The notes beneath the pieces are model-generated. The model was not told the DNA's origin. It did not search any database and was given only the letters and a program-made list of their open reading frames with translations. A DNA stretch of 64,000 nucleotides from Methylomonas sp. LL1 (GTDB lineage Bacteria; Pseudomonadota; Gammaproteobacteria; Methylococcales; Methylomonadaceae), in the NCBI RefSeq assembly GCF_015711015.1, contig NZ_CP064653.1, positions 2,790,001 through 2,854,000 of the forward strand, given 5' to 3'. Both the position numbers and the translations under genes were made by a program. Below are positions 1 to 64,000 of the stretch, piece by piece. The first letter of the stretch is position 1. Every line of letters begins with the position of its first letter.

Positions 1-85
1 CGTCGCGACAGCGACACCTTAATACAGCAATGAAAGCTAGAGCTTTCAAGACTACGTTCCCAAGCCAGAACTTGGTAACCAGAAA
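1..85. repeat. Palindromic interspersed repeat, copy 1
   Basis: A 7-bp perfect stem GAAAGCT/AGCTTTC with a 2-base loop lies at 32-47, followed by a weaker CCAAG/CTTGG stem at 60-75. The same order of elements, with the same CGACAGCGACA flank, recurs at 59505-59570. This is an interspersed noncoding repeat. It lies just downstream of the bestrophin-like gene and might also act as a transcript end, although there is no T-run. Confidence 0.6.
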
Positions 86-94
86 AACCAATAA

Positions 95-1021
95 TCAAAT
101 CCTATCGGCCGCCTGTTCCGCCAAAATCGCGGCATTGCTTTTGATCCCATCACATATCATCTCCAACGGCAGATGACTCAAATTCTGTTCGGAAAACGGA
201 TTTTGCAATTCCCATCCGATTCTATCCAACGACAACAACGGATAAGCCACCAGCAAGGCGATAAACGCCGACATCAAGCCGGCTTCGGCAATCAGGGAAA
301 ACGGCAACAGCAACAGATAAATCAAGATGAAGCGCCGAGTCTTGATCGCATACACCAAGGGCATAGGCGTCTTCAAGATGCGTTCGCAGCCGCCGAGATG
401 ATCGATCAATAGGCCGCGCTGTTCTTCAAATTGGCTGAACACGATCACTTCGACCCAATGCCGGGTCCGGGCCTGTTCCAGCAAAGCCGCTATCTTGCCG
501 CTGATCAACATCGGCATGTGTCGGGCGTGGCTTAACTCGGCGATCTCGGCCTCGGTCAGCAATGGCTTCAGATCATCGAGATTTTTTTGCTGGCGCAAGG
601 CCTCCTTCAATGCGAAGGCAAATGCCACGATCCATTTATTCATGTCTTGCCGCCACTGCCTGTCGTCGGGCCCATAATGCCAGGTCATCAACAGCAGATT
701 CCGGCTTTGGTTGACGATGCCGCCCCATAACTTTCTGGCTTCCCACCAGCGTTCGTGACCGGCATTGGTCCGAAACACCAGCACCAGACCCAAGACCGCG
801 CCGGTATATTCGAATGGCGTCACGGCAAGTTCGGGCAGTTTGTAAAAATGCAGATCGATCAACGCCAATAGCAGCGTGTAACAGGCCACGGCCAACACGC
901 CGAGCAGAATTCGCGGGGTTACCGAGCCGCGCCAGGCCAGCGCGCCACGCAGAAAGCCCGGAGACTCTTGCTGATTGCTGAGTTCGTCGCTCGGTCTGGT
1001 CTGTAAATCTCGTAATGGCAT
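95..1021 (-). CDS. Bestrophin-family (UPF0187/YneE-like) membrane channel
   Basis: 308 residues, the usual length of bacterial bestrophin homologues, which form pentameric anion or cation channels in the inner membrane. Two hydrophobic segments lie near residues 34-55 and 67-82, followed by the family signature FRTNAGHERWWEARKLWGG at about 83-101. A second hydrophobic pair lies near 232-262. The start is 12 bases after the sufB stop, so it is probably the last gene of the Rrf2-sufB transcript. A role in Fe-S assembly is not implied by the family; the linkage may be only positional. The ion transported cannot be told from sequence. Confidence 0.85.
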   Translation of the reverse strand: MPLRDLQTRPSDELSNQQESPGFLRGALAWRGSVTPRILLGVLAVACYTLLLALIDLHFYKLPELAVTPFEYTGAVLGLVLVFRTNAGHERWWEARKLWGGIVNQSRNLLLMTWHYGPDDRQWRQDMNKWIVAFAFALKEALRQQKNLDDLKPLLTEAEIAELSHARHMPMLISGKIAALLEQARTRHWVEVIVFSQFEEQRGLLIDHLGGCERILKTPMPLVYAIKTRRFILIYLLLLPFSLIAEAGLMSAFIALLVAYPLLSLDRIGWELQNPFSEQNLSHLPLEMICDGIKSNAAILAEQAADRI

Positions 1022-1033
1022 AACTTCGCGGCC

Positions 1034-2482
1034 TTAACCGACCGCCCCTTCCAGACTGATGCCGAGCAAGGCTTGCGCTTCCACCGCAAATTCCATCGGC
1101 AGTTCCTTGAACACTTCCTTGCAAAAGCCGTTAACGATCATCGACACCGCATCCTCGGCCGACAAACCGCGTTGCTGGCAAAAGAACAATTGATCCTCGC
1201 TGATTTTGGAAGTGGTCGCTTCATGCTCGACCTGCGCCGACGGTTGCTTGACCTCGACATACGGAAAAGTATGCGCGCCGCATTTGTCGCCGACCAGCAG
1301 CGAGTCGCACTGGGTGTGGTTACGGGCGCTTTCAGCCGATTTGGCCACTTTCACCAAGCCGCGATAGGTATTTTGCGCCCTGCCGGCGGAAATACCCTTG
1401 GAAACGATGGTGCTGCGGGTATTCTTGCCGATGTGGATCATCTTGGTGCCGGTGTCGGCCTGTTGCAGGTTGTTGGTCAAGGCTACCGAATAAAACTCGC
1501 CGACCGAGTCATCGCCCAGCAACACGCAACTCGGATATTTCCAGGTAATCGCTGAACCGGTTTCGACCTGGGTCCAGGAGACTTTGGAGTTGCGGCCACG
1601 GCATTCGGCGCGCTTGGTCACAAAGTTGTAAATGCCGCCCTTGCCGTCCTTGTCGCCGGGATACCAGTTCTGCACGGTCGAATATTTGATTTGCGCGTTG
1701 TCCAAAGCGACCAACTCCACCACGGCGGCATGCAACTGGTTTTCGTCGCGCATCGGCGCGGTGCAGCCTTCCAGGTAGGAAACGTGCGAGCCTTCGTCGG
1801 CGATGATCAGGGTTCTTTCGAATTGTCCGGTATTGGCGGCGTTGATGCGGAAATAGGTCGACAACTCCATCGGGCAGCGCACACCCTTGGGGATGTAAAC
1901 GAAGGAACCGTCGGTGAATACCGCCGAGTTCAACGCGGCAAAGAAGTTATCGCCGGGCGGCACCACGGTGCCGAGATATTGTTGCACCAGTTCGGGATAT
2001 TCCTGCAAGGCTTCGGAAATCGGGCAGAAAATCACCCCGGCTTCCTTCAGCTTGCCTTTAAATGTGGTGGCCACCGAAACGCTGTCGAATACCGCATCGA
2101 CGGCGATGCCGGCCAGCCGTTCCTGTTCGTCCAGCGGGATGCCGAGCTTTTTATAGGTGTCGAGCAATTGCGGATCAACTTCGTCCAAGCTTTTTGGCCC
2201 TTGTTTTTTAGACTTAGGTGCCGAGTAATAGCTGATGGCCTGATAATCAATCGGTTCGATCTTGAGCTGCGCCCAGTTCGGCGATGGCATGGTTTGCCAA
2301 TGGCGAAAGGCTTTCAAGCGATATTCCAGCATGAATTCCGGCTCGTTCTTGACTTTGGACAAGCGGCGGATCACGTCTTCATCGAGACCCGGCGGGAAGG
2401 TGTCGACTTCCAAATCGGTAACGAAACCTTGCTTGTATTCTTGACTGATCAGGTGTTCGATTTCTTGGGCAGTGGCGGACAT
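1034..2482 (-). CDS. sufB: Fe-S cluster assembly scaffold protein SufB
   Basis: 482 residues. SufB forms the SufBC2D complex on which Fe-S clusters are assembled with sulfur delivered by a SufS-type desulfurase. The family is recognised by FIPKGVRCP-like text near residue 200 ([19 protein letters not shown]), the beta-helix core, and the C-terminal segment [18 protein letters not shown], which carries the conserved cysteine and is followed by the HEATTSK stretch with the conserved glutamate. It lies 16 bases after the Rrf2 regulator in the same direction. sufC and sufD do not follow directly; the next gene is a bestrophin homologue, so any remaining suf genes lie elsewhere or beyond the window. 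Confidence 0.96.
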
Positions 2483-2498
2483 AATCGTTCTCGATAAA

Positions 2499-2948
2499 TT
2501 AACGGTACAGGCGGCTGACGGGGATACTGACTTCTTCGGGCTGTTTGAACGGCATTATCATGTCCGCCAAGGTCACCGACTCCAAAGCATTGGCAATCTT
2601 TTGGTTGATCAAATGCCAGTTGCCCTGTATCCGGCAGCCACTGGCTTGATCGCAGCCTTTATGGGAAGCCGAACACTCGGTCAATGCAATCGGCCCTTCC
2701 AACGCGGCGATGATGGTAGCCACGGTGATCCGGTCAGGCTCTCTTGCCAGGGTATAACCACCCTTGGCGCCTCGAGTCGAGGCTAAAACCCCGGCCTTGG
2801 CCAGAATTTTTAAAATCTTGCTGACGGTCGGTAACGCAATTCCGGTCGCATCGGCCAATTCCAAAGCACCATGCAAGCGGTATTTATCTCTGGCGATAGC
2901 GCTTAAAATCACCGTCGCATAATCAGTCATCTTACTTAGCTTCAACAT
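2499..2948 (-). CDS. Rrf2-family SUF system regulator
   Basis: 149 residues, winged-helix Rrf2 protein. The N-terminal wHTH ([19 protein letters not shown], then [19 protein letters not shown] at about 42-60) is followed by a cysteine cluster near residues 91-107 ([12 protein letters not shown]) of the kind that ligates a [2Fe-2S] cluster in IscR-like sensors. This matches the proteobacterial SUF assembly regulator subfamily. It is first in the sufB operon and has an IscR-like palindrome over its own -10 box, so autoregulation in response to Fe-S status is likely. Inference: repression when the cluster is loaded. Confidence 0.9.
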
Positions 2949-2965
2949 GGCCCTCTCACAATTGG

Positions 2966-2998
2966 GACCATTTTAGTCTTATTTAATTCCCCAGTAAA
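2966..2998 (-). promoter_or_regulatory. suf operon promoter with IscR-like operator
   Basis: On the minus strand a -35 box TTTACT (2993-2998) and a -10 box TAAAAT (2970-2975) are separated by 17 bases. The -10 box sits inside GACTAAAATGGTC (2966-2978), which fits the core of type 1 IscR/Rrf2 boxes (GACT-AT-rich-AGTC). A regulator bound there would block RNA polymerase, so this is the expected autoregulatory site for the Rrf2 protein at 2499-2948. Confidence 0.65.
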
Positions 2999-3018
2999 GA
3001 ACTTGGTTATTAAATTTT

Positions 3019-3040
3019 GCCGCTTTTAAAAATCAGCGGC
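3019..3040 (-). terminator. Possible terminator of the corA-like gene
   Basis: A 6-bp stem GCCGCT/AGCGGC with a 10-base loop overlaps the stop codon of the upstream gene and is followed on the minus strand by AAAATTTAA. The tail is a weak T-run, so termination is only possible. Confidence 0.35.
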
Positions 3041-4347
3041 TATCTTAGCCAGCCTTTACGCCTGAAATACAGGTAGGGTAAAAGAATGGAAAAAGCCATC
3101 AATGCCAGGGCAAACGGATAGCCCAGCATCCATTGCAATTCGGGAATATGCTCGAAATTCATGCCGTAGACGCTGGCGATCAAGGTTGGCGGCAACATGG
3201 CAACGGATGCCACCGAAAAGATTTTGATGACTTTGTTTTGGTTGATATTAATAAAACCGACCGTGGCGTCCATCAAAAAGTTGATTTTGTCGAACAAAAA
3301 CGCGGTGTGGCTGTTCAGTGATTCGATGTCGCGCAAAATTTGCTGAGCATCTTCCAACTGAGTAGGGGAAAGCAATTTGCGGCGGATCAAAAAAGACACG
3401 GCCCGCTGAGTATCCAACATATTGCGGCGGATTCGGCCATTCAAGTCTTCCTCCTCGGCGATGTCGGCCAGAATCCGTTCGGCATCCTCATCGCTGACAT
3501 TCTGGCTCAATACCTTCTTACTAACGGCTTCCAGTTCGGTATAAATATTTTCCAACGCATCGGCGGAATATTCGGCTTCCGCGCCATACAGATCCAGCAA
3601 CATATCCTTGCTGTCGGTGACGAAACCAGGCTGGGTTCGGGCACGCAAGCGCTGCAGGCGGAATACCGGCAACTCCTCGCTACGCACCGAAAACAAAATA
3701 TCGCCACTCATCACGAAAGCCACCGGCACGCTGCGGGACTTGCCTTCCCTGTCCAGTAAAAAATCGGAATGGATATGGATTTCGTTTTGCTCGACGTAAA
3801 AACGCGCGCTGGCCTCCAGATCGGTCAACTCGTAAGGATCGGGCAAATCCAAACCGTAATGCTGGCCTATCAACAGCCGTTGCGCCTTGCTGGGCGCCAA
3901 TAAATCGATCCAGATCGGATTGACGTCATACAAATCATGCCGGCAGGTGATGGCTACCTTGGATAATCTGCCATCGACCAATTCGAACGCACTCATCTGG
4001 CCCATGCCGCAATGCGGTTCCCTGTCGCCCACCAATTGCTCGCGCAGGGTATCGGAAATTTCCCACAACACATCATCCTGACGCGCCGCTTCGATTTGCC
4101 CCCACACCAATAGCGCATCGTCCAATGCCAAACTGGATAGGATTTGGCCAACCTCGACGGCGGACAGGCGCGCCAGCAGCGTACAGAGCTCCGCCATATG
4201 CTGTTTTTGTACCAGGGATATAACCAGTTTACGGCGGGGAAGCGGTTGATTTTGCACCATACTTTCGACAAGTCGGTGTTTTTTCAACAGATCGCTGACG
4301 GTTTGCAGTGACAATAGAGGCTCCGGAAAAGCAGGTTCAGGTTTCAA
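3040..4347 (-). CDS. CorA-family divalent cation transporter with MgtE-like N-domain
   Basis: 435 residues. CorA proteins are pentameric Mg2+/Co2+ channels. The C-terminal part has the CorA signature: a long helix, then a membrane segment ending in YGMNF (near residue 396), a short periplasmic loop and a second membrane segment before a basic tail FRRKGWLR. Residues about 45-110 form a helical repeat (VQKQHMAELCTLLARLSAVE and following) resembling the cytosolic MgtE_N domain rather than the usual CorA N-domain, and the protein is longer than E. coli CorA (316). Ion specificity is not shown by sequence. It is transcribed alone in the gap between phoU and the suf operon. Confidence 0.85.
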   Translation of the reverse strand: MKPEPAFPEPLLSLQTVSDLLKKHRLVESMVQNQPLPRRKLVISLVQKQHMAELCTLLARLSAVEVGQILSSLALDDALLVWGQIEAARQDDVLWEISDTLREQLVGDREPHCGMGQMSAFELVDGRLSKVAITCRHDLYDVNPIWIDLLAPSKAQRLLIGQHYGLDLPDPYELTDLEASARFYVEQNEIHIHSDFLLDREGKSRSVPVAFVMSGDILFSVRSEELPVFRLQRLRARTQPGFVTDSKDMLLDLYGAEAEYSADALENIYTELEAVSKKVLSQNVSDEDAERILADIAEEEDLNGRIRRNMLDTQRAVSFLIRRKLLSPTQLEDAQQILRDIESLNSHTAFLFDKINFLMDATVGFININQNKVIKIFSVASVAMLPPTLIASVYGMNFEHIPELQWMLGYPFALALMAFSILLPYLYFRRKGWLR

Positions 4348-4403
4348 TCACCATGATAACCGACTTTATCCGCCTCAAGGGTTGGATGGATGGGGAGATG
4401 GCG

Positions 4404-5123
4404 CTAGATCAGTCTTAAACCGGCTTTGCGATGCCGGATATCGATGCCTTCTATCATATAGATCATGTATTCGGCGATGTTTCTGCTGTGTTCGCCGCAG
4501 CGCTCCAGGGTTTTCATGATATGCATGATGTCCATGGCTCGGCCGATTAGCCGGGCATCGCTCAGCACAAAACTCAACTGATGTCTGATGCCCTCCTGCA
4601 GTTCTGTTTCGCACTCAATGTCATAATGCAACAACAGATACGCCTGCGCCGACTCACCCTTTTCAAACGCCAGCGTCAACTTGGTCAGCATAATTCTGAC
4701 CAGATTGCCGATTTTGACAATATCCGCCAATAATTTGGGATTGGGATCGCTGGTTCTCGGATCGAACAACACACCGACCAACTTGGCAAACGCGGCAATC
4801 TCGTCGCCGATTTTCTCCAATTCGTAGGCGATTTTGGACATCGAGATAACCGCGCGCAAATCGCTCGCCACCGGACTATGCCGGGCCAGCACTTGTATGA
4901 CTTCATTATCGATTTGGATTTCGTAATGGTTGATTCGGCTGTCCCGCTCCACCACCCGCAATGCCAATTCCATGTCGGCCTCGTCCATCGCCAGCATGGT
5001 CTGCTCCAGTTGGTACATCACCAAGCCGGCCATTTCGACAATTTGGCCGTGCAATTGATTCAGTTCGCCATCAAAAGCCTGCAAGGTATGGTGTTTGGAA
5101 AATTCATCGCTAGATGCGTTCAT
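4404..5123 (-). CDS. phoU: Phosphate signalling/transport accessory protein PhoU
   Basis: About 239 residues; two three-helix bundles typical of PhoU, which links the PstSCAB transporter to the PhoR kinase and limits phosphate uptake. The opening MNASSDEFSKHHTLQAFDGE and the internal motifs DMELALRVVERD and SKIAYELEKIGDEIA in the first bundle are characteristic. An ATG at 5138 would add five residues (MRTIP); the internal ATG at 5123 has a weak GAGAA upstream and matches family starts. No pst or phoBR genes are adjacent, so it is expressed separately from the transporter here. Confidence 0.92.
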   Translation of the reverse strand: MNASSDEFSKHHTLQAFDGELNQLHGQIVEMAGLVMYQLEQTMLAMDEADMELALRVVERDSRINHYEIQIDNEVIQVLARHSPVASDLRAVISMSKIAYELEKIGDEIAAFAKLVGVLFDPRTSDPNPKLLADIVKIGNLVRIMLTKLTLAFEKGESAQAYLLLHYDIECETELQEGIRHQLSFVLSDARLIGRAMDIMHIMKTLERCGEHSRNIAEYMIYMIEGIDIRHRKAGLRLI

Positions 5124-5364
5124 CGGTATAGTTCTCATTCGGCTCGGTTCAGCTTATGAAATCTAAGCCTGTAACATGACAGTTTGATGACAAATCGCAG
5201 GTTCAAGGTCCGGCCACACCAGGATCACGGCCGATTTTCGGCTTGGTCAAGCAAGGCCAAGGCATAAGCCCCCGATTACCGCCATTCAGCCTTGGCATTC
5301 AAAGCCACGGCCACCAACTTTAACCGCCGCGGACGATTACATCTTTACAGTTACGCCAGCCCTG

Positions 5365-6090
5365 CTAATACCAGAGCCGCACTCCCATAACCGCCCGCAG
5401 GCTGTGATGATGTTCGCGCAAGGACTCCTCCTCGACGTAATCAAAACCGATATAGGGCGCGAACTCGCGTTCGATCTCGTAACGCAAGCGCAAACCGGCC
5501 TCGAATTCGGTGACGCCGGCCTTGACGCCCCGGTATTGAATATCCTCGGCCGCGACATTGAGTTCGACACGCGGCGCCAAAATCAGCCGTTGCGTCAGCA
5601 ATAGCTCGTAACCCAAACTCAAACGCCCCAATACGTTGCCGTTTTCGCTGATGAACATCGCGCTGTCGACCTCGATAAAATAAGGCGCCAAACCCTGGAA
5701 ACCGATCACCGCATCAAAGGTACGCTCTGGCTCGAAGGCCCGCCGGGCGCCGATCTGAAAATCCCAGAAAGTATCGATGTTACGGCTATAAAGCATCTGT
5801 AAATCGGCCCGGCCGAAAATATCCTGGTCGGCGGAATAATCGCCCTCGGTTTTCAACCACAACTTGTGGTCGTCGTTACCGATCCAGTGCTGCACATCCC
5901 ATTTGAATAAATGCAGATTTTCGTTGCCCTCGTACTCCAGCCGTTCGGCCTTGAAATGGCTGAAAATCATGTCGTCGTCCTGGGCATGCACAGCGTTGAA
6001 CAGCAACGGCAACCACCCTAGCCCTCGTAGGAGCGGCTTCAGCCGCGATCGAAGACTTAACAAGGCCAGAATCGCGTCAGTGGAGGACAT
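5365..6090 (-). CDS. copB: Copper resistance outer-membrane protein CopB
   Basis: 241 residues. CopB is an outer-membrane beta-barrel of the Cop/Pco copper-tolerance system. Family features are the segment AERLEYEGNENLHLFKWDVQ after the signal peptide, the alternating strand pattern, and the end EEESLREHHHSLRAVMGVRLWY-like barrel closure (final residue Tyr-type C-terminus WY). The start overlaps the copA stop by 14 bases, so the pair is translationally coupled. Odd feature: a REP-like palindrome (6026-6051) lies inside the signal peptide coding region and supplies the residues SRLKPLLRG ahead of the hydrophobic stretch ending NAVHAQ. The Met/His-rich N-terminal copper-binding segment of longer CopB proteins is missing. 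Confidence 0.9.
   Translation of the reverse strand: MSSTDAILALLSLRSRLKPLLRGLGWLPLLFNAVHAQDDDMIFSHFKAERLEYEGNENLHLFKWDVQHWIGNDDHKLWLKTEGDYSADQDIFGRADLQMLYSRNIDTFWDFQIGARRAFEPERTFDAVIGFQGLAPYFIEVDSAMFISENGNVLGRLSLGYELLLTQRLILAPRVELNVAAEDIQYRGVKAGVTEFEAGLRLRYEIEREFAPYIGFDYVEEESLREHHHSLRAVMGVRLWY
6026..6051. repeat. REP-like palindrome inside copB signal peptide
   Basis: CGTAGGAGCGGCTTCAGCCG followed by CGATCG, with an inner stem GCGGCT/AGCCGC. This is the classic shape of gammaproteobacterial REP sequences, which normally sit between genes. Here it is in frame within the copB coding sequence, near its 5' end. Confidence 0.75.
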
Positions 6091-7801
6091 ACCCGGCCTT
6101 TTCCACGATCAGCTTACGGAACATACCGGTATCCATGTGATACAGCAAATGACAGTGAAACGCCCATTCGCCCTCGGCATCGGCCAATACGTCCACCGTG
6201 GCGGTTTGGCCGGGCTTGACATTGATTACATGTTTTTTCGGATTGTACATGCCGTTGCCATTCTCCAGATACTGCCACAGGCCATGGATATGAATCGGAT
6301 GGTTCATCATGGTTTCATTGACGTAATGAAAACGCACGCGCTCGCCAAGTTTGACCCGGACCGGTTCGGCATCCGAATATTTGATGTCGTCGAACGACCA
6401 GATATAGCGGTTCATATTACCGGTCAGACGCAGGGTAATTTCCCGGTTGGGCGCCCCCATCAGACTATGCTCGGGCTGTTCGGATTTCAGCTGCTGATAG
6501 CTTAACAGCGCATGGCTGGGGACGGATGGTTCGGACGCGTCCATCGGCGCACTCGAAGCGTGGCCGGAATGGACTTGCTGTTCGACGTTTGGCTCGGCGT
6601 CATGGCCGGCATGATTGTCGCCGGATACCGCCGCTGCTTCGCCGTGTCCGGTATGCTGCCCCTCCTGCTTTTCGGGCAAGAGCCGTTCACCGTGAATAGC
6701 ATGCGTTGCCTCGGCCCCGCTCTGCCCATGCCGCTCGTGACCGCCATGCCCGCCCCCCATATCCTCCATCGTCAACAAGGTCATCGGCCGCTTGGTTGGA
6801 ATCGGCGCCAGCCAATCTTCCCGAGGCGTCAGGCTGGCATGGGCATAACCACTGCGATCCATGGCCTCGGCGAAAATGGCGTAAGCCTGCTCGGTTTGCG
6901 GTTCGACCAGTACATCATAGGTTTCGGCGACCGCGATCCGAAACTCTTCGACATCGACCGGCGCCACCGGCTGACCGTCGGCGGCAATGACCCGCATCTT
7001 CAATCCGGGAATGCGCACATCGAAATGCGTCATCGCCGCGGCATTGATAAAACGCAGCCGTAATTTTTCGCCGGGCTTGAACAGATAACGGCCTTGCATG
7101 TCCGGCGTCCGGCCATTGATCAAAAATCGATAGGTCGCGCCGGTCACATCGGCCAAATCGGTCGGTTCCATCCGCATCTCCCCCCAGGCCAACCGGTCGC
7201 TAAGCGTTTCCCAAAAACCCAATCGGCCGATGTCGGCGAAAAAATCGCCTAGCGTGCGTTTTTGAAAATTGTAATAGTCGTTTTGTTTTTTCAGTCGCGC
7301 CAGGGTGCGGTGCGGGTCGGCTTCCGGCCAGTCGGACAGCATCACTACATAATCGCGGTCGGCCGTTTGATGCTGATGCCGGGGCGCGATAACGATGGCG
7401 CCAAACAAGCCTTGCTGCTCCTGCATGCCGGAATGGCCGTGATACCAGTAGGTGCCGCTTTGCTTGACTTCAAATTGATAGGTAAAAGTCTGACCGGGCG
7501 CTATGCCGTCGAAACTGATGCCCGGCACCCCGTCCATTTGATAGGGCAACACGATGCCGTGCCAATGTATGGATGTTTGTTCTTGCAGATGGTTGGTGAC
7601 TTGCAAGTTTACCTGCTCACCTTCCCGCCAATATAGAGTAGGTGCCGGCAAACCACGGTTGGCAACCACGGCTTGCTGCGCTTTGCCGATCAACTGTACC
7701 GATTGCTCGCTGATGTCGAGATGATAGGTATCGGCACTGGCAAAGCTCGGACCGAAAGCTACAACAAGTGCGTAGGCTTTAACCAACGGCGGTAACCACA
7801 T
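6077..7801 (-). CDS. copA: Periplasmic multicopper oxidase, copper resistance protein CopA
   Basis: About 574 residues. CopA/PcoA enzymes oxidise and bind Cu(I) in the periplasm. All four copper-site motifs are visible: HWHGIVLPYQMDGVPG, WYHGHSGMQEQQGLFG, HPIHIHGLWQ, and HCHLLYHMDTGMFRK near the C-terminus, which contains the HCH type 1/type 3 pattern. Between domains 2 and 3 lies a long His/Met/Gly-rich insert (GGGHGGHERHGQSG and onward, about 80 residues) that probably binds extra copper. The ATG at 7801 begins a good signal peptide (MWLPPLVKAYALVVAFGPSF); a GTG at 7852 is the alternative. It is followed by copB in the same operon. No copRS pair is adjacent. Confidence 0.93.
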   Translation of the reverse strand: MWLPPLVKAYALVVAFGPSFASADTYHLDISEQSVQLIGKAQQAVVANRGLPAPTLYWREGEQVNLQVTNHLQEQTSIHWHGIVLPYQMDGVPGISFDGIAPGQTFTYQFEVKQSGTYWYHGHSGMQEQQGLFGAIVIAPRHQHQTADRDYVVMLSDWPEADPHRTLARLKKQNDYYNFQKRTLGDFFADIGRLGFWETLSDRLAWGEMRMEPTDLADVTGATYRFLINGRTPDMQGRYLFKPGEKLRLRFINAAAMTHFDVRIPGLKMRVIAADGQPVAPVDVEEFRIAVAETYDVLVEPQTEQAYAIFAEAMDRSGYAHASLTPREDWLAPIPTKRPMTLLTMEDMGGGHGGHERHGQSGAEATHAIHGERLLPEKQEGQHTGHGEAAAVSGDNHAGHDAEPNVEQQVHSGHASSAPMDASEPSVPSHALLSYQQLKSEQPEHSLMGAPNREITLRLTGNMNRYIWSFDDIKYSDAEPVRVKLGERVRFHYVNETMMNHPIHIHGLWQYLENGNGMYNPKKHVINVKPGQTATVDVLADAEGEWAFHCHLLYHMDTGMFRKLIVEKAGYVLH

Positions 7802-7944
7802 TTTGGCTTTGATCGGGGTGCAATGAAATAAATGCTGGATTGCCAAGATCACCTCGACCGAGTCTCAATCATGAATAAAGCATGTCAGGCTATTTTTGAA
7901 AAAGCTTGTACCCATTGCCGACGCCAAAACTATCGTTCGCCGAG

Positions 7945-8108
7945 CGGACTTGTGCTGAGCGAAGCCGGGGTAGTCGAAGCGAATAGTTGACTTCGGCTCC
8001 GCTCAGTCAACGGCGTTTTATTTTTGTTCTTCAGTCAACGGCAGTTTTTTTGGCTCTCAGTCAACGACCATTTCTTTGACACTCTGTCAACGGCGGTTTT
8101 TTTTGGAT
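7945..8108. repeat. Palindromic repeat plus four degenerate tandem units
   Basis: The 330-base gap between copA and rimI holds no gene. It contains a dispersed-type palindrome (TGTGCTGAGCGAAG and TTCGGCTCCGCTCAG around 7951-8007) followed by four degenerate copies of TCAGTCAACGGC starting at 8003, 8031, 8057 and 8083, each trailed by a T-rich tract, giving a 26-28 bp period. The T-rich tails after each copy are unusual. Confidence 0.6.
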
Positions 8109-8182
8109 GGGGTAAGTTTATTGCGATAAATTACCCCAGCTCATGTTTGTGCGATGGACTTTGCTGTCGACGGCTGTGCGCG

Positions 8183-8737
8183 TCAGAGCATCGGCACCAA
8201 ATCCAGCTCGAACATTATCGCATCCTCGCGGCCATGCTTTGCCGGATAATAGCCCTTGCGTATGCCGATTTCCCGGAAACCGGTCTTACGGTACAGATCA
8301 ATCGCGCCGGGGTTGCTGGGTCGCACTTCCAAAAACAGCTTTTCCGCCCGCGGCCGGGCATATTCGATCAAATGATTCAGCATCTTGCGGCCGGCGCCTT
8401 GGCGCTGAAAATCGGGGCTGACACTGATGTTCATGACATGCGCTTCGCCGGCCATCACCGAGATGATGCAGTAGCCGACGATGGCATCATCAGCCGCCTC
8501 GCAGACCCAATTGACATAATTCATCGCCCGGAAACAATCCTTAAACACGCCTTCCGACCAAGGAAATTCATAGTTCAGCGCTTCAATTTTCAACACCTGC
8601 TGTAAATCGGCATGATCCATCTTGCGCAGCCGCAGCAAATCCTTGCTATCCACCGAATCCGGAAAAACCTTGGCATAGAATTCGCGATCGGCGTCGTAAA
8701 CAAAAACATCTTTCAGCTTGTGTAGCAGTTTCCACAT
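8183..8737 (-). CDS. rimI: Ribosomal protein alanine N-acetyltransferase RimI
   Basis: 184 residues. GNAT enzyme that acetylates the N-terminal alanine of ribosomal protein S18 with acetyl-CoA. The acetyl-CoA loop SPDFQRQGAGRKML (about 126-139), LEVRPSNPGAIDLYRKTGF and the closing YYPAKHGREDAIMFELDL are diagnostic. An extra N-terminal segment of about 40 residues (MWKLLHKLKDVFVYDADREF) is longer than in E. coli RimI (148). It starts 3 bases after the stop of the uracil-DNA glycosylase gene, so the two are one operon, as is common in gammaproteobacteria. Confidence 0.92.
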   Translation of the reverse strand: MWKLLHKLKDVFVYDADREFYAKVFPDSVDSKDLLRLRKMDHADLQQVLKIEALNYEFPWSEGVFKDCFRAMNYVNWVCEAADDAIVGYCIISVMAGEAHVMNISVSPDFQRQGAGRKMLNHLIEYARPRAEKLFLEVRPSNPGAIDLYRKTGFREIGIRKGYYPAKHGREDAIMFELDLVPML

Positions 8738-8740
8738 AGG

Positions 8741-9544
8741 TTAGTTTTCCAGCGATTGATGAACGGACAACGCAAACTGTAAGTCGTCCCAGGCTTTGGC
8801 TTTTTCGGTCAGCGCGCGCAACAAATAAGCCGGATGATGCACCACCACCAGCGGGATATTATCCAACTGGTGTCGACTACCGCGTAATTTTGCCAGAGGT
8901 TGTTGCGTGTTGAGTAAATTTTGCGCGGCAATCCGGCCGACGGCAACAATAATCTTGGGTTTTATCAACTCGATTTGGCGTTGCAGAAAGTCATGACAAG
9001 CGGCCACTTCCTCGGCCTGAGGGTCTCTATTGTTGGGCGGCCGGCATTTCAGCACGTTGGCGATAAAGACTTCTTCGCGCTTCAAACCTATCGCCCGCAG
9101 CATCTCGGTCAACAACTGCCCGGCTTTGCCGACGAACGGTTCCCCTTGCAAATCCTCGTTTTGCCCAGGCGCTTCGCCGATCAGCATCCAACTGGCCTGA
9201 TGACTACCGACTCCAAACACGGTTTGAGTGCGGGTTTCGCACAGTTTACAGGCACGGCAGGCGGCGACTTCGCTGCGCAGGTCGGTCCAAACCTGCTCGC
9301 TGGCCAATGCAGCATGAGCGGGCCGGGTTGGCGGCGGCAGGTGCTCGGTGGCGATTGGATGACAATCCGCTGCTGGATTTACTACATTCGGTATATTTTG
9401 AAAATCAACCGCCGCCGAAGACTCATCGTAATGAGATTCGCCCTCCACCGCTTGCGGTGCTTGAACGGCAATGGGCGGATACCTGGAAACCCAGACATCT
9501 ATACCCATCGCCTCCAGATATTGCAAGCGCGTCGCGTTATCCAT
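8741..9544 (-). CDS. Family 4 uracil-DNA glycosylase (Fe-S)
   Basis: 267 residues. Removes uracil from DNA to start base-excision repair. Residues from about 90 on form the catalytic domain, with the [4Fe-4S] ligands CRACKLC, the active-site motif GEAPGQNEDLQGEPFVGKAG, and the later VVHHPAYLLR segment. The first 85 or so residues are a variable linker, similar to the N-terminal extension of proteobacterial homologues annotated as phage SPO1 DNA polymerase-related. It is cotranscribed with rimI. Confidence 0.92.
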   Translation of the reverse strand: MDNATRLQYLEAMGIDVWVSRYPPIAVQAPQAVEGESHYDESSAAVDFQNIPNVVNPAADCHPIATEHLPPPTRPAHAALASEQVWTDLRSEVAACRACKLCETRTQTVFGVGSHQASWMLIGEAPGQNEDLQGEPFVGKAGQLLTEMLRAIGLKREEVFIANVLKCRPPNNRDPQAEEVAACHDFLQRQIELIKPKIIVAVGRIAAQNLLNTQQPLAKLRGSRHQLDNIPLVVVHHPAYLLRALTEKAKAWDDLQFALSVHQSLEN

Positions 9545-9553
9545 CGTTATCGG

Positions 9554-11098
9554 TCAGACATCGCCCTTCTGCGGATGCTGTCGTTGGTCGCCGCTTTGCA
9601 GCTTGTTGACCGCATTGATATAGGCTTTGGCCGAGGCAATCACGATATCGGTATCGGCGCCGGAACCGTTGACGATGCGGCCGGCATGTTCCAGCCGCAC
9701 GGTCACTTCGCCCTGGGCATCGGTGCCGTTGGTGATGTTGTTGACCGAATACAAGGCCAGGGTAGCGCCGGTTTTCACCAGGCTTTCGATGGCTTTCAAG
9801 CTGGCATCCACCGCGCCGCCGCCTTGGGCGCAGCCGGTCATTTCCTTGCCGTCGATGCGAATCGTTACCGTGGCGTTGGGCACTTCACCGGTTTCGGAAC
9901 AGACTTTCAACGCCACCAACTTGATATGCTCGTCCTCGGCTTCGAAACCTTGTTCGGAAATCAAGGCTTGCAAGTCTTCGTCGAAAATTTCGTGTTTTTT
10001 GTCCGCCAATTGTTTGAAGCGAAAAAACGCATCGTTCAACTCGGCTTCGCCGGCAAAATCCACCCCCAATTCCGCCATGCGAGTCTTGAAGGCGTTGCGG
10101 CCGGAGTGCTTACCCAGCACCATGCGGTTGGTGGTCCAGCCCACGTCCTCGGCGCGCATGATTTCGTAAGTCTCGCGGTTCTTCAACACTCCGTCCTGAT
10201 GGATGCCGGATTCGTGAGCGAAGGCGTTGGCGCCGACGATGGCCTTGTTAGGTTGCACCGGAAAACCTGTGATCGACGACACCAGTTTCGAGCAGGTGAC
10301 GATCTCGCGGGTGTCCAGGCGGGTGTCGCATAGGAAAAAGTCCTGGCGAGTGCGGATCGCCATCACTACTTCCTCCAGGGAAGCATTGCCGGCGCGTTCG
10401 CCCAAGCCGTTGATGGTGCATTCCACCTGCCGTGCGCCGTTCATCACCGCCGACAAGGAGTTGGCGACCGCGAGGCCTAAATCGTTATGGCAATGCACCG
10501 AGAAAATCGCTTTGTCGGAGTTGGGTATACGTTTGATCAAATTGGCGATAGTGGCGCCAAACTGTTGCGGCATGCTATAGCCAACGGTATCGGGGATGTT
10601 CAAGGTCGTAGCGCCGGCGTCGATAACCGCTTCCAAAATCCGGCACAAGAAGTCTTCTTCCGAGCGTCCGGCGTCTTCCGGCGAGAACTCGACATTGTCG
10701 GTGTACTGGCGGGCGCGTTTCACCGCCCTGACCGCATACTCGATCACCTGATCCGGCTGCATGTTCAGCTTCATCTGCATGTGGATTGGCGAGGTAGCGA
10801 TAAAGGTGTGAATGCGCGAGCTTTGCGCGCCTTTCAAGGCTTCGCCGGCCCGGTCGATATCCTTGTCCAGCGCCCGCGCCAAACCGCATACCGTGCTGTC
10901 TTTAATCACATCGGCCACCGCCTGCACAGCTTCGAAATCGCCCTGGCTGGCGGCCGGAAAACCGGCCTCGATCACGTCGACTTTCATCCGCTCCAGCGCC
11001 CTGGCAATCCGCACTTTTTCGTCGCGCGTCATCGACGCACCGGGACTTTGCTCGCCATCGCGCAAAGTGGTATCGAAAATTATCAATTTGTCTTTCAT
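9554..11098 (-). CDS. leuA: 2-isopropylmalate synthase LeuA
   Basis: 514 residues from the ATG at 11098, chosen because GGAG stands 6 bases upstream; an upstream GTG/ATG near 11128 would add ten residues without a good site. Condenses acetyl-CoA with 2-oxoisovalerate in the first step of leucine synthesis. Motifs: [15 protein letters not shown] at the N-terminus, [15 protein letters not shown] with the metal-binding HxH near 200, [14 protein letters not shown], and a C-terminal LeuA dimer regulatory domain (residues about 390-510) for leucine feedback. A short Leu-rich ORF and promoter precede it, suggesting attenuation control. leuBCD are not in the window. Confidence 0.97.
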
Positions 11099-11182
11099 GA
11101 GAACTCCGTCATGAAACGTTCGGCTCAATGCGCCGAGTAACAGGAAAAGGGTTTATTTTTAGGTAGATAGAATGTGCGCCCC

Positions 11183-11281
11183 TCAGGGCAGCAGCAGCCT
11201 TAAAGACAGGGCGAACGGAAAGCCGCCGGGGAATGGCAAGCAAATCAAATCAGCAAAATGAATGTGTGACTGAGCGTTCAT
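11183..11281 (-). CDS. Candidate leu leader peptide (32 aa)
   Basis: An ATG at 11281 opens 32 codons ending in ALSLRLLLP and TGA (stop 11183-11185), 85 bases before leuA. Seven of 32 codons are Leu, five of them within the last eight residues, as in amino-acid attenuator leaders. The only good promoter upstream puts the transcript start within a few bases of this ATG, so translation would be leaderless. After the stop a stem TCGGC/GCCGA (within 11128-11150) and a GCCC/GGGC stem overlapping the Leu codons could be alternative structures, but no T-run terminator is clear. Not similar in sequence to E. coli LeuL; function is inference. Confidence 0.5.
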   Translation of the reverse strand: MNAQSHIHFADLICLPFPGGFPFALSLRLLLP

Positions 11282-11289
11282 GGCTAGGA

Positions 11290-11318
11290 ACTATACTGCA
11301 TTGCGGTAATAGGCTCAA
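11290..11318 (-). promoter_or_regulatory. leuA promoter
   Basis: Minus-strand -35 TTGAGC (11313-11318) and -10 TATAGT (11290-11295) with a 17-base spacer. The expected start site is near 11283, two bases before the leader ORF. Confidence 0.65.
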
Positions 11319-11712
11319 GTATCCGATTGCCACTGGGTGCGATTCAAACTGAGGCGTAATTTAAGAAACGCTACGCGAAGCCAGTTTTGAAGTCTGTTTT
11401 CGTGCCGAATGACAAAATTAGTGAAAAATGGTCGATTGATTTTGAAGTGATTTTTCATGATTTGTGTCACACACCATACCCACTTTTGTCCCAAAAAATG
11501 AACTCCGGATTTTGTGCCACTAATATTGAAAAATTTCGCACCTTGCGAATTCCGCTGAAATCCGCCAACGATTCCAATTTCAACACCGTCAGGCAAACCC
11601 GCCAGCGGCGCCGACCGGCCATTACCCGCCCTTCAACGATTTCACACTGGCGGTCGCAATGCCTCATTGCTGACGTTCAAACCGTTGGACTACAACACTA
11701 TCTTAAGCAAGA
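11319..11712. other. Gap with no supported gene
   Basis: No convincing coding region. Short open frames on both strands have no recognisable motif, no ribosome binding site and out-of-phase composition. Nothing further seen. Confidence 0.6.
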
Positions 11713-12675
11713 TTAAGGATAAAGATCGGCCACCTCTTTTATCGTTTCATCGTCTTTATAGGCTTCGGACATTTTCACTTGACGAATAAAGTCGCGGGCC
11801 TGTGGTGTATCAAGATCACCGATTGACTTCAGCGCCATGGACTTGTCGATGTTGTATTTTGTTTCGTAAATGGTCTTTAGTAAAGGGAATTTCTCTTTCG
11901 CGCCAAGAATGCCGAGTGCGGAGATTGCCGCCTCGCGCATAATCGTTTCCTCGTGAGAGGTCAGGCGAACCAACGGTTCGATGGCTGCTGGGTTATTGGT
12001 ATAGCCAAGCTCTAAAACTTTTAGATACTGTTCACTCGCCGCATCGGCTGAACCTGGCATGATGGATTTAACAATCTTTTCCACAGTTTCATTCGAGGCG
12101 GCCCGTTTGAAGACATGTGCATTCAGTTTAGCCGCGATTTCCTTCACCACCACTTCAAGCGGAATTTGGTAACAAGGCCGCTCCACTTCCCTAAATGCCC
12201 AAACCGGCACCTTGCTGTTTTTGAAATAGGCGGTAATACGCTGCGGGGCACCACTACCGATTAAATCCGCACTAAACGTCGTGAAGGTGTGATAAGGGGA
12301 AAATCCGCTGGTGCGCAAATTTCGGATACGGTAGTTCAACACTTTCAATTTGAGATCCGAGTTCTCTCCTTTGTCGTAGGCAACCTGTATACCCTGTGCA
12401 TTTAGAACACGAGCCAGATTGTCGCCCAGATAGTTCATTTCGTCACCCATGTCGGGTAGCTCGACTGACAAGGTGCCCGCATTCAGGGGTTTAGCTTCGC
12501 CGGTACGTGCATCTGACAATCCGAATGAACGTGTTTCTGTTGTTAACACCGAGGTATAAACATTGTTCGGTGGTGGTACAGGCTTAATATTAAAGCTCTT
12601 GGTGCACCCGGATAGCAGCAAAGCAAACACAAAAACAATGAATTTTAGGCTTAGGGTGTTTAGCTGAATTGCCAT
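11713..12675 (-). CDS. HEAT-repeat lipoprotein, unknown function
   Basis: 320 residues from the ATG at 12675, which has AAGGA 9 bases upstream; an upstream ATG at 12714 lacks a site. A signal peptide ends in a lipobox LLSGC, so the mature protein should be lipid-anchored. The middle part (about 40-190) resembles YajG-like or DUF-type lipoproteins with no firm family. Residues about 215-310 contain HEAT-like repeats (AAIEPLVRLTSHEETIMREA, SALGILGAKEKFPLLKTIYE). Neighbours give no functional hint; it stands at the edge of an AT-rich island. Confidence 0.75.
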   Translation of the reverse strand: MAIQLNTLSLKFIVFVFALLLSGCTKSFNIKPVPPPNNVYTSVLTTETRSFGLSDARTGEAKPLNAGTLSVELPDMGDEMNYLGDNLARVLNAQGIQVAYDKGENSDLKLKVLNYRIRNLRTSGFSPYHTFTTFSADLIGSGAPQRITAYFKNSKVPVWAFREVERPCYQIPLEVVVKEIAAKLNAHVFKRAASNETVEKIVKSIMPGSADAASEQYLKVLELGYTNNPAAIEPLVRLTSHEETIMREAAISALGILGAKEKFPLLKTIYETKYNIDKSMALKSIGDLDTPQARDFIRQVKMSEAYKDDETIKEVADLYP

Positions 12676-12815
12676 GATATTGCATCCTTTATCAAAATGA
12701 TTGTATTGGAACATATACGGTGCTCATGTTGGGGAGGTCGGACAAGGCACCCTAGTTTTGTATGGAGCAATAGTACTAGAGTGTTACTAACCTATTAATC
12801 ATTTTCACTGCCAAA

Positions 12816-13040
12816 ATGAATTCTATCTCTATCTCTATCTCTATCTCTATCTCTATCTCTATCATAATAATTATTTTTGTCTCAATCCATCTGCAAGGAT
12901 ACTCATCACAATCTAGCCAGATTAACATAGAAACAAATCTAAAGTCTGACATTGAAAATGTTCAAACACAGGCTTCCGGAAAATATGAGAAAAAATATAC
13001 AGAATGTGCTTGGATTGAATTAGCTGATCCTAATTCTTAG
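12816..13040 (+). CDS. Small protein starting with an (SI)7 repeat, doubtful
   Basis: 74 codons. After Met-Asn, seven TCTATC units encode seven Ser-Ile pairs that merge into IIIIIFVSIHL, which together could act as a membrane anchor or signal peptide. The rest (INIETNLKSDIENVQTQASG and YEKKYTECAWIELADP) is polar with no known motif. There is no clear ribosome binding site. Hexamer changes would lengthen or shorten the anchor without shifting frame. It may be real or a chance frame through the repeat. Confidence 0.3.
   Translation: MNSISISISISISISIIIIIFVSIHLQGYSSQSSQINIETNLKSDIENVQTQASGKYEKKYTECAWIELADPNS
12822..12863. repeat. Hexanucleotide microsatellite (TCTATC)7
   Basis: Seven perfect copies of TCTATC, 42 bases, at the 5' end of the small open frame 12816-13040. 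Perfect copies suggest recent or ongoing slippage. Confidence 0.95.
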
Positions 13041-13077
13041 CCTTATTTATTCAAAATTATTCTGCTTCATTTTTGCA

Positions 13078-13860
13078 TCAATGGATGGAAGGAATTAATG
13101 GAGACATCCAGATTAAAAAACCAATCCCTATAATATCTAGCGGCATTGTAATTGGGATAAGCCCATACCATAAAGGATTTTCTTCGTGCTCTTTAAATAA
13201 CTTAGAGATTGAAATAATTCTTAAGTTATATGGAACATTAAGAGTTACATCATTACCTGAATAAAATTCTACTTTCGGTGCGGTTACAAGCAAAAGGCAT
13301 GGTTGGAGTAATGAAGTATCGCAAAGGTATGTACCCGAAATCGCATTAGTATCGTAAACCGGATATTGTTCAAAAATTATAAATGGCTGGTCTTTTTCTA
13401 TCATTTCCTTAATTCGTTCACCTGTAAATCGAAGCGCATCATTAGTTGCTATATCGTTTGGAGATTTAATAACTTCCAAAGAAATGCCATTGTCGTTCAT
13501 TTCTTGGCACCCATGTCTAGCTTGAATTGATATATCATACTCCTCTATAGAAGAGCGTTCTTTACTGTTATCTTCAATTTCAAATATTTTTCTTTGCTGA
13601 TAATCAATTACACCGTAATTTTTGTAAATAACGATATCTATAGGAACTTCAAGAAATAGTTCTCTTTCCTGTTCCTTTGGAATAGTTTCATCCAATATAC
13701 AAATCAAAAATTTTTGATTATTAAGCCGTGCACTCTGCAGACTGTAACGTTCTAAGCGTTTTTCGCCTTTAGCCTTATCGAGAACTATCGACGTGCACCC
13801 CTGCATAAGTATTAACAATATTAAAAATACTGCATTCATTATAAAAACCAATTTTTTCAA
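13078..13860 (-). CDS. Hypothetical lipoprotein in AT-rich island
   Basis: About 260 residues. A TTG at 13860 gives a well-formed lipoprotein signal MKKLVFIMNAVFLILLILMQ followed by Gly-Cys (lipobox LMQGC); a TTG at 13881 and an ATG at 13839 are alternatives, and none has a clear ribosome binding site. The mature part has no recognised domain; the C-terminus contains a hydrophobic stretch (LIPITMPLDIIGIGFLIWMS) that could be a membrane segment. Base composition is much more AT-rich than the flanking core genes, a sign of transfer. The next 255 bases (13882-14136) are AT-rich with no gene seen. Confidence 0.6.
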   Translation of the reverse strand: MKKLVFIMNAVFLILLILMQGCTSIVLDKAKGEKRLERYSLQSARLNNQKFLICILDETIPKEQERELFLEVPIDIVIYKNYGVIDYQQRKIFEIEDNSKERSSIEEYDISIQARHGCQEMNDNGISLEVIKSPNDIATNDALRFTGERIKEMIEKDQPFIIFEQYPVYDTNAISGTYLCDTSLLQPCLLLVTAPKVEFYSGNDVTLNVPYNLRIISISKLFKEHEENPLWYGLIPITMPLDIIGIGFLIWMSPLIPSIH

Positions 13861-14136
13861 TATAGCTTTTTCAAAACCCAAGCAAAGCAGAAATTATTGT
13901 ATTTTCCTATCCGATTTACTTGGGCTTTAGTTGATAAAAACAAATAACAGTAATATGGTTTTATTAGTTTTCAAAAGATCTCATAGCATAAACAAATAGA
14001 GACTTGATTTATCTGTCTTAAAAAATACTCAATTTATATTAATTCAAAATCATGCTTTTTTCGCGCTAAAAAGCCATGGCATATTGAGCATTGGAACTGT
14101 TAAATAACTTGTTTATTATTGATATTATTAATCAGC

Positions 14137-15267
14137 TTAGTAAGCTTCTCCCATAGCCTCTGCAGCCCGTTGCGCCATGAAACCATGTACCGTTTTGGTG
14201 GGATGGATGCCATCCCAGAATAGATAGGTATCGGGTTTTTTGCAGGTGAACGGCGGTTGATTCGGCGTGATGCAGACGTCTGTTACATTAGTAATCCCAA
14301 ACAGTTTTGAGCCGTTGTCTACTTGATCCGCGATTATCTCTTCTAGTAGACCGTACAGATTCAGAGTGCTGATCTTAATATCTGGTAAGACCGCGAGTTG
14401 CGCCTGCAATTGTGACAATGCAGCATTGAAGCCAGCCGATAACAAATTGGCGTTGTAGGCAATGGTATATTCGCTTGGAGTTGGCGGTGGCGTGAACAAT
14501 TGATCGAGCAAGCTAACCGTTGGTGTATGTGCGATGTTGGGAACATTTACCAAAACAAAGTGCCGAGCGCCAAAGGCATAAAGCGTTTGCATTGTTTCCG
14601 CAATCTGGTTAATCGCTTGTCCGATCAGATATTCGGCCGCTTGCTGATCATAGGTTTCCAGCAATACATTCAATGCATCCCGCACGTCATTACCGCCTAT
14701 TTCTATGACGAATAAGGTGTCGCCGGAAATTGGCGTTGAGACACCGATTTGATAATCGGTCAGGTAGGCATTAACTTGATCAGATAGATTAAAACGACAA
14801 CGGATAACGGCATTAGCCGGCGTATCGTCCGTCACTGGCCGAGCGCGCGCACCCCCAACGGCATAATTGCTGGCTTTCAAGCCAGAATTCAATAACGCTG
14901 GCCTTACCGTTCCTGACAATCCTTGTCCAAACGCAAATTGTTCTATCCAGGTTTTACCATTGGTAAGCTGGTGTCCTCCACGCGCATAAACGCCATCCGG
15001 CACTAAAAGCTCATAGTACTCGTCTTCGATCTGCAATTTATCCATTTGGTCGTAAGGCGGCTTGTTTAACGGCACACCCAAATTGCACTGACCGAAGCCC
15101 AATTCGGTTGCGTTATTAATCAAGGTAAACGCATTGCCCGTGTCGCTTAAACTGCTTCCGAAAACTACGATTCTATCGTAGCTGGATGCCTTGGCCAAAA
15201 CCGCAGGTGCGCATGCCAAAGATACCGTCAACAGACCAATTCTTATAATTTTTATACCGTATTGCAT
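14137..15267 (-). CDS. Secreted GDSL/SGNH esterase-lipase
   Basis: 376 residues with a signal peptide ending near LACAPAVLAKA. SGNH hydrolase blocks are visible: block I VVFGSSLSDTGN (serine nucleophile), block III IEIGGNDVRDAL, and block V DGIHPTKTVHGFMA with the catalytic Asp and His. Two internal stretches (FVLVNVPNIAHTP and the loop around CITPNQPPFTC) match the thermolabile-hemolysin/phospholipase subgroup. Probably exported and acting on esters or lipids outside the cell; no autotransporter barrel follows. The 5' region contains a candidate c-di-GMP riboswitch, so expression may follow the surface-attachment signal. Confidence 0.87.
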   Translation of the reverse strand: MQYGIKIIRIGLLTVSLACAPAVLAKASSYDRIVVFGSSLSDTGNAFTLINNATELGFGQCNLGVPLNKPPYDQMDKLQIEDEYYELLVPDGVYARGGHQLTNGKTWIEQFAFGQGLSGTVRPALLNSGLKASNYAVGGARARPVTDDTPANAVIRCRFNLSDQVNAYLTDYQIGVSTPISGDTLFVIEIGGNDVRDALNVLLETYDQQAAEYLIGQAINQIAETMQTLYAFGARHFVLVNVPNIAHTPTVSLLDQLFTPPPTPSEYTIAYNANLLSAGFNAALSQLQAQLAVLPDIKISTLNLYGLLEEIIADQVDNGSKLFGITNVTDVCITPNQPPFTCKKPDTYLFWDGIHPTKTVHGFMAQRAAEAMGEAY

Positions 15268-15319
15268 AACAACCTCCCAATAGAGATTTTTTATGGTTGG
15301 GAATACAAATGTGGCTTAA

Positions 15320-15350
15320 TCGAAGTAAATCTAGGTTAGATTTACTTCGA
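15320..15350. repeat. 13-bp perfect inverted repeat in GDSL leader
   Basis: TCGAAGTAAATCT, a 5-base loop, then AGATTTACTTCGA. It lies between the riboswitch candidate and the GDSL gene. There is no T-run, so it is more likely an operator or mRNA structural element than a terminator. Confidence 0.8.
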
Positions 15351-15420
15351 CGAACGGCAGGTGATTTTTTGAAGGTAAATGGTGGTGTTACTAAAAAATG
15401 CCATCACCATTGAGTACAGA

Positions 15421-15466
15421 TTAAAAACCGAATCACCTGGTATGACGTTAACGATGTCATTTCGGT
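15421..15466 (-). terminator. Riboswitch expression-platform terminator
   Basis: Stem ACCGAA (15461-15466) with TTCGGT (15427-15432), enclosing a nested hairpin ATGAC/GTCAT, followed on the minus strand by TTTTTAA. Its 5' arm is the 3' end of the aptamer, so the two structures exclude each other; ligand binding would favour read-through. Confidence 0.7.
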
Positions 15467-15537
15467 AATCCGGCTTTCCGGGTAAGGGATCCGCGACTTT
15501 CCGTCCCTACCTTACGATAGGTTTAGCTTTTAATTTT
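15421..15537 (-). promoter_or_regulatory. Candidate c-di-GMP-I (GEMM-I) riboswitch
   Basis: Read on the minus strand, the aptamer (about 15537 to 15461) matches Vibrio Vc2: GCTAAACC, a 6-bp P2 stem CCTATC/GGTAGG closed by a GNRA loop GTAA, then GGGACGGAAAGTC and the 3' strand GCCGGATTACCGA. The position equal to G20 is G, the TTACC containing C92 is kept, and the G21-C46 pair is replaced by C-G, a compensatory change. The 3' edge ACCGAA also forms the 5' arm of a terminator, which is the usual expression platform. P1 is not obvious and P3 is short, which is the main doubt. It stands about 155 bases before the GDSL gene. Confidence 0.72.
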
Positions 15538-15714
15538 TATGTATTATTTAGCACAGAATTTCTAACATATCTACAGAGTAAAAATATCAACTTTTGAATT
15601 CCCGCCTGGCTGAGTAGCAGTGGAGGCAGAATCTGAATTTCAGCTCAGCGCGAATTCAGAGACATACTGAAAATGATGATAGTCCGATTTGGGTCGAAAC
15701 CAGATATTAACTAA

Positions 15715-16275
15715 TCATTGGTCGAAATAAGCTGCAAAATCCATCGATTGATGCGGTATCCCGATAATGTCGATTCCCAAGGGATTGAGCACATAAAAAA
15801 TCAAATGAGAACCTTGTCTAAAATAGTAATATCCTTCTGCAATCGCTGCGAAACCTTGGAAACGAAGCGCTAGCGAGTGAAGGTTGAGTAGTCCCTGGAA
15901 GCCGTAGCGCCGGGCGGTTTTTCGACTAGAAAAACTGCAAGGCATCGCGAAACGGCGTCGAGTCATGCGAGAGCCAAGGCTTTGACCCCCTTGTTGGGTC
16001 AAAGCCGAGGTGACGCGGACGGCCAGGGCCGCCGCAGGCAATCACGTGGCGGTGTAGGCGCGATTGCTAGCCAAGGATGGCTAGCAATCTTTCCCGCCGG
16101 AAGCCGACACTCGCCGAATCCGACCGATGTTTGCCTAGATGTGGATGCTTGGCTAACCAATTAAACCGTTTATCAATGTCTGCCAAATAGCGGTTCCGCT
16201 ACGACTTACCCCATTTTGCCGCCGTGTAGCGGCCAATGCTCTTCAAGTCACTAAGCGCCCTGGGGGTAATGCCAT
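15715..16275 (-). pseudogene. parE-type toxin, inactivated
   Basis: The ATG at 16275 overlaps the parD stop (TAATG), as in intact parDE pairs. The ParE text can be followed: RALSDLKSIGRYTAAKWGKS, an in-frame TAG, RNRYLADIDKRFNWLAKHPH, LGKHRSD, then after an insertion AEGYYYFRQGSHLIFYVLN and DIIGIPHQSMD to the stop at 15715. Three lesions are visible: a one-base frame change at a run of five C near codon 5, the TAG (normally a Gln position), and a 276-bp insertion with 4-bp target duplication. No functional toxin can be made. Confidence 0.85.
15845..16120. mobile_element. 276-bp palindrome-rich insertion in parE
   Basis: The segment interrupts parE and is flanked by AATC at 15841-15844 and 16117-16120, read as a 4-bp target duplication. 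It contains two strong inverted repeats: GATTGCTAGCCA/TGGCTAGCAATC (16062-16089, 4-base loop) and GGCTTTGACCC/GGGTCAAAGCC (15978-16006). It has no transposase, so it is best described as a MITE-like or REP-like nonautonomous element. Exact ends are inferred from the interrupted protein. Confidence 0.6.
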
Positions 16276-16523
16276 TACCCCTCGTTATCCAGCTCCCTAA
16301 TAAGGGCGGCAACAGTATAATCCTGTACAAATTCACCTTTACTGGCTTGCGCAGCGCCCTCTGCAAGATGCGTTCGTAACGCTGCTAGTTTATACTTGCG
16401 TTCCTCAAGTTCCCGCAAAGCATCCCGCACAACCTCACTTGCCGAGCCGTAGCGGCCACTGGCGATTTCACTCCTAATAAAGTTTTCCCAATGTTCCCCA
16501 AGACTCAAGCTAGTAGTAGCCAT
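16275..16523 (-). CDS. parD: ParD-family ribbon-helix-helix antitoxin
   Basis: 82 residues from the ATG at 16523 (GGAG 8 bases upstream); an upstream start would add 15 residues. The N-terminal ribbon-helix-helix MATTSLSLGEHWENFIRSEI with GRYGSASEVVRDALRELEER is typical of ParD/CopG antitoxins, which bind operator DNA and neutralise ParE gyrase toxins through the C-terminal half. Here the partner toxin is destroyed, so the antitoxin is an orphan, possibly kept as a repressor or as protection against other ParE toxins. Confidence 0.88.
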   Translation of the reverse strand: MATTSLSLGEHWENFIRSEIASGRYGSASEVVRDALRELEERKYKLAALRTHLAEGAAQASKGEFVQDYTVAALIRELDNEG

Positions 16524-16834
16524 AATAAACACTCCAGTATTCATATATAACAAATCTGAATATATCACGCCCCACTGCCTGTTTCAATGAACAGACCTTT
16601 CCAGAAAACCATGTCATTATCCTACTGTCGGCAATACATTCGACTAATGTCATTGGTAAACGTCGATAATTGGTCGCGGTAGGAATACCAGTTGCCCAGT
16701 ACCCCCCGCACAGATCCCAGCTCCTCCCTCGAATACGAACGTCAAAGCGGTAACAAGAATGGGGATGTAATAATCTAACTCTGGGGAAGAAGCACGAGGT
16801 AATGCGCATGAACTCGGCTAAAAAGCCAGTCGCC
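16524..16834. other. Gap with no supported gene
   Basis: About 310 bases between parD and ubiB. Open frames overlap the parD start and lack motifs or ribosome binding sites. The parD promoter should lie in its left end; I could not pick a clear -35/-10 pair. Confidence 0.55.
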
Positions 16835-18412
16835 TTAGCCGAGTAAACTGCCGATCAGCGGTGATTGCAGCAATATCGCTCCGGCAATCATTAGCGCACC
16901 GGTTAAAACCGCCCATAGCGTGCGCTTGTTGTTGTGGCGTAATTGTTTGCGCAGTTGGTTCATTTCCAAATTATGCTGCTGTATTTGTTGCTGCATCTGA
17001 GCATTGCTTTGCAAGGCCTGAAACACCAGCGCCGGAATTTCCGGCAGTTGCTCGGTGATTTCCGGCAGCTTGCTCAACAACTCCTTGATTTTCGCCGCCG
17101 GTCCCAGGCGTTGTTTGAACCAGTTTTCCAGAAACGGCTTGGCGGTTTGCCATAAATCCAGGTCGGGATAGAGCTGCCGTCCCAAGCCCTCGATATTGAG
17201 TAAAGTCTTTTGCAACAACACCAACTGGGGTTGCACCACCATATCGAAACGGCGGGCGGTCTGGAACAGTCTCAATAACAGCAAACCGAAGGAAATGTCT
17301 TTCAACGGTTTCTCGAATATCGGCTCACAGACGCTGCGTATCGCCGCCTCGAATTCTTCCACCCGCGTGGTCGGCGGCACCCAGCCGGATTCGATATGCA
17401 TTTGCGCGACGCGGCGGTAATCGTGGTTGAAGAAGGCCAGAAAATTTTCCGCCAGATAGCGTTGGTCGGTATCCGATAGACTGCCGACGATGCCGAAGTC
17501 CACCGCCAGATATTTGTCCGGCAGTTCGACAAAAATATTGCCCGGATGCATATCGGCATGAAAAAAGTTATCGCGGAACACCTGGGTAAAAAAGATTTCC
17601 ACGCCGCGTTCGGCCAGTTTTTTGAAATCGGCATTGCCGTCACGCAAGGCCTGAATGTCACCGACCGGCACGCCATGGATGCGTTCCATCACCATCACTT
17701 TGCGGCGTGTCAGCGGCCAGTGTATTTCCGGAATATACAGCGACTCGGATTTTTTGAAATTATTGCGGATCGCGCTGGCATTGGCGGCTTCGCGCAGCAA
17801 ATCCAGCTCGTCCAGGATGGTTTTTTCGAACTCGGCCACCACTTCCATCGCTCTTAGGCGCCGCGCATCGCTCCAGAACCGCTCGGCCAGACGCGCCAGT
17901 TCATAGAGCAAGCCCACATCGGAATGGATTTTATCTTCGATATCAGGCCGCAACACTTTGACGATGACTTTTTCGCCGGTTTTCAATTTGGCGGTATGCA
18001 CCTGCGCCACGGAGGCGGAAGCCAAGGGTTGCGGCTCGAAGTCATCGAAAGCTTCCTCAATGGTTCGTCCCAATTGCTGCTCAATGATGCTACGGGCAAT
18101 ATCGGCGGAAAACGGCGGCACCCTATCCTGCAGTTTAACCAGTTCCTCGGCGATGTCCTCGGGCAACAAATCCTTGCGGGTGGACAGCGTTTGCCCGAAT
18201 TTAACGTAAATCGGTCCCAAGTCTTCCAGAGTACGGCGTATTCTGATGCCGCGCGACTCCGTCGGCTTGTTGAACCAATAGGTGGGTGAAAAAAACGCCA
18301 GATAGCGAATCGGTCTAAACAAATGGGTTTTAAGGACAATTTCATCCAGGCCGTGAGACATCATCACCCAATTGATATGAATGAGGCGCATGAGAATTTT
18401 AATGCGAAACAC
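16835..18412 (-). CDS. ubiB: Ubiquinone biosynthesis ATPase/kinase-like protein UbiB
   Basis: 525 residues. Member of the UbiB/COQ8 atypical kinase family required for ubiquinone synthesis, associated with the inner membrane. The KxGQ motif is seen in [20 protein letters not shown] (about 70-89), the Ala-rich loop in [15 protein letters not shown], the VKVLRPDI lysine strand, the catalytic-type segment [10 protein letters not shown] and the AVDFG metal motif. Two membrane helices close the protein ([16 protein letters not shown]). Last gene of the ubiE-uma2-ubiJ-ubiB unit, starting 23 bases after ubiJ. Confidence 0.95.
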
Positions 18413-18435
18413 GGTGGGTCCTTAGGTTATTGGGG

Positions 18436-19071
18436 CTAGGAGGCTTTATTCAGGCCGGCGGCCAAACGCTCGATCCGAGCATTAAGCCGGTCGACATCGG
18501 AACGGCAGGCATCGATCCGTTGGAACATCAGTTCGGCTTCGGCCTTGGCGGGTAAGTCGCGAGTTTCTTCCTGCAGAAACTCTTCCAGATTCAAGCGAAA
18601 ACTGGTCAAGGTGTGCTGGGTCCAGTCTCGGCTGCCGCGCAGCAAGCCACTCAAGCGCTGAGCAAAACGGTCGCCGGTGTAACGCGCCAGTTTGGCTTCC
18701 AGATTGATGTCCAGCTTTTCGAACAAACGCTGTAATTTATGGGCAAGTTGAGTATCGCCTTCGATCCGGACTTCGCCCTTGAACAGCGCACGCATCGGCG
18801 TGGCACTTAACCCCATCAATCCCAGCGCCGACAGCGAACCGCTTAAACCGGCATCGACCTCGCCGGCATAATTTCCCAGAAACTGGATTCTGTCATGAGT
18901 CGGACACAGGTAAAGGGTTTCGTCGAAAGGAGTGATATGGACCGCTATCACTTTACCGGCCATCGGCGCCAGTAATTGCTCCAGATGCTCGTCCAACCCC
19001 AGATAACCATTAAAAGCAGTTTCCAAGGCACCGATCAATAAGGGTTTGATATGACTCAAATTACCGGTCAT
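18436..19071 (-). CDS. ubiJ: Ubiquinone biosynthesis accessory factor UbiJ
   Basis: 211 residues. UbiJ carries an SCP2-type lipid-binding domain at the N-terminus (MTGNLSHIKPLLIGALETAF onward, LSALGLMGLSATPMRALFKG) and a C-terminal coiled coil (AEAELMFQRIDACRSDVDRL); it binds ubiquinone intermediates within the soluble Ubi complex. The position between ubiE and ubiB is the conserved one. Its ATG overlaps the stop of the upstream Uma2 gene by one base (TGATG), so it is translationally coupled to a gene that is not normally in this operon. Confidence 0.92.
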   Translation of the reverse strand: MTGNLSHIKPLLIGALETAFNGYLGLDEHLEQLLAPMAGKVIAVHITPFDETLYLCPTHDRIQFLGNYAGEVDAGLSGSLSALGLMGLSATPMRALFKGEVRIEGDTQLAHKLQRLFEKLDINLEAKLARYTGDRFAQRLSGLLRGSRDWTQHTLTSFRLNLEEFLQEETRDLPAKAEAELMFQRIDACRSDVDRLNARIERLAAGLNKAS

Positions 19072-19664
19072 CAGCCTGCCTGTTGTGCGAGTTGTTGCAG
19101 ATAGTCGCGCATGTCTTCATTATTGACTCGGTGGTAAAGGTCGACCACGCCGACGCTCAAACCTATAGACTCGAAGCTAATGCTGTCGCCGAGGAAATAA
19201 TGCTCGGCAAACCAGTTTTGCGCACGGCGGAACACTTCGATTTCGACATGGTCCTGTTCGATCAACACATATTCCAGCAAGCTGGGCAAGGCTCTGTAAG
19301 CCGCCAGTTTGGTGGTTTTGTCCAGGCGGCGGGTGTTTTTGGACAACACTTCGACAATCAGGGTGGGTTTTTCGGTGTAATAGTCGTTGCCTTGATCGTC
19401 GTCACACACTACCATCACATCCGGATAAAAGAAGCAGCCTTCGGTTTTGACTTTGATTTCCGAGGAAAAAGTCATACATGGACTGGCTTGCAGGTGATTG
19501 GTGACCATTTGCACGCAATTGCTCACTAGCAAACTATGGTTACGACTCGTCCCCGCCATCGCAAACACTTGGCCGTCGATATATTCGTGCCGAAGCTCGG
19601 CGATCAGCTCGCCTTGTAGATACTCTTGCTCGCTGATATAGGAATGAGCCCGTTCAAGCGCCAT
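19071..19664 (-). CDS. Uma2-family (DUF820) PD-(D/E)XK nuclease-like protein
   Basis: 197 residues. Uma2 proteins have a restriction-endonuclease-like fold and are abundant in cyanobacteria and some proteobacteria; their role is unknown. Features: SEQEYLQGELIAELRHEYID near the start, GTSRNHSLLVSNCVQMV, the acidic motif YPDVMVVCDD, and LIVEVLSKNTRRLDKTTKLA with the ExK-like catalytic region. It is inserted between ubiE and ubiJ in the same direction and overlaps ubiJ by one base, so insertion did not break the operon. Confidence 0.88.
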   Translation of the reverse strand: MALERAHSYISEQEYLQGELIAELRHEYIDGQVFAMAGTSRNHSLLVSNCVQMVTNHLQASPCMTFSSEIKVKTEGCFFYPDVMVVCDDDQGNDYYTEKPTLIVEVLSKNTRRLDKTTKLAAYRALPSLLEYVLIEQDHVEIEVFRRAQNWFAEHYFLGDSISFESIGLSVGVVDLYHRVNNEDMRDYLQQLAQQAG

Positions 19665-19689
19665 AAAACCTCCTAAGCGTGGGGCGGCC

Positions 19690-20439
19690 TTAAAACTTAT
19701 AACCTCTATGCACGGCCACGATGCCCTGGGTCATATTGAAATACTCGCAACGCTCCAGGCCGGCTTCTTCCATCATCCGCTTCAATTCGTCCTGTTTGGG
19801 ATGCATGCGGATCGATTCGGCCAGATAACGGTAGCTGTCTTCATCCTTGGCAACGATGGCACCGATTTTCGGCAGCAGGTTAAACGAGTAAAAATCGTAG
19901 ACCTTTTCGGTGATCGGATCGATGGGATGAGAAAACTCCAGCACGATTACCCGCCCGCCCGGCTTTAGCACCCGATACATGGAGCGCAGCGCCGCATCCT
20001 TGTCGGTAACGTTACGCAAACCGAAACCAATACAAACGCAATCGAAGGTGTTGTCGGCAAACGGCAGGCATTCGGCGTTGACTTGGGCATAACGGATATT
20101 GCCGGCCAATCCGCGATTGATCAACCTATCGCGGCCGGTGCGCAACATGGCGGCATTGATGTCGGCCAGCACCACTTGACCGCTCTTGCCGACCCGTTTT
20201 TCGAACAGCGTGGTCAAATCGCCGGTACCGCCGGCCAAATCCAGCACGTGATCGCCCTCGCGAATATTCGCCAGCTGTACCGCCACCCGTTTCCAGATCC
20301 GGTGGATGCCCAGCGACATCAAATCGTTCATCACGTCATACTGGCTGGCAACCGAATCGAAGACACCGCGTACCAGCGCGACCTTTTCCTGCTTGGGAAC
20401 TTGTTTAAAACCGAAATGGGTGGTGTTGTCGTTTGTCAT
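19690..20439 (-). CDS. ubiE: Ubiquinone/menaquinone C-methyltransferase UbiE
   Basis: 249 residues from the ATG at 20439, chosen because family members start just before [13 protein letters not shown] and longer starts would overlap the preceding gene. SAM-dependent class I methyltransferase that C-methylates the demethoxy-benzoquinol ring. The SAM-binding motif [19 protein letters not shown] and the UbiE signatures [18 protein letters not shown] and [17 protein letters not shown] are clear. First recognised ubi gene in the operon. Confidence 0.96.
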
Positions 20440-20447
20440 GAGTCGAA

Positions 20448-20837
20448 TTAATGGTTTGAGGGCGATTTGCGGCTGATGCCGGCGGCCGAAAGTTGCTCGA
20501 GATAGGCGGACCACAGCAATGGAAATTCCGAGCCTAATTTATACAATAAATCCCAGGAATAAATCCCGCTGTTATGGCCGTCGCTAAAGGTCAGCGCAAT
20601 GGCGTAATTCCCCACCGGCCGAATATCGGTTATCGAGACATCCTGCTTGCCGATTTGCAGCGTTTCCTGACCCGGACCGTGGCCGACGGCCTCGGCGGAC
20701 TGGGTATAAACCCGCAGATATTCGCTGGGCATTTCGAAAATACTGCCGTCGTCGAAATGGATTTCCAATACCGCCGACAGTTTGTGCAGCTTGATTTCGG
20801 TCGGCGAGCAATGACAGGGCGTTATTTTTAGGCGCAT
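20448..20837 (-). CDS. DUF971 (GBBH-like N-terminal domain) protein
   Basis: 129 residues. Single DUF971 domain, related to the N-terminal domain of gamma-butyrobetaine hydroxylase: [39 protein letters not shown], and [17 protein letters not shown]. Its function is not established; DUF971 proteins have been linked to Fe-S protein maturation or carrier functions. It lies 2 bases after hslU and 8 before ubiE, bridging the hslVU and ubi groups, an order seen in many gammaproteobacteria. Confidence 0.9.
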
Positions 20838-20839
20838 GG

Positions 20840-22159
20840 CTAGAGAATATAGCGGCTCAAATCTTCGTCGGCCGCCAGTTCCCGCAGATGCGCATCCACA
20901 TAGGCAGCGTCGATACGAATGGTTTTTTCCAGCAAATCCGGCGCATCGAAGGAAATTTCCTCCAACAACTTTTCCAATATGGTATGCAAACGCCTAGCAC
21001 CGATATTTTCCACGCTTTCGTTGACCTGCCAGCCCAACTCGGCAATGCGTTGAATGCCATCGTCGCTAAAACTGACCTCGACCCCTTCGGTGGCCAACAA
21101 GGCTTGATATTGCTCGGTCAACGATGCATCCGGCTCGGTCAGAATGCGGACGAAATCTTCCGCGCTCAAGGCACTGAGCTCGACCCGAATCGGGAAACGG
21201 CCTTGCAATTCCGGAATCAAATCGGACGGCTTGGTCAGATGAAACGCGCCAGAGGCGATGAACAAAATATGATCGGTCTTGATCATGCCGTATTTGGTAC
21301 TGACCGTGCTGCCTTCCACCAGCGGCAGCAAATCGCGTTGCACGCCTTCGCGCGAGACTTCGCCGCCGCCCATTTCCGAGCGCTTGCAGATTTTGTCGAT
21401 TTCATCCAGAAACACGATGCCGTGCTGCTCGACCGATTCCAGCGCGCTTTGCTTGATTTCGTCTTCGTTGACCAGTTTGGCGGCTTCTTCTTCCTGCAAC
21501 AGTTTCAGAGCATCCTTGATCTTCAACTTGCGGGTTTTGGTGCGGCCGCTGCCGAGATTTTGAAACATACCCTGCAACTGGCTGGTCATTTCTTCCATGC
21601 CGGGCGGCGCCATGATCTCGACACCCACCGAAGGTGCGTTGACATCGATCTGAATCTCCTTATCGTCGAGGCCGCCCTCGCGCAGTTTCTTGCGCATTTT
21701 TTGACGGGTCGATTCTTCCGTCTCCGACAACATGCCACCCTCGGCCCTGGGCAATAATATGTCCAGTACTTTTTCCTCGGCGGCATCGGCGGCGCGGTTT
21801 TGGACTTTTTCCATCTCCGTCATCCGGGTCATCTTCACCGCGGTATCGACCAGATCGCGAATGATGGACTCGACGTCGCGGCCGACGTAACCGACTTCGG
21901 TAAACTTGGTCGCTTCAATTTTGATGAACGGCGCGTTAGCCAGACGCGCCAAACGACGGGCGATTTCGGTTTTACCGACGCCGGTCGGGCCTATCATCAG
22001 AATATTTTTCGGCGTGATTTCCTCGCGCAATTCAGGCGCCACTTGGCTACGGCGCCAGCGGTTGCGCAACGCAATCGCCACCGAGCGCTTGGCATCGGCC
22101 TGGCCGATGATGTGTTTATCCAGTTCGCTGACGATTTCTCTAGGGGTCATTTGACTCAT
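20840..22159 (-). CDS. hslU: ATP-dependent protease ATPase subunit HslU
   Basis: 439 residues. AAA+ unfoldase that feeds substrates to HslV. Walker A GPTGVGKT at 57-64, Walker B in [11 protein letters not shown] near 245-255, and the intermediate domain from about 110 to 240 (with [15 protein letters not shown]). The conserved C-terminus ending DEDLSRYIL inserts into HslV pockets. It starts 4 bases after hslV. Confidence 0.98.
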
Positions 22160-22163
22160 GGTT

Positions 22164-22730
22164 TTACTCGTTCTCCGACGCTTGCGGTTCCGCGTCCAAT
22201 TCTTCGATGCGCAGATTATGGTTGGTATAGATACAGATGTCGGCGGCGATATTCAGGGATTTTTCCACGATCTCCCGCGCGCTCAAATCGGTATTATCCA
22301 GCAATGCCCTGGCGGCGCTTTGGGCGAAGGCGCCACCGGAACCGATGGCCATGAAATCGTGTTCCGGTTCGATCACGTCACCGGTACCGGATAAAGTCAA
22401 CAGGGTTTTGGCATCGGCGATGATCAATAAAGCTTCCAATTTACGCAAGGCCCGGTCGGTACGCCAGTCCTTGGCCATTTCGACGGCGGCGCGGGTCAGA
22501 TTGCCGCGATGCTTTTCCAGCTTACCTTCGAAATGTTCGAACAAGGTAAAGGCATCGGCGGTGGCTCCGGCAAAACCGGCGATGACTTTATCGTGATACA
22601 AGCGCCTGACTTTACGGGCATTGCCTTTCATCACGGTATTGCCCAAAGTCACCTGGCCGTCACCGCCTATCACGACCTTGTCCCCGCGCCTTACGGCCAG
22701 AATAGTGGTGCCTCTAAGTTCTATGCTCAT
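22164..22730 (-). CDS. hslV: ATP-dependent protease peptidase subunit HslV
   Basis: 188 residues. Proteasome-type threonine peptidase; the mature N-terminus would be the Thr of [19 protein letters not shown] after removal of MSIELRG. Lys and Gly-rich motifs [19 protein letters not shown] and [18 protein letters not shown] are typical. The C-terminal extension [13 protein letters not shown] is acidic and a little longer than in E. coli (176). First gene of the hslVU pair. Confidence 0.98.
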
Positions 22731-22912
22731 TGCTTATGACTGCTAATCAGAAAAGCCGGCAATTTTACATGTTCTGAATCGCGATGGGTTAGAAGTTTAG
22801 AGTTCCCACACCCGCGCAGGGGTTGTTTAGTCATTGAATTGTGCGGCAAAACTGATTAAAGTTCAGCTCGATAGCATAATAAAAACAAAACTATTCAGTG
22901 TGCCGTACGATC

Positions 22913-23007
22913 CCTTCTCCCGGCGGGAGAAGGTTAGGATCAGGGGATAAAACAAGCGTTTTGCCACGCTCCAGCGTCGCCTTACCCTAGCCTCTCCGGC
23001 TGGAGAG
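22913..23007. repeat. Intergenic palindromic repeats
   Basis: The 333-base gap 22731-23063 has no gene. It contains CCTTCTCCC/GGGAGAAGG with a 3-base loop (22913-22933) followed by GTTAGGATCAGGGG text, and CTCTCC/GGAGAG (22992-23007). This is the common dispersed intergenic repeat of proteobacterial genomes. Confidence 0.7.
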
Positions 23008-23063
23008 CAAATGTTGTGCTTCGCGCCGAATAGTTACATAAAAACAACATCAAGAGGCCCGCT

Positions 23064-23516
23064 ATGAAAATATCCAAACTCCGGAAAAGCGCCATCCTAC
23101 CGCTCACCCTGCTAGTCTTTGCCCAAGCCGCATCGGCTGTCACCCCCGCCGAGGAAGAAGAAAAAAAATGTATAAAACCAAAATTCAGGGATTTTGTGCC
23201 CGCCCCCAAATCCGAAGTTAAGCCGGAATCGGAGATTTCCTTTCATATCAACCACATTGCCGACCCACTACACATCAAAGCCAATGCTAAAAACATCCCG
23301 CTGAAGCTTGAGATCGTGGATAAAAAAACCTTTTATTACGTAAAAGCCAAACTGCCGGAAGAATTAAAAGATGGTTACGCCCGTATCCATGTTCAAGCCA
23401 GATCGGCGGAAGGCGAGTGCATCGGCCAGGATGGCTGGCTGATCAAGATCACCGACAACCCCAGCACTCCGGCCGCCGATGCAAAGCAGGCCGCAGCGCC
23501 GGCGGCAACGGAATAA
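23064..23516 (+). CDS. Hypothetical periplasmic protein
   Basis: 150 residues, with AAGAGG upstream of the ATG. A signal peptide (MKISKLRKSAILPLTLLVFA ending QAASA) is followed by an acidic run EEEEKKC and a small beta-rich domain, residues about 35-130, with two further features: a Cys at each end (KKC, GEC) that might pair, and an Ala-rich tail. No family recognised. It stands alone before the P-type ATPase. Confidence 0.7.
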   Translation: MKISKLRKSAILPLTLLVFAQAASAVTPAEEEEKKCIKPKFRDFVPAPKSEVKPESEISFHINHIADPLHIKANAKNIPLKLEIVDKKTFYYVKAKLPEELKDGYARIHVQARSAEGECIGQDGWLIKITDNPSTPAADAKQAAAPAATE

Positions 23517-23744
23517 CTGGCCAGACTTAGCCGCGCCTAGCCTACACCGGCCCACCGGAATCTTGCCGGCCTCCGCTCCGAGCCGGGGTTTACCGCCCCG
23601 GCTCTCGACCCACCGTTACAGTGCCTAACCCGATAAAATCGAGATATTAAGCCTACCCATCCCCTATTCATCGAAGGCAGAATTATCCCGGATAATTTAG
23701 GCCGGCTATACTGAACCGAGTCAGCGACTGTTTCGGATTCAGCC

Positions 23745-26510
23745 ATGAAAATTCACCATCTCAGCCCCGAAGAAGCGTTGGAAAGTCTGGAGTCGAGCCC
23801 CGATGGCCTCGGCGATAGCGAAATCGAGGAACGCCTGCACGAATACGGCTACAACCGGATTGAGGAAGCGCAAAAGCAATCGCAACTACTGTTGTTTGCC
23901 CAGGAATTCCTGCATTTTTTCGCCCTGATTTTATGGCTGGCGGCCGGACTGGCATTTTTCGCCGAATCTCAGCAACCCGGCGAAGGCATGGCCGCACTGG
24001 GTTATGCCATTCTAGGGGTGATCCTCATCAACGGCTGTTTTTCGTATTGGCAGCGCCATCAAGCGGAACAGGCCATCGCCGCCCTACAAAAATTACTGCC
24101 GCAACAGGTCAAAGTGATGCGCGACGGCAATTTGAGCCTGGTATTCGCCGACGAACTGGTGCCCGGCGATATACTGGTGCTGCAAGAAGGCGATAATGTC
24201 CCGGCCGATTGCCGATTGCTGGAGGCGTTTGCCCTGCGCGTCAATAACGCCACCATTACCGGCGAATCGCTACCCAAGGGCCGCGATGCGCTGCCCTCGG
24301 CGCTGGAAGACATGACGCAAAGCCGTAATATCCTGTTGGCGGGCACCTCGGTGGTCGCCGGCGAAGGCAAGGCCCTGGTGTTCGCCACCGGCATGCATAC
24401 CGAATTCGGCAAAATCGCCCATACCCTGAAATCCACCACGAAAAACCTGTCGCCGCTGCAAATTCAGATCAGCCGCCTCAGCCGCTTCGTGGCGATACTG
24501 GCGACGCTGTTGGGCGTGATGTTTTTCCTGATAGGTCAAGCCATCGGCTTATCGTTCTGGGAAAACTTCATGTTCGCGATCGGCATCATCGTCGCCAATG
24601 TACCGGAAGGCTTGCTGCCCACCGTGACGCTGTCGCTGGCCATGGCGACCCAGCGCATGGCCAAGCGCAATGCGCTGATTCGGCATCTGCCGTCGGTGGA
24701 AACCCTGGGATCGACGACGGTCATTTGTACCGACAAGACCGGTACGCTGACCCAAAACCGGATGGCCGTTAAGCAAATATTTCTGGACAACCGCCATCTG
24801 CCGCCCGAGCAACTGGACGGCGACAGCCTGCAACATCATGCCGCGTTTTTGGCCTGCGCCGCCTTGTGCCATAACCTGAAACGCGTGGAGGCCAAGCAAT
24901 TGCTTGGCGACCCGATGGAAGTGGCCTTGGTCGAAATGGCGCATGCCCAGGGCATGCGGATAGATTATCCCAAATTCGACGAAGTGCCGTTTGACACCGA
25001 CCGTAAACGGCTGTCAACACTACACAACACCCCTCAAGGCAATATTCTGTATTGCAAGGGCGCGGTTGAGTTGGTGCTGCCACGCTGCCAACAAATCATC
25101 ATCGACGGCACCGTTCTCGCAGTCGACGAATCCCGCCGCAAACAAATCATGACGGCCCAACAAACCATGGCCGATCAAGGCCTGCGCGTATTGGCGCTGG
25201 CCTATCGGCCATTGCCGCTGGTTATCGAGGCCGAACCGGATCGGAACATGATTTTTAGCGGACTGGTGGGACTGGAAGATCCGCCGCGGCCGGAAGTGGC
25301 CCAAGCCATGGCACAATGCCATGCCGCCGGCATCAAGGTCATCATGATTACCGGCGATCACCCGCATACCGCTGTAGCTATCGCTCGGCAAATCGGCTTG
25401 GTCAAATCCGATAATCCCAAGGTCATCGGCGGCGAACGTTTGAAAAAAATGACCGGCAGTCAATTACAAACCGCCTTGAATGCGTCGGAGATCATTTTCG
25501 CCAGAGTCGGCGCCGATCAGAAAATGCATATCGTCGAGGCCCTGCAACGCAAGAAGCATGTGGTCGCGGTCACCGGCGATGGCGTCAACGATGCGCCGGC
25601 ATTAAAAAAGGCCGACATCGGCATTGCGATGGGCAAGGCCGGCACCGATGTCGCCAAGGAAGCGGCCGACATGATCTTGCTGGACGACAACTTCGCCAGC
25701 ATCGTCGCCGCCATCGAGGAAGGCCGGGCGGTATTCGACAACATCCGCAAGTTTTTGACCTACATTCTGACCTCGAATATTCCGGAAGTGATCCCCTATC
25801 TGGCCTTCGTGCTGTTCAAGATTCCGCTGCCATTGACCATCATGCAGATTCTGGCGGTGGACCTGGGTACCGACATGCTGCCGGCACTGGGTCTGGGGGT
25901 GGAAAAACCGGATGCGGGGGCCATGAACAAACCACCGCGTTCGCAAAAGGAAACCCTGATCGACTGGCGCCTGCTTGCCAGGGCTTACGGTTTTTTAGGC
26001 GTGCTGGAAGCCACGGCGGCAATGGCGGCATTTTTCTTCGTGCTGAATCGCGGCGGCTGGCAATATGGCGAAATACTAGGCAGGCATGACAACCTCTACC
26101 AACAGGCCACCACCGCTTGTCTGACCGCAATCATCATGATGCAGGTAGTCAACGTATTTATTTGCAAGCAGCGCCAGCGTGGGCTTTTGTCCACCTCATT
26201 GCTGGACAACAAGTTCATTCTGGGCGGAGTCGTGGCCGAAATCACATTGATTTTGCTGATTGTCTACACACCTTGGGGCAACCTGCTATTCGGCACGGCG
26301 CCGATCGAGATGGAAGTCTGGCTATTCGGCCTGCCATTCGCGGCCGGCATGCTGCTATTCGAAGACATCAGAAAATGGCTGGTACGGCGTTTTCAATTAT
26401 TCCCGCTTAAAATTGAAAGGGCGGTTCTGCGCCGAGGCTCGAGACAGAACAAACGCCCCGCTCTTGCGGCCCTGTTGTCGCTGTTGCCGCTCAGAAAAAC
26501 GCCTAAATGA
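23745..26510 (+). CDS. P2-type cation-transporting ATPase
   Basis: 921 residues. N-terminal cation ATPase domain (HHLSPEEALESLESSPDGL), actuator motif TGESLPK, membrane motif NVPEGLLPTVTLSLAMATQR, phosphorylation site DKTGTLTQN with Asp330, and hinge MVTGDGVNDAPALKKADIG-like sequence near 610. The stretch around PEGLL followed by KRNALIRHLPSVETLGS resembles the P2C (Na+/K+-type) group more than the Ca2+ pumps or Mg2+ pumps. Ion therefore uncertain: Na+, K+ or Ca2+. About ten membrane segments. No accessory subunit nearby. Confidence 0.9.
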   Translation: MKIHHLSPEEALESLESSPDGLGDSEIEERLHEYGYNRIEEAQKQSQLLLFAQEFLHFFALILWLAAGLAFFAESQQPGEGMAALGYAILGVILINGCFSYWQRHQAEQAIAALQKLLPQQVKVMRDGNLSLVFADELVPGDILVLQEGDNVPADCRLLEAFALRVNNATITGESLPKGRDALPSALEDMTQSRNILLAGTSVVAGEGKALVFATGMHTEFGKIAHTLKSTTKNLSPLQIQISRLSRFVAILATLLGVMFFLIGQAIGLSFWENFMFAIGIIVANVPEGLLPTVTLSLAMATQRMAKRNALIRHLPSVETLGSTTVICTDKTGTLTQNRMAVKQIFLDNRHLPPEQLDGDSLQHHAAFLACAALCHNLKRVEAKQLLGDPMEVALVEMAHAQGMRIDYPKFDEVPFDTDRKRLSTLHNTPQGNILYCKGAVELVLPRCQQIIIDGTVLAVDESRRKQIMTAQQTMADQGLRVLALAYRPLPLVIEAEPDRNMIFSGLVGLEDPPRPEVAQAMAQCHAAGIKVIMITGDHPHTAVAIARQIGLVKSDNPKVIGGERLKKMTGSQLQTALNASEIIFARVGADQKMHIVEALQRKKHVVAVTGDGVNDAPALKKADIGIAMGKAGTDVAKEAADMILLDDNFASIVAAIEEGRAVFDNIRKFLTYILTSNIPEVIPYLAFVLFKIPLPLTIMQILAVDLGTDMLPALGLGVEKPDAGAMNKPPRSQKETLIDWRLLARAYGFLGVLEATAAMAAFFFVLNRGGWQYGEILGRHDNLYQQATTACLTAIIMMQVVNVFICKQRQRGLLSTSLLDNKFILGGVVAEITLILLIVYTPWGNLLFGTAPIEMEVWLFGLPFAAGMLLFEDIRKWLVRRFQLFPLKIERAVLRRGSRQNKRPALAALLSLLPLRKTPK

Positions 26511-26753
26511 GGAAAATCAGTACCGCGAAGCATCGGCGCAACAGCTGCGCAGTCTCAACTTCCAACCAAGACTTTACTCTGAAAGTAAAAAATTGGGAGG
26601 CCGCGGTTGCTCGTTGAGCCTACGTGGACGTATTCACGGCGTCCTGTCCGGCAAACAAGCCTGCCCTTAAGTCACTTTGATGGATCGGGGTGATCTAAGT
26701 CTTCATGAGCGTTACTGTTCACCTTGGTCATGCTCAATAACCGGGCGTTGACC

Positions 26754-27599
26754 TTATTGCGTCGGCGTTTGCACGTTGCCGGCCACATCTGGATCACGAC
26801 TGCGCAGTAGTTGCCGGGTCAGTTGCCTCATCCTGAGATCCTTACCGTTCAAAGCGGCACGTAGCACCCGGTCGGCAGCCGGATCGCCTTCGGCCCTATC
26901 CAATAACAAAGCCAGGGCCTGCAAACGGATGCCGTGGTCGGCATCGCGGCCGGCCAGGTCGGCCAGCAGGTCGACAGGCAGCTCGCCGCCAACATCGCGC
27001 AGCATTTCCAGGGCCCGCATCCGCACCGCCACGTCGCGGTCACGCAAGGCTTGCAACAAGGCCGGGTTGACGCTTCCGTCGGCGTAGGTCAAGGCTTCTA
27101 GCGCGGCATGGCGTTCGGCGGCGTCGAAGGCGTTGACCGCACTGTCGGCCAGCGCCGATGCGTCGTCGACATCCGGCGCGCCGCCAGGCTGCGCCATAGT
27201 CTGACTCGCGGCGGCGATGCGCTCAGCGCCAATAATCAACAGCAATTGTTTTCCGGCGCCTTTCGCCGAGCGATCCGGAAGCATTACATACGACAAACCG
27301 GCCAGGGCTTGCGCCATGGCGGCTTCCGGGGTGGCTCGCTCCAGGCGCATCGCCAGACGACTGTCGCCATCCGGCAACACGCTGCCCAACCGAACGCCGG
27401 CCAGCGCCGCCAAGCCGTCCACTACTTGCTTGCGGGGGCAATGATCTGCGACTCCGCTCAGCAAACCATGGTCCACGGTCAATGCAGCGCACTCTGCCCC
27501 GGCAGCGGCCGTAGCGCACAAGCTACCGGCTAGCAAGCCCAGGGCGGGTAAGCAAACGGAAAAGCCGGCCCGGTTTGGCAAACCAACGATATTAGCCAT
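26754..27599 (-). CDS. Exported HEAT-repeat protein
   Basis: 281 residues with a signal peptide ending near ATAAAGA. Residues 60-125 resemble a small STN-like beta-alpha domain (VDGLAALAGVRLGSVLPDGD, MAQALAGLSYVMLPD). The C-terminal half consists of HEAT repeats (SVNPALLQALRDRDVAVRMR, LPVDLLADLAGRDADHGIRL). Third gene in the operon starting with the PEP-CTERM gene, 21 bases after the beta-helix gene. Function unknown; probably a periplasmic scaffold. Membership of the shared-promoter regulon is inferred. Confidence 0.7.
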   Translation of the reverse strand: MANIVGLPNRAGFSVCLPALGLLAGSLCATAAAGAECAALTVDHGLLSGVADHCPRKQVVDGLAALAGVRLGSVLPDGDSRLAMRLERATPEAAMAQALAGLSYVMLPDRSAKGAGKQLLLIIGAERIAAASQTMAQPGGAPDVDDASALADSAVNAFDAAERHAALEALTYADGSVNPALLQALRDRDVAVRMRALEMLRDVGGELPVDLLADLAGRDADHGIRLQALALLLDRAEGDPAADRVLRAALNGKDLRMRQLTRQLLRSRDPDVAGNVQTPTQ

Positions 27600-27620
27600 G
27601 GCTGGTGCGCTGGGTCGGCG

Positions 27621-28412
27621 TTATTGGACTTGCAAGGCCAGATTGTCGCCGCCGTCGTAACAACCGTTACCACCGATGGCTTTGCCGCCGGCCTGGGTGA
27701 AGGCCAGAAAATTACCGCTATAGCTCATCGGTCCGGAACAATTTAATGCGCTGCCCCATTTTGTCGTCAAACGATTATTCCTGACAATGGCATTTTGCCC
27801 GGAAACCGCGCTATTGTTGGCCTCGACCACGTTGTTTTCGATCAGACCACCGATCACATAACTGAAGATACCGGACAACTGGCTGCCGCGTACCTGGTTG
27901 TTGCGGGCAATGCCGGTGTGGCTGCGCAATTCAATACCCGACCCGCCGACGAAGCCGATGTCCAGGTTCTCGACCAAGCCGTTTTCAACCAAAACGCCGT
28001 CCCCCCCGGCGCCGAAAATCCGACCGTTACGCACCACGTAACTGACGCCGGCCGGCGCCTGGCCGTTATCGGTAAAGCGAACGCCATTGCCGTTGCCAAT
28101 GTTGCAAGCAGTTTCAGGCCCGCCATTCTGGCCTGGGCAATAGGCCGGCCCGATGATGGAGAAACCGTTCAAATCCAGCGTTACCCCGCCCACGGTACTG
28201 ACGATACCGTCCGTATTGGTATTCGGCAGCGTCAAATTGCCGCTGAGCTTGTAACTGCCGGGTTTAGTGATTTCCACCGGAAAGCCCGGCGCGTCGCCGG
28301 GCGTGACGCCGCCGGCCAGGGCCTTGGCCTGGTCGATCAAAATAACGCCGTCCACGGCTTGGGCGCTTGCAGACAGGACAAATAGTGCGGCGGTTAGAGT
28401 CAATTGTTTCAT
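27621..28412 (-). CDS. Exported right-handed beta-helix protein
   Basis: 263 residues with a clear signal peptide (MKQLTLTAALFVLSASAQA). The pattern of GVTLDLNGFSIIG, VVRNGRIFGAGGDGVLVENG, ARNNQVRGSQLSGIFSY and IVRNNRLTT rungs indicates a parallel beta-helix of the NosD/pectate-lyase-like kind. Catalytic residues of polysaccharide lyases are not evident, so a structural or carbohydrate-binding role is as likely. It follows the PEP-CTERM gene by 23 bases and precedes the HEAT-repeat gene. Confidence 0.78.
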   Translation of the reverse strand: MKQLTLTAALFVLSASAQAVDGVILIDQAKALAGGVTPGDAPGFPVEITKPGSYKLSGNLTLPNTNTDGIVSTVGGVTLDLNGFSIIGPAYCPGQNGGPETACNIGNGNGVRFTDNGQAPAGVSYVVRNGRIFGAGGDGVLVENGLVENLDIGFVGGSGIELRSHTGIARNNQVRGSQLSGIFSYVIGGLIENNVVEANNSAVSGQNAIVRNNRLTTKWGSALNCSGPMSYSGNFLAFTQAGGKAIGGNGCYDGGDNLALQVQ

Positions 28413-28435
28413 GATGGCATTCCTGGTAAAGAGAG

Positions 28436-29149
28436 TTAAACAAAAAGCGTGGATGTTATTTTTGCGTCCTTATAACGGCTTACATAGCCAGCGACCCAAA
28501 AGCCCAGGCCGATGAGCCACAAGGATCCCGGCTCCGGCACGGTGCCGATGGGATTGCCGCCGGGGATGTCGCCGTTATCGCCATTTCCCGGACTCCCGCC
28601 GACGTCTCCATTACCGGCATCGACCAACCCGCAGCCGCTGATGCAAACCAGGCTGTCGAGGCTGCCGCCGATTTCGAGATCGGGCGAAAACAGCGCGAAG
28701 GTCGGCCAATCGAAGGCGTCTAAATTCGGCGCCTCGGTCGGCAATAAATCGCTGCCGAACAACGCGGCCAGGCTGTCGTACAAATTCAGTTCGATGCGGG
28801 TGCCGGCGCCGTCGTCGCCTAACACCAGGTAGCCATCGCCAAGGCCGGCATAGTCGTTGAGTATCGACAGACTGAACAGTGAGCCATAAAGGTCATAGCT
28901 GGCGCCGCCGAGAAAGTCGATACTAATGCCGTAATTCGGGCCGACGCCTTGATAAGTACCGGTGTGAGCGCCCGGATTGACGTCCTGCCAACTACTGTCG
29001 TAAGTGAACAAGCCCGTGAAGCTGCCCCACCCGGTGGCATAGGGATCGTTATCGACGCTGCCGCCGAAACCGATGGTGATTTCCGCGCCTGAGGCCTGTG
29101 CCGATAAGCCCAGTGCCAACATCGCCGCATACCAGTGTTGTCGTTTCAT
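28436..29149 (-). CDS. PEP-CTERM sorting domain protein
   Basis: 237 residues. Signal peptide MKRQHWYAAMLALGLSAQAS, a beta-rich exported domain, a Gly/Asn linker (DVGGSPGNGDNGDIPGGNP) and a C-terminal PEP-CTERM tag: VPEPGSLWLIGLGFWVAGYV followed by a basic tail. Such proteins are handled by exosortase and usually appear with exopolysaccharide loci; no exosortase lies in this window. First gene of a three-gene unit with promoter element P1. Confidence 0.88.
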   Translation of the reverse strand: MKRQHWYAAMLALGLSAQASGAEITIGFGGSVDNDPYATGWGSFTGLFTYDSSWQDVNPGAHTGTYQGVGPNYGISIDFLGGASYDLYGSLFSLSILNDYAGLGDGYLVLGDDGAGTRIELNLYDSLAALFGSDLLPTEAPNLDAFDWPTFALFSPDLEIGGSLDSLVCISGCGLVDAGNGDVGGSPGNGDNGDIPGGNPIGTVPEPGSLWLIGLGFWVAGYVSRYKDAKITSTLFV

Positions 29150-29237
29150 CTATCCGTCCTGTCGAATCTAGCGTTGTAAATGAACGGCATGGACGGTAAT
29201 CGGCCCATGCCGGATGAGCCTTTCGGCCTCGGAAAAC

Positions 29238-29290
29238 AGTATGCAGGGGCTGTGTATCAAACGAATTTCAGCTTGGTTTCATTTGTTTCA
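29238..29290 (-). promoter_or_regulatory. SARP-like promoter P1
   Basis: Minus strand. Half-sites TGAAAC, TGAAAC, TGAAAT and TGATACA; the last three are spaced 11 bases. TGATACA (29253-29259) is followed by 9 bases and the -10 box CATACT (29238-29243). Drives 28436-29149 and probably the two following genes. Confidence 0.75.
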
Positions 29291-29375
29291 GAGGCAGATG
29301 GGACGAAATTTCTGGGTGCGAGGGGAATTGAAGTGCAGGGTACGTTGAAGTTATCAATGCGGCGTTGCCACGCTT

Positions 29376-29460
29376 AAGATGCTGTCGCAAAAGTTAGGCG
29401 GGCTGAATGCAATGAAGTCCAGCATCTTGATTTTGTTGGGTTACGCTATGCTAACCCAAC
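29376..29460. repeat. Two palindromes in the 29.2-29.5 kb gap
   Basis: AAGATGCTG/CAGCATCTT (29376-29384 and 29420-29428) encloses an IS-end-like stretch, and GTTGGGTTA/TAACCCAAC (29435-29460) is a common interspersed palindrome. Apart from these and P1, the 400-base gap holds nothing recognised. Confidence 0.7.
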
Positions 29461-29547
29461 CTACGTTTTGACTTTATTACGCATCCTTAAGGCGGCGTTG
29501 CTTAACCGGGAAGGCGGTGAGAATGATAGGAACGGGGCCGTTTTGCT

Positions 29548-30318
29548 TTACGGTATCCGCCGCAGCCGGAATCGGTAGGAAAGCTTGCTGCCCGGCCAAG
29601 GCTGGCTGGCGGTTCCCTTGGGTAGCCACTCGCTCCAACGCTCGAAATCCTCGTCCGGATGCGCCGGCAGAGGCAACAAAAAATTTTGCGCGTACTGGTT
29701 GCCGATTTGCAAATCCAGCACCCGTTTGCCGCGATCGCCCAGCAACGGCAACTCGCCCGCGACGATCCAGCGACCTTCCGCCTCCCTGGCCTGTTCGATT
29801 CGTAATATGCCGGCATCGCTCCGACGCACGGTTTGATTATCAATGCAGGTCAAGTTTAACGACGAAATCGAGCGCTTGAAATGGTCGGTTGCACCGGCCG
29901 GTAGGCGGACCTCCACTTCCAACGCCAACGTCTGGCCGGCGATGGTTGGCGCAATATCCGCTCTCCATCGGCACAGTCCGGCGATGCCCAGTGCGAGTAC
30001 CATTACAATGGCGACGGCGATACTCAGCGCCTTGAAGAAACCGCCCGCCGAATGCCCCCATTTCAAACCGCACACCGCGCCGGCCGCCAAACCAACGCCG
30101 CCGCCGGCCAGCGCCACCCCGGCGATAAAATACCCCGACTGACCTTCGCGGCTGGATATTTGATACCAATCGACACAGGCCTCGCCAAGCCTGGCAAAGG
30201 CCAGCAAGCCGACAACGCCGCTCGGCAAGGCGACCAGCGCCGCTTTCAACAACGACATTGCGCCAACGGCAACGATACCGCCCGTGGCGGCGAGCAAGGA
30301 GATTTTTGTCGATTTCAT
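29548..30318 (-). CDS. Hypothetical membrane protein of the six-gene operon
   Basis: 256 residues from the ATG at 30318, supported by AAGGAG 8 bases upstream. Hydrophobic segments near residues 8-45, 62-85 and 93-115 suggest three or four membrane spans; the C-terminal half (from ADIAPTIAGQTLALEVEVRL) is soluble and beta-rich with a Cys. No family recognised. Last gene of the operon that begins at 34250; it starts 17 bases after the lipoprotein gene. Confidence 0.7.
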   Translation of the reverse strand: MKSTKISLLAATGGIVAVGAMSLLKAALVALPSGVVGLLAFARLGEACVDWYQISSREGQSGYFIAGVALAGGGVGLAAGAVCGLKWGHSAGGFFKALSIAVAIVMVLALGIAGLCRWRADIAPTIAGQTLALEVEVRLPAGATDHFKRSISSLNLTCIDNQTVRRSDAGILRIEQAREAEGRWIVAGELPLLGDRGKRVLDLQIGNQYAQNFLLPLPAHPDEDFERWSEWLPKGTASQPWPGSKLSYRFRLRRIP

Positions 30319-30334
30319 GTTAAACAACTCCTTA

Positions 30335-31552
30335 TCAATGATCCGTATCCGGCGCGGCGCCAAACATCGTCTCGTGCATGCCCTTTGATACTTCGGCTTC
30401 AAAGGCATCGCCCAGGCGATGTATCAACGCCTTCTGCAACTTCGGGTCGCCGGGTTGGTCCGGCCAATAGGCTAGGCCGAACCCCGCGACATAGAAGCCG
30501 TCGGCCAAGACCACGACATCCTCGCCCTCGATCGCGAAGCTCCGCGTCACTTGCTGCGAATATTCCATGCGAAAATCCGGCTTGCGCTTGGCACCGGGGA
30601 AACGCGCCAGGAAGGCCGTGAAGGCTTCGGTCTGATCGGTTGTTACGTTGGGCATCCGGAATTCGGGCGAATTGACCACGTAAATCCCCCGCCTGGGCAT
30701 AGGCTTGAAGTCCGGCCGCTCGGCCAAATGGTCGAGGCCGTCTTTCCCGAGCCGCCATTCGAAATGGTGCAGGATCCAGTCCGCGTCGATGTCCTCGAAC
30801 CGGGCAAAGCGCATGCGCGCCGGATCGATAGGTAGCCGGCGCCAGTCCTGACCACCCAGTTCAGCCACCGCCAACACGGGCTGCTGATCGTGGTCGGTAG
30901 CCGCCAACCTAGCCAGCGAACGTCCATCCGGCGAGAATACGATCGCCCGCGGCGCGTAAGGTGCGAAAAGATCGAAGGGCAAGCGGGGAATCGCGCCGGC
31001 TCGGCGGGTCGCCGTATCGTAGACGCAAGCATTGCCCAACAGCAGTTGGCGCGCGCCGGTCAGGCTGCGGTAATTCGGCCCGTGGTACGCCGTGCCGGCA
31101 CCCAGGCCGGCCAGCACCCGCACCTCGTTCTCGCCGCCGAAGCTCTTGCACACCACCGGCGCCAGCAACTGGCCAGCCTCCTGATGCAAGACATGGAATA
31201 CGCTGGCGTTGTTCGGGTCGCCCACCAGCACCAGCAGATCAGGCACCGCGCCGTCGCCGACCGCGAAAATTGCATGGACCGCCTCGGTGCGCATTGGCTG
31301 GTCCAAGCCCATGCCCGTGAAACTGTCGATGACCAGCGGCTGTCCCCGCCAACGCAGGGACCAGCTTTCGTAGCTGGATTCGCGGTCATAATTGGCGCTA
31401 CGCATCTTCCGAGTTTGGATCGTTACTTCGATGTCGCCATAACGTTCGCTCCGCTCGACCAATGCTTCGGTTTGTTCGGAACTGATCGCGCATCCCACCA
31501 GCAGCGTACTGACCAGGCAACCGGCCCAGCGCGATAATCGGTTATTTGCCAT
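30335..31552 (-). CDS. Hypothetical lipoprotein of the six-gene operon
   Basis: 405 residues from the ATG at 31552; a longer reading to 31897 runs through the preceding gene in another frame and is rejected. The signal MANNRLSRWAGCLVSTLLVG ends in a lipobox (LLVGC). The mature protein has a WD40/beta-propeller-like phrase (AIVFSPDGRSLARLA) and aromatic-rich strands; it may be a propeller-type scaffold. No enzymatic motif. Its position between a cytosolic hypothetical and a membrane protein suggests a cell-envelope function, but this is inference. Confidence 0.72.
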   Translation of the reverse strand: MANNRLSRWAGCLVSTLLVGCAISSEQTEALVERSERYGDIEVTIQTRKMRSANYDRESSYESWSLRWRGQPLVIDSFTGMGLDQPMRTEAVHAIFAVGDGAVPDLLVLVGDPNNASVFHVLHQEAGQLLAPVVCKSFGGENEVRVLAGLGAGTAYHGPNYRSLTGARQLLLGNACVYDTATRRAGAIPRLPFDLFAPYAPRAIVFSPDGRSLARLAATDHDQQPVLAVAELGGQDWRRLPIDPARMRFARFEDIDADWILHHFEWRLGKDGLDHLAERPDFKPMPRRGIYVVNSPEFRMPNVTTDQTEAFTAFLARFPGAKRKPDFRMEYSQQVTRSFAIEGEDVVVLADGFYVAGFGLAYWPDQPGDPKLQKALIHRLGDAFEAEVSKGMHETMFGAAPDTDH

Positions 31553-31584
31553 GATTTCCACCGTTTTGATGCTTGGCAATCGCC

Positions 31585-31977
31585 TTAAAGTTTCGCCAGC
31601 AACGCATCGCGAATCTCGCTGTCGTTGAGCATGCCCTGGGTGCCCAGCGCATAGGGGCAGCGCATTTCCAATACGCCGGCGTCGAAGTGAATGGAACGTG
31701 CTTCCATGTCGCCGACATTTTTCAGTTTGACCAGCTTCAAGCCATCGCGTACCGCTTGCTTCCCCATCTCGTCGATGCAAATCATGCGCAAGGCCATGTT
31801 GAGCCGATGGCAAGCGATGTTGTCCAGAAAGTTCAGCGCCGCGCCGTCTTCGGCCAAGCTGTCCCAATCGACTTGATACGGAATCGCCGCTCCGCAAATT
31901 TCTTCGATTTCGCGTTCGCGTTCCGGCAAGGTGATGTCTTGCAGCTCCTTGATTTTACGTCGTTCGGCCAGTGCCAT
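31585..31977 (-). CDS. Hypothetical cytosolic protein of the six-gene operon
   Basis: 130 residues with no signal peptide or membrane segment. Begins MALAERRKIKELQDITLPER, a charged helical stretch, then an alpha/beta domain with three Cys (EEICG, IACH, EMRCP). No recognised family. It is the only apparently soluble cytosolic product in this operon, 35 bases after the LprI-like gene. Confidence 0.7.
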   Translation of the reverse strand: MALAERRKIKELQDITLPEREREIEEICGAAIPYQVDWDSLAEDGAALNFLDNIACHRLNMALRMICIDEMGKQAVRDGLKLVKLKNVGDMEARSIHFDAGVLEMRCPYALGTQGMLNDSEIRDALLAKL

Positions 31978-32011
31978 GATGTTCTCCCGTGTTCGTTTAA
32001 AGTTTGGATGA

Positions 32012-32656
32012 CTATTTTCCCGTTCGCCGATAAACGGCGGGCTGGGCTTCCCCGTCTTCGAGAATTTCCAGCCGGTCGCCGTCCAAGGACTTTATCGTCA
32101 TTCCGGCGGCAGACCCATCGTCCGTCTCGCCCGGATAGAGCAGCAGCAACCGGCAGCCTTGAATTTGCCATTGGCCATCGACCAGTTCCGGACGGCTATG
32201 CAGCCAGGTATCGAAGCGGCCCCGGCCTTCGGTTTGGCCTTTTTCGAAGGCAATTTCCTCGAACGCTCCGAGCTCGGATACAATTTTCCAGGCGCCGGGC
32301 AAACGCTGCGCGTAACCGGCGCACCTGCTTTGCGAACATTGCCAGTTCTGTAGATCCAGCAGACGCTTGCGGTAGACGGCGGCCAGGCAAGCCTCGTCCA
32401 GGCAATCGTTACGGATTTCACGCAACCAGCGTTGTTGAGCTTCCTTAACTTCCCCGGCGGGGCAACGTCGGGTCGTAGCGGCATAAACCGCGCCAAGTTG
32501 CTCGTCCAGATGGCTCAACTCGCCGTCCCGGCAGATGAGACTTTCCACCGGCGCCTTGGCCTTGGCGCAGTCGAAACCGGCCGCGTGGGAGGTAACGTGG
32601 TATACGCCGAATCCCGCCAGCCATAGCCCCATCAGGGCAATTCGCAGACGTTTCAT
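32012..32656 (-). CDS. Exported protein with LprI-like (DUF1311) domain
   Basis: 214 residues from the ATG at 32656, with GAGGAGG upstream. Signal peptide MKRLRIALMGLWLAGFGVYH. Mature N-terminus FDCAKAKAPVESLICRDGEL and SHLDEQLGAVYAATTRR is the DUF1311/LprI pattern, with paired cysteines continuing at NDCLDEACLAAVY. The C-terminal half, from about 105, is a separate beta-rich domain (GAWKIVSELGAFEEIAFEKG) also with Cys pairs. LprI-type domains can inhibit lysozyme; role here unknown. Its start overlaps the preceding stop by 4 bases. Confidence 0.8.
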   Translation of the reverse strand: MKRLRIALMGLWLAGFGVYHVTSHAAGFDCAKAKAPVESLICRDGELSHLDEQLGAVYAATTRRCPAGEVKEAQQRWLREIRNDCLDEACLAAVYRKRLLDLQNWQCSQSRCAGYAQRLPGAWKIVSELGAFEEIAFEKGQTEGRGRFDTWLHSRPELVDGQWQIQGCRLLLLYPGETDDGSAAGMTIKSLDGDRLEILEDGEAQPAVYRRTGK

Positions 32657-33372
32657 ACCGAGGCCTCCTCGATTAGGCGACACAATCGGCGGATTGCGAG
32701 CAGGCGCTCGGCCGAGTTTTCAGTGTTAAAGGTCAGAAAAAACGGTCGCATCGCCAGATCGAACGGCTGTTGCGCCAACCCGTGCAAATAGGCGAGCAAG
32801 GCCGCGAAATGCACCGCCACGTCGCCGTCGCGCCGCTCCAGGCCTCGCCACAATGCTTCGATCACCGGCGCCGTCGGCAAATCGGCGGCCAAATCAATCG
32901 CGTCGCTCAAATCGTCCGCCCAGCTTGCATTTTCCAACCGTTCGGCAACGCTGGCGCTTTGAGCATCCTGATCGATCAGGGCCGGCGCTCGCTTCATCAA
33001 CGCCAGGCGCACCGATGGATTGCCCCGTTCCGCCGCAACGGCGAGCGCCGCCCGCGCAGTTTCGCTATCGAGCGCGATCAGTGCTTCGACATCGCGCCAG
33101 TCATTGACGCCGCGAACTAGCAATAACGATTCGACTTGCCAGCGATCCTCTACGGACATCCGCGCCAGCAGCGCGAGGTCGTAGCCGACGCCGTCGTGCC
33201 AACGCTGGTAATTCATCCCCATACTGGCGGTGAAGCGACGAAAGGTTTCCGATTCCTCGGCAATTGGCAATGGCGAATTATGGACAGTGCCGTTGCCGAC
33301 ATATCGACCTGCTTCGTCGTAACGCATCAGCGGATAACTGGCGTCGTTTGCGGCTTGGTCCCGGTCATTCAT
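32653..33372 (-). CDS. Hypothetical helical-repeat protein of the six-gene operon
   Basis: 239 residues, no signal peptide. Mostly alpha-helical with HEAT-like periodicity: NDWRDVEALIALDSETARAA, LAVAAERGNPSVRLALMKRA and similar units to the end. N-terminus contains RYDEAGRYVGNGTVHNSPLP. No family name can be given. It overlaps both neighbours by 4 bases (ATGA), showing tight translational coupling to the exported proteins on either side. Confidence 0.72.
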   Translation of the reverse strand: MNDRDQAANDASYPLMRYDEAGRYVGNGTVHNSPLPIAEESETFRRFTASMGMNYQRWHDGVGYDLALLARMSVEDRWQVESLLLVRGVNDWRDVEALIALDSETARAALAVAAERGNPSVRLALMKRAPALIDQDAQSASVAERLENASWADDLSDAIDLAADLPTAPVIEALWRGLERRDGDVAVHFAALLAYLHGLAQQPFDLAMRPFFLTFNTENSAERLLAIRRLCRLIEEASV

Positions 33373-34250
33373 TGCATTAACCCCCTGAAACTAGCGCCGC
33401 CCGCCGAATAGACGATGTCGTCAACCCGCCAAGCATCGGCCTCGCGAATCAATCGATACCGCAAGCGCGAGTCAAGGTCCGCGCCGGAAAACTTGACCTC
33501 CACCTCGGCCTTATCGCCGGCAATCCGCGCCGGTTGCACGGCAAAGCGGGGCGGATACTCCTGGCTGTCGGTAAAAGGGTCGCCGTTGATTGCCGGCACT
33601 TCATCGCTCGGCTGGGATTTGGCGAGATAGACGTTGGCCGCTTGCCACAAGCCCTCCGACAAAAACGGCCGCTTGTTTGCCAGCGTTTGCGCGGAAAATC
33701 CCATGCCCCCGGCAAAATGCGCTTCCAGCAAACGCTGCACCACGCCTTCCGGCGCCTTTGCCGCCGCCTTCGCGCCCGGCGCCCGCGACAAACTCCACAC
33801 CCGGTTGTCCAGGCCGATCAAAACGGTATCTTCATCGGCATAATGAAAGTCGAACACTCCGCTATCGCACCATAGCGAGCTGCTGTTCAGCGGAAACCGG
33901 ATTAATCCCAGCGCCAGCGCCGCCCGTGTCGCGTCGCCGGGCAGATTTCCTTGAAACAAGCCGGCTGCGGGCAATTGGATAAGCTCGCTCGACGCATTCT
34001 TGCAGGCAAATGGCTTGGGACCATCAACGCTATTGCCGGTCACCGTCAGCGTCCGTCCGGTCAAATCGGCCGCCCCTGGCAGCGGCGCGCCCCAGGGCGC
34101 CGGTAGGGCATGGGTAAAACGCCAAACGTCACGAAGCGTGGCGTCGACATCCTTGGCCACCACTTGGTTGCTTAATGCCAAACCCACCACTAACCCCACG
34201 GCGATGCCATTGCATAAGTGCCAGGATGCAAAAAGATTGTTCGAACTCAT
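33369..34250 (-). CDS. Exported hypothetical protein, first of six-gene operon
   Basis: 293 residues with a signal peptide (GIAVGLVVGLALSNQVVAKD). The C-terminal third (FLSEGLWQAANVYLAKSQP, then PPRFAVQPARIAGDKAEVEV and DAWRVDDIVYSAGGASF) resembles DUF3828-type periplasmic domains; the rest is unassigned. It is preceded by promoter element P2, 49 bases upstream, and overlaps the next gene by 4 bases. Confidence 0.75.
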   Translation of the reverse strand: MSSNNLFASWHLCNGIAVGLVVGLALSNQVVAKDVDATLRDVWRFTHALPAPWGAPLPGAADLTGRTLTVTGNSVDGPKPFACKNASSELIQLPAAGLFQGNLPGDATRAALALGLIRFPLNSSSLWCDSGVFDFHYADEDTVLIGLDNRVWSLSRAPGAKAAAKAPEGVVQRLLEAHFAGGMGFSAQTLANKRPFLSEGLWQAANVYLAKSQPSDEVPAINGDPFTDSQEYPPRFAVQPARIAGDKAEVEVKFSGADLDSRLRYRLIREADAWRVDDIVYSAGGASFRGLMQ

Positions 34251-34298
34251 GCTGCCTCCACGATGCCGTCGTTGAAACGGCGTGCTTGTTAAGGTTGC

Positions 34299-34361
34299 AG
34301 TGTATCCCCACCGCGTTTCAATCCGATTTCTAAATCGGCTGGTTTTGTTTCAATTGTTTCG
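34299..34361 (-). promoter_or_regulatory. SARP-like promoter P2
   Basis: Minus strand. GAAAC copies at the distal end, then AGAAATC and TGAAACG with G-to-G spacing of 11; TGAAACG (34314-34320) is followed by 9 bases and TACACT (34299-34304). Drives the operon 33369-34250 down to 29548. The distal end overlaps the stop of the following surface-protein gene. Confidence 0.75.
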
Positions 34362-36644
34362 GGGCCGGCGCTGCATCAACAACAAGCCCATCAGCGAACT
34401 CAGCATCAACCAGGCCGAAGCTGGCAGCGGCACGGCGGCGACACCTATACTGCCGTGGCTGGCGATTTTGGAGAAATCCAGCAGACTTCTGTCCAGGCCG
34501 GCGACGCTGATGCGGCTGGCGTCCAAATGACCGCCGAAGCTTTCGAAGCCGAACAATTGCCAGACGCTGGCCGCAACCGGCAGGCCTTCCAGACGAAACA
34601 CCAGGGCCAGGGTGCCGTTGAAATCCAGATGGCCGATGTTCGCTAACTGATCGTATTCGCTACCCGGAGTGGAGCCGAAGATTTCCATGGTCAGTACCGA
34701 GCCCTCGCCGTAGCTGACGTTGCCGTGGTTGAAATCGACTCTGGCCGAACTGTTACCGGGTTTATGGCCGGCGAGAAACTGGATGTCGCCGCTGAAGCTG
34801 CCGGCGCCCTTGACATCGTCTATAAAAGTCAGCAAACCCGAACCGGCGACGCTGCCGTTGTTGCTGAAGTCGCCGGCGATCAGCGCGTTACCGCTGAAAT
34901 TCAGGGTTTCGCCGTTGCCCAGCGCGATGCCGTTGGCCGCGTCCAGTCGACCGCCGTCGGCTATGCTGGTTTGAACGCCCAGTTGCGCCTGGTCCTGATC
35001 CAGCAGGATGATCCGGTTGCCGCCCACGTCCAGCTTGCCGCCGTAATCGAAACCATCCGCCGACAAGTAATCGCCCACATTTAAAGTACCGCCTTCGGCG
35101 CGAATGGTGTTGCCGGCGGTGCCGCCGCTGATGGCCGCCAGCACCGAACCCTTGCCGCTCAGAGTGCCAATGCCGGTCATGTATAAACTACTGTTCGAGT
35201 CGGCGATGACCATGCCGTTATCCACGGCCAGCACGCCGGCGCGGACAGTGCCGCCCTTCAGATACAGCGGCGCAACATCGGACAAAGTCAGTGTGCCGTC
35301 GACATCCAGGGTTTGATTGGCATGGAGCGTGGAAAACGGCTTGTCGTTTGCCATCCCCAGATGATGATCGCCGAGCAGGTTGACGGTACCCCGATACCAA
35401 TTGAATTGCGCGCCGTCCTCCAGCATCAACCCGCCGGTGCGCAGCACGCCGCCGTCCAAATTCAGCACGCCGCCGTCCTTGATCCAGGCACCCCTGGCAT
35501 TCAAGGTGCCGCGAACACCGATATTGACCTCTCCGCTATTCAGATACAGCTGTTCATTGACTTGCCAACTGGAACCCGTGCCGGCTATCAAGACGGCACC
35601 ATGATTTCCCGTCAGACCGACAATAGCGTAATTATTGACGACCTTGCCGCCATCGGCGATGGTCAGGCTACCGTTGCCGTCATAGCCAAGTACGAAGTCG
35701 TCGGCACCGGTGGTTTCCAGCAACGAACCATTGCCCGACACCCTGATCTCGCCGTTGGAGCCATCCGTCCAGCCAACTTGTAGCGACTTGCTAAGCACTT
35801 TTCCGCCTCCGACGATGTCGAGGGAACCACCCAGCAAAATGTCATCCCCGTTTTGCCATAATGACTGCGGACCGGCCACGGTCAACGCATTTGAATAATG
35901 TAGATTGGCATGCCGGGAGGTCATTTTTCCGCCATTGGAGACGTTGATTTCGCCAAGGGTGTTCAAATAACTTTTGATATTCCATTCGGAGCCGGCGCCC
36001 GTCACGGAGACGTGGCCGGTGCCGCCGATATTGCCGTCGCCGCCGCTGATACGGCTGCCCGTCTCGATAAAAAGCTCGGCGGCGGTATCGCCGCCGACAT
36101 TAACCGCGTGGTTGTAACCGTATTCGATTTCGAATAGGTAATCGACGCCATTGCTCAATGTCAGACGGCGCGAAGCAATCGTCAAATCCTGATTGCTGTT
36201 TACGCCGATTCCGGCGGAACCGCCATCCCAGGTCTGATCCGCGCCGATCGCGACGGGCAGGTTGAGGGTCTGCATTTTCGCGCTTTTGTTGACGATGTTA
36301 CCGGTGCTGGTGATTGCCTTGCCGTTTAAAATGTAAGCGCCGGAACCGGCCGCAAAAGTGATACCGGCAATGGAAAGGCCGGAGATGTCATTGTATGGAG
36401 TAAGGTCGTTGCTGCCTTGAAACTGCAGCGAGTCGCCGCTTATCGGAAACGACGCGGGAAGATTCCAGTTGGTATCGAGGAAATTAGGCGAATTGCTGTA
36501 ATCGACAAACCCCCAGTTGCTGTTCAGCGCACTGCCATCCCAGATGCGGGTAGTAGCTTGAGCGGATTGAAGAAACAGGCCGGAGACTAAAATACCGGAC
36601 AGGGCCACGGAAAGTGGCCGGCGTTTGAATGGCGATGGATACAT
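34350..36644 (-). CDS. VPLPA-CTERM surface protein with T5SS/PEP-CTERM repeats
   Basis: 764 residues. Signal peptide (LSVALSGILVSGLFLQSAQA), a long beta-helical passenger with repeats of the T5SS/PEP-CTERM-associated kind (GHVSVTGAGSEWNIKSYLN, GEIRVSGNGSLLETTGADD, GSLTIADGGKVVNNYAIVG), and a C-terminal sorting tag AAVPLPASAWLMLSSLMG followed by LLLMQRRPRNN. The tag is the VPLPA form recognised by exosortases. No autotransporter barrel is present. Expected to be surface-attached or released adhesin or matrix protein. Preceded by promoter P3. Confidence 0.9.
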   Translation of the reverse strand: MYPSPFKRRPLSVALSGILVSGLFLQSAQATTRIWDGSALNSNWGFVDYSNSPNFLDTNWNLPASFPISGDSLQFQGSNDLTPYNDISGLSIAGITFAAGSGAYILNGKAITSTGNIVNKSAKMQTLNLPVAIGADQTWDGGSAGIGVNSNQDLTIASRRLTLSNGVDYLFEIEYGYNHAVNVGGDTAAELFIETGSRISGGDGNIGGTGHVSVTGAGSEWNIKSYLNTLGEINVSNGGKMTSRHANLHYSNALTVAGPQSLWQNGDDILLGGSLDIVGGGKVLSKSLQVGWTDGSNGEIRVSGNGSLLETTGADDFVLGYDGNGSLTIADGGKVVNNYAIVGLTGNHGAVLIAGTGSSWQVNEQLYLNSGEVNIGVRGTLNARGAWIKDGGVLNLDGGVLRTGGLMLEDGAQFNWYRGTVNLLGDHHLGMANDKPFSTLHANQTLDVDGTLTLSDVAPLYLKGGTVRAGVLAVDNGMVIADSNSSLYMTGIGTLSGKGSVLAAISGGTAGNTIRAEGGTLNVGDYLSADGFDYGGKLDVGGNRIILLDQDQAQLGVQTSIADGGRLDAANGIALGNGETLNFSGNALIAGDFSNNGSVAGSGLLTFIDDVKGAGSFSGDIQFLAGHKPGNSSARVDFNHGNVSYGEGSVLTMEIFGSTPGSEYDQLANIGHLDFNGTLALVFRLEGLPVAASVWQLFGFESFGGHLDASRISVAGLDRSLLDFSKIASHGSIGVAAVPLPASAWLMLSSLMGLLLMQRRPRNN

Positions 36645-36719
36645 GATCGGGCTCCTAAAAGTCGGTAAATGCAGATAACGGCGGCGAAGCCGGTCACCGG
36701 TTTCGCAAGCCCTGCCGGC

Positions 36720-36780
36720 AGTATAGGGAGCGCTTGTAACAATCTGGTTTCGTTTGGGCGGGTTTTTGTTTCAATTGTTG
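36720..36780 (-). promoter_or_regulatory. SARP-like promoter P3
   Basis: Minus strand. TTGAAAC, then CGAAACC 21 bases on, then TGTTACA 11 bases further (36735-36741), 9 bases, and TATACT (36720-36725). Nearly identical to P4 over about 45 bases. Confidence 0.8.
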
Positions 36781-36893
36781 CGGCGGCGGATAAGATGGCC
36801 CGCCAAACAAAAAGGCACCGCCGGCATCCTTGCCGAACGGCGCAAACTGAGAAACAGGGGCGAATGAATTCACCCCTACAAGCCGATCCGAAT

Positions 36894-39095
36894 TCAGGCT
36901 TGAACGACTACCCGGCGACGTTGATTGAACAAGCCCCCCAGCAGCGAAGTCAGCATCAGCCAGCCCGATGCCGGCAGCGGCACGGCGGAGGTGGAGGCTA
37001 CCGACAGGCTGATGTGGTTTGCGTCGCGCAACAAGTCGAAGTGCAGACCGGCCAGTTCCGGGAAAAATATCTGGCTGAAGTCGCCCAGAAAACTATCGGC
37101 TTCGATTAGCGTGAAGAGATCGCCGGCCTTGGCCGAAAAGCCGTTCCACAGCGTGATGTCCAGAGCACCGCCCAGATTCAACACGCCGTTGACGTCGAAG
37201 GCATCGTATTCCGTGCCGCGCTGGTAACCGCCGATTTCCATGGTCAAGGTATTGCCGGTGCCGAAGCTGACATCGCCGTCGACCGACATGTAGCCTGGGC
37301 TATGGCCGGGACGCAGGTCGCCCTCGAAGAACACCTGTCCGCCGCCGGTAAATTCGCCGTTTCCCGACACCGTGCCCAGGAAGATACTGCCGGCGCCGGT
37401 GGCGGTTTTGATTTCGCCGTCGTTGACCATGTCGTCGTAGAACACGCTGGAGGTACCGAGGCCGGTGATGGCGATTTTGCCGCCGTCGTGGTTAACGATG
37501 TCGCCGGAGATGTCGTTGTAGCCTCCGGTCAGCGCCACACTGGCAACGTTGTGCAGGCCGCCGTTGAAACGCAGCGTGGCGTTGCGGCCGGCGATCACAC
37601 CGCTGTTCGGGTAATTGGTCAAATTGCCGTTGACTTCCAGCTCGCCGCTTATCACCTCCATCTTGCCGACATTGGCGTGGTTATCGCCGTCGACCAGCAG
37701 GTTTTGCCCGGCGGCGACGCGGATTTCGCCTTCGTTGCCGAGATTGGCGTGTATCGCGCCATTGCCGGTCAACACGCCGCCGGCTTGATTGATGACGTTA
37801 TAGGCATAGAGATTGTCGGCGACGATTTTACCGCTGCTGTAGACATCGCCGTTGATGCGGCCGTCGCCGGTCAGAATGCCCTTGCCGCCGATCATCAGAT
37901 GGAGGCTTTCCGGGCTGATGTCGCCGCCGTTCAATTTCAACGTGGTGTAACCGTCTAAGTTTTGGGTGCCCAAGGCTAGGCCCTTGATTTGCGCATTGGC
38001 GGCGGGGCCGATCACTGTTTTGGAGGTATCGCTATCCAGGCTGACTTGTTGCAATTCGCTGGGCCGCATGTTCCAGTCCCAGTTCGCCGCATCGTCCCAC
38101 GAGCCGTTATGGGCGCCGGTCCAGATCGATTCGGCGATGGTCAGCAAGTAGCCGAAACCCTTGCCGTCCTGAGAATGGGCCAGGCCGACGATCTGGCCGT
38201 GCTCGTTGATGTCGGTGGCGCTGATCAAGGTCATACCGGCGGCCGGATCGACCAGATCGTTCAAATCCTTCATGCCGGAGGATGCGGTCCACAAGAAGGC
38301 GCCGCTCGAAAAACCGGACCAATCGCGGAAGGCGCCGACCACTTGACCATTGTCGCTAATGGTATCGGCGTGGTAAGAACTGTTGGCCTTGAAGCTGTCC
38401 AGTTTATGGGCTTGGCCGTTTTCCCAGATCACCGCATGGCTATACAGACCGCCATTGCCGCCGTAACCGACGGCTACCCCCTGACTGTTGATGGCGTTGG
38501 CGACGGAATACCAATCGTCAGCATATTGCGGCAGAAGGGTCGTGCTTCCACCGGAATAAAGTGCCGCCTGGGCGTTTTGCCCCGACTGGTAACCGGCGGC
38601 CGTGCCGCTATCGTTGATGGCCTTTCCGTAAAAACTAACGGTGTCCGTCCAGATTCCGGACACGGTGTCATATAGGTTGTTGCCGATTACCATCGTCCCA
38701 TTGTTGTTGATCGCCATAAAGTCCGATGTGTTGCCAAGACCCACTTCCGTCACGGTACCGTTAATCCAGTAAGTGGGGCTGTCGTTGCCTTTAATGCCGC
38801 CGTATGAGCGGCCAATCACCACGCCAGCATCGTTGAGGTCCACGGCTGACGCATCGGCTATTCCCTGCGGATTGGCGGCGTGCGGCAGGTAAGTAAAGGC
38901 GCCGTTACGCCAGAGCCATGCCTTATATTCCAGCCCCAGCTGAGTGCCGACCACATCGCCATGATTGTTGACGGCGGCGGCCATCATGTTTTGGCCCAAC
39001 AAGTCCAGTTGAGCAGCCGGCACGGCTTGAGCGGTATCGACGGCGAGAGTGGCGGCAATGGCGACGGTTAATGCGTTCAATTTGAAGAAATTCAT
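36894..39095 (-). CDS. VPLPA-CTERM surface protein with HAF repeats
   Basis: 733 residues. Signal peptide (LTVAIAATLAVDTAQA). Residues 30-330 hold HAF-type repeats, each like AVNNHGDVVGTQLG or AINSQGVAVGYGGNGG followed by aromatic AFLW/AVIWENG text, forming a propeller-like domain. Residues 340-700 form a beta-helical passenger. The C-terminus AVPLPASGWLMLTSLLGG with basic NQRRRVVVQA is a VPLPA-CTERM tag. Same tag type as the next gene downstream, so both probably use the same exosortase. Preceded by promoter P4. Confidence 0.9.
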   Translation of the reverse strand: MNFFKLNALTVAIAATLAVDTAQAVPAAQLDLLGQNMMAAAVNNHGDVVGTQLGLEYKAWLWRNGAFTYLPHAANPQGIADASAVDLNDAGVVIGRSYGGIKGNDSPTYWINGTVTEVGLGNTSDFMAINNNGTMVIGNNLYDTVSGIWTDTVSFYGKAINDSGTAAGYQSGQNAQAALYSGGSTTLLPQYADDWYSVANAINSQGVAVGYGGNGGLYSHAVIWENGQAHKLDSFKANSSYHADTISDNGQVVGAFRDWSGFSSGAFLWTASSGMKDLNDLVDPAAGMTLISATDINEHGQIVGLAHSQDGKGFGYLLTIAESIWTGAHNGSWDDAANWDWNMRPSELQQVSLDSDTSKTVIGPAANAQIKGLALGTQNLDGYTTLKLNGGDISPESLHLMIGGKGILTGDGRINGDVYSSGKIVADNLYAYNVINQAGGVLTGNGAIHANLGNEGEIRVAAGQNLLVDGDNHANVGKMEVISGELEVNGNLTNYPNSGVIAGRNATLRFNGGLHNVASVALTGGYNDISGDIVNHDGGKIAITGLGTSSVFYDDMVNDGEIKTATGAGSIFLGTVSGNGEFTGGGQVFFEGDLRPGHSPGYMSVDGDVSFGTGNTLTMEIGGYQRGTEYDAFDVNGVLNLGGALDITLWNGFSAKAGDLFTLIEADSFLGDFSQIFFPELAGLHFDLLRDANHISLSVASTSAVPLPASGWLMLTSLLGGLFNQRRRVVVQA

Positions 39096-39151
39096 GGTTG
39101 CTGCTCCGAGTTAAAAAAATCGCGACGGGCATTTCGGCCGTCCGTGGGAGC

Positions 39152-39213
39152 AGTCTAACCAGCGCTTGTATCAATCGGGTTTCGTTTGGGCGGGTTTTTG
39201 GTTTCAATTGTTG
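39152..39213 (-). promoter_or_regulatory. SARP-like promoter P4
   Basis: Minus strand. TTGAAACC, CGAAACC 22 bases on, TGATACA 11 bases further (39167-39173), 9 bases, TAGACT (39152-39157). Confidence 0.8.
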
Positions 39214-39407
39214 CACCGGCAAATTAGCTGGCGCGCCCAGCCCGGTGAACAGTTGGCCGGAAGAAAGTGGGCACCGGCTTCCCCCGCCGGATAAGCGATG
39301 CCGGCGATGATCGACTCAAACTGGCCGCTACCCTCGTCGCCAATCCCAAGGACGCTTGACGGCTGTTTGGCATGGACAGCACAGACGGCTGAAGCCTTTT
39401 GCCCTGG

Positions 39408-39462
39408 TTGAAACAAACGAAACAATGGCTGAAGTACGATTGATACATGGCGCGGCGATACT
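39408..39462 (+). promoter_or_regulatory. SARP-like promoter P5
   Basis: Plus strand. TTGAAAC, CGAAAC, TGAAGTA and TGATACA (39441-39447); the last two are 11 bases apart; 9 bases follow, then GATACT (39457-39462). Stands 83 bases before the prenyltransferase-like gene and points the other way from P4. Confidence 0.78.
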
Positions 39463-39544
39463 GCTATCCACAGAACGGGAGTCACGGTGCGCACACCGGA
39501 CCTACGATTCCCGTCAAATCAATCACGAGCCATAGGAGCATTCG

Positions 39545-40477
39545 ATGTCGATCTACACAATCCCCCAAATTACTCTGCAAACGATGCCGCGTTTCCGGCC
39601 TGATCTTTCAGGTTGGCTGGATGCCGCGGCCAACTTCGGTTTGGTGATGCCGCTGGGCGCCGCCAGCGCGGTGTCGCTGGTGCCGCTGGTTGCTACCGGA
39701 CAGGTTTCCCCGCCGTTGGCGCTAGCGGCCTTTTTGTGCGTCTATTCGAGCTATCTGATCGATCACCTGAGCGATGTCGGGCGGCTGGACGCCGGGCTGG
39801 CGTCGTCCCGGACAAAAACACTCGCCCGCATTTCGCTATTCAGGGGCCTAGGTCTCTGCGCTTATCTACTGTCGATGTGGTTGACGCTAAACTGCGCCGG
39901 TCTAAACGCGGCCATGATCCTGCTGTGTTTCCCTTTATCCGTGACCTTATATGCGACCCCGCTATTCGGCCGTTTGACGCGCGGCCTGTTCGGCTACCGG
40001 CGGTTCAAGGACATACCCGGCTTCAAGTCGATTTATACGGCATTTTTCTGGGGCTTGTTGATGGTCTATGCCGCCGTTTTCGTCGGTGGCACCGAGCCGC
40101 ATATCGTCGGTTTTTTCTTCACATACATGCTGTTGTCCGATGTCGTCAATACGGTGTTTTGCGATTACAAGGATCTGGAACGGGACCGCGCCGAAGGCGT
40201 ACTCACCTGGGTGACCATGCTCGGTCCGGCGCGTACCACTCGCTTGCTGAAACAAATCAACATTGCCGCCTTCGGATTGCTGATGCTGGCCGTCGCCGCG
40301 CACTGGATGCCGCACTGGTTGCTGGCGTTGGGAGCGGTTCATCTATATGTCCATGCCGTGATCGGCCAAGGCCATGCCATCACCGTTAACGGCGGTAATC
40401 CAGGCGATGCGCTGATGGATGCCGCGCTCGTTTTGTGGTTGCCGTTTGCCCTGCTGGGCATATTCATCGGCCAATAA
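39545..40477 (+). CDS. UbiA-superfamily prenyltransferase-like membrane protein
   Basis: 310 residues, AGGAG 7 bases upstream of the ATG. About eight hydrophobic segments. Two Asp-rich sites fit the UbiA fold: SSYLIDHLSDVGRLD (Asp73, 77, 82) in place of the usual NDxxDxxxD, and CDYKDLERD (Asp207, 210, 214) as DxxDxxxD. UbiA enzymes transfer prenyl groups from allylic diphosphates to aromatic or other acceptors via Mg2+ bound at these sites. The variant first motif means the activity is not certain. It is followed after 21 bases by a Pyr4-like terpene-cyclase homologue and controlled by P5. Confidence 0.75.
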   Translation: MSIYTIPQITLQTMPRFRPDLSGWLDAAANFGLVMPLGAASAVSLVPLVATGQVSPPLALAAFLCVYSSYLIDHLSDVGRLDAGLASSRTKTLARISLFRGLGLCAYLLSMWLTLNCAGLNAAMILLCFPLSVTLYATPLFGRLTRGLFGYRRFKDIPGFKSIYTAFFWGLLMVYAAVFVGGTEPHIVGFFFTYMLLSDVVNTVFCDYKDLERDRAEGVLTWVTMLGPARTTRLLKQINIAAFGLLMLAVAAHWMPHWLLALGAVHLYVHAVIGQGHAITVNGGNPGDALMDAALVLWLPFALLGIFIGQ

Positions 40478-40498
40478 GCACACACAGGAGGAAATGCT

Positions 40499-41152
40499 AT
40501 GTCTACACAGGAATCTTGGTGGTTTACCCTATCGGGTTCGGCTTCGGCTCTGCTATGGATCGTCGCCTACGGGCTGATTATTCGGCGCGGTTTCAAGGAC
40601 CGCAGCTACGGCATGCCGTTCGCTCCGTTATGCGTGAATATGTCTTATGAGCTGATTTTCGGCTTTGTGTATCCCGATCAGCCGCCCATGAACTACGCAA
40701 ACCAGGTTTGGTTCGCGATCGATTTGATCATTTTCTACCAGTTTATCCGTTTCGGAAAAAGCGAGTTCGAACGGCTGTTCCCGCGCGCCTGGTTCCTGCC
40801 TGCCGTGAGCTTGAGCGTGTTGCTGGCGTTCGGCGGCGTGCTTGCCGTGACGCTGGAGTTTCACGATTTCCACGGTAACTACACCGGTTGGGGCGATCAA
40901 TTGCTGATTTCAATATCGTTCATCTGGTTGTTGGCGCGGCGCGGCAGCGTCGCCGGACAGTCGGTGTATATTGCGCTGTCGCGTATGCTGGGCTCGATCG
41001 TGCTAATTCCGGGACAGATGATCCAGGGGCCGGCGGATTCGGTACTGCTTGGTTTTATTTATGTGAGTTTCGCGACACTCGATGCGATCTACATCGCGCT
41101 GCTGATCCGCCAATGCCGCCTGGAAGGCATCAATCCCTGGCGGCGGCTGTGA
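40499..41152 (+). CDS. Pyr4/PaxB-like membrane terpene cyclase homologue
   Basis: 217 residues with AGGAGG upstream. About seven membrane segments, the same size and layout as the Pyr4/PaxB class of integral-membrane cyclases that cyclise (epoxy)prenyl chains in meroterpenoid pathways. The segment KDRSYGMPFAPLCVNMSYE is the hallmark, with Glu51 in the place of the essential Glu of Pyr4, and Asp195 in FATLDAIYIALL in the place of the essential C-terminal Asp. It is tightly linked to the prenyltransferase-like gene. Substrate unknown; cyclase function is inferred from motifs and context. Confidence 0.68.
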   Translation: MSTQESWWFTLSGSASALLWIVAYGLIIRRGFKDRSYGMPFAPLCVNMSYELIFGFVYPDQPPMNYANQVWFAIDLIIFYQFIRFGKSEFERLFPRAWFLPAVSLSVLLAFGGVLAVTLEFHDFHGNYTGWGDQLLISISFIWLLARRGSVAGQSVYIALSRMLGSIVLIPGQMIQGPADSVLLGFIYVSFATLDAIYIALLIRQCRLEGINPWRRL

Positions 41153-41241
41153 TGGGTGAAGCGCCAATTCGCCGAGGGTATTGTCATCGAAGCAGGATAC
41201 GGCATGAATAATCGAGCAAACATCTGCCCCGGTTGCTTGCG

Positions 41242-41760
41242 CTATCGCCTCGCTTGCAAAGCTTCGGCGATTTCCAGGCGCAGGATCCGGCGTTGGTCAA
41301 CATTGCCTAGGCTGTCTTCCAGATAGCTGATGCGTAGCGGCAAGCCGTCGCTCAGATCCAGCGGCGGCATTTCTACGTTGCGAAAACCCGGCTGGGCATG
41401 GTCGCGGTAATAGCCGAACAACACGCCATCGACGGTGAAATTTTCCCACATCACGGATTCCGCGCCAGCGAGGTCTTTATCGGCTCTCCGCCTCCAATAG
41501 CCGCACAGCATACCTTCGGCGACTTTGACTCGTCCGCTTTGCAGCGCCTCCAATAACCGTTGCCTTTCCCAGCATGGCGATGCAGAGAAATAAGCCGCGG
41601 CCAACAACATGGCGACACCGAGCCAGGCCAGCCAAAGCCGGCGCCGATACCCGAACAGCGCCGCCATGACCGCCGCCGCCAGCCAGGCAACCGCCAGCCA
41701 CCAACCGCCGTCCGCACCGGACTCGTTGCCTAAATCGTAAATCAACCGATAGGAACCCAT
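41242..41760 (-). CDS. Hypothetical membrane protein downstream of the regulator
   Basis: 172 residues from the ATG at 41760 (GGAGG is very close upstream); a GTG at 41802 would add 14. Two membrane segments near residues 20-37 and 45-60 are followed by a soluble domain with MORN-like phrase AEGMLCGYWRR and VDGVLFGYYRDHAQPGF. No family recognised. It follows the regulator gene on the same strand after 200 bases, so it may belong to the same unit. Confidence 0.6.
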   Translation of the reverse strand: MGSYRLIYDLGNESGADGGWWLAVAWLAAAVMAALFGYRRRLWLAWLGVAMLLAAAYFSASPCWERQRLLEALQSGRVKVAEGMLCGYWRRRADKDLAGAESVMWENFTVDGVLFGYYRDHAQPGFRNVEMPPLDLSDGLPLRISYLEDSLGNVDQRRILRLEIAEALQARR

Positions 41761-41962
41761 CGCCTCCGCCCCATCCAACAGAATTGAAGCGATAGACCGC
41801 ACCGCTTCCCCGGCCGGCGATAATACCGGAGAAGCGTATACAGATGACTTACAGATCGAAAAAAAACTTACTTTTTGGAAGGATTTGTAACTTGGCTACG
41901 GGAAACAGACGTTCGAATTCTAGGATTGCATTCCGAAAAGAGCCCCTCCTTGCAGTCCGAGG

Positions 41963-44902
41963 CTATCCTCGCCCTCCTATCCGACATTTAAGCTTGGCTT
42001 CAACGCAAAGCCGCTCTATCCGTTTACGCGCCTCGGCCAGCCACGGCAGGCCGGTTTCATGGGGGAGAAATTCACCATTGGGCGGCAGCGGGCAACGGGA
42101 GACATCGGCGCAAAAACACTCGCCAGTCGCAGCCATGGTTTCGATGACCGCAACGTCGCACCAACACCGGCTCGGATCGAGACTAACCCGGCCATCGCGG
42201 ACGCTCAGGCAGTCTTCGCCGAGCAGGCCGCGCAGGCGGTGCAAATTGGTATGCAAGGCTCGTTTCGCGGCATCGCCGTCGGCATCGGGCCACAGCGCAT
42301 CGGCCAAGACCTCCTGGCCGACGTCCCTGCAACCGAAGCCGATCAAGGCCTTTAGCAACTCCAACGGCTTGACCGGTGCCCGGCTGGCGGAAAATGCCAA
42401 AGGCTTGCCGTCGAGTCGGATTTCGAAGCGTCCCAGCGTCTGAATACGCACCGGCCACGGCCAGCCGTCGGCCTGTAATGGCGGCCGCTCCGGCAATAAA
42501 TCGTGCCTTCGAATCAGGCCCTCGACGTAATCCAGAGCCACGCCCCGCGCCAATGTGGCGACGCAATAGCGGGCCAAGACCGGCCGCTGCCAGTGGATGC
42601 CGTAACAATTCGCCAGACCGTAACGCTTGCCGAACGCAAAAAACTCGGCGAGCGCACGCGACATTACATCTTCGTCGCCAAGGCTCTCGGCCAATTCCAG
42701 TTCGGCGAACAATACATCCCAATGGGCGACGACCGAGCCGCATCCCGGCGCGGCCGCCTTGGCTTTGTTCATGGCCGCCAACGCGCCGGCCGCATCCTGT
42801 TCGGCCTGACAACGCCAAACCGCCGCCAACAAGGCATACGAGGCGCAGGACAGAATTTCGGTGCGCGCGGCGTAGCGCTCGACTTCGCTCGCGGCATCGA
42901 CGACCGCGGCATCGTCGCGCCTGGCCCTGGCTTCCAGCAGGCGCAGGAAATGATATTGATAAGCATCGTAGCCGCGAGGCATCGCCATGTAGGGCAATAG
43001 CGCCGCCAGCGCGTCGGCCGCGCCCTTGCGGTCACCGGCATAGGCCGGAATCAACACGGCCTGTAACTTGAAATAACAATCGAGAATGCGCACGCCACTG
43101 GTTTCGGCGAAACTCAGCGCGCGGCACAAGACTTGTTCGAGGCCGGCCATGTCGGCAGCCAACCAGTAGTGGAAGGCGTGCATGGTTTCCCACATCAAAC
43201 GCACCAGCGGCGGCGTTGCTTCCCCCAGGCTGTCGGCGGCGAAACGCGCCGCCAGGCGTTCGGCGCGCAAATTATCGCCGCGAACGCCCAACCAATACAT
43301 CAACAGATTCGATGCGGCGGCAACCTTGAGTTGAGGATCGCGAATGCCCGGCGTCAAGTCTTCCAAGCGCGCCGCGATGCCCTCCAGACCCGGCGTATCG
43401 GGATGGCGCAAGGTGGGCAGGAACAACGAAAAGGTCAACACGCCGGCTTCCAGTTCCGGATTCGGAAAAGCCGGGAAGCGCTCGCGCAACGCCGGCAGGA
43501 CGGCCAGCCAAGGATCGGCGGCGGCAATACCCTCGAAAGCGAAGATGAAGCTGGCGCCAATCGCGATCCACGCCGAATAACAACCCGCGGCATCGTCCGC
43601 TACATCGAAGCCGGCGAACGCCATGGCGTAAAAGCGCCGTGCTTCCTCGGGGTTAATCGGCAAGCGGCAGGCGCCTTGAAAATAGCGTAGCCAGGGGCGA
43701 CGGTCGAGTTCCGTTTCCGGCAAGGCCGCCAACCAGGCCGCAAGACCGGCGATCCGCCCGGCGGCGTGTAGTGTCGGCGCCAATACCAACAGCGCATCGG
43801 CCATCGCCGCCCAATCCTCGATCGCTAAAAACCGTTCGATACCGGCTTCGAAATCGCCATGCGCGCACAAGATCGAGGCCGTCCGCGCGGTAAGCTCGCG
43901 CCAACGGCTGGAAGCATAGTGACGGCTGGCGCGGGTCAGCAGAAACTCGCGAAACAGGGGATGGAATTCGTAACAACCGCTGCCCCGATGGTAAACCGTA
44001 AACAGATTGCGCCTGGCCAGATCCGCCAGCAAATTCTCGGCGTCGGCGCGCCCGGTCAATTCGGCGGCACTGTCCGGGCGGATTTCTCCCAGCAAGGCGC
44101 ATAACATCAAAAACTCAGGCAATTCCGCTTCCAAGCCGGCCAGAATTTCGGCGGCAAAAAAATCGAACAACAAGGGATCGTCGGCAAGTCGATTTCCACC
44201 CTCGATGTCACCGTGTTCCAGCGCCAAGACCAAGCCTGCCGCCCAGCCGCCGACGCGCCGGTTGAGCAGTGCGGCCCGATCGTCGTTCATGGCGTGGCCG
44301 AGACGATTTGCCGCCAACCTCCTGCATTCGTCGTCGTCCAGACGCAGGTCTTGCCAGCCGAGTAACGAAACTTCGCCGCTCAGCCTCATCCTCGCCCATT
44401 CCGCCGGCGGTTCGTTGCGGCTGACGACGATGACCTGGGCGTTGGCCGGTGTTTCTTCCAAGCCATGGCGCAGCAAAACGTGTAAGGCCGCGTTGGCCGG
44501 CAAGTCATGGTAATCGTCCAGCACCAGCAAACGGCAATCCGTCTGCCACAGGCGGCGGAAGAAATTACGGGCGAACACCGGCAGCCCCAAGGCATATTCA
44601 GGCGTCAACAACGGCAAAGCTTCGTCGTCGGACATAAACCTGCCGGCGGCCAGACTTAGATAGGCAAAAAATGCCGCCGGTTCGGCATCGCCGGCATCGA
44701 TGTGGTACCACAAGGCCGATTTGCCGCGCGCCTTCAACCAGCTGGAAACCAGCGAGGTCTTGCCGGAACCCGCTGGCGCGGCGATCCAGACCAGACGTGC
44801 TCCACTATCCAATTTTGCGAACAGGCGCGGGCGCGGCAGACAGCGTTCGGCCGACGGCGGGGTCAGTTTAAAAGGCAGAGTGTTGGCGGTTAACAGATTC
44901 AT
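41963..44902 (-). CDS. Large ATP-binding transcriptional activator with SARP/OmpR-like domain
   Basis: 979 residues. The N-terminus carries a STAND-type NTPase like MalT: Walker A APAGSGKTSL (about 42-51) and Walker B LLVLDDYHDLPAN (about 127-139). A long helical TPR-like middle part follows. Residues about 850-960 form a winged helix of the OmpR/SARP kind: QTLGRFEIRLDGKPLAFS, PVKPLELLKALIGFG, LWPDADGDAAKRALHTNLHR and LRGLLGEDCLSVRDGRVSL. Such a domain binds heptameric direct repeats. Its own promoter P6 and five nearby promoters carry matching repeats, so this is the likely local activator. The ligand or partner that triggers it is unknown. Confidence 0.87.
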   Translation of the reverse strand: MNLLTANTLPFKLTPPSAERCLPRPRLFAKLDSGARLVWIAAPAGSGKTSLVSSWLKARGKSALWYHIDAGDAEPAAFFAYLSLAAGRFMSDDEALPLLTPEYALGLPVFARNFFRRLWQTDCRLLVLDDYHDLPANAALHVLLRHGLEETPANAQVIVVSRNEPPAEWARMRLSGEVSLLGWQDLRLDDDECRRLAANRLGHAMNDDRAALLNRRVGGWAAGLVLALEHGDIEGGNRLADDPLLFDFFAAEILAGLEAELPEFLMLCALLGEIRPDSAAELTGRADAENLLADLARRNLFTVYHRGSGCYEFHPLFREFLLTRASRHYASSRWRELTARTASILCAHGDFEAGIERFLAIEDWAAMADALLVLAPTLHAAGRIAGLAAWLAALPETELDRRPWLRYFQGACRLPINPEEARRFYAMAFAGFDVADDAAGCYSAWIAIGASFIFAFEGIAAADPWLAVLPALRERFPAFPNPELEAGVLTFSLFLPTLRHPDTPGLEGIAARLEDLTPGIRDPQLKVAAASNLLMYWLGVRGDNLRAERLAARFAADSLGEATPPLVRLMWETMHAFHYWLAADMAGLEQVLCRALSFAETSGVRILDCYFKLQAVLIPAYAGDRKGAADALAALLPYMAMPRGYDAYQYHFLRLLEARARRDDAAVVDAASEVERYAARTEILSCASYALLAAVWRCQAEQDAAGALAAMNKAKAAAPGCGSVVAHWDVLFAELELAESLGDEDVMSRALAEFFAFGKRYGLANCYGIHWQRPVLARYCVATLARGVALDYVEGLIRRHDLLPERPPLQADGWPWPVRIQTLGRFEIRLDGKPLAFSASRAPVKPLELLKALIGFGCRDVGQEVLADALWPDADGDAAKRALHTNLHRLRGLLGEDCLSVRDGRVSLDPSRCWCDVAVIETMAATGECFCADVSRCPLPPNGEFLPHETGLPWLAEARKRIERLCVEAKLKCRIGGRG

Positions 44903-44958
44903 GGACTTATCGTAACAGTTCTTGCGCTAGCATTTTCAGTCGCCCGCGTCATCGGGAA

Positions 44959-45040
44959 AGTATCACTGCTGTTCGTTTCGATTCGGTTTCCGCCGCGTTG
45001 CTTTGGTTTCACCGCCCCGGAGAATTGTTTCAATTGTTGC
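44959..45040 (-). promoter_or_regulatory. SARP-like promoter P6 (regulator's own)
   Basis: Minus strand. TTGAAAC, TGAAACC, GGAAACC and CGAAACG; the last two are 11 bases apart. CGAAACG (44974-44980) is followed by 9 bases and GATACT (44959-44964). Implies autoregulation. The plus-strand response regulator gene starts 69 bases beyond its distal end. Confidence 0.75.
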
Positions 45041-45108
45041 AATCGCTGACTTAGCGGAAATTTACCGGGATAATGGAGTGCCATCCCCCTTTATACGAGA
45101 CTTTGGCC

Positions 45109-45822
45109 ATGACATCCCTACCCCGACTGCTGTTTGTCGACGATGAACAGGACCTGAGAGAAATCGCGTCCGAATATTTCGGCACCCAATACAGCGTGGA
45201 AACCGCCAAGAATGCCGCGGCCGCGCGTATCGCAGTGGAACGCAACAAACCCGACCTGGCGATACTGGACATCCGCATGCCAGGCGAGGACGGGCTATCG
45301 CTGGCCAAATGGCTGCGTGTCCAGCACCCTGAAATCGGCATTATCATGCTGACCACCGCCGCCGATGTAGTCGATCGAATCATCGGTCTGGAAATGGGCG
45401 CCGACGATTATGTCGCTAAACCCTTCGATCTGCGCGAACTGGCGGCACGGGTCAAGAGCGTGTTGCGCCGGGTCGCCGACCGGGCCGAGGCCACCTCCCA
45501 ACCCAAGACGGCCGGCAAACAAGTCGCCCTGGGCCGCTGCATGCTGGACTTGCGAGAACACCGCCTGTACGGTGCCGACGGCAACGAAATCGCCATAACC
45601 GCGATGGAATACGACTTGCTGAAAGTCTTCGTCGAACATCCCAACAAGGTACTCAACCGCGACCGCATCATGGAACTGGCCCACCATCGCGGCTGGGACG
45701 TATTCGACCGTTCGGTCGATCTGCGCATCATGCGCCTGAGGCGAAAAATCGAATCCGACCCGGAAAAGCCCGAGCTCTTGAAAACCGTGCGCGGTACCGG
45801 CTATATGCTGGTGCAATCGTGA
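45109..45822 (+). CDS. OmpR-family response regulator
   Basis: 237 residues from the ATG at 45109, chosen to fit receiver-domain starts (MTSLPRLLFVDDEQDLREIA); an in-frame ATG at 45073 would add 12. Receiver: acidic pair DDE, phosphoacceptor Asp in DLAILDIRMPGEDG, conserved Lys in YVAKPFDLREL. C-terminal winged helix (EIAITAMEYDLLKVFVEHPN, SVDLRIMRLRRKIESDP). Its stop overlaps the kinase start. It is divergent from the SARP-like regulator; whether its promoter shares that control region is not clear. Target genes unknown. Confidence 0.93.
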   Translation: MTSLPRLLFVDDEQDLREIASEYFGTQYSVETAKNAAAARIAVERNKPDLAILDIRMPGEDGLSLAKWLRVQHPEIGIIMLTTAADVVDRIIGLEMGADDYVAKPFDLRELAARVKSVLRRVADRAEATSQPKTAGKQVALGRCMLDLREHRLYGADGNEIAITAMEYDLLKVFVEHPNKVLNRDRIMELAHHRGWDVFDRSVDLRIMRLRRKIESDPEKPELLKTVRGTGYMLVQS

Positions 45823-48599
45823 CTTGGCTGGAGCTTGATTGCGCCGAGCCCGATTGCCGGCTGGAAAACCGTTACCGCAAACTCAGCATCCTGATCGCGC
45901 TACCGATGTTCGTCTTGGTGGCGATACTGGCGGGAGTGGAATACTGGTTACTGCGCGCACACACCCTGCAAAGTCTGGCCGAAAAAAACGCTGCGGTAGC
46001 TCAGGAGCTGGAAACGCTGATCCGCCGTAGCGGCGATCATCTGCGCCGCATGCAAACGGCTTACACCGATAGTTCGCCGGCTGTTAACGGTGAACTGCAC
46101 CGTCATTTCGCCGCTTCCGGACCGGAAGGCCTTTACAGTCTGAACAGTCTGCCGCCGGCATTGCAAGACCAGACCGGCCAACTGCTCTGGCGCGGCGGGT
46201 CGGCGGATCAGGGCAAAATGATTTTGGCGGGTTTCGAGGCGTTTTCGCGGCTCTGCCGTTTTGATCATGCTACCGAACCGGGATTTTCGCATTCCTATTG
46301 GCTGGCGGCCAACGGCGATTTTTTTGGCGTTTATCCCTGGCAGCCCTCAAACGAGGCGCTAGCATGGTCCGGCTTCTCCATCAATAACCAAGGGTCTGCC
46401 GCATTGACAGGCGAACTGTTCCGCAAGGCATTGCCTGACCGTAATTTCAACGGTCAGAACTTCTGGCTATCGCCTCGCCCGTCCGGCGGCCCATCGGCGA
46501 CATTACTCCATGCCGCGCCGGTGCTGGCCAGCGCCAAATTGGCCGCCGTCGTCGCCGTGGATTGGCCGCTGACCGAAGTACAATCCGCCTTGAAGCGCTG
46601 GTCTTCACCGATCGGCCGGCTGCTGATTCTGGATGAAAACACCTATCTGTTGGCCGACAGCGCCGGCATGAAGGCCGGCAGCATCTTGCAGTTGCCTCAA
46701 CTCAAGCTGCCCGGACTCGACCGCAGCCAGATCGACGCAGGACTGGCGGCCGGAAAGCCCCTCGCCACTCGTGGCGGCGTGTTGATGGCGCGTGACGTAA
46801 GCGGCGCGCCGTGGCATTTGGTCACACTGGTGGACGAAGGCGAATTGGCCGGCTTGCTATGGCCGCAGCTGTTGCCCTATGCACTGATATTACTAGCCTT
46901 GGGCGCTACGTTATCACTGTCTTTATTTGCGTTGCGCCGCGAGTTTATTACCCCGGCTTTGTCGTTGGTGACCTATTTGCAACAACTGGCCCGCGACCCC
47001 AAATCTAGCGAGCCTTCGGTACCGAAATTGTGGCAACCCTGGGTGAAGGTAATCAGCCACACCTTCACCTCGCACCGCTCGGCCTTACAGCAATTGCGGG
47101 CCGGCGAGGCTTTCAAGTCGGCGATCGTCGAAAACTCGATGCTGGCGGTGATTTCGATGGATCAACAAGGCATGGTCATGGAATTCAACCGGGCAGCGGA
47201 ACAGGTTTTCGGCATCAGCGCCGAACAGGCACTGGGCGCCGATTTGGCCGACTTGATCATCCCCGAACGCTACCGGGCCGCGCACCGCGCCGGTTTGCAA
47301 CGGCATATCGAAACCGGGCGCTCCAAGGTCATCGGCGCGCATCTGGCCTTGAGCGCCCTGCATGCGGACGGTCACGAATTTCCGATCGAATTGACGATTT
47401 TCGTGACCCCGGTCGGCCAGCAAAGCTTTTTTACCGCCTTCGTCGCCGACCATACTCAGCGCAAGCAAGCGGAAGAAGAGGTCGCCCGCCAACGCGAAGC
47501 CTTGCGGCAAAGCGAAAAACTATCGGCGATGGGCGCACTACTGGCCGGCGTCGCGCATGAGTTGAACAATCCGCTAGCAATATTGATGGGTCGCGCTGCC
47601 TTGCTGGAGGATAAAACCCAAGACTCCGAATTGCAGAACGACGCCGCGCGCATCCGTGCCGCCGCCGACCGCTGCGGCCGCATCGTCAAAACCTTTTTGT
47701 CGATGGCTAGGCAAAAGCCGGCCGAACGCAAATGGACTCTGCTGAACGAGGTCGCCACCGGCGCAGTGGAATTGCTGGGCTACGGTCTACGTTCGGCGGG
47801 GATAGATCTGACGCTGGAACTGGACCCGGATTTAGCACCGGTAGAGATGGACTCCGACCAAATTGGCCAAGTACTGGTCAATCTGGTGGTCAATGCCCAG
47901 CAAGCCTTGTCTTCGGCCGTCCCTACCCCCCGCTTGCGATTGCAAACCGGCCAGGAAGCCGACGGCCAATTCCTGCGCGTGGCAGACAATGGACCGGGCG
48001 TGCCGCAGGAACTGTGCGAGCGGATTTTCGACCCGTTTTTCACCACCAAATCGGAGGGCACGGGCACCGGCATCGGCCTATCGGTGAGCCGGGCGATTTT
48101 GCGCGAACACGGCGGCGAATTGGTGTTGGAAAAAACCGGTTTAGGCGCCTCGTTCTTGCTAAGACTACCGATCAATGAGCGTCGTGCCAGGCCACGCGGC
48201 GCTAAATCGGCAAACGAACGGGAAGAGATCTGCCACGAAGGTATGGCACTGGTCGTCGATGACGAACCGGAAGTCGCCGCTGTGCTGGCCGATATTTTGC
48301 GCTCGGCGGGTTACGAAGTCCATGTCGCATCAAGCGGCAATCAGGCCATGCAATGGCTGGAACAAAACCGCTGTAACCTGCTGTTTTCCGATGTGCGCAT
48401 GCCGGACATGGACGGCATCACGCTGTGGCGAACTTTGCGCGACCGCCACCCGGAACTGGTCAAGCATATGGCCTTGGTCACCGGCGACACGTTGTCCGCC
48501 AACATTGCGCCGCTGATTGCCGAAACCGGACTACCGTGCCTGGAAAAGCCGTTCCTACCGGAGGAAATCTTGCAATTGGCCGCGCGGATCGAAGTTTGA
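45819..48599 (+). CDS. Hybrid sensor histidine kinase (PAS, HisKA, HATPase, REC)
   Basis: 926 residues; starts at GTG overlapping the regulator stop (GTGA). Membrane segments near 23-46 and 350-376 flank a periplasmic sensor domain of about 300 residues. Then a PAS domain (AIVENSMLAVISMDQQGMVM), HisKA with phospho-His in GVAHELNNPLAILMGR, HATPase motifs NLVVNAQQAL, DNGPGVP and GTGIGLS, and a C-terminal receiver (ALVVDDEPEVAAVLADIL, SDVRMPDMDG). Partner of the preceding response regulator, probably by phosphorelay or with the internal receiver tuning the kinase. Ligand unknown. Confidence 0.93.
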   Translation: MTWLELDCAEPDCRLENRYRKLSILIALPMFVLVAILAGVEYWLLRAHTLQSLAEKNAAVAQELETLIRRSGDHLRRMQTAYTDSSPAVNGELHRHFAASGPEGLYSLNSLPPALQDQTGQLLWRGGSADQGKMILAGFEAFSRLCRFDHATEPGFSHSYWLAANGDFFGVYPWQPSNEALAWSGFSINNQGSAALTGELFRKALPDRNFNGQNFWLSPRPSGGPSATLLHAAPVLASAKLAAVVAVDWPLTEVQSALKRWSSPIGRLLILDENTYLLADSAGMKAGSILQLPQLKLPGLDRSQIDAGLAAGKPLATRGGVLMARDVSGAPWHLVTLVDEGELAGLLWPQLLPYALILLALGATLSLSLFALRREFITPALSLVTYLQQLARDPKSSEPSVPKLWQPWVKVISHTFTSHRSALQQLRAGEAFKSAIVENSMLAVISMDQQGMVMEFNRAAEQVFGISAEQALGADLADLIIPERYRAAHRAGLQRHIETGRSKVIGAHLALSALHADGHEFPIELTIFVTPVGQQSFFTAFVADHTQRKQAEEEVARQREALRQSEKLSAMGALLAGVAHELNNPLAILMGRAALLEDKTQDSELQNDAARIRAAADRCGRIVKTFLSMARQKPAERKWTLLNEVATGAVELLGYGLRSAGIDLTLELDPDLAPVEMDSDQIGQVLVNLVVNAQQALSSAVPTPRLRLQTGQEADGQFLRVADNGPGVPQELCERIFDPFFTTKSEGTGTGIGLSVSRAILREHGGELVLEKTGLGASFLLRLPINERRARPRGAKSANEREEICHEGMALVVDDEPEVAAVLADILRSAGYEVHVASSGNQAMQWLEQNRCNLLFSDVRMPDMDGITLWRTLRDRHPELVKHMALVTGDTLSANIAPLIAETGLPCLEKPFLPEEILQLAARIEV

Positions 48600-48624
48600 C
48601 CGCTGTGAATTCAATCTAATCATT

Positions 48625-48800
48625 AAGCCTCCTTGGCATGATAAAAATGCCTATAAGACCTTTCTACGCCTTACGTCCGGTAAATGCCCGCGCTATTACT
48701 TATACTTCATCGACAAGGAAGCCGGCCCGTGTCCTTCCGTTTGCAGTTTTACTGCAATGAACAGTCGTGGCTTGAAACCGGAACCGACATGCTCAACTGA
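48625..48800 (+). pseudogene. Decayed fragment of a common WHDK...YFYFID protein family
   Basis: Frame 1 reads KPPWHDKNAYKTFLRLTSGK and PRYYLYFIDKEAG; the text then continues in another frame as FRLQFYCNEQSWLETGTDM to a TGA at 48798. The middle segment normally joining these (LCYVRVPTWCP type) is deleted. This family is widespread in bacteria, often near mobile elements, and of unknown function. The remainder of the 48600-49095 gap contains nothing I can support. Confidence 0.6.
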
Positions 48801-49095
48801 TTATTTTAGGATTGTTGGGGGCCGACTTACTGGAGAGTCGAAATGTTTGCATTGAAACACCGGCACATCTGACCCGGCGCCATAACCCGAATAAACCGTG
48901 CAAGGCAAACCGGCTACGCCATTTGCCGCCCCAAACACTGGACACGCTCTATCTGTATCGTTCAGGTTGATTTCAGGGGCAATTTTAGACATTTCCGTAG
49001 CAGAGACTAATAAGTTAATCTATTTCCGCAATTAAACACTAGGACAAGTTCAACTTTGAAACCCCTTAGCAATCATTAGCATGGAGTGAACTATC

Positions 49096-49728
49096 ATGAC
49101 CGAATGGCACCAAGGTGACGCAGAAATGGCCATCACCCTCACGCGCGAGCGATTAAATCGGGCAATGGATTACAAATCCAAATACGACGCCGATGAACAT
49201 AACCTGTGCCTGGCACTGATCCTGTTTAAGGATGGAAGTTCGGACGTACTAGCCGCCTATTCCAATGATAGCGCCATTCCCGAATCCATCCGGCTTGGAT
49301 TAAATTTGATACCTAATTTGTATGCAGCCCTACCCAAAAATGAACGTTTCGGCTGCGACGGTATGGCGCAGTACCACACCGAACCGAAACTACTAAACTA
49401 CCTTTGCGCCAACCCAAGCCTGCATCAAAACACCTTCCCCTCTCCCGCACCTAAGAGTTTTTATAGATCCATACTGGCCGGGCAGCGTGAGCAGGCTTCC
49501 AGACAGGCGCGGATGATGAAGCGAACCGAGGATATTGCCTCTCTCACCTTAGTCACCGAAATCGATTGCTGTCCGACTTGCACGGCACACTCAATTAACC
49601 GCTTTCGAGCACTGTTTCCCAACACGCCGCTTCATACGATAGAGCTTGGCAAGAAGGTAGCCGAAAAGAGCCCACCTCAACTCAAAGAGGTAAAGATCAC
49701 AAAGATGAAAACCAATCTGAAAAAATAG
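49096..49728 (+). CDS. Deaminase-fold protein, possible toxin domain
   Basis: 210 residues, GGAG upstream of the ATG. Zinc-site motifs of the cytidine-deaminase fold are present in order: H94-T-E96 in MAQYHTEPKLLNYL and C159-P-T-C162 in EIDCCPTCTAHSINRF. The rest does not match housekeeping cytidine or adenosine deaminases and is closest in style to stand-alone toxin-type deaminases (YwqJ/BURPS668 groups). No signal peptide or secretion domain. A 141-base copy of its 3' end lies at 56097-56236. Deaminase activity and toxin role are inference; it could act on nucleotides or nucleic acid. Confidence 0.6.
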   Translation: MTEWHQGDAEMAITLTRERLNRAMDYKSKYDADEHNLCLALILFKDGSSDVLAAYSNDSAIPESIRLGLNLIPNLYAALPKNERFGCDGMAQYHTEPKLLNYLCANPSLHQNTFPSPAPKSFYRSILAGQREQASRQARMMKRTEDIASLTLVTEIDCCPTCTAHSINRFRALFPNTPLHTIELGKKVAEKSPPQLKEVKITKMKTNLKK

Positions 49729-49898
49729 GGGACGAAAATGTGGCTTAACTACTCGCTTCGCTGGGCGGGTTATTCAATCCGCACAAATCTCTTTATCGCT
49801 TTCGAGACCGTTAAAACGTTCAGGCCGGTTGTAAACCCCGGCCTGCTCAATCGTATCTCATCACGCACCTTATCGCATTAGCTTGGCTTATAGCCATC

Positions 49899-50141
49899 TT
49901 ACCCGACGATTAGCAAGGCAATATAAGGTACGAGGTTGAATAGAAAAATTCCGATTTTGTAAATTGCCATTCCGGAATAATGGATGGCGTCGAATTTCTC
50001 AATTGACAAATGAAACCAGCGTCCGTGCAACCGAAGTAGCCAATCGTGAGCGGTTATAAATAATAAAGCCCAAAAAAGCAGCAGACCGTAGTTTATGACG
50101 GTACACCACAAAAGGGCATCATGCACTAATTCAATGTTCAT
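49899..50141 (-). CDS. Small conserved membrane protein (DUF6868-like)
   Basis: 80 residues from the ATG at 50141 (GGAG 8-9 bases upstream); a GTG at 50150 is the alternative. Text such as ALLWCTVINYGLLLFWALLF, HDWLLRLHGRWFHLS and FDAIHYSGMAIYKIGIFLFN is a conserved small inner-membrane family seen in many gammaproteobacteria. Two or three membrane segments. Function unknown. It is on the strand opposite the deaminase-like gene, so it is not an obvious immunity partner. Confidence 0.8.
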   Translation of the reverse strand: MNIELVHDALLWCTVINYGLLLFWALLFITAHDWLLRLHGRWFHLSIEKFDAIHYSGMAIYKIGIFLFNLVPYIALLIVG

Positions 50142-50259
50142 GCGCGGCACTCCAGGGTTGCCTCAAAAAGCAACTGGATGCTATCGATAACGAGCAAAAA
50201 CAGCAAATCGAATCCTAGTGCGGATAAAAAAGTCTATATACCAATAGCGCGTTCGCCAC

Positions 50260-53200
50260 TCATTCACCGCTACGGCCGGACCAGCGGGACAGCAGTTCCG
50301 GGTAGGCGCGCAAGGATTGTTTGATTGCCACGATGTCGAAGCAATCGACTTCCGCCTGCAATTGAGCGGCAAAATCCACCACAACCGTCAGCGCATATTG
50401 CCGGCCGATTGCCGACAGATTGGCGGCGAACGCTTGGATTTCGGTCATGTCATTGTTGCCGGCAATCTGTTTACATTGATCGGCCAGCTTTTCCAGCGAC
50501 CCCATGGCCAGCGGCAAGGCTTGCAACTCTGCCGGCGACAGTTGCGGCGAATCGTCAACGGCCGCTGCTTCCTCAATAATTTCATACGGCAGGAAGCGTT
50601 TCAATTCGGCGATTAAATCGGCTTTTAATACCGGCTTCCTTAAATAGCCGTCGAAATGCACGCTTTTGGCGCGCTCGTATTCGTCTTGCATCACAGAGGC
50701 GGTCAAGGCGATGATGGGGGTCCCGGAAAAGGTCTTGATGCGTTCCGCCGCCTGATAGCCATCCAGCACCGGCATGCGGATATCCATCAGCACTAAGTCG
50801 ATGCCGCCTTGCGTGACCTTGTCTATGGCTTGCTGGCCGTTTTCCGCCTCCGACACCGATAACGGGCTGCCGACAAAGCATTCCCGCAGCAAGCCGCGGT
50901 TGTCCTCAATGTCGTCGACCACCAAGACACTGGCCGGGTAAAACTGGATGTGTTCGTCAGGCTGTTCGGTTTCAGGCTCGCGTGCCAGGCTGGAGACATC
51001 CACATCTTTTAGATGCAGGGTAAAGGTCGAGCCCCTGCCCTGCTCGCTGACCAGGGAGATTTCGCCACCCATCATCTCGGTCAAACGCTTACTGATGGCC
51101 AAGCCCAAACCGGTACCACCATACTTACGAACGTCTTGGCCTTCCAACTGCTCGAATTCCTGGAAAATTTGTTGCTGTTGATCAGGAGAAATGCCGATAC
51201 CGCTATCCTCGACATCGATATACAAGTCCAGCTTGCTGCGAATGACGTCTTCATTGCCGACTCTGGCCCGCAAACAAATATGGCCGCGCTCGGTAAATTT
51301 GACGGCATTGCCGATCAGATTCAGCAGGATTTGCCGCAGCCGGGTGGCGTCCAGCAACAGATTTTCCGGGATGCGCGGATCGATATCCAGCATAAAATCC
51401 AGATTTCGCTCCCGCATTTTCATCATGAAAATTTGCCCCAGTTCGTTGAACAGGCCATGCGGATTACAGATGCTTTTATCGATACGCAACTTGCCGGCCT
51501 CAATCTTCGACAAATCCAGAATGTCGTTAATCAGCGCCAATAAATTGTGTCCGGCGCTTTGTATGGTTTTGACGAAAGATTTCAGCCGGTCTTCCTTGAC
51601 CTGCTCGTTCAGCAACTCGGTAAAACCGATAATAGCGTTCAAGGGGGTACGGATTTCGTGGCTCATATTGGCCAGAAACTGCGACTTGGCCCGGTTGGCG
51701 TTTTCCGCCTGCAGCTTGGCTTTTTGCAAGGCGGCTTCGGTGTGTTTGCGCTGGGTAATATCCCAGTTGACCCCGGTGATTTTCAGCAAATGCGTATCGG
51801 TTTCGACACTGCAGGCGCCACTGTAGATGCTACGGATTTCGCCATCGGGGCGGACGGCGCGAAATTCGATGTGATCCTCGCAACGCTCGGCTTGCAGTTT
51901 TTCCATCGAATCGAGCAGCAAGACCCTGTCGTCCGCATGCACGTAGTCCAGCCAGGTATCAAAATCCAGTGGCTGGTTTGTGGGTATGCCGTACAGTTCG
52001 AACATTTTGGCATCGAAAATCAGCCGTTGCGGTTCGGTGATATCCAGTTCCCAGACCCCTAGCGACGCCACACCGGCCGCCAAGGCAAAACGTTGGTTCA
52101 ACAAGCGCACCTGCTGCTCGCTTTGCTTGCGGCGGGCGATTTCCTTGCTGAGCTTGCGGTTCCAGGCAAAAATCAGCAGCAAGGCCAGCAGAAACGCGCC
52201 GACGACCTTCACCAATAACACGTAATCGGTCCTGGCGGCAAAACGTTCCTTCCCCCAATGATCGCTGATGGTTTGCCGTTCGTTTTGGTTAATCGAGTCC
52301 AGGGCCCGGTTGAACAGGTCGACCAGCAGCGGGTAATCCTTGCGGATGCCGAAACCCAGTTGGGTCATAAATTCGGTTTTGCCGACGATGCGCACGTTAT
52401 TGATGCCCTGCTCGCCGATATGGTAGCTAGCCTGCGCCAAGGTACACAGCAAGGCGTCGACCTGGCCGGTCGACACCGCCGTCAAACCGGCTTGCACTGT
52501 ATCGACATTTTGAAACCGGATGTCCGGATAGGCCTGAAAGATGGCCGGGTTATAACCATAATCCTTGATCACCGCCAAACGGCGCTGTTTGATTTGGCCG
52601 ATACTGTCGACATAGTCCTCGTTGTCGCGCATCACGATAACCACCGGGCTGCTCAAGTAGGCCTGGGTAAACGCCAGCCGCGCGGTCAATTCGGAATCCA
52701 CCGTCTCCGATAACACATCAATCTCGCCGTTTTTGGCTTTATCGACGGCTTCCCGCCAGGTGCGAACCGGGACGATATCGAAGCGAATACCAAGTTTTTG
52801 CGCGATCAGCTGTAAATATTCGTCAACGATACCGATGTAGCGGCCATTATTATCGAAGGCTTCATAAGGCAACCAGTTCGGGTCGCCGCTGAAACGAATC
52901 AGCGGATGTTCCGCCAGCCACTGCCGCTCGGCGGGGTTGAGTTCTAAAACCTCATTAGGGCGTTCGGTATAGCCCAGCCAGCGGTCGTTCAGGTTTTGCA
53001 GTTCCTTGGGCGGAATTGCCAACAGGGCTTTTTGCACAACGGACAGCAGCAGCGGTTTGTCGCTCGCGACCGCCATCTGCAACTTGCGTATCTCGCCGGA
53101 TGGCAGCGGTTTGAAGGGGTGGATGGAACTGATGCTATTTTGTTTCAACAAATAATTCATCACCGGATAGGTCTCGAGCAACACATCGGCCTTGCGCTCG

Positions 53201-54690
53201 AGCACCGCCTGAATCGCCGCCATTAAATGTTCGGTTTCCAGAATTTTCAGCGTCGGAAAGTGTTGTTTGACCTCATCGATTTGGGCAAAACCCTTGGGAA
53301 TGGCGATGGTTTTGCCGCTCAAATCCGCCAGATTCCGAGCCTTTACGGATTCGTGAATAAAAAAATACGCCAGGATTTGTTGATACGGTTCGGTAAAGTC
53401 GAGATAGGCGTCGCGTTCGGCGGAATAAAAAAGCGCCGGCAACAAATCGATCTCGCCGACCTTGGTTTGGGCCAGCAATGTGTCCCAATTGTCGATTCTG
53501 GCCTGAAATACCAGGCCACTTTGCTGGCTGATCAGTTGCAATAGATCCGCGCTGAATCCGCTATGCTTGCCCTGTTCATCGACAAAATCGTAGGGCGGCC
53601 AGTCTTTCTCCGCGCCGTATACCACCACGGGATGCTCGCGCAGCCAGGCTTTTTCCTCGTCACTCAACTGCAGCGACATGGCGGCGTCCCGCACGCTGGG
53701 CTGATAAAAAAAACCGTTGTCGACGTTATTGGTTTCGCTAAATCCCAGCCTGCGGTAATACTCCGCCGCCAACCGATAGCGATCCGGCTCGATAGCGCCG
53801 AGCGGCACCCATTCCGGAATCATCATCTGACGGGTGGCGCTGGCTTCGTAACGCAAATGCGCTTCCGACAGGCTGTTGGTGTAGCGTTTTCCGATCAATT
53901 CGATCATGCGTTCCGGATGCGCCAGCGCATATTGCCAGCCCTTGATGGTGGCACGGTGCAGTGCGGCAACCCGCTTCGGATGTTCGGCCAATTCTTTTTC
54001 GGTGGTGAAAAGATTGTCGCCGTAAAAATCGATGCCGTAGTTTTGCGGCTCGATGATGTTGATCTCTATGCCTTGCTCCCGCATCAGAAAAGGTTGCGAG
54101 GTCGAATAGGCGGACACCACGTCGACATCGCCAGCGATAAACGCCTGATACACGTTGTTGCCGAATTCAACTCGCTCGAATTTGTCCAAGGCACCCAGCG
54201 TTTTCAGCAGCAGAGCGTTTAACGAGGCATCGCCTTGATTGGTGGTGTTGAAAGCCAGTTTTTTGCCCGCCATTTCGTAAGGGCTGACGATGCCGGATTC
54301 GCGGCGGGCAATGAAAACCAGTGGTGAATGCTGAAAAAATTGATTGACCAGCACCACCGGCTCGCCCTTCAAGCGGTAAATCAGCAGGCTACTATCGGAA
54401 ACCCCGTATTCGGATTCGCCGCGTAACACCTGCTCCACAAAATCCCGCTTAAAATCGATTTCCTTTAGCGTGACATCCAGGCCTTCGTCGCGAAAATAGC
54501 CTTGCTCGATGGCGGCATAATAGCCGGCGAATTGAAAACTGTGTTGCCATTTGAGCTGAATGCTGATTTTGTCGAGTTCGGCGGCGGCTGGCCAGGCGGG
54601 AAGCAACAGCCAGGCTAGTATCAGCAATCGAAATAACAGCGGGCAATTGGCGGTAGCGGTTTTTATAGCATTTAACCGGATATACAACAC
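50260..54690 (-). CDS. Hybrid histidine kinase with three periplasmic solute-binding domains
   Basis: 1476 residues. A signal/anchor segment is followed by an NMT1/THI5-like binding domain (KISIQLKWQHSFQFAGYYAA, about 40-340), two SBP_bac_3 domains (VVVYGAEKDWPPYDFVDEQG from about 352; LIRFSGDPNWLPYEAFDNNG from about 597), a membrane helix near 830-850, PAS, HisKA (MSHEIRTPLNAIIGF), HATPase (ILLNLIGNAVKF, GTGLGLAIS), and a receiver (VLVVDDIEDNRGLL, LMDIRMPVLDG). The last 120 residues are helical and Hpt-like in place but without a clear phospho-His. Senses small periplasmic ligands, perhaps amine or amino-acid like. The HD-GYP regulator precedes it in the same transcript direction, 18 bases upstream. 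Confidence 0.93.
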   Translation of the reverse strand: MLYIRLNAIKTATANCPLLFRLLILAWLLLPAWPAAAELDKISIQLKWQHSFQFAGYYAAIEQGYFRDEGLDVTLKEIDFKRDFVEQVLRGESEYGVSDSSLLIYRLKGEPVVLVNQFFQHSPLVFIARRESGIVSPYEMAGKKLAFNTTNQGDASLNALLLKTLGALDKFERVEFGNNVYQAFIAGDVDVVSAYSTSQPFLMREQGIEINIIEPQNYGIDFYGDNLFTTEKELAEHPKRVAALHRATIKGWQYALAHPERMIELIGKRYTNSLSEAHLRYEASATRQMMIPEWVPLGAIEPDRYRLAAEYYRRLGFSETNNVDNGFFYQPSVRDAAMSLQLSDEEKAWLREHPVVVYGAEKDWPPYDFVDEQGKHSGFSADLLQLISQQSGLVFQARIDNWDTLLAQTKVGEIDLLPALFYSAERDAYLDFTEPYQQILAYFFIHESVKARNLADLSGKTIAIPKGFAQIDEVKQHFPTLKILETEHLMAAIQAVLERKADVLLETYPVMNYLLKQNSISSIHPFKPLPSGEIRKLQMAVASDKPLLLSVVQKALLAIPPKELQNLNDRWLGYTERPNEVLELNPAERQWLAEHPLIRFSGDPNWLPYEAFDNNGRYIGIVDEYLQLIAQKLGIRFDIVPVRTWREAVDKAKNGEIDVLSETVDSELTARLAFTQAYLSSPVVIVMRDNEDYVDSIGQIKQRRLAVIKDYGYNPAIFQAYPDIRFQNVDTVQAGLTAVSTGQVDALLCTLAQASYHIGEQGINNVRIVGKTEFMTQLGFGIRKDYPLLVDLFNRALDSINQNERQTISDHWGKERFAARTDYVLLVKVVGAFLLALLLIFAWNRKLSKEIARRKQSEQQVRLLNQRFALAAGVASLGVWELDITEPQRLIFDAKMFELYGIPTNQPLDFDTWLDYVHADDRVLLLDSMEKLQAERCEDHIEFRAVRPDGEIRSIYSGACSVETDTHLLKITGVNWDITQRKHTEAALQKAKLQAENANRAKSQFLANMSHEIRTPLNAIIGFTELLNEQVKEDRLKSFVKTIQSAGHNLLALINDILDLSKIEAGKLRIDKSICNPHGLFNELGQIFMMKMRERNLDFMLDIDPRIPENLLLDATRLRQILLNLIGNAVKFTERGHICLRARVGNEDVIRSKLDLYIDVEDSGIGISPDQQQQIFQEFEQLEGQDVRKYGGTGLGLAISKRLTEMMGGEISLVSEQGRGSTFTLHLKDVDVSSLAREPETEQPDEHIQFYPASVLVVDDIEDNRGLLRECFVGSPLSVSEAENGQQAIDKVTQGGIDLVLMDIRMPVLDGYQAAERIKTFSGTPIIALTASVMQDEYERAKSVHFDGYLRKPVLKADLIAELKRFLPYEIIEEAAAVDDSPQLSPAELQALPLAMGSLEKLADQCKQIAGNNDMTEIQAFAANLSAIGRQYALTVVVDFAAQLQAEVDCFDIVAIKQSLRAYPELLSRWSGRSGE

Positions 54691-54708
54691 GGACTCCCGT
54701 CGCCGGGC

Positions 54709-55764
54709 TCATTTGGATTGGGTTATGGCAATGAATTCGTCCAAATGGGCTTGAAAAATATCCACCAATTCCGGGTCGAACTGGGTTTCGCGGTGTTCGA
54801 TGATGTAGTTGACCGCAGTGTCGATATCCCAGGCCTCCTTGTAGTGGCGCTTATGGGTCAGAGCATCGAACACATCGGCCAAGGCCACGATGCGACCGTA
54901 AATATGAATCTCCGGCCCTTTTAAACCGCGGGGATAGCCTTTGCCGTTCCATTTTTCGTGATGTTCGTGGGCAATAATGGCGGCGGCCTTGATTAATTTG
55001 CGGTTGGAATGGGAGAGTAATTGGTAGGCGTTGGAGGTGTGATGCTTCATCATCACAAACTCCTCCTCGGTATAGCGTCCAGCCTTGTGCAAAATTTCCA
55101 GTGGAATGGTCATTTTGCCGATGTCGTGCATCGGCGAGGCGTGGTAGAGAATCTCCATGTCTTCTTCATTCAAACAGGGATGGTATTTTGCCAGCAAGGC
55201 CGAATTTTCCGCCACTCGCTTGATGTGCTTGCCGGTCTCGTCCGAGGTGGATTCCATCAATTCGGCCAGGATGAAAATCATCTCCTTCTGGCTGTCTTCC
55301 AGTTCCGACAGCAGGCGAACCTTTTCGAAATTGGCCTTGGCGGATAGGTCCAGATTGTGTTTTAACAGCAACTGCTTGGCATGATACAGCTCCAGATGTG
55401 TTTTAACTCTGACCAGTAGTTCGTTGGCATGAAACGGTTTGGTGATGTAGTCGACGCCGCCCAGGTCGAAGCCCTTGGTCACCGAATCCACGTCGACCTT
55501 GGCGGTTAAAAAAATCACCGGAATTTCCCGGATGGCGGGGTTGGCTTTCAGTTGCTGGCACACCTCGTAACCATTGAGGTTGGGCATCATGATGTCCAGC
55601 AGTATCAGATCGAAACTCTGAGGCTCCTGCTCAATCAAGCGCAGCGCTTCAGCGCCGGTGCTTGCAAAGGAAAATTGGTAATTTCCCTCCTTGAGGATGT
55701 TCATCGCCACCCGTATGTTATCGACAACGTCATCGACAATTAGAATGCGGCTGTTTCTTAACAT
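54709..55764 (-). CDS. Response regulator with HD-GYP c-di-GMP phosphodiesterase domain
   Basis: 351 residues from the ATG at 55764 (MLRNSRILIVDDVVDNIRVA). Receiver with phospho-Asp in LILLDIMMPNLNG and Lys in TKPFHANEL; then an HD-GYP domain with HDIGK, HHTSNAYQLL, HHEKWNGKGYPRGL and ALADVFDALT. HD-GYP domains hydrolyse c-di-GMP. It begins the unit with the triple-sensor kinase, whose own product probably phosphorylates it. This gives a route from periplasmic ligand to c-di-GMP level. Confidence 0.94.
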   Translation of the reverse strand: MLRNSRILIVDDVVDNIRVAMNILKEGNYQFSFASTGAEALRLIEQEPQSFDLILLDIMMPNLNGYEVCQQLKANPAIREIPVIFLTAKVDVDSVTKGFDLGGVDYITKPFHANELLVRVKTHLELYHAKQLLLKHNLDLSAKANFEKVRLLSELEDSQKEMIFILAELMESTSDETGKHIKRVAENSALLAKYHPCLNEEDMEILYHASPMHDIGKMTIPLEILHKAGRYTEEEFVMMKHHTSNAYQLLSHSNRKLIKAAAIIAHEHHEKWNGKGYPRGLKGPEIHIYGRIVALADVFDALTHKRHYKEAWDIDTAVNYIIEHRETQFDPELVDIFQAHLDEFIAITQSK

Positions 55765-56096
55765 AATGGTAATTCCCTGGTTTAGCGAAGCCCTTGACGG
55801 AGGCGCGGCGGCAGTGCCGCCCGATACCTCGCGCACGTTAATACGGCAGCAAGCCGGAAACATTAACGAAACCAAAAGTGACGGCAAATTTTAGTTTCCG
55901 AAGTTTAGGCGATAAAGGCAGATAATTCTAGCTTGGCCGAATGGATACGGCGACACTCGCGCAAATACTTCCGCAGCGCAGGCATAACCGGTTGGCGAAG
56001 GCAAGGCCGTAAGGTGTAGGGCGTTTTCGCGATAGCAAAATGCCGTGTGGTTTGAAGTCTTGGCGGATTGCCTAACGGCGAATCCGCTTTACGGCC

Positions 56097-56236
56097 TTCG
56101 AGCACTGTTTCCCAACACGCCGCTTCATACGATAGAGCTTGGCAAGAAGGTAGCCGAAAAGAGCCCACCTCAATTCAAAGAGGTAAAGATCACAAAGATG
56201 AAAACCAATCTGAAAAAATAGGGGACAAAATGTGGC
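56097..56236 (+). pseudogene. Orphan copy of the 3' end of the deaminase-fold gene
   Basis: Nearly identical to 49604-49744: I see one substitution (CAACTC to CAATTC, Leu to Phe) and a one-base deletion after the stop. It encodes the last 41 residues (RALFPNTPLHTIELGKKVAE onward) with no start. Just upstream is a palindrome GCGGATT/AATCCGC (56063-56087). The remaining 55765-56304 gap has palindromic repeat text but no gene. Confidence 0.85.
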
Positions 56237-56304
56237 CTGCCCCCTATTTCTTTCTAAAGACGGGCTAACGGCTTAGAAAGCCCACCCAGTGCAGTTTCCC
56301 TATG

Positions 56305-57327
56305 CTAAGGCAGCGGATGCTGTTCCAAATTAGCGTTGACGATTTCCTGATGCACGGAAAACACTTCATCGGAGTTAGGATCGACTTCGACACGCAGCCA
56401 ATGCACATCATCGGCGCCAAAGGTTTCCAAGCGGGTGGCGTTTTCGATGCGGCGCTTGCTGATGCTGCCCAGCAGCGGCTTATCGACCCGGTAATAATGC
56501 GAATCGCCATGCGCCAGAATAACCGGTTTGGCGAAACCAACCACTTCGCGCTCAATGACCGCCAGGATTTCTTCGAAACCACGACGTCCCGCATGACCCT
56601 TGGCTAATTCGAAGCCAGGATTGGCTTGAAACATCAACAAAACACCGCGCGCCTTTTCCTGCTTGGCTTTAGCAAAAGTTTCTTCTATCCAGGCTTGCGC
56701 CGCCGCAATACGCCGCGCGGCTTCGTCATCATCAGCTGCGCTACGGGAGGCAAAAGGCGCCAATGCATTATTGCTGCCGACGATATGCACGGCGGCGAAC
56801 ATCACATGCTGTTCCATCCAACGGGTATTTTCAACAAACTCGGCATGGGCTGAATCGTCGGCCTGCGTCTCGACCCGCATGCTTTTTTGGCCCAGGCTTA
56901 AACCGGCAACCGGATAAAACACTTCCCGCAACTTATCCAAGCGCTCCAGGGGCAGATAGCTGCCGTTGTTGGCGCGGTGGCAGTCTGTCCATTCATTATC
57001 GCCCGGTGTCAAAATGAATGGCATGTTAAAGCGCTGAAAGCGTTGCAAACGATCGGTAAACATTTCATCCGAACACAAAGTGGAGCCGTTTTTGATGTCA
57101 CCCGCATGTAATACCCACTTCAGTTGTTTGTTGGCATTGATTTCGTCTATGACGTTATCAAGCTTCCAAAAATCGGCCGGTGCATAAGGCGCATCGCCGA
57201 TCAAGGCAAATTCGAATTTAGCATAGCCTTTGCCATGGCGATGCTCGTCATCGGCTAGGGAGGGCTGCGCAAAAACAGCCCCGCACAAGACAGCGGATGT
57301 CAATAATTTGAGCGTTGGATTTTTCAT
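56305..57327 (-). CDS. Exported metallophosphoesterase
   Basis: 340 residues from the ATG at 57327 (AGGAA upstream). Signal peptide MKNPTLKLLTSAVLCGAVFA. Calcineurin-type core: ALIGDAPY, VLHAGDIKNGSTLCSDEMF, LTPGDNEWTDCHR and ILAHGDSHYYRVDKPLL, giving the D, GD, GDNE and GHxH-like sites (here AHGDSHYY). Probably a periplasmic phosphomonoesterase or phosphodiesterase. Substrate unknown. Transcribed alone. Confidence 0.88.
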   Translation of the reverse strand: MKNPTLKLLTSAVLCGAVFAQPSLADDEHRHGKGYAKFEFALIGDAPYAPADFWKLDNVIDEINANKQLKWVLHAGDIKNGSTLCSDEMFTDRLQRFQRFNMPFILTPGDNEWTDCHRANNGSYLPLERLDKLREVFYPVAGLSLGQKSMRVETQADDSAHAEFVENTRWMEQHVMFAAVHIVGSNNALAPFASRSAADDDEAARRIAAAQAWIEETFAKAKQEKARGVLLMFQANPGFELAKGHAGRRGFEEILAVIEREVVGFAKPVILAHGDSHYYRVDKPLLGSISKRRIENATRLETFGADDVHWLRVEVDPNSDEVFSVHQEIVNANLEQHPLP

Positions 57328-57587
57328 CTTCACTTCCTGACAAGGTAAAAAAAAGACCGAGAACGGCTGGCGAAACAGGTCCAGTGTGTCGATGGCAAAT
57401 GACAGGAGGATGAAGGATTGGTTAAGGTTTTGAGACCATAAGCTGGCTAGCTCGGTAGAGACTCTGTTCAAAGTCAACGAAAATGTATTGTTTTTTACTC
57501 CGCTATCAATGAGCGCGCCGGGTGGAAACGAGAAATGTAAATAATTTGCCCGAAAGTACGCCTTAACGTACGACCAGGCTTTCGATC

Positions 57588-57827
57588 TTGTCTAAGGTGC
57601 CAATTACGCAAACTTTAACCGCCAGCGAAGCTCGTGTGAACCTCTACCGTCTAATCGATCAAACCGCAAAATCGCACCAACCCATTGCGATCACCGGCAA
57701 ACGCGCCAATGCGGTGTTACTCTCCACCGAAGATTGGTCGGCCATACAGGAAACCCTCTATTTGCTCGGCGTCCCCGGCATGCGCGAGTCCATTTTAGAA
57801 GGCATGGCGGCGGTAGGGCGACAATAG
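57588..57827 (+). CDS. Orphan Phd/YefM-family antitoxin
   Basis: About 79 residues from TTG at 57588, or 76 from GTG at 57597; no ATG is available. TLTASEARVNLYRLIDQTAK, HQPIAITGKRANAVLLSTED and WSAIQETLYLLGVPGMRESI are typical of YefM. The usual C-terminal toxin-binding tail is short, and no yoeB-like or other toxin gene follows. Either an orphan or a remnant of a toxin-antitoxin pair. Confidence 0.75.
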   Translation: MSKVPITQTLTASEARVNLYRLIDQTAKSHQPIAITGKRANAVLLSTEDWSAIQETLYLLGVPGMRESILEGMAAVGRQ

Positions 57828-57874
57828 GCGAAGCCGCATTGGACTGTTTAACATTCGGCGCAAATCCCCGTTGG

Positions 57875-58258
57875 TTATTGCGCCTTACGGCCTTGCATTC
57901 CTAGCGGCTTCAGGGCTTTATCTATCACCTGCAGATTTGTTCCTAGCGTTTCTGGGAGAATACCCAGCTCTTTTGGTGGCATTCCCAATAGCATTGGGCT
58001 ATTGCCTGGAATCGCTGGATAGGCTCCTGTTCATGATAGCTATTTGCCCAGCACTGCTGGGGAGTTATCTAACGACGCCGGGGATTTTCCCAAGGTTGCT
58101 GGATATGATTCCAGCACCAGCAGCGATGTCACCAGCACAGTTATTGGCAACTCTGCGCCAACATCCAGCAAAAGGGATGCTGAAGTGAAGTGGAAGGGGG
58201 CGCTGCTCTTGGATGCTAAAATGGGCGAGAAAGGCATTTCCCTCTCGAAGCAGGACAT
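57875..58258 (-). pseudogene. Heptapeptide-repeat protein with in-frame stops
   Basis: The minus-strand frame runs for 128 codons as 7-residue repeats of the type xPAxLGN: YPATLGK, SPASLDN, SPAVLGK, YPAIPGN, SPMLLGM, PPKELGI, LPETLGT. One unit has decayed to contain TAG (58040-58042) and TGA (58031-58033). The DNA has an uninterrupted 21-bp period from about 57924 to 58150. The plus strand also stays open across the array (LLGxxPA heptads, 57871-58188), so the coding strand is not certain; the minus-strand unit looks more like known heptad proteins. The rest of 57828-58380 has no gene. Confidence 0.5.
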
Positions 58259-58380
58259 GCGGAAAGCCGAAGCCTGCTTAGCAAAGTACCATTTTTATTA
58301 TTTCCCAAGATAACAGACTTCAAATAAAGGTATGCGATGCATACCCTACATAACTTTCAAAAAACTCAAGAGCAGCATAA

Positions 58381-59019
58381 ATGATCAAGTTTTCAAGTGC
58401 AATATTAGATAATTTTGCTCCAACTTTATCCAAGCTTAGTAACATTACACTTCCAGATTTGACAAACTATGATTCGCAGTCATGTTTTTGGGTGCAAAAC
58501 TATCTGCTTTCTACAGAGTTTCGTGCAAGATATCCGGACCCATATCATCAAATAGCAATGTCTTATATGCGAAGAGTTGAAGCGTCATTTCGAGAATATG
58601 AGTTGGCTAGAACATCGTTGATCTCTTACGTTTCTGGTGAGCGGGAAAAAGTATCAACATATTTCTCAAGCATTTATCATTTCGAACAATTAGTATCTCA
58701 ATCGTATCAAGCATATATGCTAATGAGGCATCTTCTGCATAATGAGACAGGTACAAAATACAACGAATTATTTAAATCTAGTGATGGTTCTGGGCTTAGT
58801 CGGTTATACAAAATATATAACTACATCAAGCATTGTGACGAAAAACTTTATTTAAATAAATTCCCAGAAAATGCATCAATTCCAATATGGCTTACGAATA
58901 CTTGTATCTGTTGTCAAGAAGCTGAATTAAAATATGAAGAAATAATTGAAATGCTCAAGGATTTAGCCAATGGAGCCAATCGCTTTGGCGATCCCGAAAA
59001 GCTGATGGAAACGCCATAA
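58381..59019 (+). CDS. Hypothetical protein, AT-rich
   Basis: 212 residues, mainly helical, with no signal peptide. Distinctive features are EFRARYPDPYHQIAMSYMRR near 50-70, RLYKIYNYIKHCDEKL near 140-155 (reminiscent of HEPN-type helices with an N...KH motif, but not enough to assign), and a CICCQE cluster. The region is clearly more AT-rich than the core genes, indicating acquisition. No ribosome binding site better than AAGAGC was seen. Function unknown. Confidence 0.65.
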   Translation: MIKFSSAILDNFAPTLSKLSNITLPDLTNYDSQSCFWVQNYLLSTEFRARYPDPYHQIAMSYMRRVEASFREYELARTSLISYVSGEREKVSTYFSSIYHFEQLVSQSYQAYMLMRHLLHNETGTKYNELFKSSDGSGLSRLYKIYNYIKHCDEKLYLNKFPENASIPIWLTNTCICCQEAELKYEEIIEMLKDLANGANRFGDPEKLMETP

Positions 59020-59038
59020 TTGGCCGTAAGGCGCATTC

Positions 59039-59074
59039 GTAGGGCGTCAATACGCTATCGCTAATGCGCCCTAC
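59039..59074. repeat. Interspersed palindrome
   Basis: GTAGGGCG/CGCCCTAC with an inner AATACGC...GCTAATGCG stretch, just after the hypothetical gene. Common intergenic hairpin type; may terminate transcription, although no T-run follows. Confidence 0.7.
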
Positions 59075-59504
59075 AAATCTTCGCAAATATTAAACGCTTT
59101 CGAATTCCACAGCGGGGTTTTCTACCGTTTTGCCACGCCGAGCACCGGAGGATTTGGCGGGATCAGCCCGCCAGGGGAGCGGCAGGGATGACGCTCGTTT
59201 TCGGAGAGCTAGGGCAGCCCTTCCGAAAACCCTCGCCAAATCCTTCGGAGCGCAGGATACAAGCGGCATCCCGGTCGCCTGCTGACTCGTACCATCCAGG
59301 CACTCGCACTGCGTGCGCCGGTGGCGTCCAAATCTGCTCCCGGCAGATTTGTCTTTGGATACTTTCTTTTGGCGACGCACAAATTTGCCAGGAGCAAATT
59401 TGAACAGCCAAAGGCTGGCCCGTTAGGACGAAAACCATGGATGTTTTTCGTAGCGAAAGTATCACGGCCGTCGGTCCGCGAACCGACTTCAAAATCAGGC
59501 CGTT
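59075..59504. other. Gap with no supported gene
   Basis: GC-rich spacer. Both strands have open frames, but they overlap one another, lack ribosome binding sites and have no known motif. Probably decayed or repeat-derived sequence. Confidence 0.55.
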
Positions 59505-59570
59505 ACGACAGCGACAGAAAGCTAGAGCTTTCAAGCCACCGATTTCCAAGCCGGAGCTTGGAAACAAGAA
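59505..59570. repeat. Palindromic interspersed repeat, copy 2
   Basis: GAAAGCT/AGCTTTC (59517-59532) then TTTCCAAGC/GCTTGGAAA (59543-59564), preceded by CGACAGCGACA. Same order as at 1-85, with better-preserved second stem. Confidence 0.75.
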
Positions 59571-59573
59571 GAA

Positions 59574-59660
59574 AAATATTGTTCAGCAGGCGTTCCAGGT
59601 CGAAGCCGGTCTTGAACTCGGCGTGAAATTGCTCATGGATGCCGCGATGGCGATAACGCT
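59574..59660 (-). pseudogene. IS1380-family transposase remnant
   Basis: About 29 codons only: RYRHRGIHEQFHAEFKTGFD followed by LERLLNN. The HRG..EQFHAEFKTD.DLERLP signature is the conserved catalytic-region text of IS1380 transposases. No start, no ends and no inverted terminal repeats were found, so the element is dead. Confidence 0.75.
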
Positions 59661-59795
59661 TGGACCATGGCTTCGTCGTCATCCTAACGGATTCACCAAC
59701 CTTTCAGTTCGATGTCCGGCCAAGCTCCCCCCGACCCATTCAACCGAATCAACAGAGCCGATTGCGACCCGGATATGGTCAAAAAACTCTCCCCA

Positions 59796-60260
59796 TCAAT
59801 AACGAATCTTGCCTTCCAACCGGTTCCAAGCCGAAAAAGGCGATCCGGCCTCGGGCAAATCAAGATAACGCATCGCAATATTGCGTTCGGCCGGCTGCTT
59901 GGGGATTTCGTCGTAAATGAAACTATCGTCGAAACCCGCCGCTGCGGCATCATGACGGTTGCAGGCGAAATAAACCGCTTGCAGGCGAGCCCAATAGATC
60001 GCGCCCAGGCACATCGGACAGGGTTCGCAACTGGTATAGAGGATACAATCGGTCAATTGAAAATCGCCCAACCGCTGGCAGGCCAGGCGAATCGCCATGA
60101 TTTCGGCATGGGCGGTGGGGTCGAGGTTGGGTGTGACCCGGTTGCCGCTGCTGGCGATGATGCGCCGTTCCTTTACCACTAGCGCGCCGAAAGGCCCGCC
60201 GCCATCGGCTACGTTTTGTCTGGCCAGGTCGACGGCTTGTTGTAAAAAATCCTCGTGCAT
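59796..60260 (-). CDS. guaD: Guanine deaminase-like CMP/dCMP-fold nucleoside deaminase
   Basis: 154 residues. Zinc motifs HAEIMAIR (HAE) and CEPCPMCLGAIYWAR (PCxxC). The C-terminal segment AAGFDDSFIYDEIPKQPAER is characteristic of the small GuaD guanine deaminases that convert guanine to xanthine, and separates them from the tRNA adenosine deaminase TadA. Its stop is followed by unrelated spacer; the start is directly adjacent to the metA stop. Confidence 0.86.
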   Translation of the reverse strand: MHEDFLQQAVDLARQNVADGGGPFGALVVKERRIIASSGNRVTPNLDPTAHAEIMAIRLACQRLGDFQLTDCILYTSCEPCPMCLGAIYWARLQAVYFACNRHDAAAAGFDDSFIYDEIPKQPAERNIAMRYLDLPEAGSPFSAWNRLEGKIRY

Positions 60261-61325
60261 TTACAGCCCCAATGGATTGCCGGGATCGATACCTTCCATG
60301 AACGGCAAGCGCCGGTCTTCGTTGGTGATCTGGTAGACCTTGCCCAGCCAGTTATTGAATACGGCCTTGGCCGAGTCGCGCCAGGTAATATCCAGGTGCT
60401 CGACTATCCGTTCTTCCGGCATTGCTTGCAAGGGCTGAGCGCTAGCCTTGGCACTTTTCACATGTTCGGCATAATCGGCCAATATGCCTTGCACGTATGG
60501 GTCGAAGTAATGGTCGGGGTACGGCGGATAATCATCGCGCTCGCCGTTATAAAAACGCAGCACTTCGCGTTTGTACTCTTTTAGCAAGCTGATGTCGTCG
60601 TATTCCGGGTGGCCTTGAAAAAACACGATGCGGAAGCCATCCGGACTGACCGCCAAATGCACGCCGGCCTCTTCGCTAGCCACCAACACCTTTAGGCCAT
60701 GTTTTTCCATATCGGCTTGAAACACTTCGTTATACCTGGAATGCGGCACATCGAAACGGGTATTGATTTCGGCAATCAACGGATGATTGCGGTCGATCAC
60801 CTTATGCGAAAACACCCCCCAGCGTTTGGCCGGCAAGCGGGTACGTTCGACGCCGTAACACCGCTGAATCAAGGCATGGGTGGCCAGACAAGAGCAGAGT
60901 ATCGAGGTCACGTTCTGTTTGGCCCAGGCAAACACTTCGGTCAAGGGCTGCCAAAACGCTTCGTCCTGCAAATGATCGTGGGTGACATTGGCGCCGCTGA
61001 TGATTAAGGCATCCAAGCCGTCCCGCTTGATTTGCTCGAAGCTTTCATAATATCGATGGATGTGCTCCCAGGCGGCCGGGCTTCTTTCCAAGCCCTCTAT
61101 GGTAAAAGGATGCACATGAAACTGGGCGATCTGGTTGCAGGCGCCGACCAAGCGGAAAAATTGGCGTTCGGTGGCTTCCAGCGCCGCATCCGGCATGATA
61201 TTCAACAGCCCGATATGCAGTTCGCGTATGCACTGGTGGCTGGCGCGATCCGGCGTCAGTATTTCCTCGCCTTCATCGTGCAAGCGCCGGAAGGTCGGTA
61301 AATCGGTATGAGCGACTAACGGCAT
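60261..61325 (-). CDS. metA: Homoserine O-acyltransferase, MetA family
   Basis: 354 residues from the ATG at 61325. Transfers a succinyl (or acetyl) group to homoserine at the entry to methionine synthesis. Family motifs: LHIGLLNIMPDAALEATERQ, DALIISGANVTHDHLQDEAF, the nucleophile region TSILCSCLATHALIQRCYG, and GFRIVFFQGHPEYDDISLLK with the catalytic His-Glu. Longer than E. coli MetA (309) by a C-terminal extension. Acyl specificity (succinyl or acetyl) cannot be read with confidence. It is next to an ATPase gene conserved beside metA in related genomes. Confidence 0.92.
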   Translation of the reverse strand: MPLVAHTDLPTFRRLHDEGEEILTPDRASHQCIRELHIGLLNIMPDAALEATERQFFRLVGACNQIAQFHVHPFTIEGLERSPAAWEHIHRYYESFEQIKRDGLDALIISGANVTHDHLQDEAFWQPLTEVFAWAKQNVTSILCSCLATHALIQRCYGVERTRLPAKRWGVFSHKVIDRNHPLIAEINTRFDVPHSRYNEVFQADMEKHGLKVLVASEEAGVHLAVSPDGFRIVFFQGHPEYDDISLLKEYKREVLRFYNGERDDYPPYPDHYFDPYVQGILADYAEHVKSAKASAQPLQAMPEERIVEHLDITWRDSAKAVFNNWLGKVYQITNEDRRLPFMEGIDPGNPLGL

Positions 61326-61338
61326 GGCAAAAATCCGC

Positions 61339-62187
61339 TCATGCGTCTTGCAGCGCAATGGCCCGCGCAATCAGTTGCATAAAATCGTCTTCGCTGGTCA
61401 CTTTGGCGACGTCGTCGCCATTGACGGTATAACCGTATTGGCGGGCGATCGCTTCGTAGCGCGGCACTCTAGCCTTGAACAACTCAGGGAACACCCAGCA
61501 AACGAAATCGTCCGGATTGATCTGGTCGGTGGAAGCATAGCCGCGTTGACGCATGAATTCGCTGAGTTTTTCATCGACGAACTCCGGGCGGTAATACAAC
61601 GGCTTGGGCTCTTTTTTAGCCCGTTCGATGATGGTCTGTTCCAGCGCCGGCGGAATTTTGATGTAGACGATTAGCGTATGTTTCGCCAAGTTTTCCAGCA
61701 CTTCTGGACAATCCAGCTCACAAACGCTACCGCCGGCATCGTTGATGAAGTGTTTGTAACCATAGATGGCTTCGGCTTTATGAATGAAATCGGGCACGTC
61801 GTTCATCGCGGCGATCTCGGCCTGATGATGAAGTGCTTGCCTGCGCTTGAACTCGGCCAGCGTCAGGCCGCCCTTGGCCGGATCGCCGATCTTGCCCAGA
61901 AAGCTGGATACCGGGGCCAGATTTTCCACCGTGATGTTGCTGCAAATATAAATCGAGTCGGATTTGAGCAGATCGCGCAAAAAAGGCACACCCATCGCCT
62001 GCTGCTTGATGTTGTCGAGTATCGGTTCTTCCAGATACTTGGTGCCAATGCGGTAATCGCCGGAATAATGAAACCATTTGTCCTTGGGCAACTTGCTCGA
62101 CAGGGTGGTTTTGCCGGCACCGGACATTGCCAGCAGGGTAATACTCTTGGATTCCCAGTCCAAAAATTGTTGCGGGGTCATTTTCAT
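61339..62187 (-). CDS. P-loop ATPase/kinase-like conserved protein
   Basis: 282 residues. Walker A AMSGAGKTTLSSKL at 20-33; later acidic and basic motifs (WFHYSGDYRIGTKYLEE, HFINDAGGSVCELDCPEVLE) fit a nucleoside/shikimate-kinase-like fold. Gammaproteobacterial homologues are annotated simply as ATPases. It lies 13 bases upstream of metA in the same direction and follows the DUF6763-like gene by 12, so the three are probably one transcript. A link to methionine supply is inference. Confidence 0.85.
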   Translation of the reverse strand: MKMTPQQFLDWESKSITLLAMSGAGKTTLSSKLPKDKWFHYSGDYRIGTKYLEEPILDNIKQQAMGVPFLRDLLKSDSIYICSNITVENLAPVSSFLGKIGDPAKGGLTLAEFKRRQALHHQAEIAAMNDVPDFIHKAEAIYGYKHFINDAGGSVCELDCPEVLENLAKHTLIVYIKIPPALEQTIIERAKKEPKPLYYRPEFVDEKLSEFMRQRGYASTDQINPDDFVCWVFPELFKARVPRYEAIARQYGYTVNGDDVAKVTSEDDFMQLIARAIALQDA

Positions 62188-62199
62188 AATAAAGCTTAC

Positions 62200-62502
62200 T
62201 CAGTCCAAATAATCGCTAATATCCAAGTCTTCCCGCTCCGGTCGCGCATGCACATCCGTATCCGAATAACCTAAATCGTCGGTTTCCAGATCGTCGAACG
62301 GCGCGCTCCAATCTTCCGGGTCTTCTATGTAATCAAAGGTCGACGCGTACCATGCGTCGTTATCGTATTCGCCCAAATCGCCATTGGCGTATTGCACGTC
62401 GATGGTTTCGTCTTTTGTATCAATGGCCACGACTTTAAAGGTCAAATTATTTTCAAAGTCTTTATACCAACGGCCTATGACCGGATCTGTAATGGTTGTC
62501 AT
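62200..62502 (-). CDS. Small acidic protein (DUF6763-like)
   Basis: 100 residues, strongly acidic. An SH3-like beta domain (DPVIGRWYKDFENNLTFKVV, TIDVQYANGDLGEYDNDAWY) is followed by an acidic tail rich in Asp/Glu with EDWSAPFDDLETDDLGYSD. Conserved in gammaproteobacteria; function unknown. First gene of the unit leading to metA. Confidence 0.8.
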   Translation of the reverse strand: MTTITDPVIGRWYKDFENNLTFKVVAIDTKDETIDVQYANGDLGEYDNDAWYASTFDYIEDPEDWSAPFDDLETDDLGYSDTDVHARPEREDLDISDYLD

Positions 62503-62635
62503 CGTCGCATCCTCGCTGGGGTTGATCGTGGGGCTATCATAGCCGAGTTTTTCCGGGCAGTGTAAACAGACAGAAAAATTTGCCGGGCGAATTCATTTAG
62601 AATAGCGGCAACTTCTATTCCCACAAAAACAGGCC

Positions 62636-62842
62636 ATGACCGAAGAACGCATTATCGAACTGGAAATAAAACAAGCTTATCAGGAGGATTTGATTCAGGC
62701 ATTGAATCAGGTGGTTGCCGATCAACAAAAGCAAATCGGCAAACTGGAAGAAACTTGCAAATTATTGCACGACAAAATCAAGAGTCTGGCGATGGCGGAA
62801 CGCAACCCGGCCATCATCGACGAAAGGCCGCCGCATTACTGA
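62636..62842 (+). CDS. slyX: SlyX family protein
   Basis: 68 residues, a single coiled coil: RIIELEIKQAYQEDLIQALN through QIGKLEETCKLLHDKIKSLA, ending ERPPHY as SlyX proteins do. Function unknown. Convergent with the carboxypeptidase gene. Confidence 0.9.
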   Translation: MTEERIIELEIKQAYQEDLIQALNQVVADQQKQIGKLEETCKLLHDKIKSLAMAERNPAIIDERPPHY

Positions 62843-62855
62843 TGGGGCACCGTCA

Positions 62856-62886
62856 CCCGGTTAAAGCTAAATCCGGTTTAACCGGG
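62856..62886. terminator. Hairpin between convergent genes
   Basis: CCCGGTTAAA/TTTAACCGGG, 10-bp perfect stem with an 11-base loop. It spans the stop codon of the carboxypeptidase gene and the end of the slyX transcript. No T-run, so it is a probable but unproven bidirectional terminator. Confidence 0.5.
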
Positions 62887-64000
62887 CAACAGGGTGCATT
62901 CACGACCCTTGCTACGCAATTTTTTACAAAACGTCCGGGCCTGGTCCTGATCGAGCGCGGTCCACTCGGCCCGCCAAAATTGCCTACCTTTCATTCTGAG
63001 CCTGACAATATGCGGTTCTCCGCCTTTTGCCGCGGAACCCAAGGCATAGCGGGCTTGTTTTAAATCGACGTTGGCATCCGTTCTTCGGCTATGGTCGCCC
63101 AACATCACGGCCCAATTATCCGCCGAAGCATGGCTGCGGTGATTTCGCGTTTTAGCGGCATGCCTTTCGGCCGATCTTCCGGATGAACCTGGATTGATCT
63201 CGATCGCTTCCGCTTTGCCGGAACCACTATCGGCCCCCATCTGTTCCGCGCTTCCGGCGCACCGATTCGACGACAGCTGAAACGGCGGCGGTGCGAAGTT
63301 GCTATTGGTCAATTGTTCGACCGGCATGCCAAAAACGCCCGCCTGGGATTTTTCAAAACCCAGATCCAGTAAATTACCCATCTGATGAAAGCGTTCGCCG
63401 CTGCTGTGCGCGCCCAACAACACACCAATCAAACGCCGGCCGTCACGTTTGGCCGAGGCAATCAGGTTATAGCCCGAGCCGCAGGTAAAGCCGGTTTTTA
63501 AGCCGTCGGCATCGGGATAGGTTTTTAAAATCTTGTTGGTATTGGGCAATACCCGGCCTTTATAGGCAAATTCGGTAGCCGAAAAATAACGGTAATATTG
63601 CGGAAAATCGCGAATCAGCGCCGCCGACAGCAATGCCAAGTCACGGGCGCTACTGATCTGGCCTTCGTCGGGCAATCCGCTGGCATTCTGAAACGAACTG
63701 TTATACATGCCCATGCCATGGGCCTGCTGGGTCATCATCGAAGCAAAATCAGATTCGGTGCCGCCCAAGCGCTCGGCCAATAATACAGCCGCATCATTGG
63801 CGGAACGGGTAGTCACGGCCATGATGGCCTGTTCGACGCTAATGGTCTGGCCCCGGCGCAAACCCAATCGGGAACTGGGTTGGCGGGCCGCATGAGCCGA
63901 AACGGTCAGTTGTTCATGCAGTTGCAACCGTCCGGCTTCCAGCGCGGCAAAGGTCATGTAGATCGTCATGACCTTGGTCAATGAAGCCGGATACCAGCGC
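62878..64000 (-). CDS. D-alanyl-D-alanine carboxypeptidase with SPOR domain, partial
   Basis: At least 373 codons; the 5' end lies beyond the window, and the frame is open to the edge. Penicillin-binding motifs: SLTK (catalytic Ser and Lys) in YPASLTKVMTIY at the very edge, SAN in TRSANDAAVLLAERLGG, and KTG in DGLKTGFTCGSGYNL. This is the PBP5/6 group, which trims the fifth residue of peptidoglycan stem peptides in the periplasm. A C-terminal SPOR-like domain (about the last 75 residues, QARTFCKKLRSKGRECTLLP) suggests targeting to denuded septal peptidoglycan, an arrangement less usual than the membrane-anchor helix of E. coli PBP5. Confidence 0.93.
   Translation of the reverse strand, partial: RWYPASLTKVMTIYMTFAALEAGRLQLHEQLTVSAHAARQPSSRLGLRRGQTISVEQAIMAVTTRSANDAAVLLAERLGGTESDFASMMTQQAHGMGMYNSSFQNASGLPDEGQISSARDLALLSAALIRDFPQYYRYFSATEFAYKGRVLPNTNKILKTYPDADGLKTGFTCGSGYNLIASAKRDGRRLIGVLLGAHSSGERFHQMGNLLDLGFEKSQAGVFGMPVEQLTNSNFAPPPFQLSSNRCAGSAEQMGADSGSGKAEAIEINPGSSGRSAERHAAKTRNHRSHASADNWAVMLGDHSRRTDANVDLKQARYALGSAAKGGEPHIVRLRMKGRQFWRAEWTALDQDQARTFCKKLRSKGRECTLLPG

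Follow-up and report, generated by a model that had tools for sequence, protein, structure and literature searches.

Direct repeats of 11 bp located beside the -10 box are a familiar operator layout of PhoB/OmpR response regulators. A related layout is described for the large SARPs of actinobacteria. In the accessible part of the respective study, these bind direct repeats at a period of either 11 or 22 bp; the 3' repeat lies near the -10 box, the -35 element is poor, and in AfsR the winged helix and the BTA domain jointly make up the SARP module (PMC10936776). The main operator of the SARP-LAL regulator PimR consists of three heptamers with 4-bp spacers, while a second operator is built from 10-bp units, according to the portion of text available (PMC5930380). 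A 2024 review, as far as its text is accessible, describes SARPs as exclusively actinobacterial (PMC10972967). No description of a proteobacterial SARP operator was found in the literature searched, most subscription papers being beyond the reach of the search.

Here, we report on six promoters, P1-P6, around the gene of a 979-aa regulator in the window, i.e., the whole 64-kb stretch of DNA that was analysed (Table 1). The regulator is very probably a gammaproteobacterial STAND-SARP activator of a local, self-activating regulon, which would comprise surface and secreted proteins as well as a small terpene operon.

All six promoters show, where the preliminary description had located them, a proximal half-site followed by exactly 9 nt and a -10 box. 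A second half-site exactly 11 bp upstream is present in 6/6 as proposed, but its classification as GAAA-type fails in P5, which carries TGAAGT. The TGAAAC element expected 31-33 bp upstream of the proximal half-site was recovered in each promoter. It belongs to a distal pair, absent from the earlier account, whose half-sites are exactly 9 bp apart (6/6), and represents the first member of this pair in P1, P5 and P6 and the second one in P2-P4. Between the distal pair and the proximal 11-bp pair lies a distance of about one or two helical turns. In P6, two 9-bp pairs are present. No regulon found here is more elaborate than this one, whose promoters each carry between four and six half-sites. 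A distal 9-bp pair is not mentioned in the SARP literature text compared, which comprised the accessible parts of the papers. Hexamers 15-19 nt before the -10 box match a TTGACA-like -35 element at no more than two of six positions in all six promoters, and an ORF starts 48-88 nt downstream of each -10 box on the correct strand (6/6).

Table 1. Predicted promoters and genes of the locus. Half-site positions are given relative to the proximal half-site (= 0).
Feature	Position	Strand	Characteristics	Context
P1	29238..29290	-	half-sites -31, -22, -11, 0; N9; -10 CATACT	upstream of 28436-29149 / 27621-28412 / 26754-27599 run
P2	34299..34361	-	half-sites -41, -32, -11, 0; N9; -10 TACACT	upstream of 33369-34250 run; overlaps 3' end of ORF 34350-36644
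P3	36720..36782	-	half-sites -41, -32, -11, 0; N9; -10 TATACT	upstream of 34350-36644
P4	39152..39215	-	half-sites -42, -33, -11, 0; N9; -10 TAGACT	upstream of 36894-39095
P5	39409..39462	+	half-sites -32, -23, -11, 0; N9; -10 GATACT	upstream of 39545-40477 / 40499-41152
P6	44959..45041	-	six half-sites -61, -52, -31, -22, -11, 0; N9; -10 GATACT	regulator gene's own promoter
281-aa HEAT-repeat protein	26754..27599	-		P1 run
263-aa secreted-looking protein	27621..28412	-	right-handed beta-helix-like by eye	
237-aa PEP-CTERM protein	28436..29149	-		P1 run, first gene
286-aa ORF	29548..30408	-	membrane segments by eye	P2 run probably ends here
520-aa ORF from TTG	30335..31897	-	true start probably internal, lipoprotein-like MANNRLSRWAGCLVSTLLVGCA, by eye	
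223-aa protein	32012..32683	-	signal-like N-terminal stretch; no Pfam family at 0.001; presumably LprI-like, by eye	
239-aa protein	32653..33372	-	no Pfam family at 0.001	
293-aa DUF3828 protein	33369..34250	-		P2 run, first gene
764-aa surface protein	34350..36644	-	T5SS/PEP-CTERM repeats; VPLPA-CTERM sorting signal, weak, with a score under the curated cut-off	
733-aa surface protein	36894..39095	-	HAF repeats; VPLPA-CTERM sorting signal, weak, with a score under the curated cut-off	
UbiA-like prenyltransferase	39545..40477	+	Pfam score below curated cut-off	first gene after P5
Pyr4-like transmembrane terpene cyclase	40499..41152	+		P5 unit
Regulator, 979 aa	41963..44902	-	MalT-type STAND NTPase ~9-402; helical repeat superhelix ~330-800; winged helix ~815-915; truncated BTAD ~916-979	
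Divergent OmpR-family response regulator	45073..45822	+	conservation in G029 suggests, by eye, 45109 as the likelier start	

A regular expression for the full architecture has exactly six matches in the window, namely P1-P6. The proximal pattern GAAANNNGNTTGATACA-N9-TATACT with up to three mismatches is found five times in the 4.92-Mb genome, always at P1-P5 and within one 16-kb stretch, and its reversed control yields no match genome-wide; P6 has five mismatches to this pattern and is too diverged for the scan. The genome scan suggested in the preliminary description thus placed the motif not at random positions but at the locus, and a motif dispersed over the genome is ruled out by the 5/5 matches at P1-P5. 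As the search patterns were built from P1-P6 themselves, only the absence of further genomic sites is informative here. Two weaker patterns were discarded: the distal a-b element alone (GAAACAATTGAAACA, up to two mismatches) is unspecific, with 34 matches in the own genome versus 6 in the control, and TTGATACA-N10-ATACT with two mismatches gives 92 versus 59. When 30 of the 34 GAAACAATTGAAACA matches were checked with the full-architecture expression, P1-P6 alone fitted. The restriction of the proximal pattern to the locus and the full architecture at all six promoters support the local regulon of about 14 genes predicted earlier.

Among 37 genomes of the genus, the window's own included, a close orthologue of the regulator (L040, 77% identical) occurs only in G029, a fragmented Methylomonas MAG (570 contigs, 78% complete), which is the sole basis of the close comparison. 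G029 carries three pattern matches on contigs C30 and C403, all with the full architecture (3/3), while the other 35 genus genomes sum up to 30 matches versus 31 in the reversed control, i.e., background. The promoter of the orthologue keeps half-site positions identical to P6 with changed spacer letters. A counterpart of P2 is retained on C30, likewise directly after a surface-protein gene, and at one G029 site, the gene downstream encodes a VPLPA-type surface protein of 910 aa that resembles one window protein only in part. GAAACAATTGAAACA has 17 matches in this MAG (control 3); by eye, the complete arrangement is seen in only three of them, located on C30 and C403. Over the six window and three G029 sites, the fixed N9 spacing with a -10-like hexamer and the distal 9-bp pair are each found in 9/9, and the proximal pair measures exactly 11 bp in 6/6 and 3/3, respectively.

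P3 and P4 share a long stretch of identity and may result from a duplication, hence these two sites are not independent. That recent duplication of one promoter-gene block solely accounts for the likeness of all promoters is, however, highly improbable. It would suit the near identity of P3 and P4, both of which precede VPLPA-type surface proteins, whereas P1, P2, P5 and P6 are little alike beyond the half-sites, belong to different spacing classes and precede unrelated genes, and the P6 positions are exact in G029 despite the altered spacer. We give equally little credit to a dedicated alternative-sigma-factor promoter, in which TTGATAC...ATACT would form a short-spaced -35/-10 pair and activator sites would be lacking. 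The N9 distance to a well-conserved -10-like hexamer, fixed in 9/9 sites, could be read in this way, but three to five additional half-sites in tandem, at helical spacings up to -61, represent an activator geometry, and the block between the half-sites varies by approximately one helical turn.

The candidate for such an activator is the 979-aa protein, to which the preliminary description had assigned a SARP-like C-terminal domain. A C-terminal profile of the regulator and 13 relatives matches AfsR (8hvr, 7e-21) and EmbR (8.8e-12) over winged helix and BTAD; it also matches TPR proteins, designed ones among them, but these matches are confined to the BTAD repeats. Residues 818-915 show a winged-helix-like secondary structure. 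With single sequences, Trans_reg_C reaches E 0.046 for the regulator and 1.3e-4 for the G029 orthologue, both under the Pfam cut-off. The N-terminus matches MalT (8bob_C, E 3.6e-30) and the STAND protein 6mfv, and both STAND NTPase and helical repeat superhelix are present (model pLDDT 87). No Pfam match to BTAD occurs in the regulator (E up to 10) or in the G029 orthologue (at 0.1), and the alignment of the regulator covers the first BTAD elements only. BTAD was matched in five of the six family proteins scanned (E 4.8e-11 to 7.1e-26), the exception being the G029 orthologue, and short C-terminal ends are also found in the relatives L126, L131, L138 and L251. Pfam detects neither a LuxR-type HTH at the C-terminus (E up to 10) nor a Response_reg receiver domain in the 979-aa protein. 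The assignment stands with respect to the profile matches to AfsR, but with its truncated BTAD the protein is no textbook SARP. Since winged helix and BTA make up the AfsR module jointly, this truncation weakens the SARP analogy. Judged by its sequence, the regulator is a derived member of a STAND-SARP lineage, presumably SARP-like in working, and not a strict SARP because a complete BTAD is missing.

The hosts are not actinobacterial: the nearest named relative is the Methylomonas MAG, and matches to the regulator were found in the order and in the class Gammaproteobacteria. With the E-value limit set to 1e-40, a match is obtained in 25/311 order genomes and in 43/369 class genomes; with a limit of 0.001, the order-level number is 33/311, which also counts MalT-type proteins whose end is LuxR-like. 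Judged by the class-level count, regulators of this type are no rarity among Gammaproteobacteria. When the half-site class was fixed from the window, period 11 produced 10 sites in the vicinity of 20 relatives, against a single site in the 20 control stretches (Fisher 0.004), four of the ten being chance-like (three inside ORFs by simple ORF calls, and one at L125 without a nearby downstream gene). Other periods from 8 to 18 yield 0-3 sites near relatives versus 0-3 in controls. A held-out test at class level with the pre-set half-site class gave 5 versus 0 (P 0.064), where two of the five are both strands of one place and one, at L241, is probably due to chance. Exact 7-mer repeats, counted irrespective of their letters in the flanks of 42 relatives, amount to 20 at period 11 and to 2-10 at 19 other periods; for two of the 42 (L122, L136), frames are broken and flanks were set from partial frames.

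The flanks, 62 kb in total, contain 22 occurrences of an 11-bp repeat of the TGT class, compared with 16 in 1.2 Mb of other sequence (39 control loci, L159 dropped), where the 22 count two triple repeats twice and include several same-genus sets and a probable chance match at L128. This repeat is present in the flanks of 20/42 relatives from 11 genera, and no cognate operator was identified by the TGT class in the flanks of the remaining 22/42. As this class was chosen after inspecting those flanks, its letters are circular and the very small P value obtained for it is disregarded, whereas the period comparison and the letter-free 7-mer test are free of this circularity. Exact GTTACC-N5-GTTACC has 21 matches in 35 genomes versus 18 in the reversed control and thus no genome-wide excess. 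For six of the 21, a family regulator is encoded no more than 5 kb away, among them both matches of G310, which was outside the discovery set, and a -10-like hexamer [TCG]ANNNT follows exactly 10 nt on in 6/6 of them versus 0/15 of the others. Over whole neighbourhoods, exact-hexamer repeats with a -10 box are only mildly enriched at period 11, with 31 against 18 in the controls and other periods reaching up to 37 against 32; the enrichment is sharp only in the regulator's own flanks. The half-sites differ, being of GAAAC/GATAC type in the window versus TGTAAG, TGTTACC or TGTGAC type in the relatives. Together with the G029 sites, the period-11 repeats beside relatives suggest that the SARP-like layout is tied to the regulator, as initially proposed.

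This connection also bears on the divergent OmpR-family response regulator encoded next to P6. In OmpR/PhoB-type systems, a -35 element is likewise replaced by 11-bp direct repeats, and this protein, together with a hybrid kinase, might bind the repeats, with the MalT-SARP protein as just one target. It has an OmpR-family DNA-binding domain, and in G029 the orthologous regulator is adjoined by a piece with 87% identity to it, which spans 69 residues and runs up to the contig end. We consider it an unlikely binder, disfavoured by the neighbourhoods of the relatives and by the loci of its own homologues. In 18 of 20 neighbourhoods (7-20 kb) there is no tblastn match to it at 1e-4, yet the relatives carry the 11-bp spacing, and the other two contain only 29-31% matches. 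No such site occurs at the loci of its five next-best homologues within the genus (43-53% identity, flanks of 1.5 kb). The 11-bp spacing clusters directly beside genes for 979-aa-type regulators.

From a mechanistic point of view, we infer that the 979-aa protein itself acts on the promoters. Its MalT-like NTPase and helical repeat superhelix would perceive a signal and probably cause the protein to oligomerise in an ATP-dependent manner. The winged helices of the SARP-type C-terminus would then be placed side by side on the 11-bp direct repeats, directly upstream of the -10 box, where they could substitute for the missing -35 contact and recruit sigma-70 RNA polymerase, and the distal 9-bp pairs, on about the same helical face, may add cooperative binding. 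The repeats in the regulator's own promoter, already noticed in the preliminary description, are borne out by the six half-sites of P6 in an autoregulatory position, through which the protein presumably activates its own gene. It would further activate five neighbouring units, which comprise exported surface proteins, the DUF3828 run and the UbiA/terpene-cyclase pair. Co-travelling of the terpene operon with the regulator was not found in the 311 genomes of the order: the Pyr4-like cyclase is present in four of them, the window's genome included, and the other three are without a regulator match.

In a wider context, there is a reasonable case that Gammaproteobacteria harbour a widespread, undescribed SARP-type branch, in which a MalT-type STAND switch carries a C-terminal SARP domain. 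Each member would have its own 11-bp repeat address (of TGTAAG, TGTTACC, TGTGAC or GAAAC type) beside its own gene and would control a local target set that is small, quickly changing and mostly made up of exported proteins, such that operator letters and DNA-binding domain form a co-evolving code. In methanotrophs, a legible operator grammar here accompanies a MalT-type protein whose DNA-binding end is of SARP type; along with same-spacing repeats beside many relatives across Gammaproteobacteria, this may offer a route to predicting targets for a large group of signal-transducing ATPases. Different half-sites combined with related winged helices provide a natural series for how SARP domains read DNA, and a surface-protein set under one self-activating switch would be a simple system.

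Compared with known systems, MalT shares the NTPase and the helical repeat domain with our regulator (8bob_C as above; 1hz4 at rank 49), which differs in the lack of a LuxR-type HTH and scores 179.8 of 537 bits with the NCBIfam MalT model, far under the cut-off. PhoB/OmpR regulators have the winged helix and 11-bp direct repeats beside the -10 box in common with it, but the regulator is without a receiver domain, and a weak test, the hhalign comparison of our C-terminal alignment with the response regulator of the window, gave a probability of 0.1. The large SARPs (AfsR; 8hvr, 8k60, 8jke) resemble it in the winged helix and BTAD matched by the family profile as well as in NTPase and helical repeats. 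The domain order is reversed, the SARP part being N-terminal there and C-terminal here, and a MalT-type NTPase, a truncated BTAD and a gammaproteobacterial host set our regulator apart. The evenly spaced repeats resemble the operator code of Streptomyces antibiotic activators, whereas the predicted window regulon consists mainly of surface proteins and not of an antibiotic cluster. Counted from the TGATACA-type heptamer, the gap to the -10 box is 9 nt in 9/9 sites here versus 8 for SARPs in the accessible text of PMC10936776; the register in which the heptamer is read can be set with a freedom of about 1 bp. PimR, as far as the available part of its description goes, likewise combines a SARP domain with a LuxR-type large ATP-binding part, and its two operators are comparable to the 11-bp and 9-bp pairs of our promoters. 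It differs in an N-terminal SARP domain, a single target gene and an operator without -35 overlap, and the units of its second operator measure 10 bp, whereas the second pair measures 9 bp in 9/9 sites here.

The six repeat-bearing promoters P1 to P6 lie where the preliminary description had placed them and carry the architecture it proposed: exactly 9 nt separate a proximal half-site (TGATACA, TGTTACA, TGAAACG or CGAAACG) from the -10 box in all six, and a second half-site is located exactly 11 bp upstream of the proximal one, again in all six. Three layouts occur, which are offset from each other by approximately one helical turn, and their positions thus place a distal half-site pair with 9 bp spacing in every promoter. 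The regulator's own promoter, P6, bears the repeats as described, with six half-sites. A TTGACA-like -35 element was not found in any of the six; hexamers 15-19 nt before the -10 box match at most 2 of 6 positions.

Features of the window and of two related loci. Half-site positions are counted from the proximal half-site (0); targets are predicted, with operon boundaries taken from gene order and strand.
Feature	Position	Strand	Layout and half-site positions	Predicted targets or content
P1	29238-29290		compact: -31,-22,-11,0	PEP-CTERM protein, beta-helix-like protein, HEAT-repeat protein
P2	34299-34361		extended: -41,-32,-11,0	DUF3828 protein and the next four ORFs
P3	36720-36780		extended: -41,-32,-11,0	single large surface protein
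P4	39152-39213		extended: -42,-33,-11,0	single large surface protein
P5	39408-39462		compact: -32,-23,-11,0	UbiA-like prenyltransferase, Pyr4-like terpene cyclase
P6	44959-45040		double: -61,-52,-31,-22,-11,0	regulator; perhaps also 41242-41802
Prenyltransferase and cyclase genes	39545-41152			
Regulator	41963-44902	-		979 aa
Response regulator	45073-45822	+		OmpR family
Hybrid sensor kinase	50260-54690			1476 aa
Two-strand repeat	L246:7613-7660			GGTAACATGGCGGTAACATGG
Cys-rich protein	L203:4026-4538			170 aa, exported-looking

The motif is not scattered at random over the 4.92-Mb host genome (two contigs), a point which the preliminary description had left to a genome scan: allowing up to three mismatches, the proximal pattern has five matches, all of them P1-P5, and the reversed pattern has none in the whole genome. 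As the pattern was derived from the P1-P5 sites themselves, what counts is that nothing else in the genome matches. The architecture is neither a product of chance nor a genome-wide feature.

The closest named relative of the regulator is found in a Methylomonas MAG, on a contig identical in sequence to one of the sister genome G029, which is classed in the same genus as the window genome. Among 37 genus genomes, that of the window included, only G029 carries a close orthologue (77%), and six further ones show matches of 30-32%. The proximal pattern occurs at three places in G029, each with the complete architecture. The first is the orthologous P6 with all six half-site positions unchanged; the second is P2-like and lies directly 3' of a surface-protein gene, as P2 does in the window; the third, of compact layout, lies upstream of that same gene, whose 910-aa, VPLPA-type product is partially similar to the 733-aa protein of the window (28% over 309 columns). 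Since the assembly is fragmented, more targets may be absent from it. The remaining 35 genus members have 0-5 matches each, and their sum of 30, versus 31 in the reversed control, is background.

The UbiA-like prenyltransferase gene adjoins that of the Pyr4-like transmembrane cyclase; this combination of enzymes is familiar chiefly from meroterpenoid pathways of fungi. Within the order the cyclase is rare, being encoded in 4 of 311 genomes, and the fragmented G029 assembly yielded none; it thus seems not to be a constant component of the regulator system.

The 11-bp spacing is common to relatives of the regulator. With the half-site class fixed from the window, a search for two half-sites at a distance of 11 bp, followed after 9-11 nt by a -10-like hexamer, gave 10 sites near 20 relatives versus 1 in 20 control stretches from ten of the same genomes (Fisher 0.004); other periods from 8 to 18 yielded 0-3 in either set. 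Tandem repeats of the GTTACC or GTAAC type make up six of the ten sites; five of the six are located at most 300 bp upstream of ORFs, and by eye four of these ORFs look exported. For period 11, the original half-site class yielded 5 versus 0 in the class-level held-out set, which alone is not significant (P 0.064).

A count of exact 7-mer repeats, independent of any letters and confined to the flanks of 42 regulators, stands at 20 for period 11 and at between 2 and 10 for every one of 19 other periods; the 32 at period 11 in the rest of the neighbourhoods are unremarkable. A TGT class of half-sites, picked after these flanks had been read, gives 22 11-bp repeats in 61.5 kb of flank versus 8 in the 523 kb of neighbourhood outside the flanks and another 8 in 696 kb of control sequence, and 0-2 in the flanks at other periods from 6 to 25. 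Such a repeat flanks 20 of the 42 regulators, and the best -10-like hexamer follows the second hexamer by 10 or 11 nt in 13 of the 18 cases with one in range. Upstream of the regulators at L237 and L239, TGTAAG/TGTAAC repeats are triple, their three copies 11 bp apart. At L246 the 11-bp repeat matches the pattern whichever strand is read, and a -10-like hexamer stands on either side of it. At L122 and L136, the relatives have broken reading frames and their neighbourhoods are kept; L136 still has an 11-bp repeat.

Exact GTTACC-N5-GTTACC shows no genome-wide excess in 35 genomes (21 occurrences versus 18 in the reversed control). Six of the 21 lie within 5 kb of a family regulator (1 of 1 in G047, 2 of 2 in G105, 1 of 3 in G270, and 2 of 2 in G310, which is outside the set in which the repeat was discovered), and a -10-like hexamer exactly 10 nt after the repeat accompanies all six versus none of the 15 elsewhere. 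The Cys-rich protein adjoins the regulator in G310, its gene lying about 480 bp downstream of a GTTACC 11-bp repeat by a simple ORF call.

A natural rival for binding the repeats is the divergent OmpR-type response regulator, which is kept beside the regulator orthologue in G029. However, a match to it at 1e-4 is absent from 18 of 20 relatives' neighbourhoods, the remaining two hold only 29-31% matches, and no such repeat is present at the loci of the five homologues in the genus that rank next after it. The hybrid sensor kinase of the window carries two kinds of periplasmic-binding domain, NMT1-like and SBP_bac_3, in a single chain.

As for the regulator, the presumed binder of the repeats, its residues 9-402 match the MalT NTPase. 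The N-terminal part of the profile of alignment A1 (16 family members) resembles MalT and its C-terminal part AfsR and EmbR; the profile of the C-terminal alignment A2 (14 members) gives AfsR an E-value of 7e-21, with the match spanning the winged helix and the bacterial transcriptional activation domain (BTAD). Designed and other TPR proteins likewise match these profiles, mostly over the BTAD repeats and in some cases at E-values below those of the SARP matches. The predicted structure (pLDDT 87) suggests an NTPase, a helical superhelix and a winged-helix-like domain, and its closest Foldseek matches are MalT and a STAND protein. Since no SARP is among the best 50 matches listed, the putative SARP assignment is based on sequence profiles. 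The SARP-like C-terminal domain of the preliminary description agrees with the AfsR/EmbR matches. In the window regulator the BTAD stops after its first elements, and no Pfam BTAD was found there. Five of six family proteins scanned have one, the G029 orthologue being the exception; short C-terminal ends also occur in a few other relatives.

Under the SARP rule given in PMC10936776, the direct repeats are spaced 11 or 22 bp and the 3' repeat is 8 bp from the -10 box. The repeat spacing of P1-P6 matches this layout, whereas the gap to the -10 box is 9 in the window promoters. PimR, according to PMC5930380, likewise has two operators of differing spacing. A review terms SARPs exclusively actinobacterial (PMC10972967), and a limited search of the open-access literature found no proteobacterial SARP operator. 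Databases probably already list BTAD-bearing proteins from proteobacteria; it is the operator code and the regulon that seem undescribed. Compared with known SARPs, the host range is new, as are the reversed order of the domains, the truncation of the BTAD and the distal pairs spaced 9 bp.
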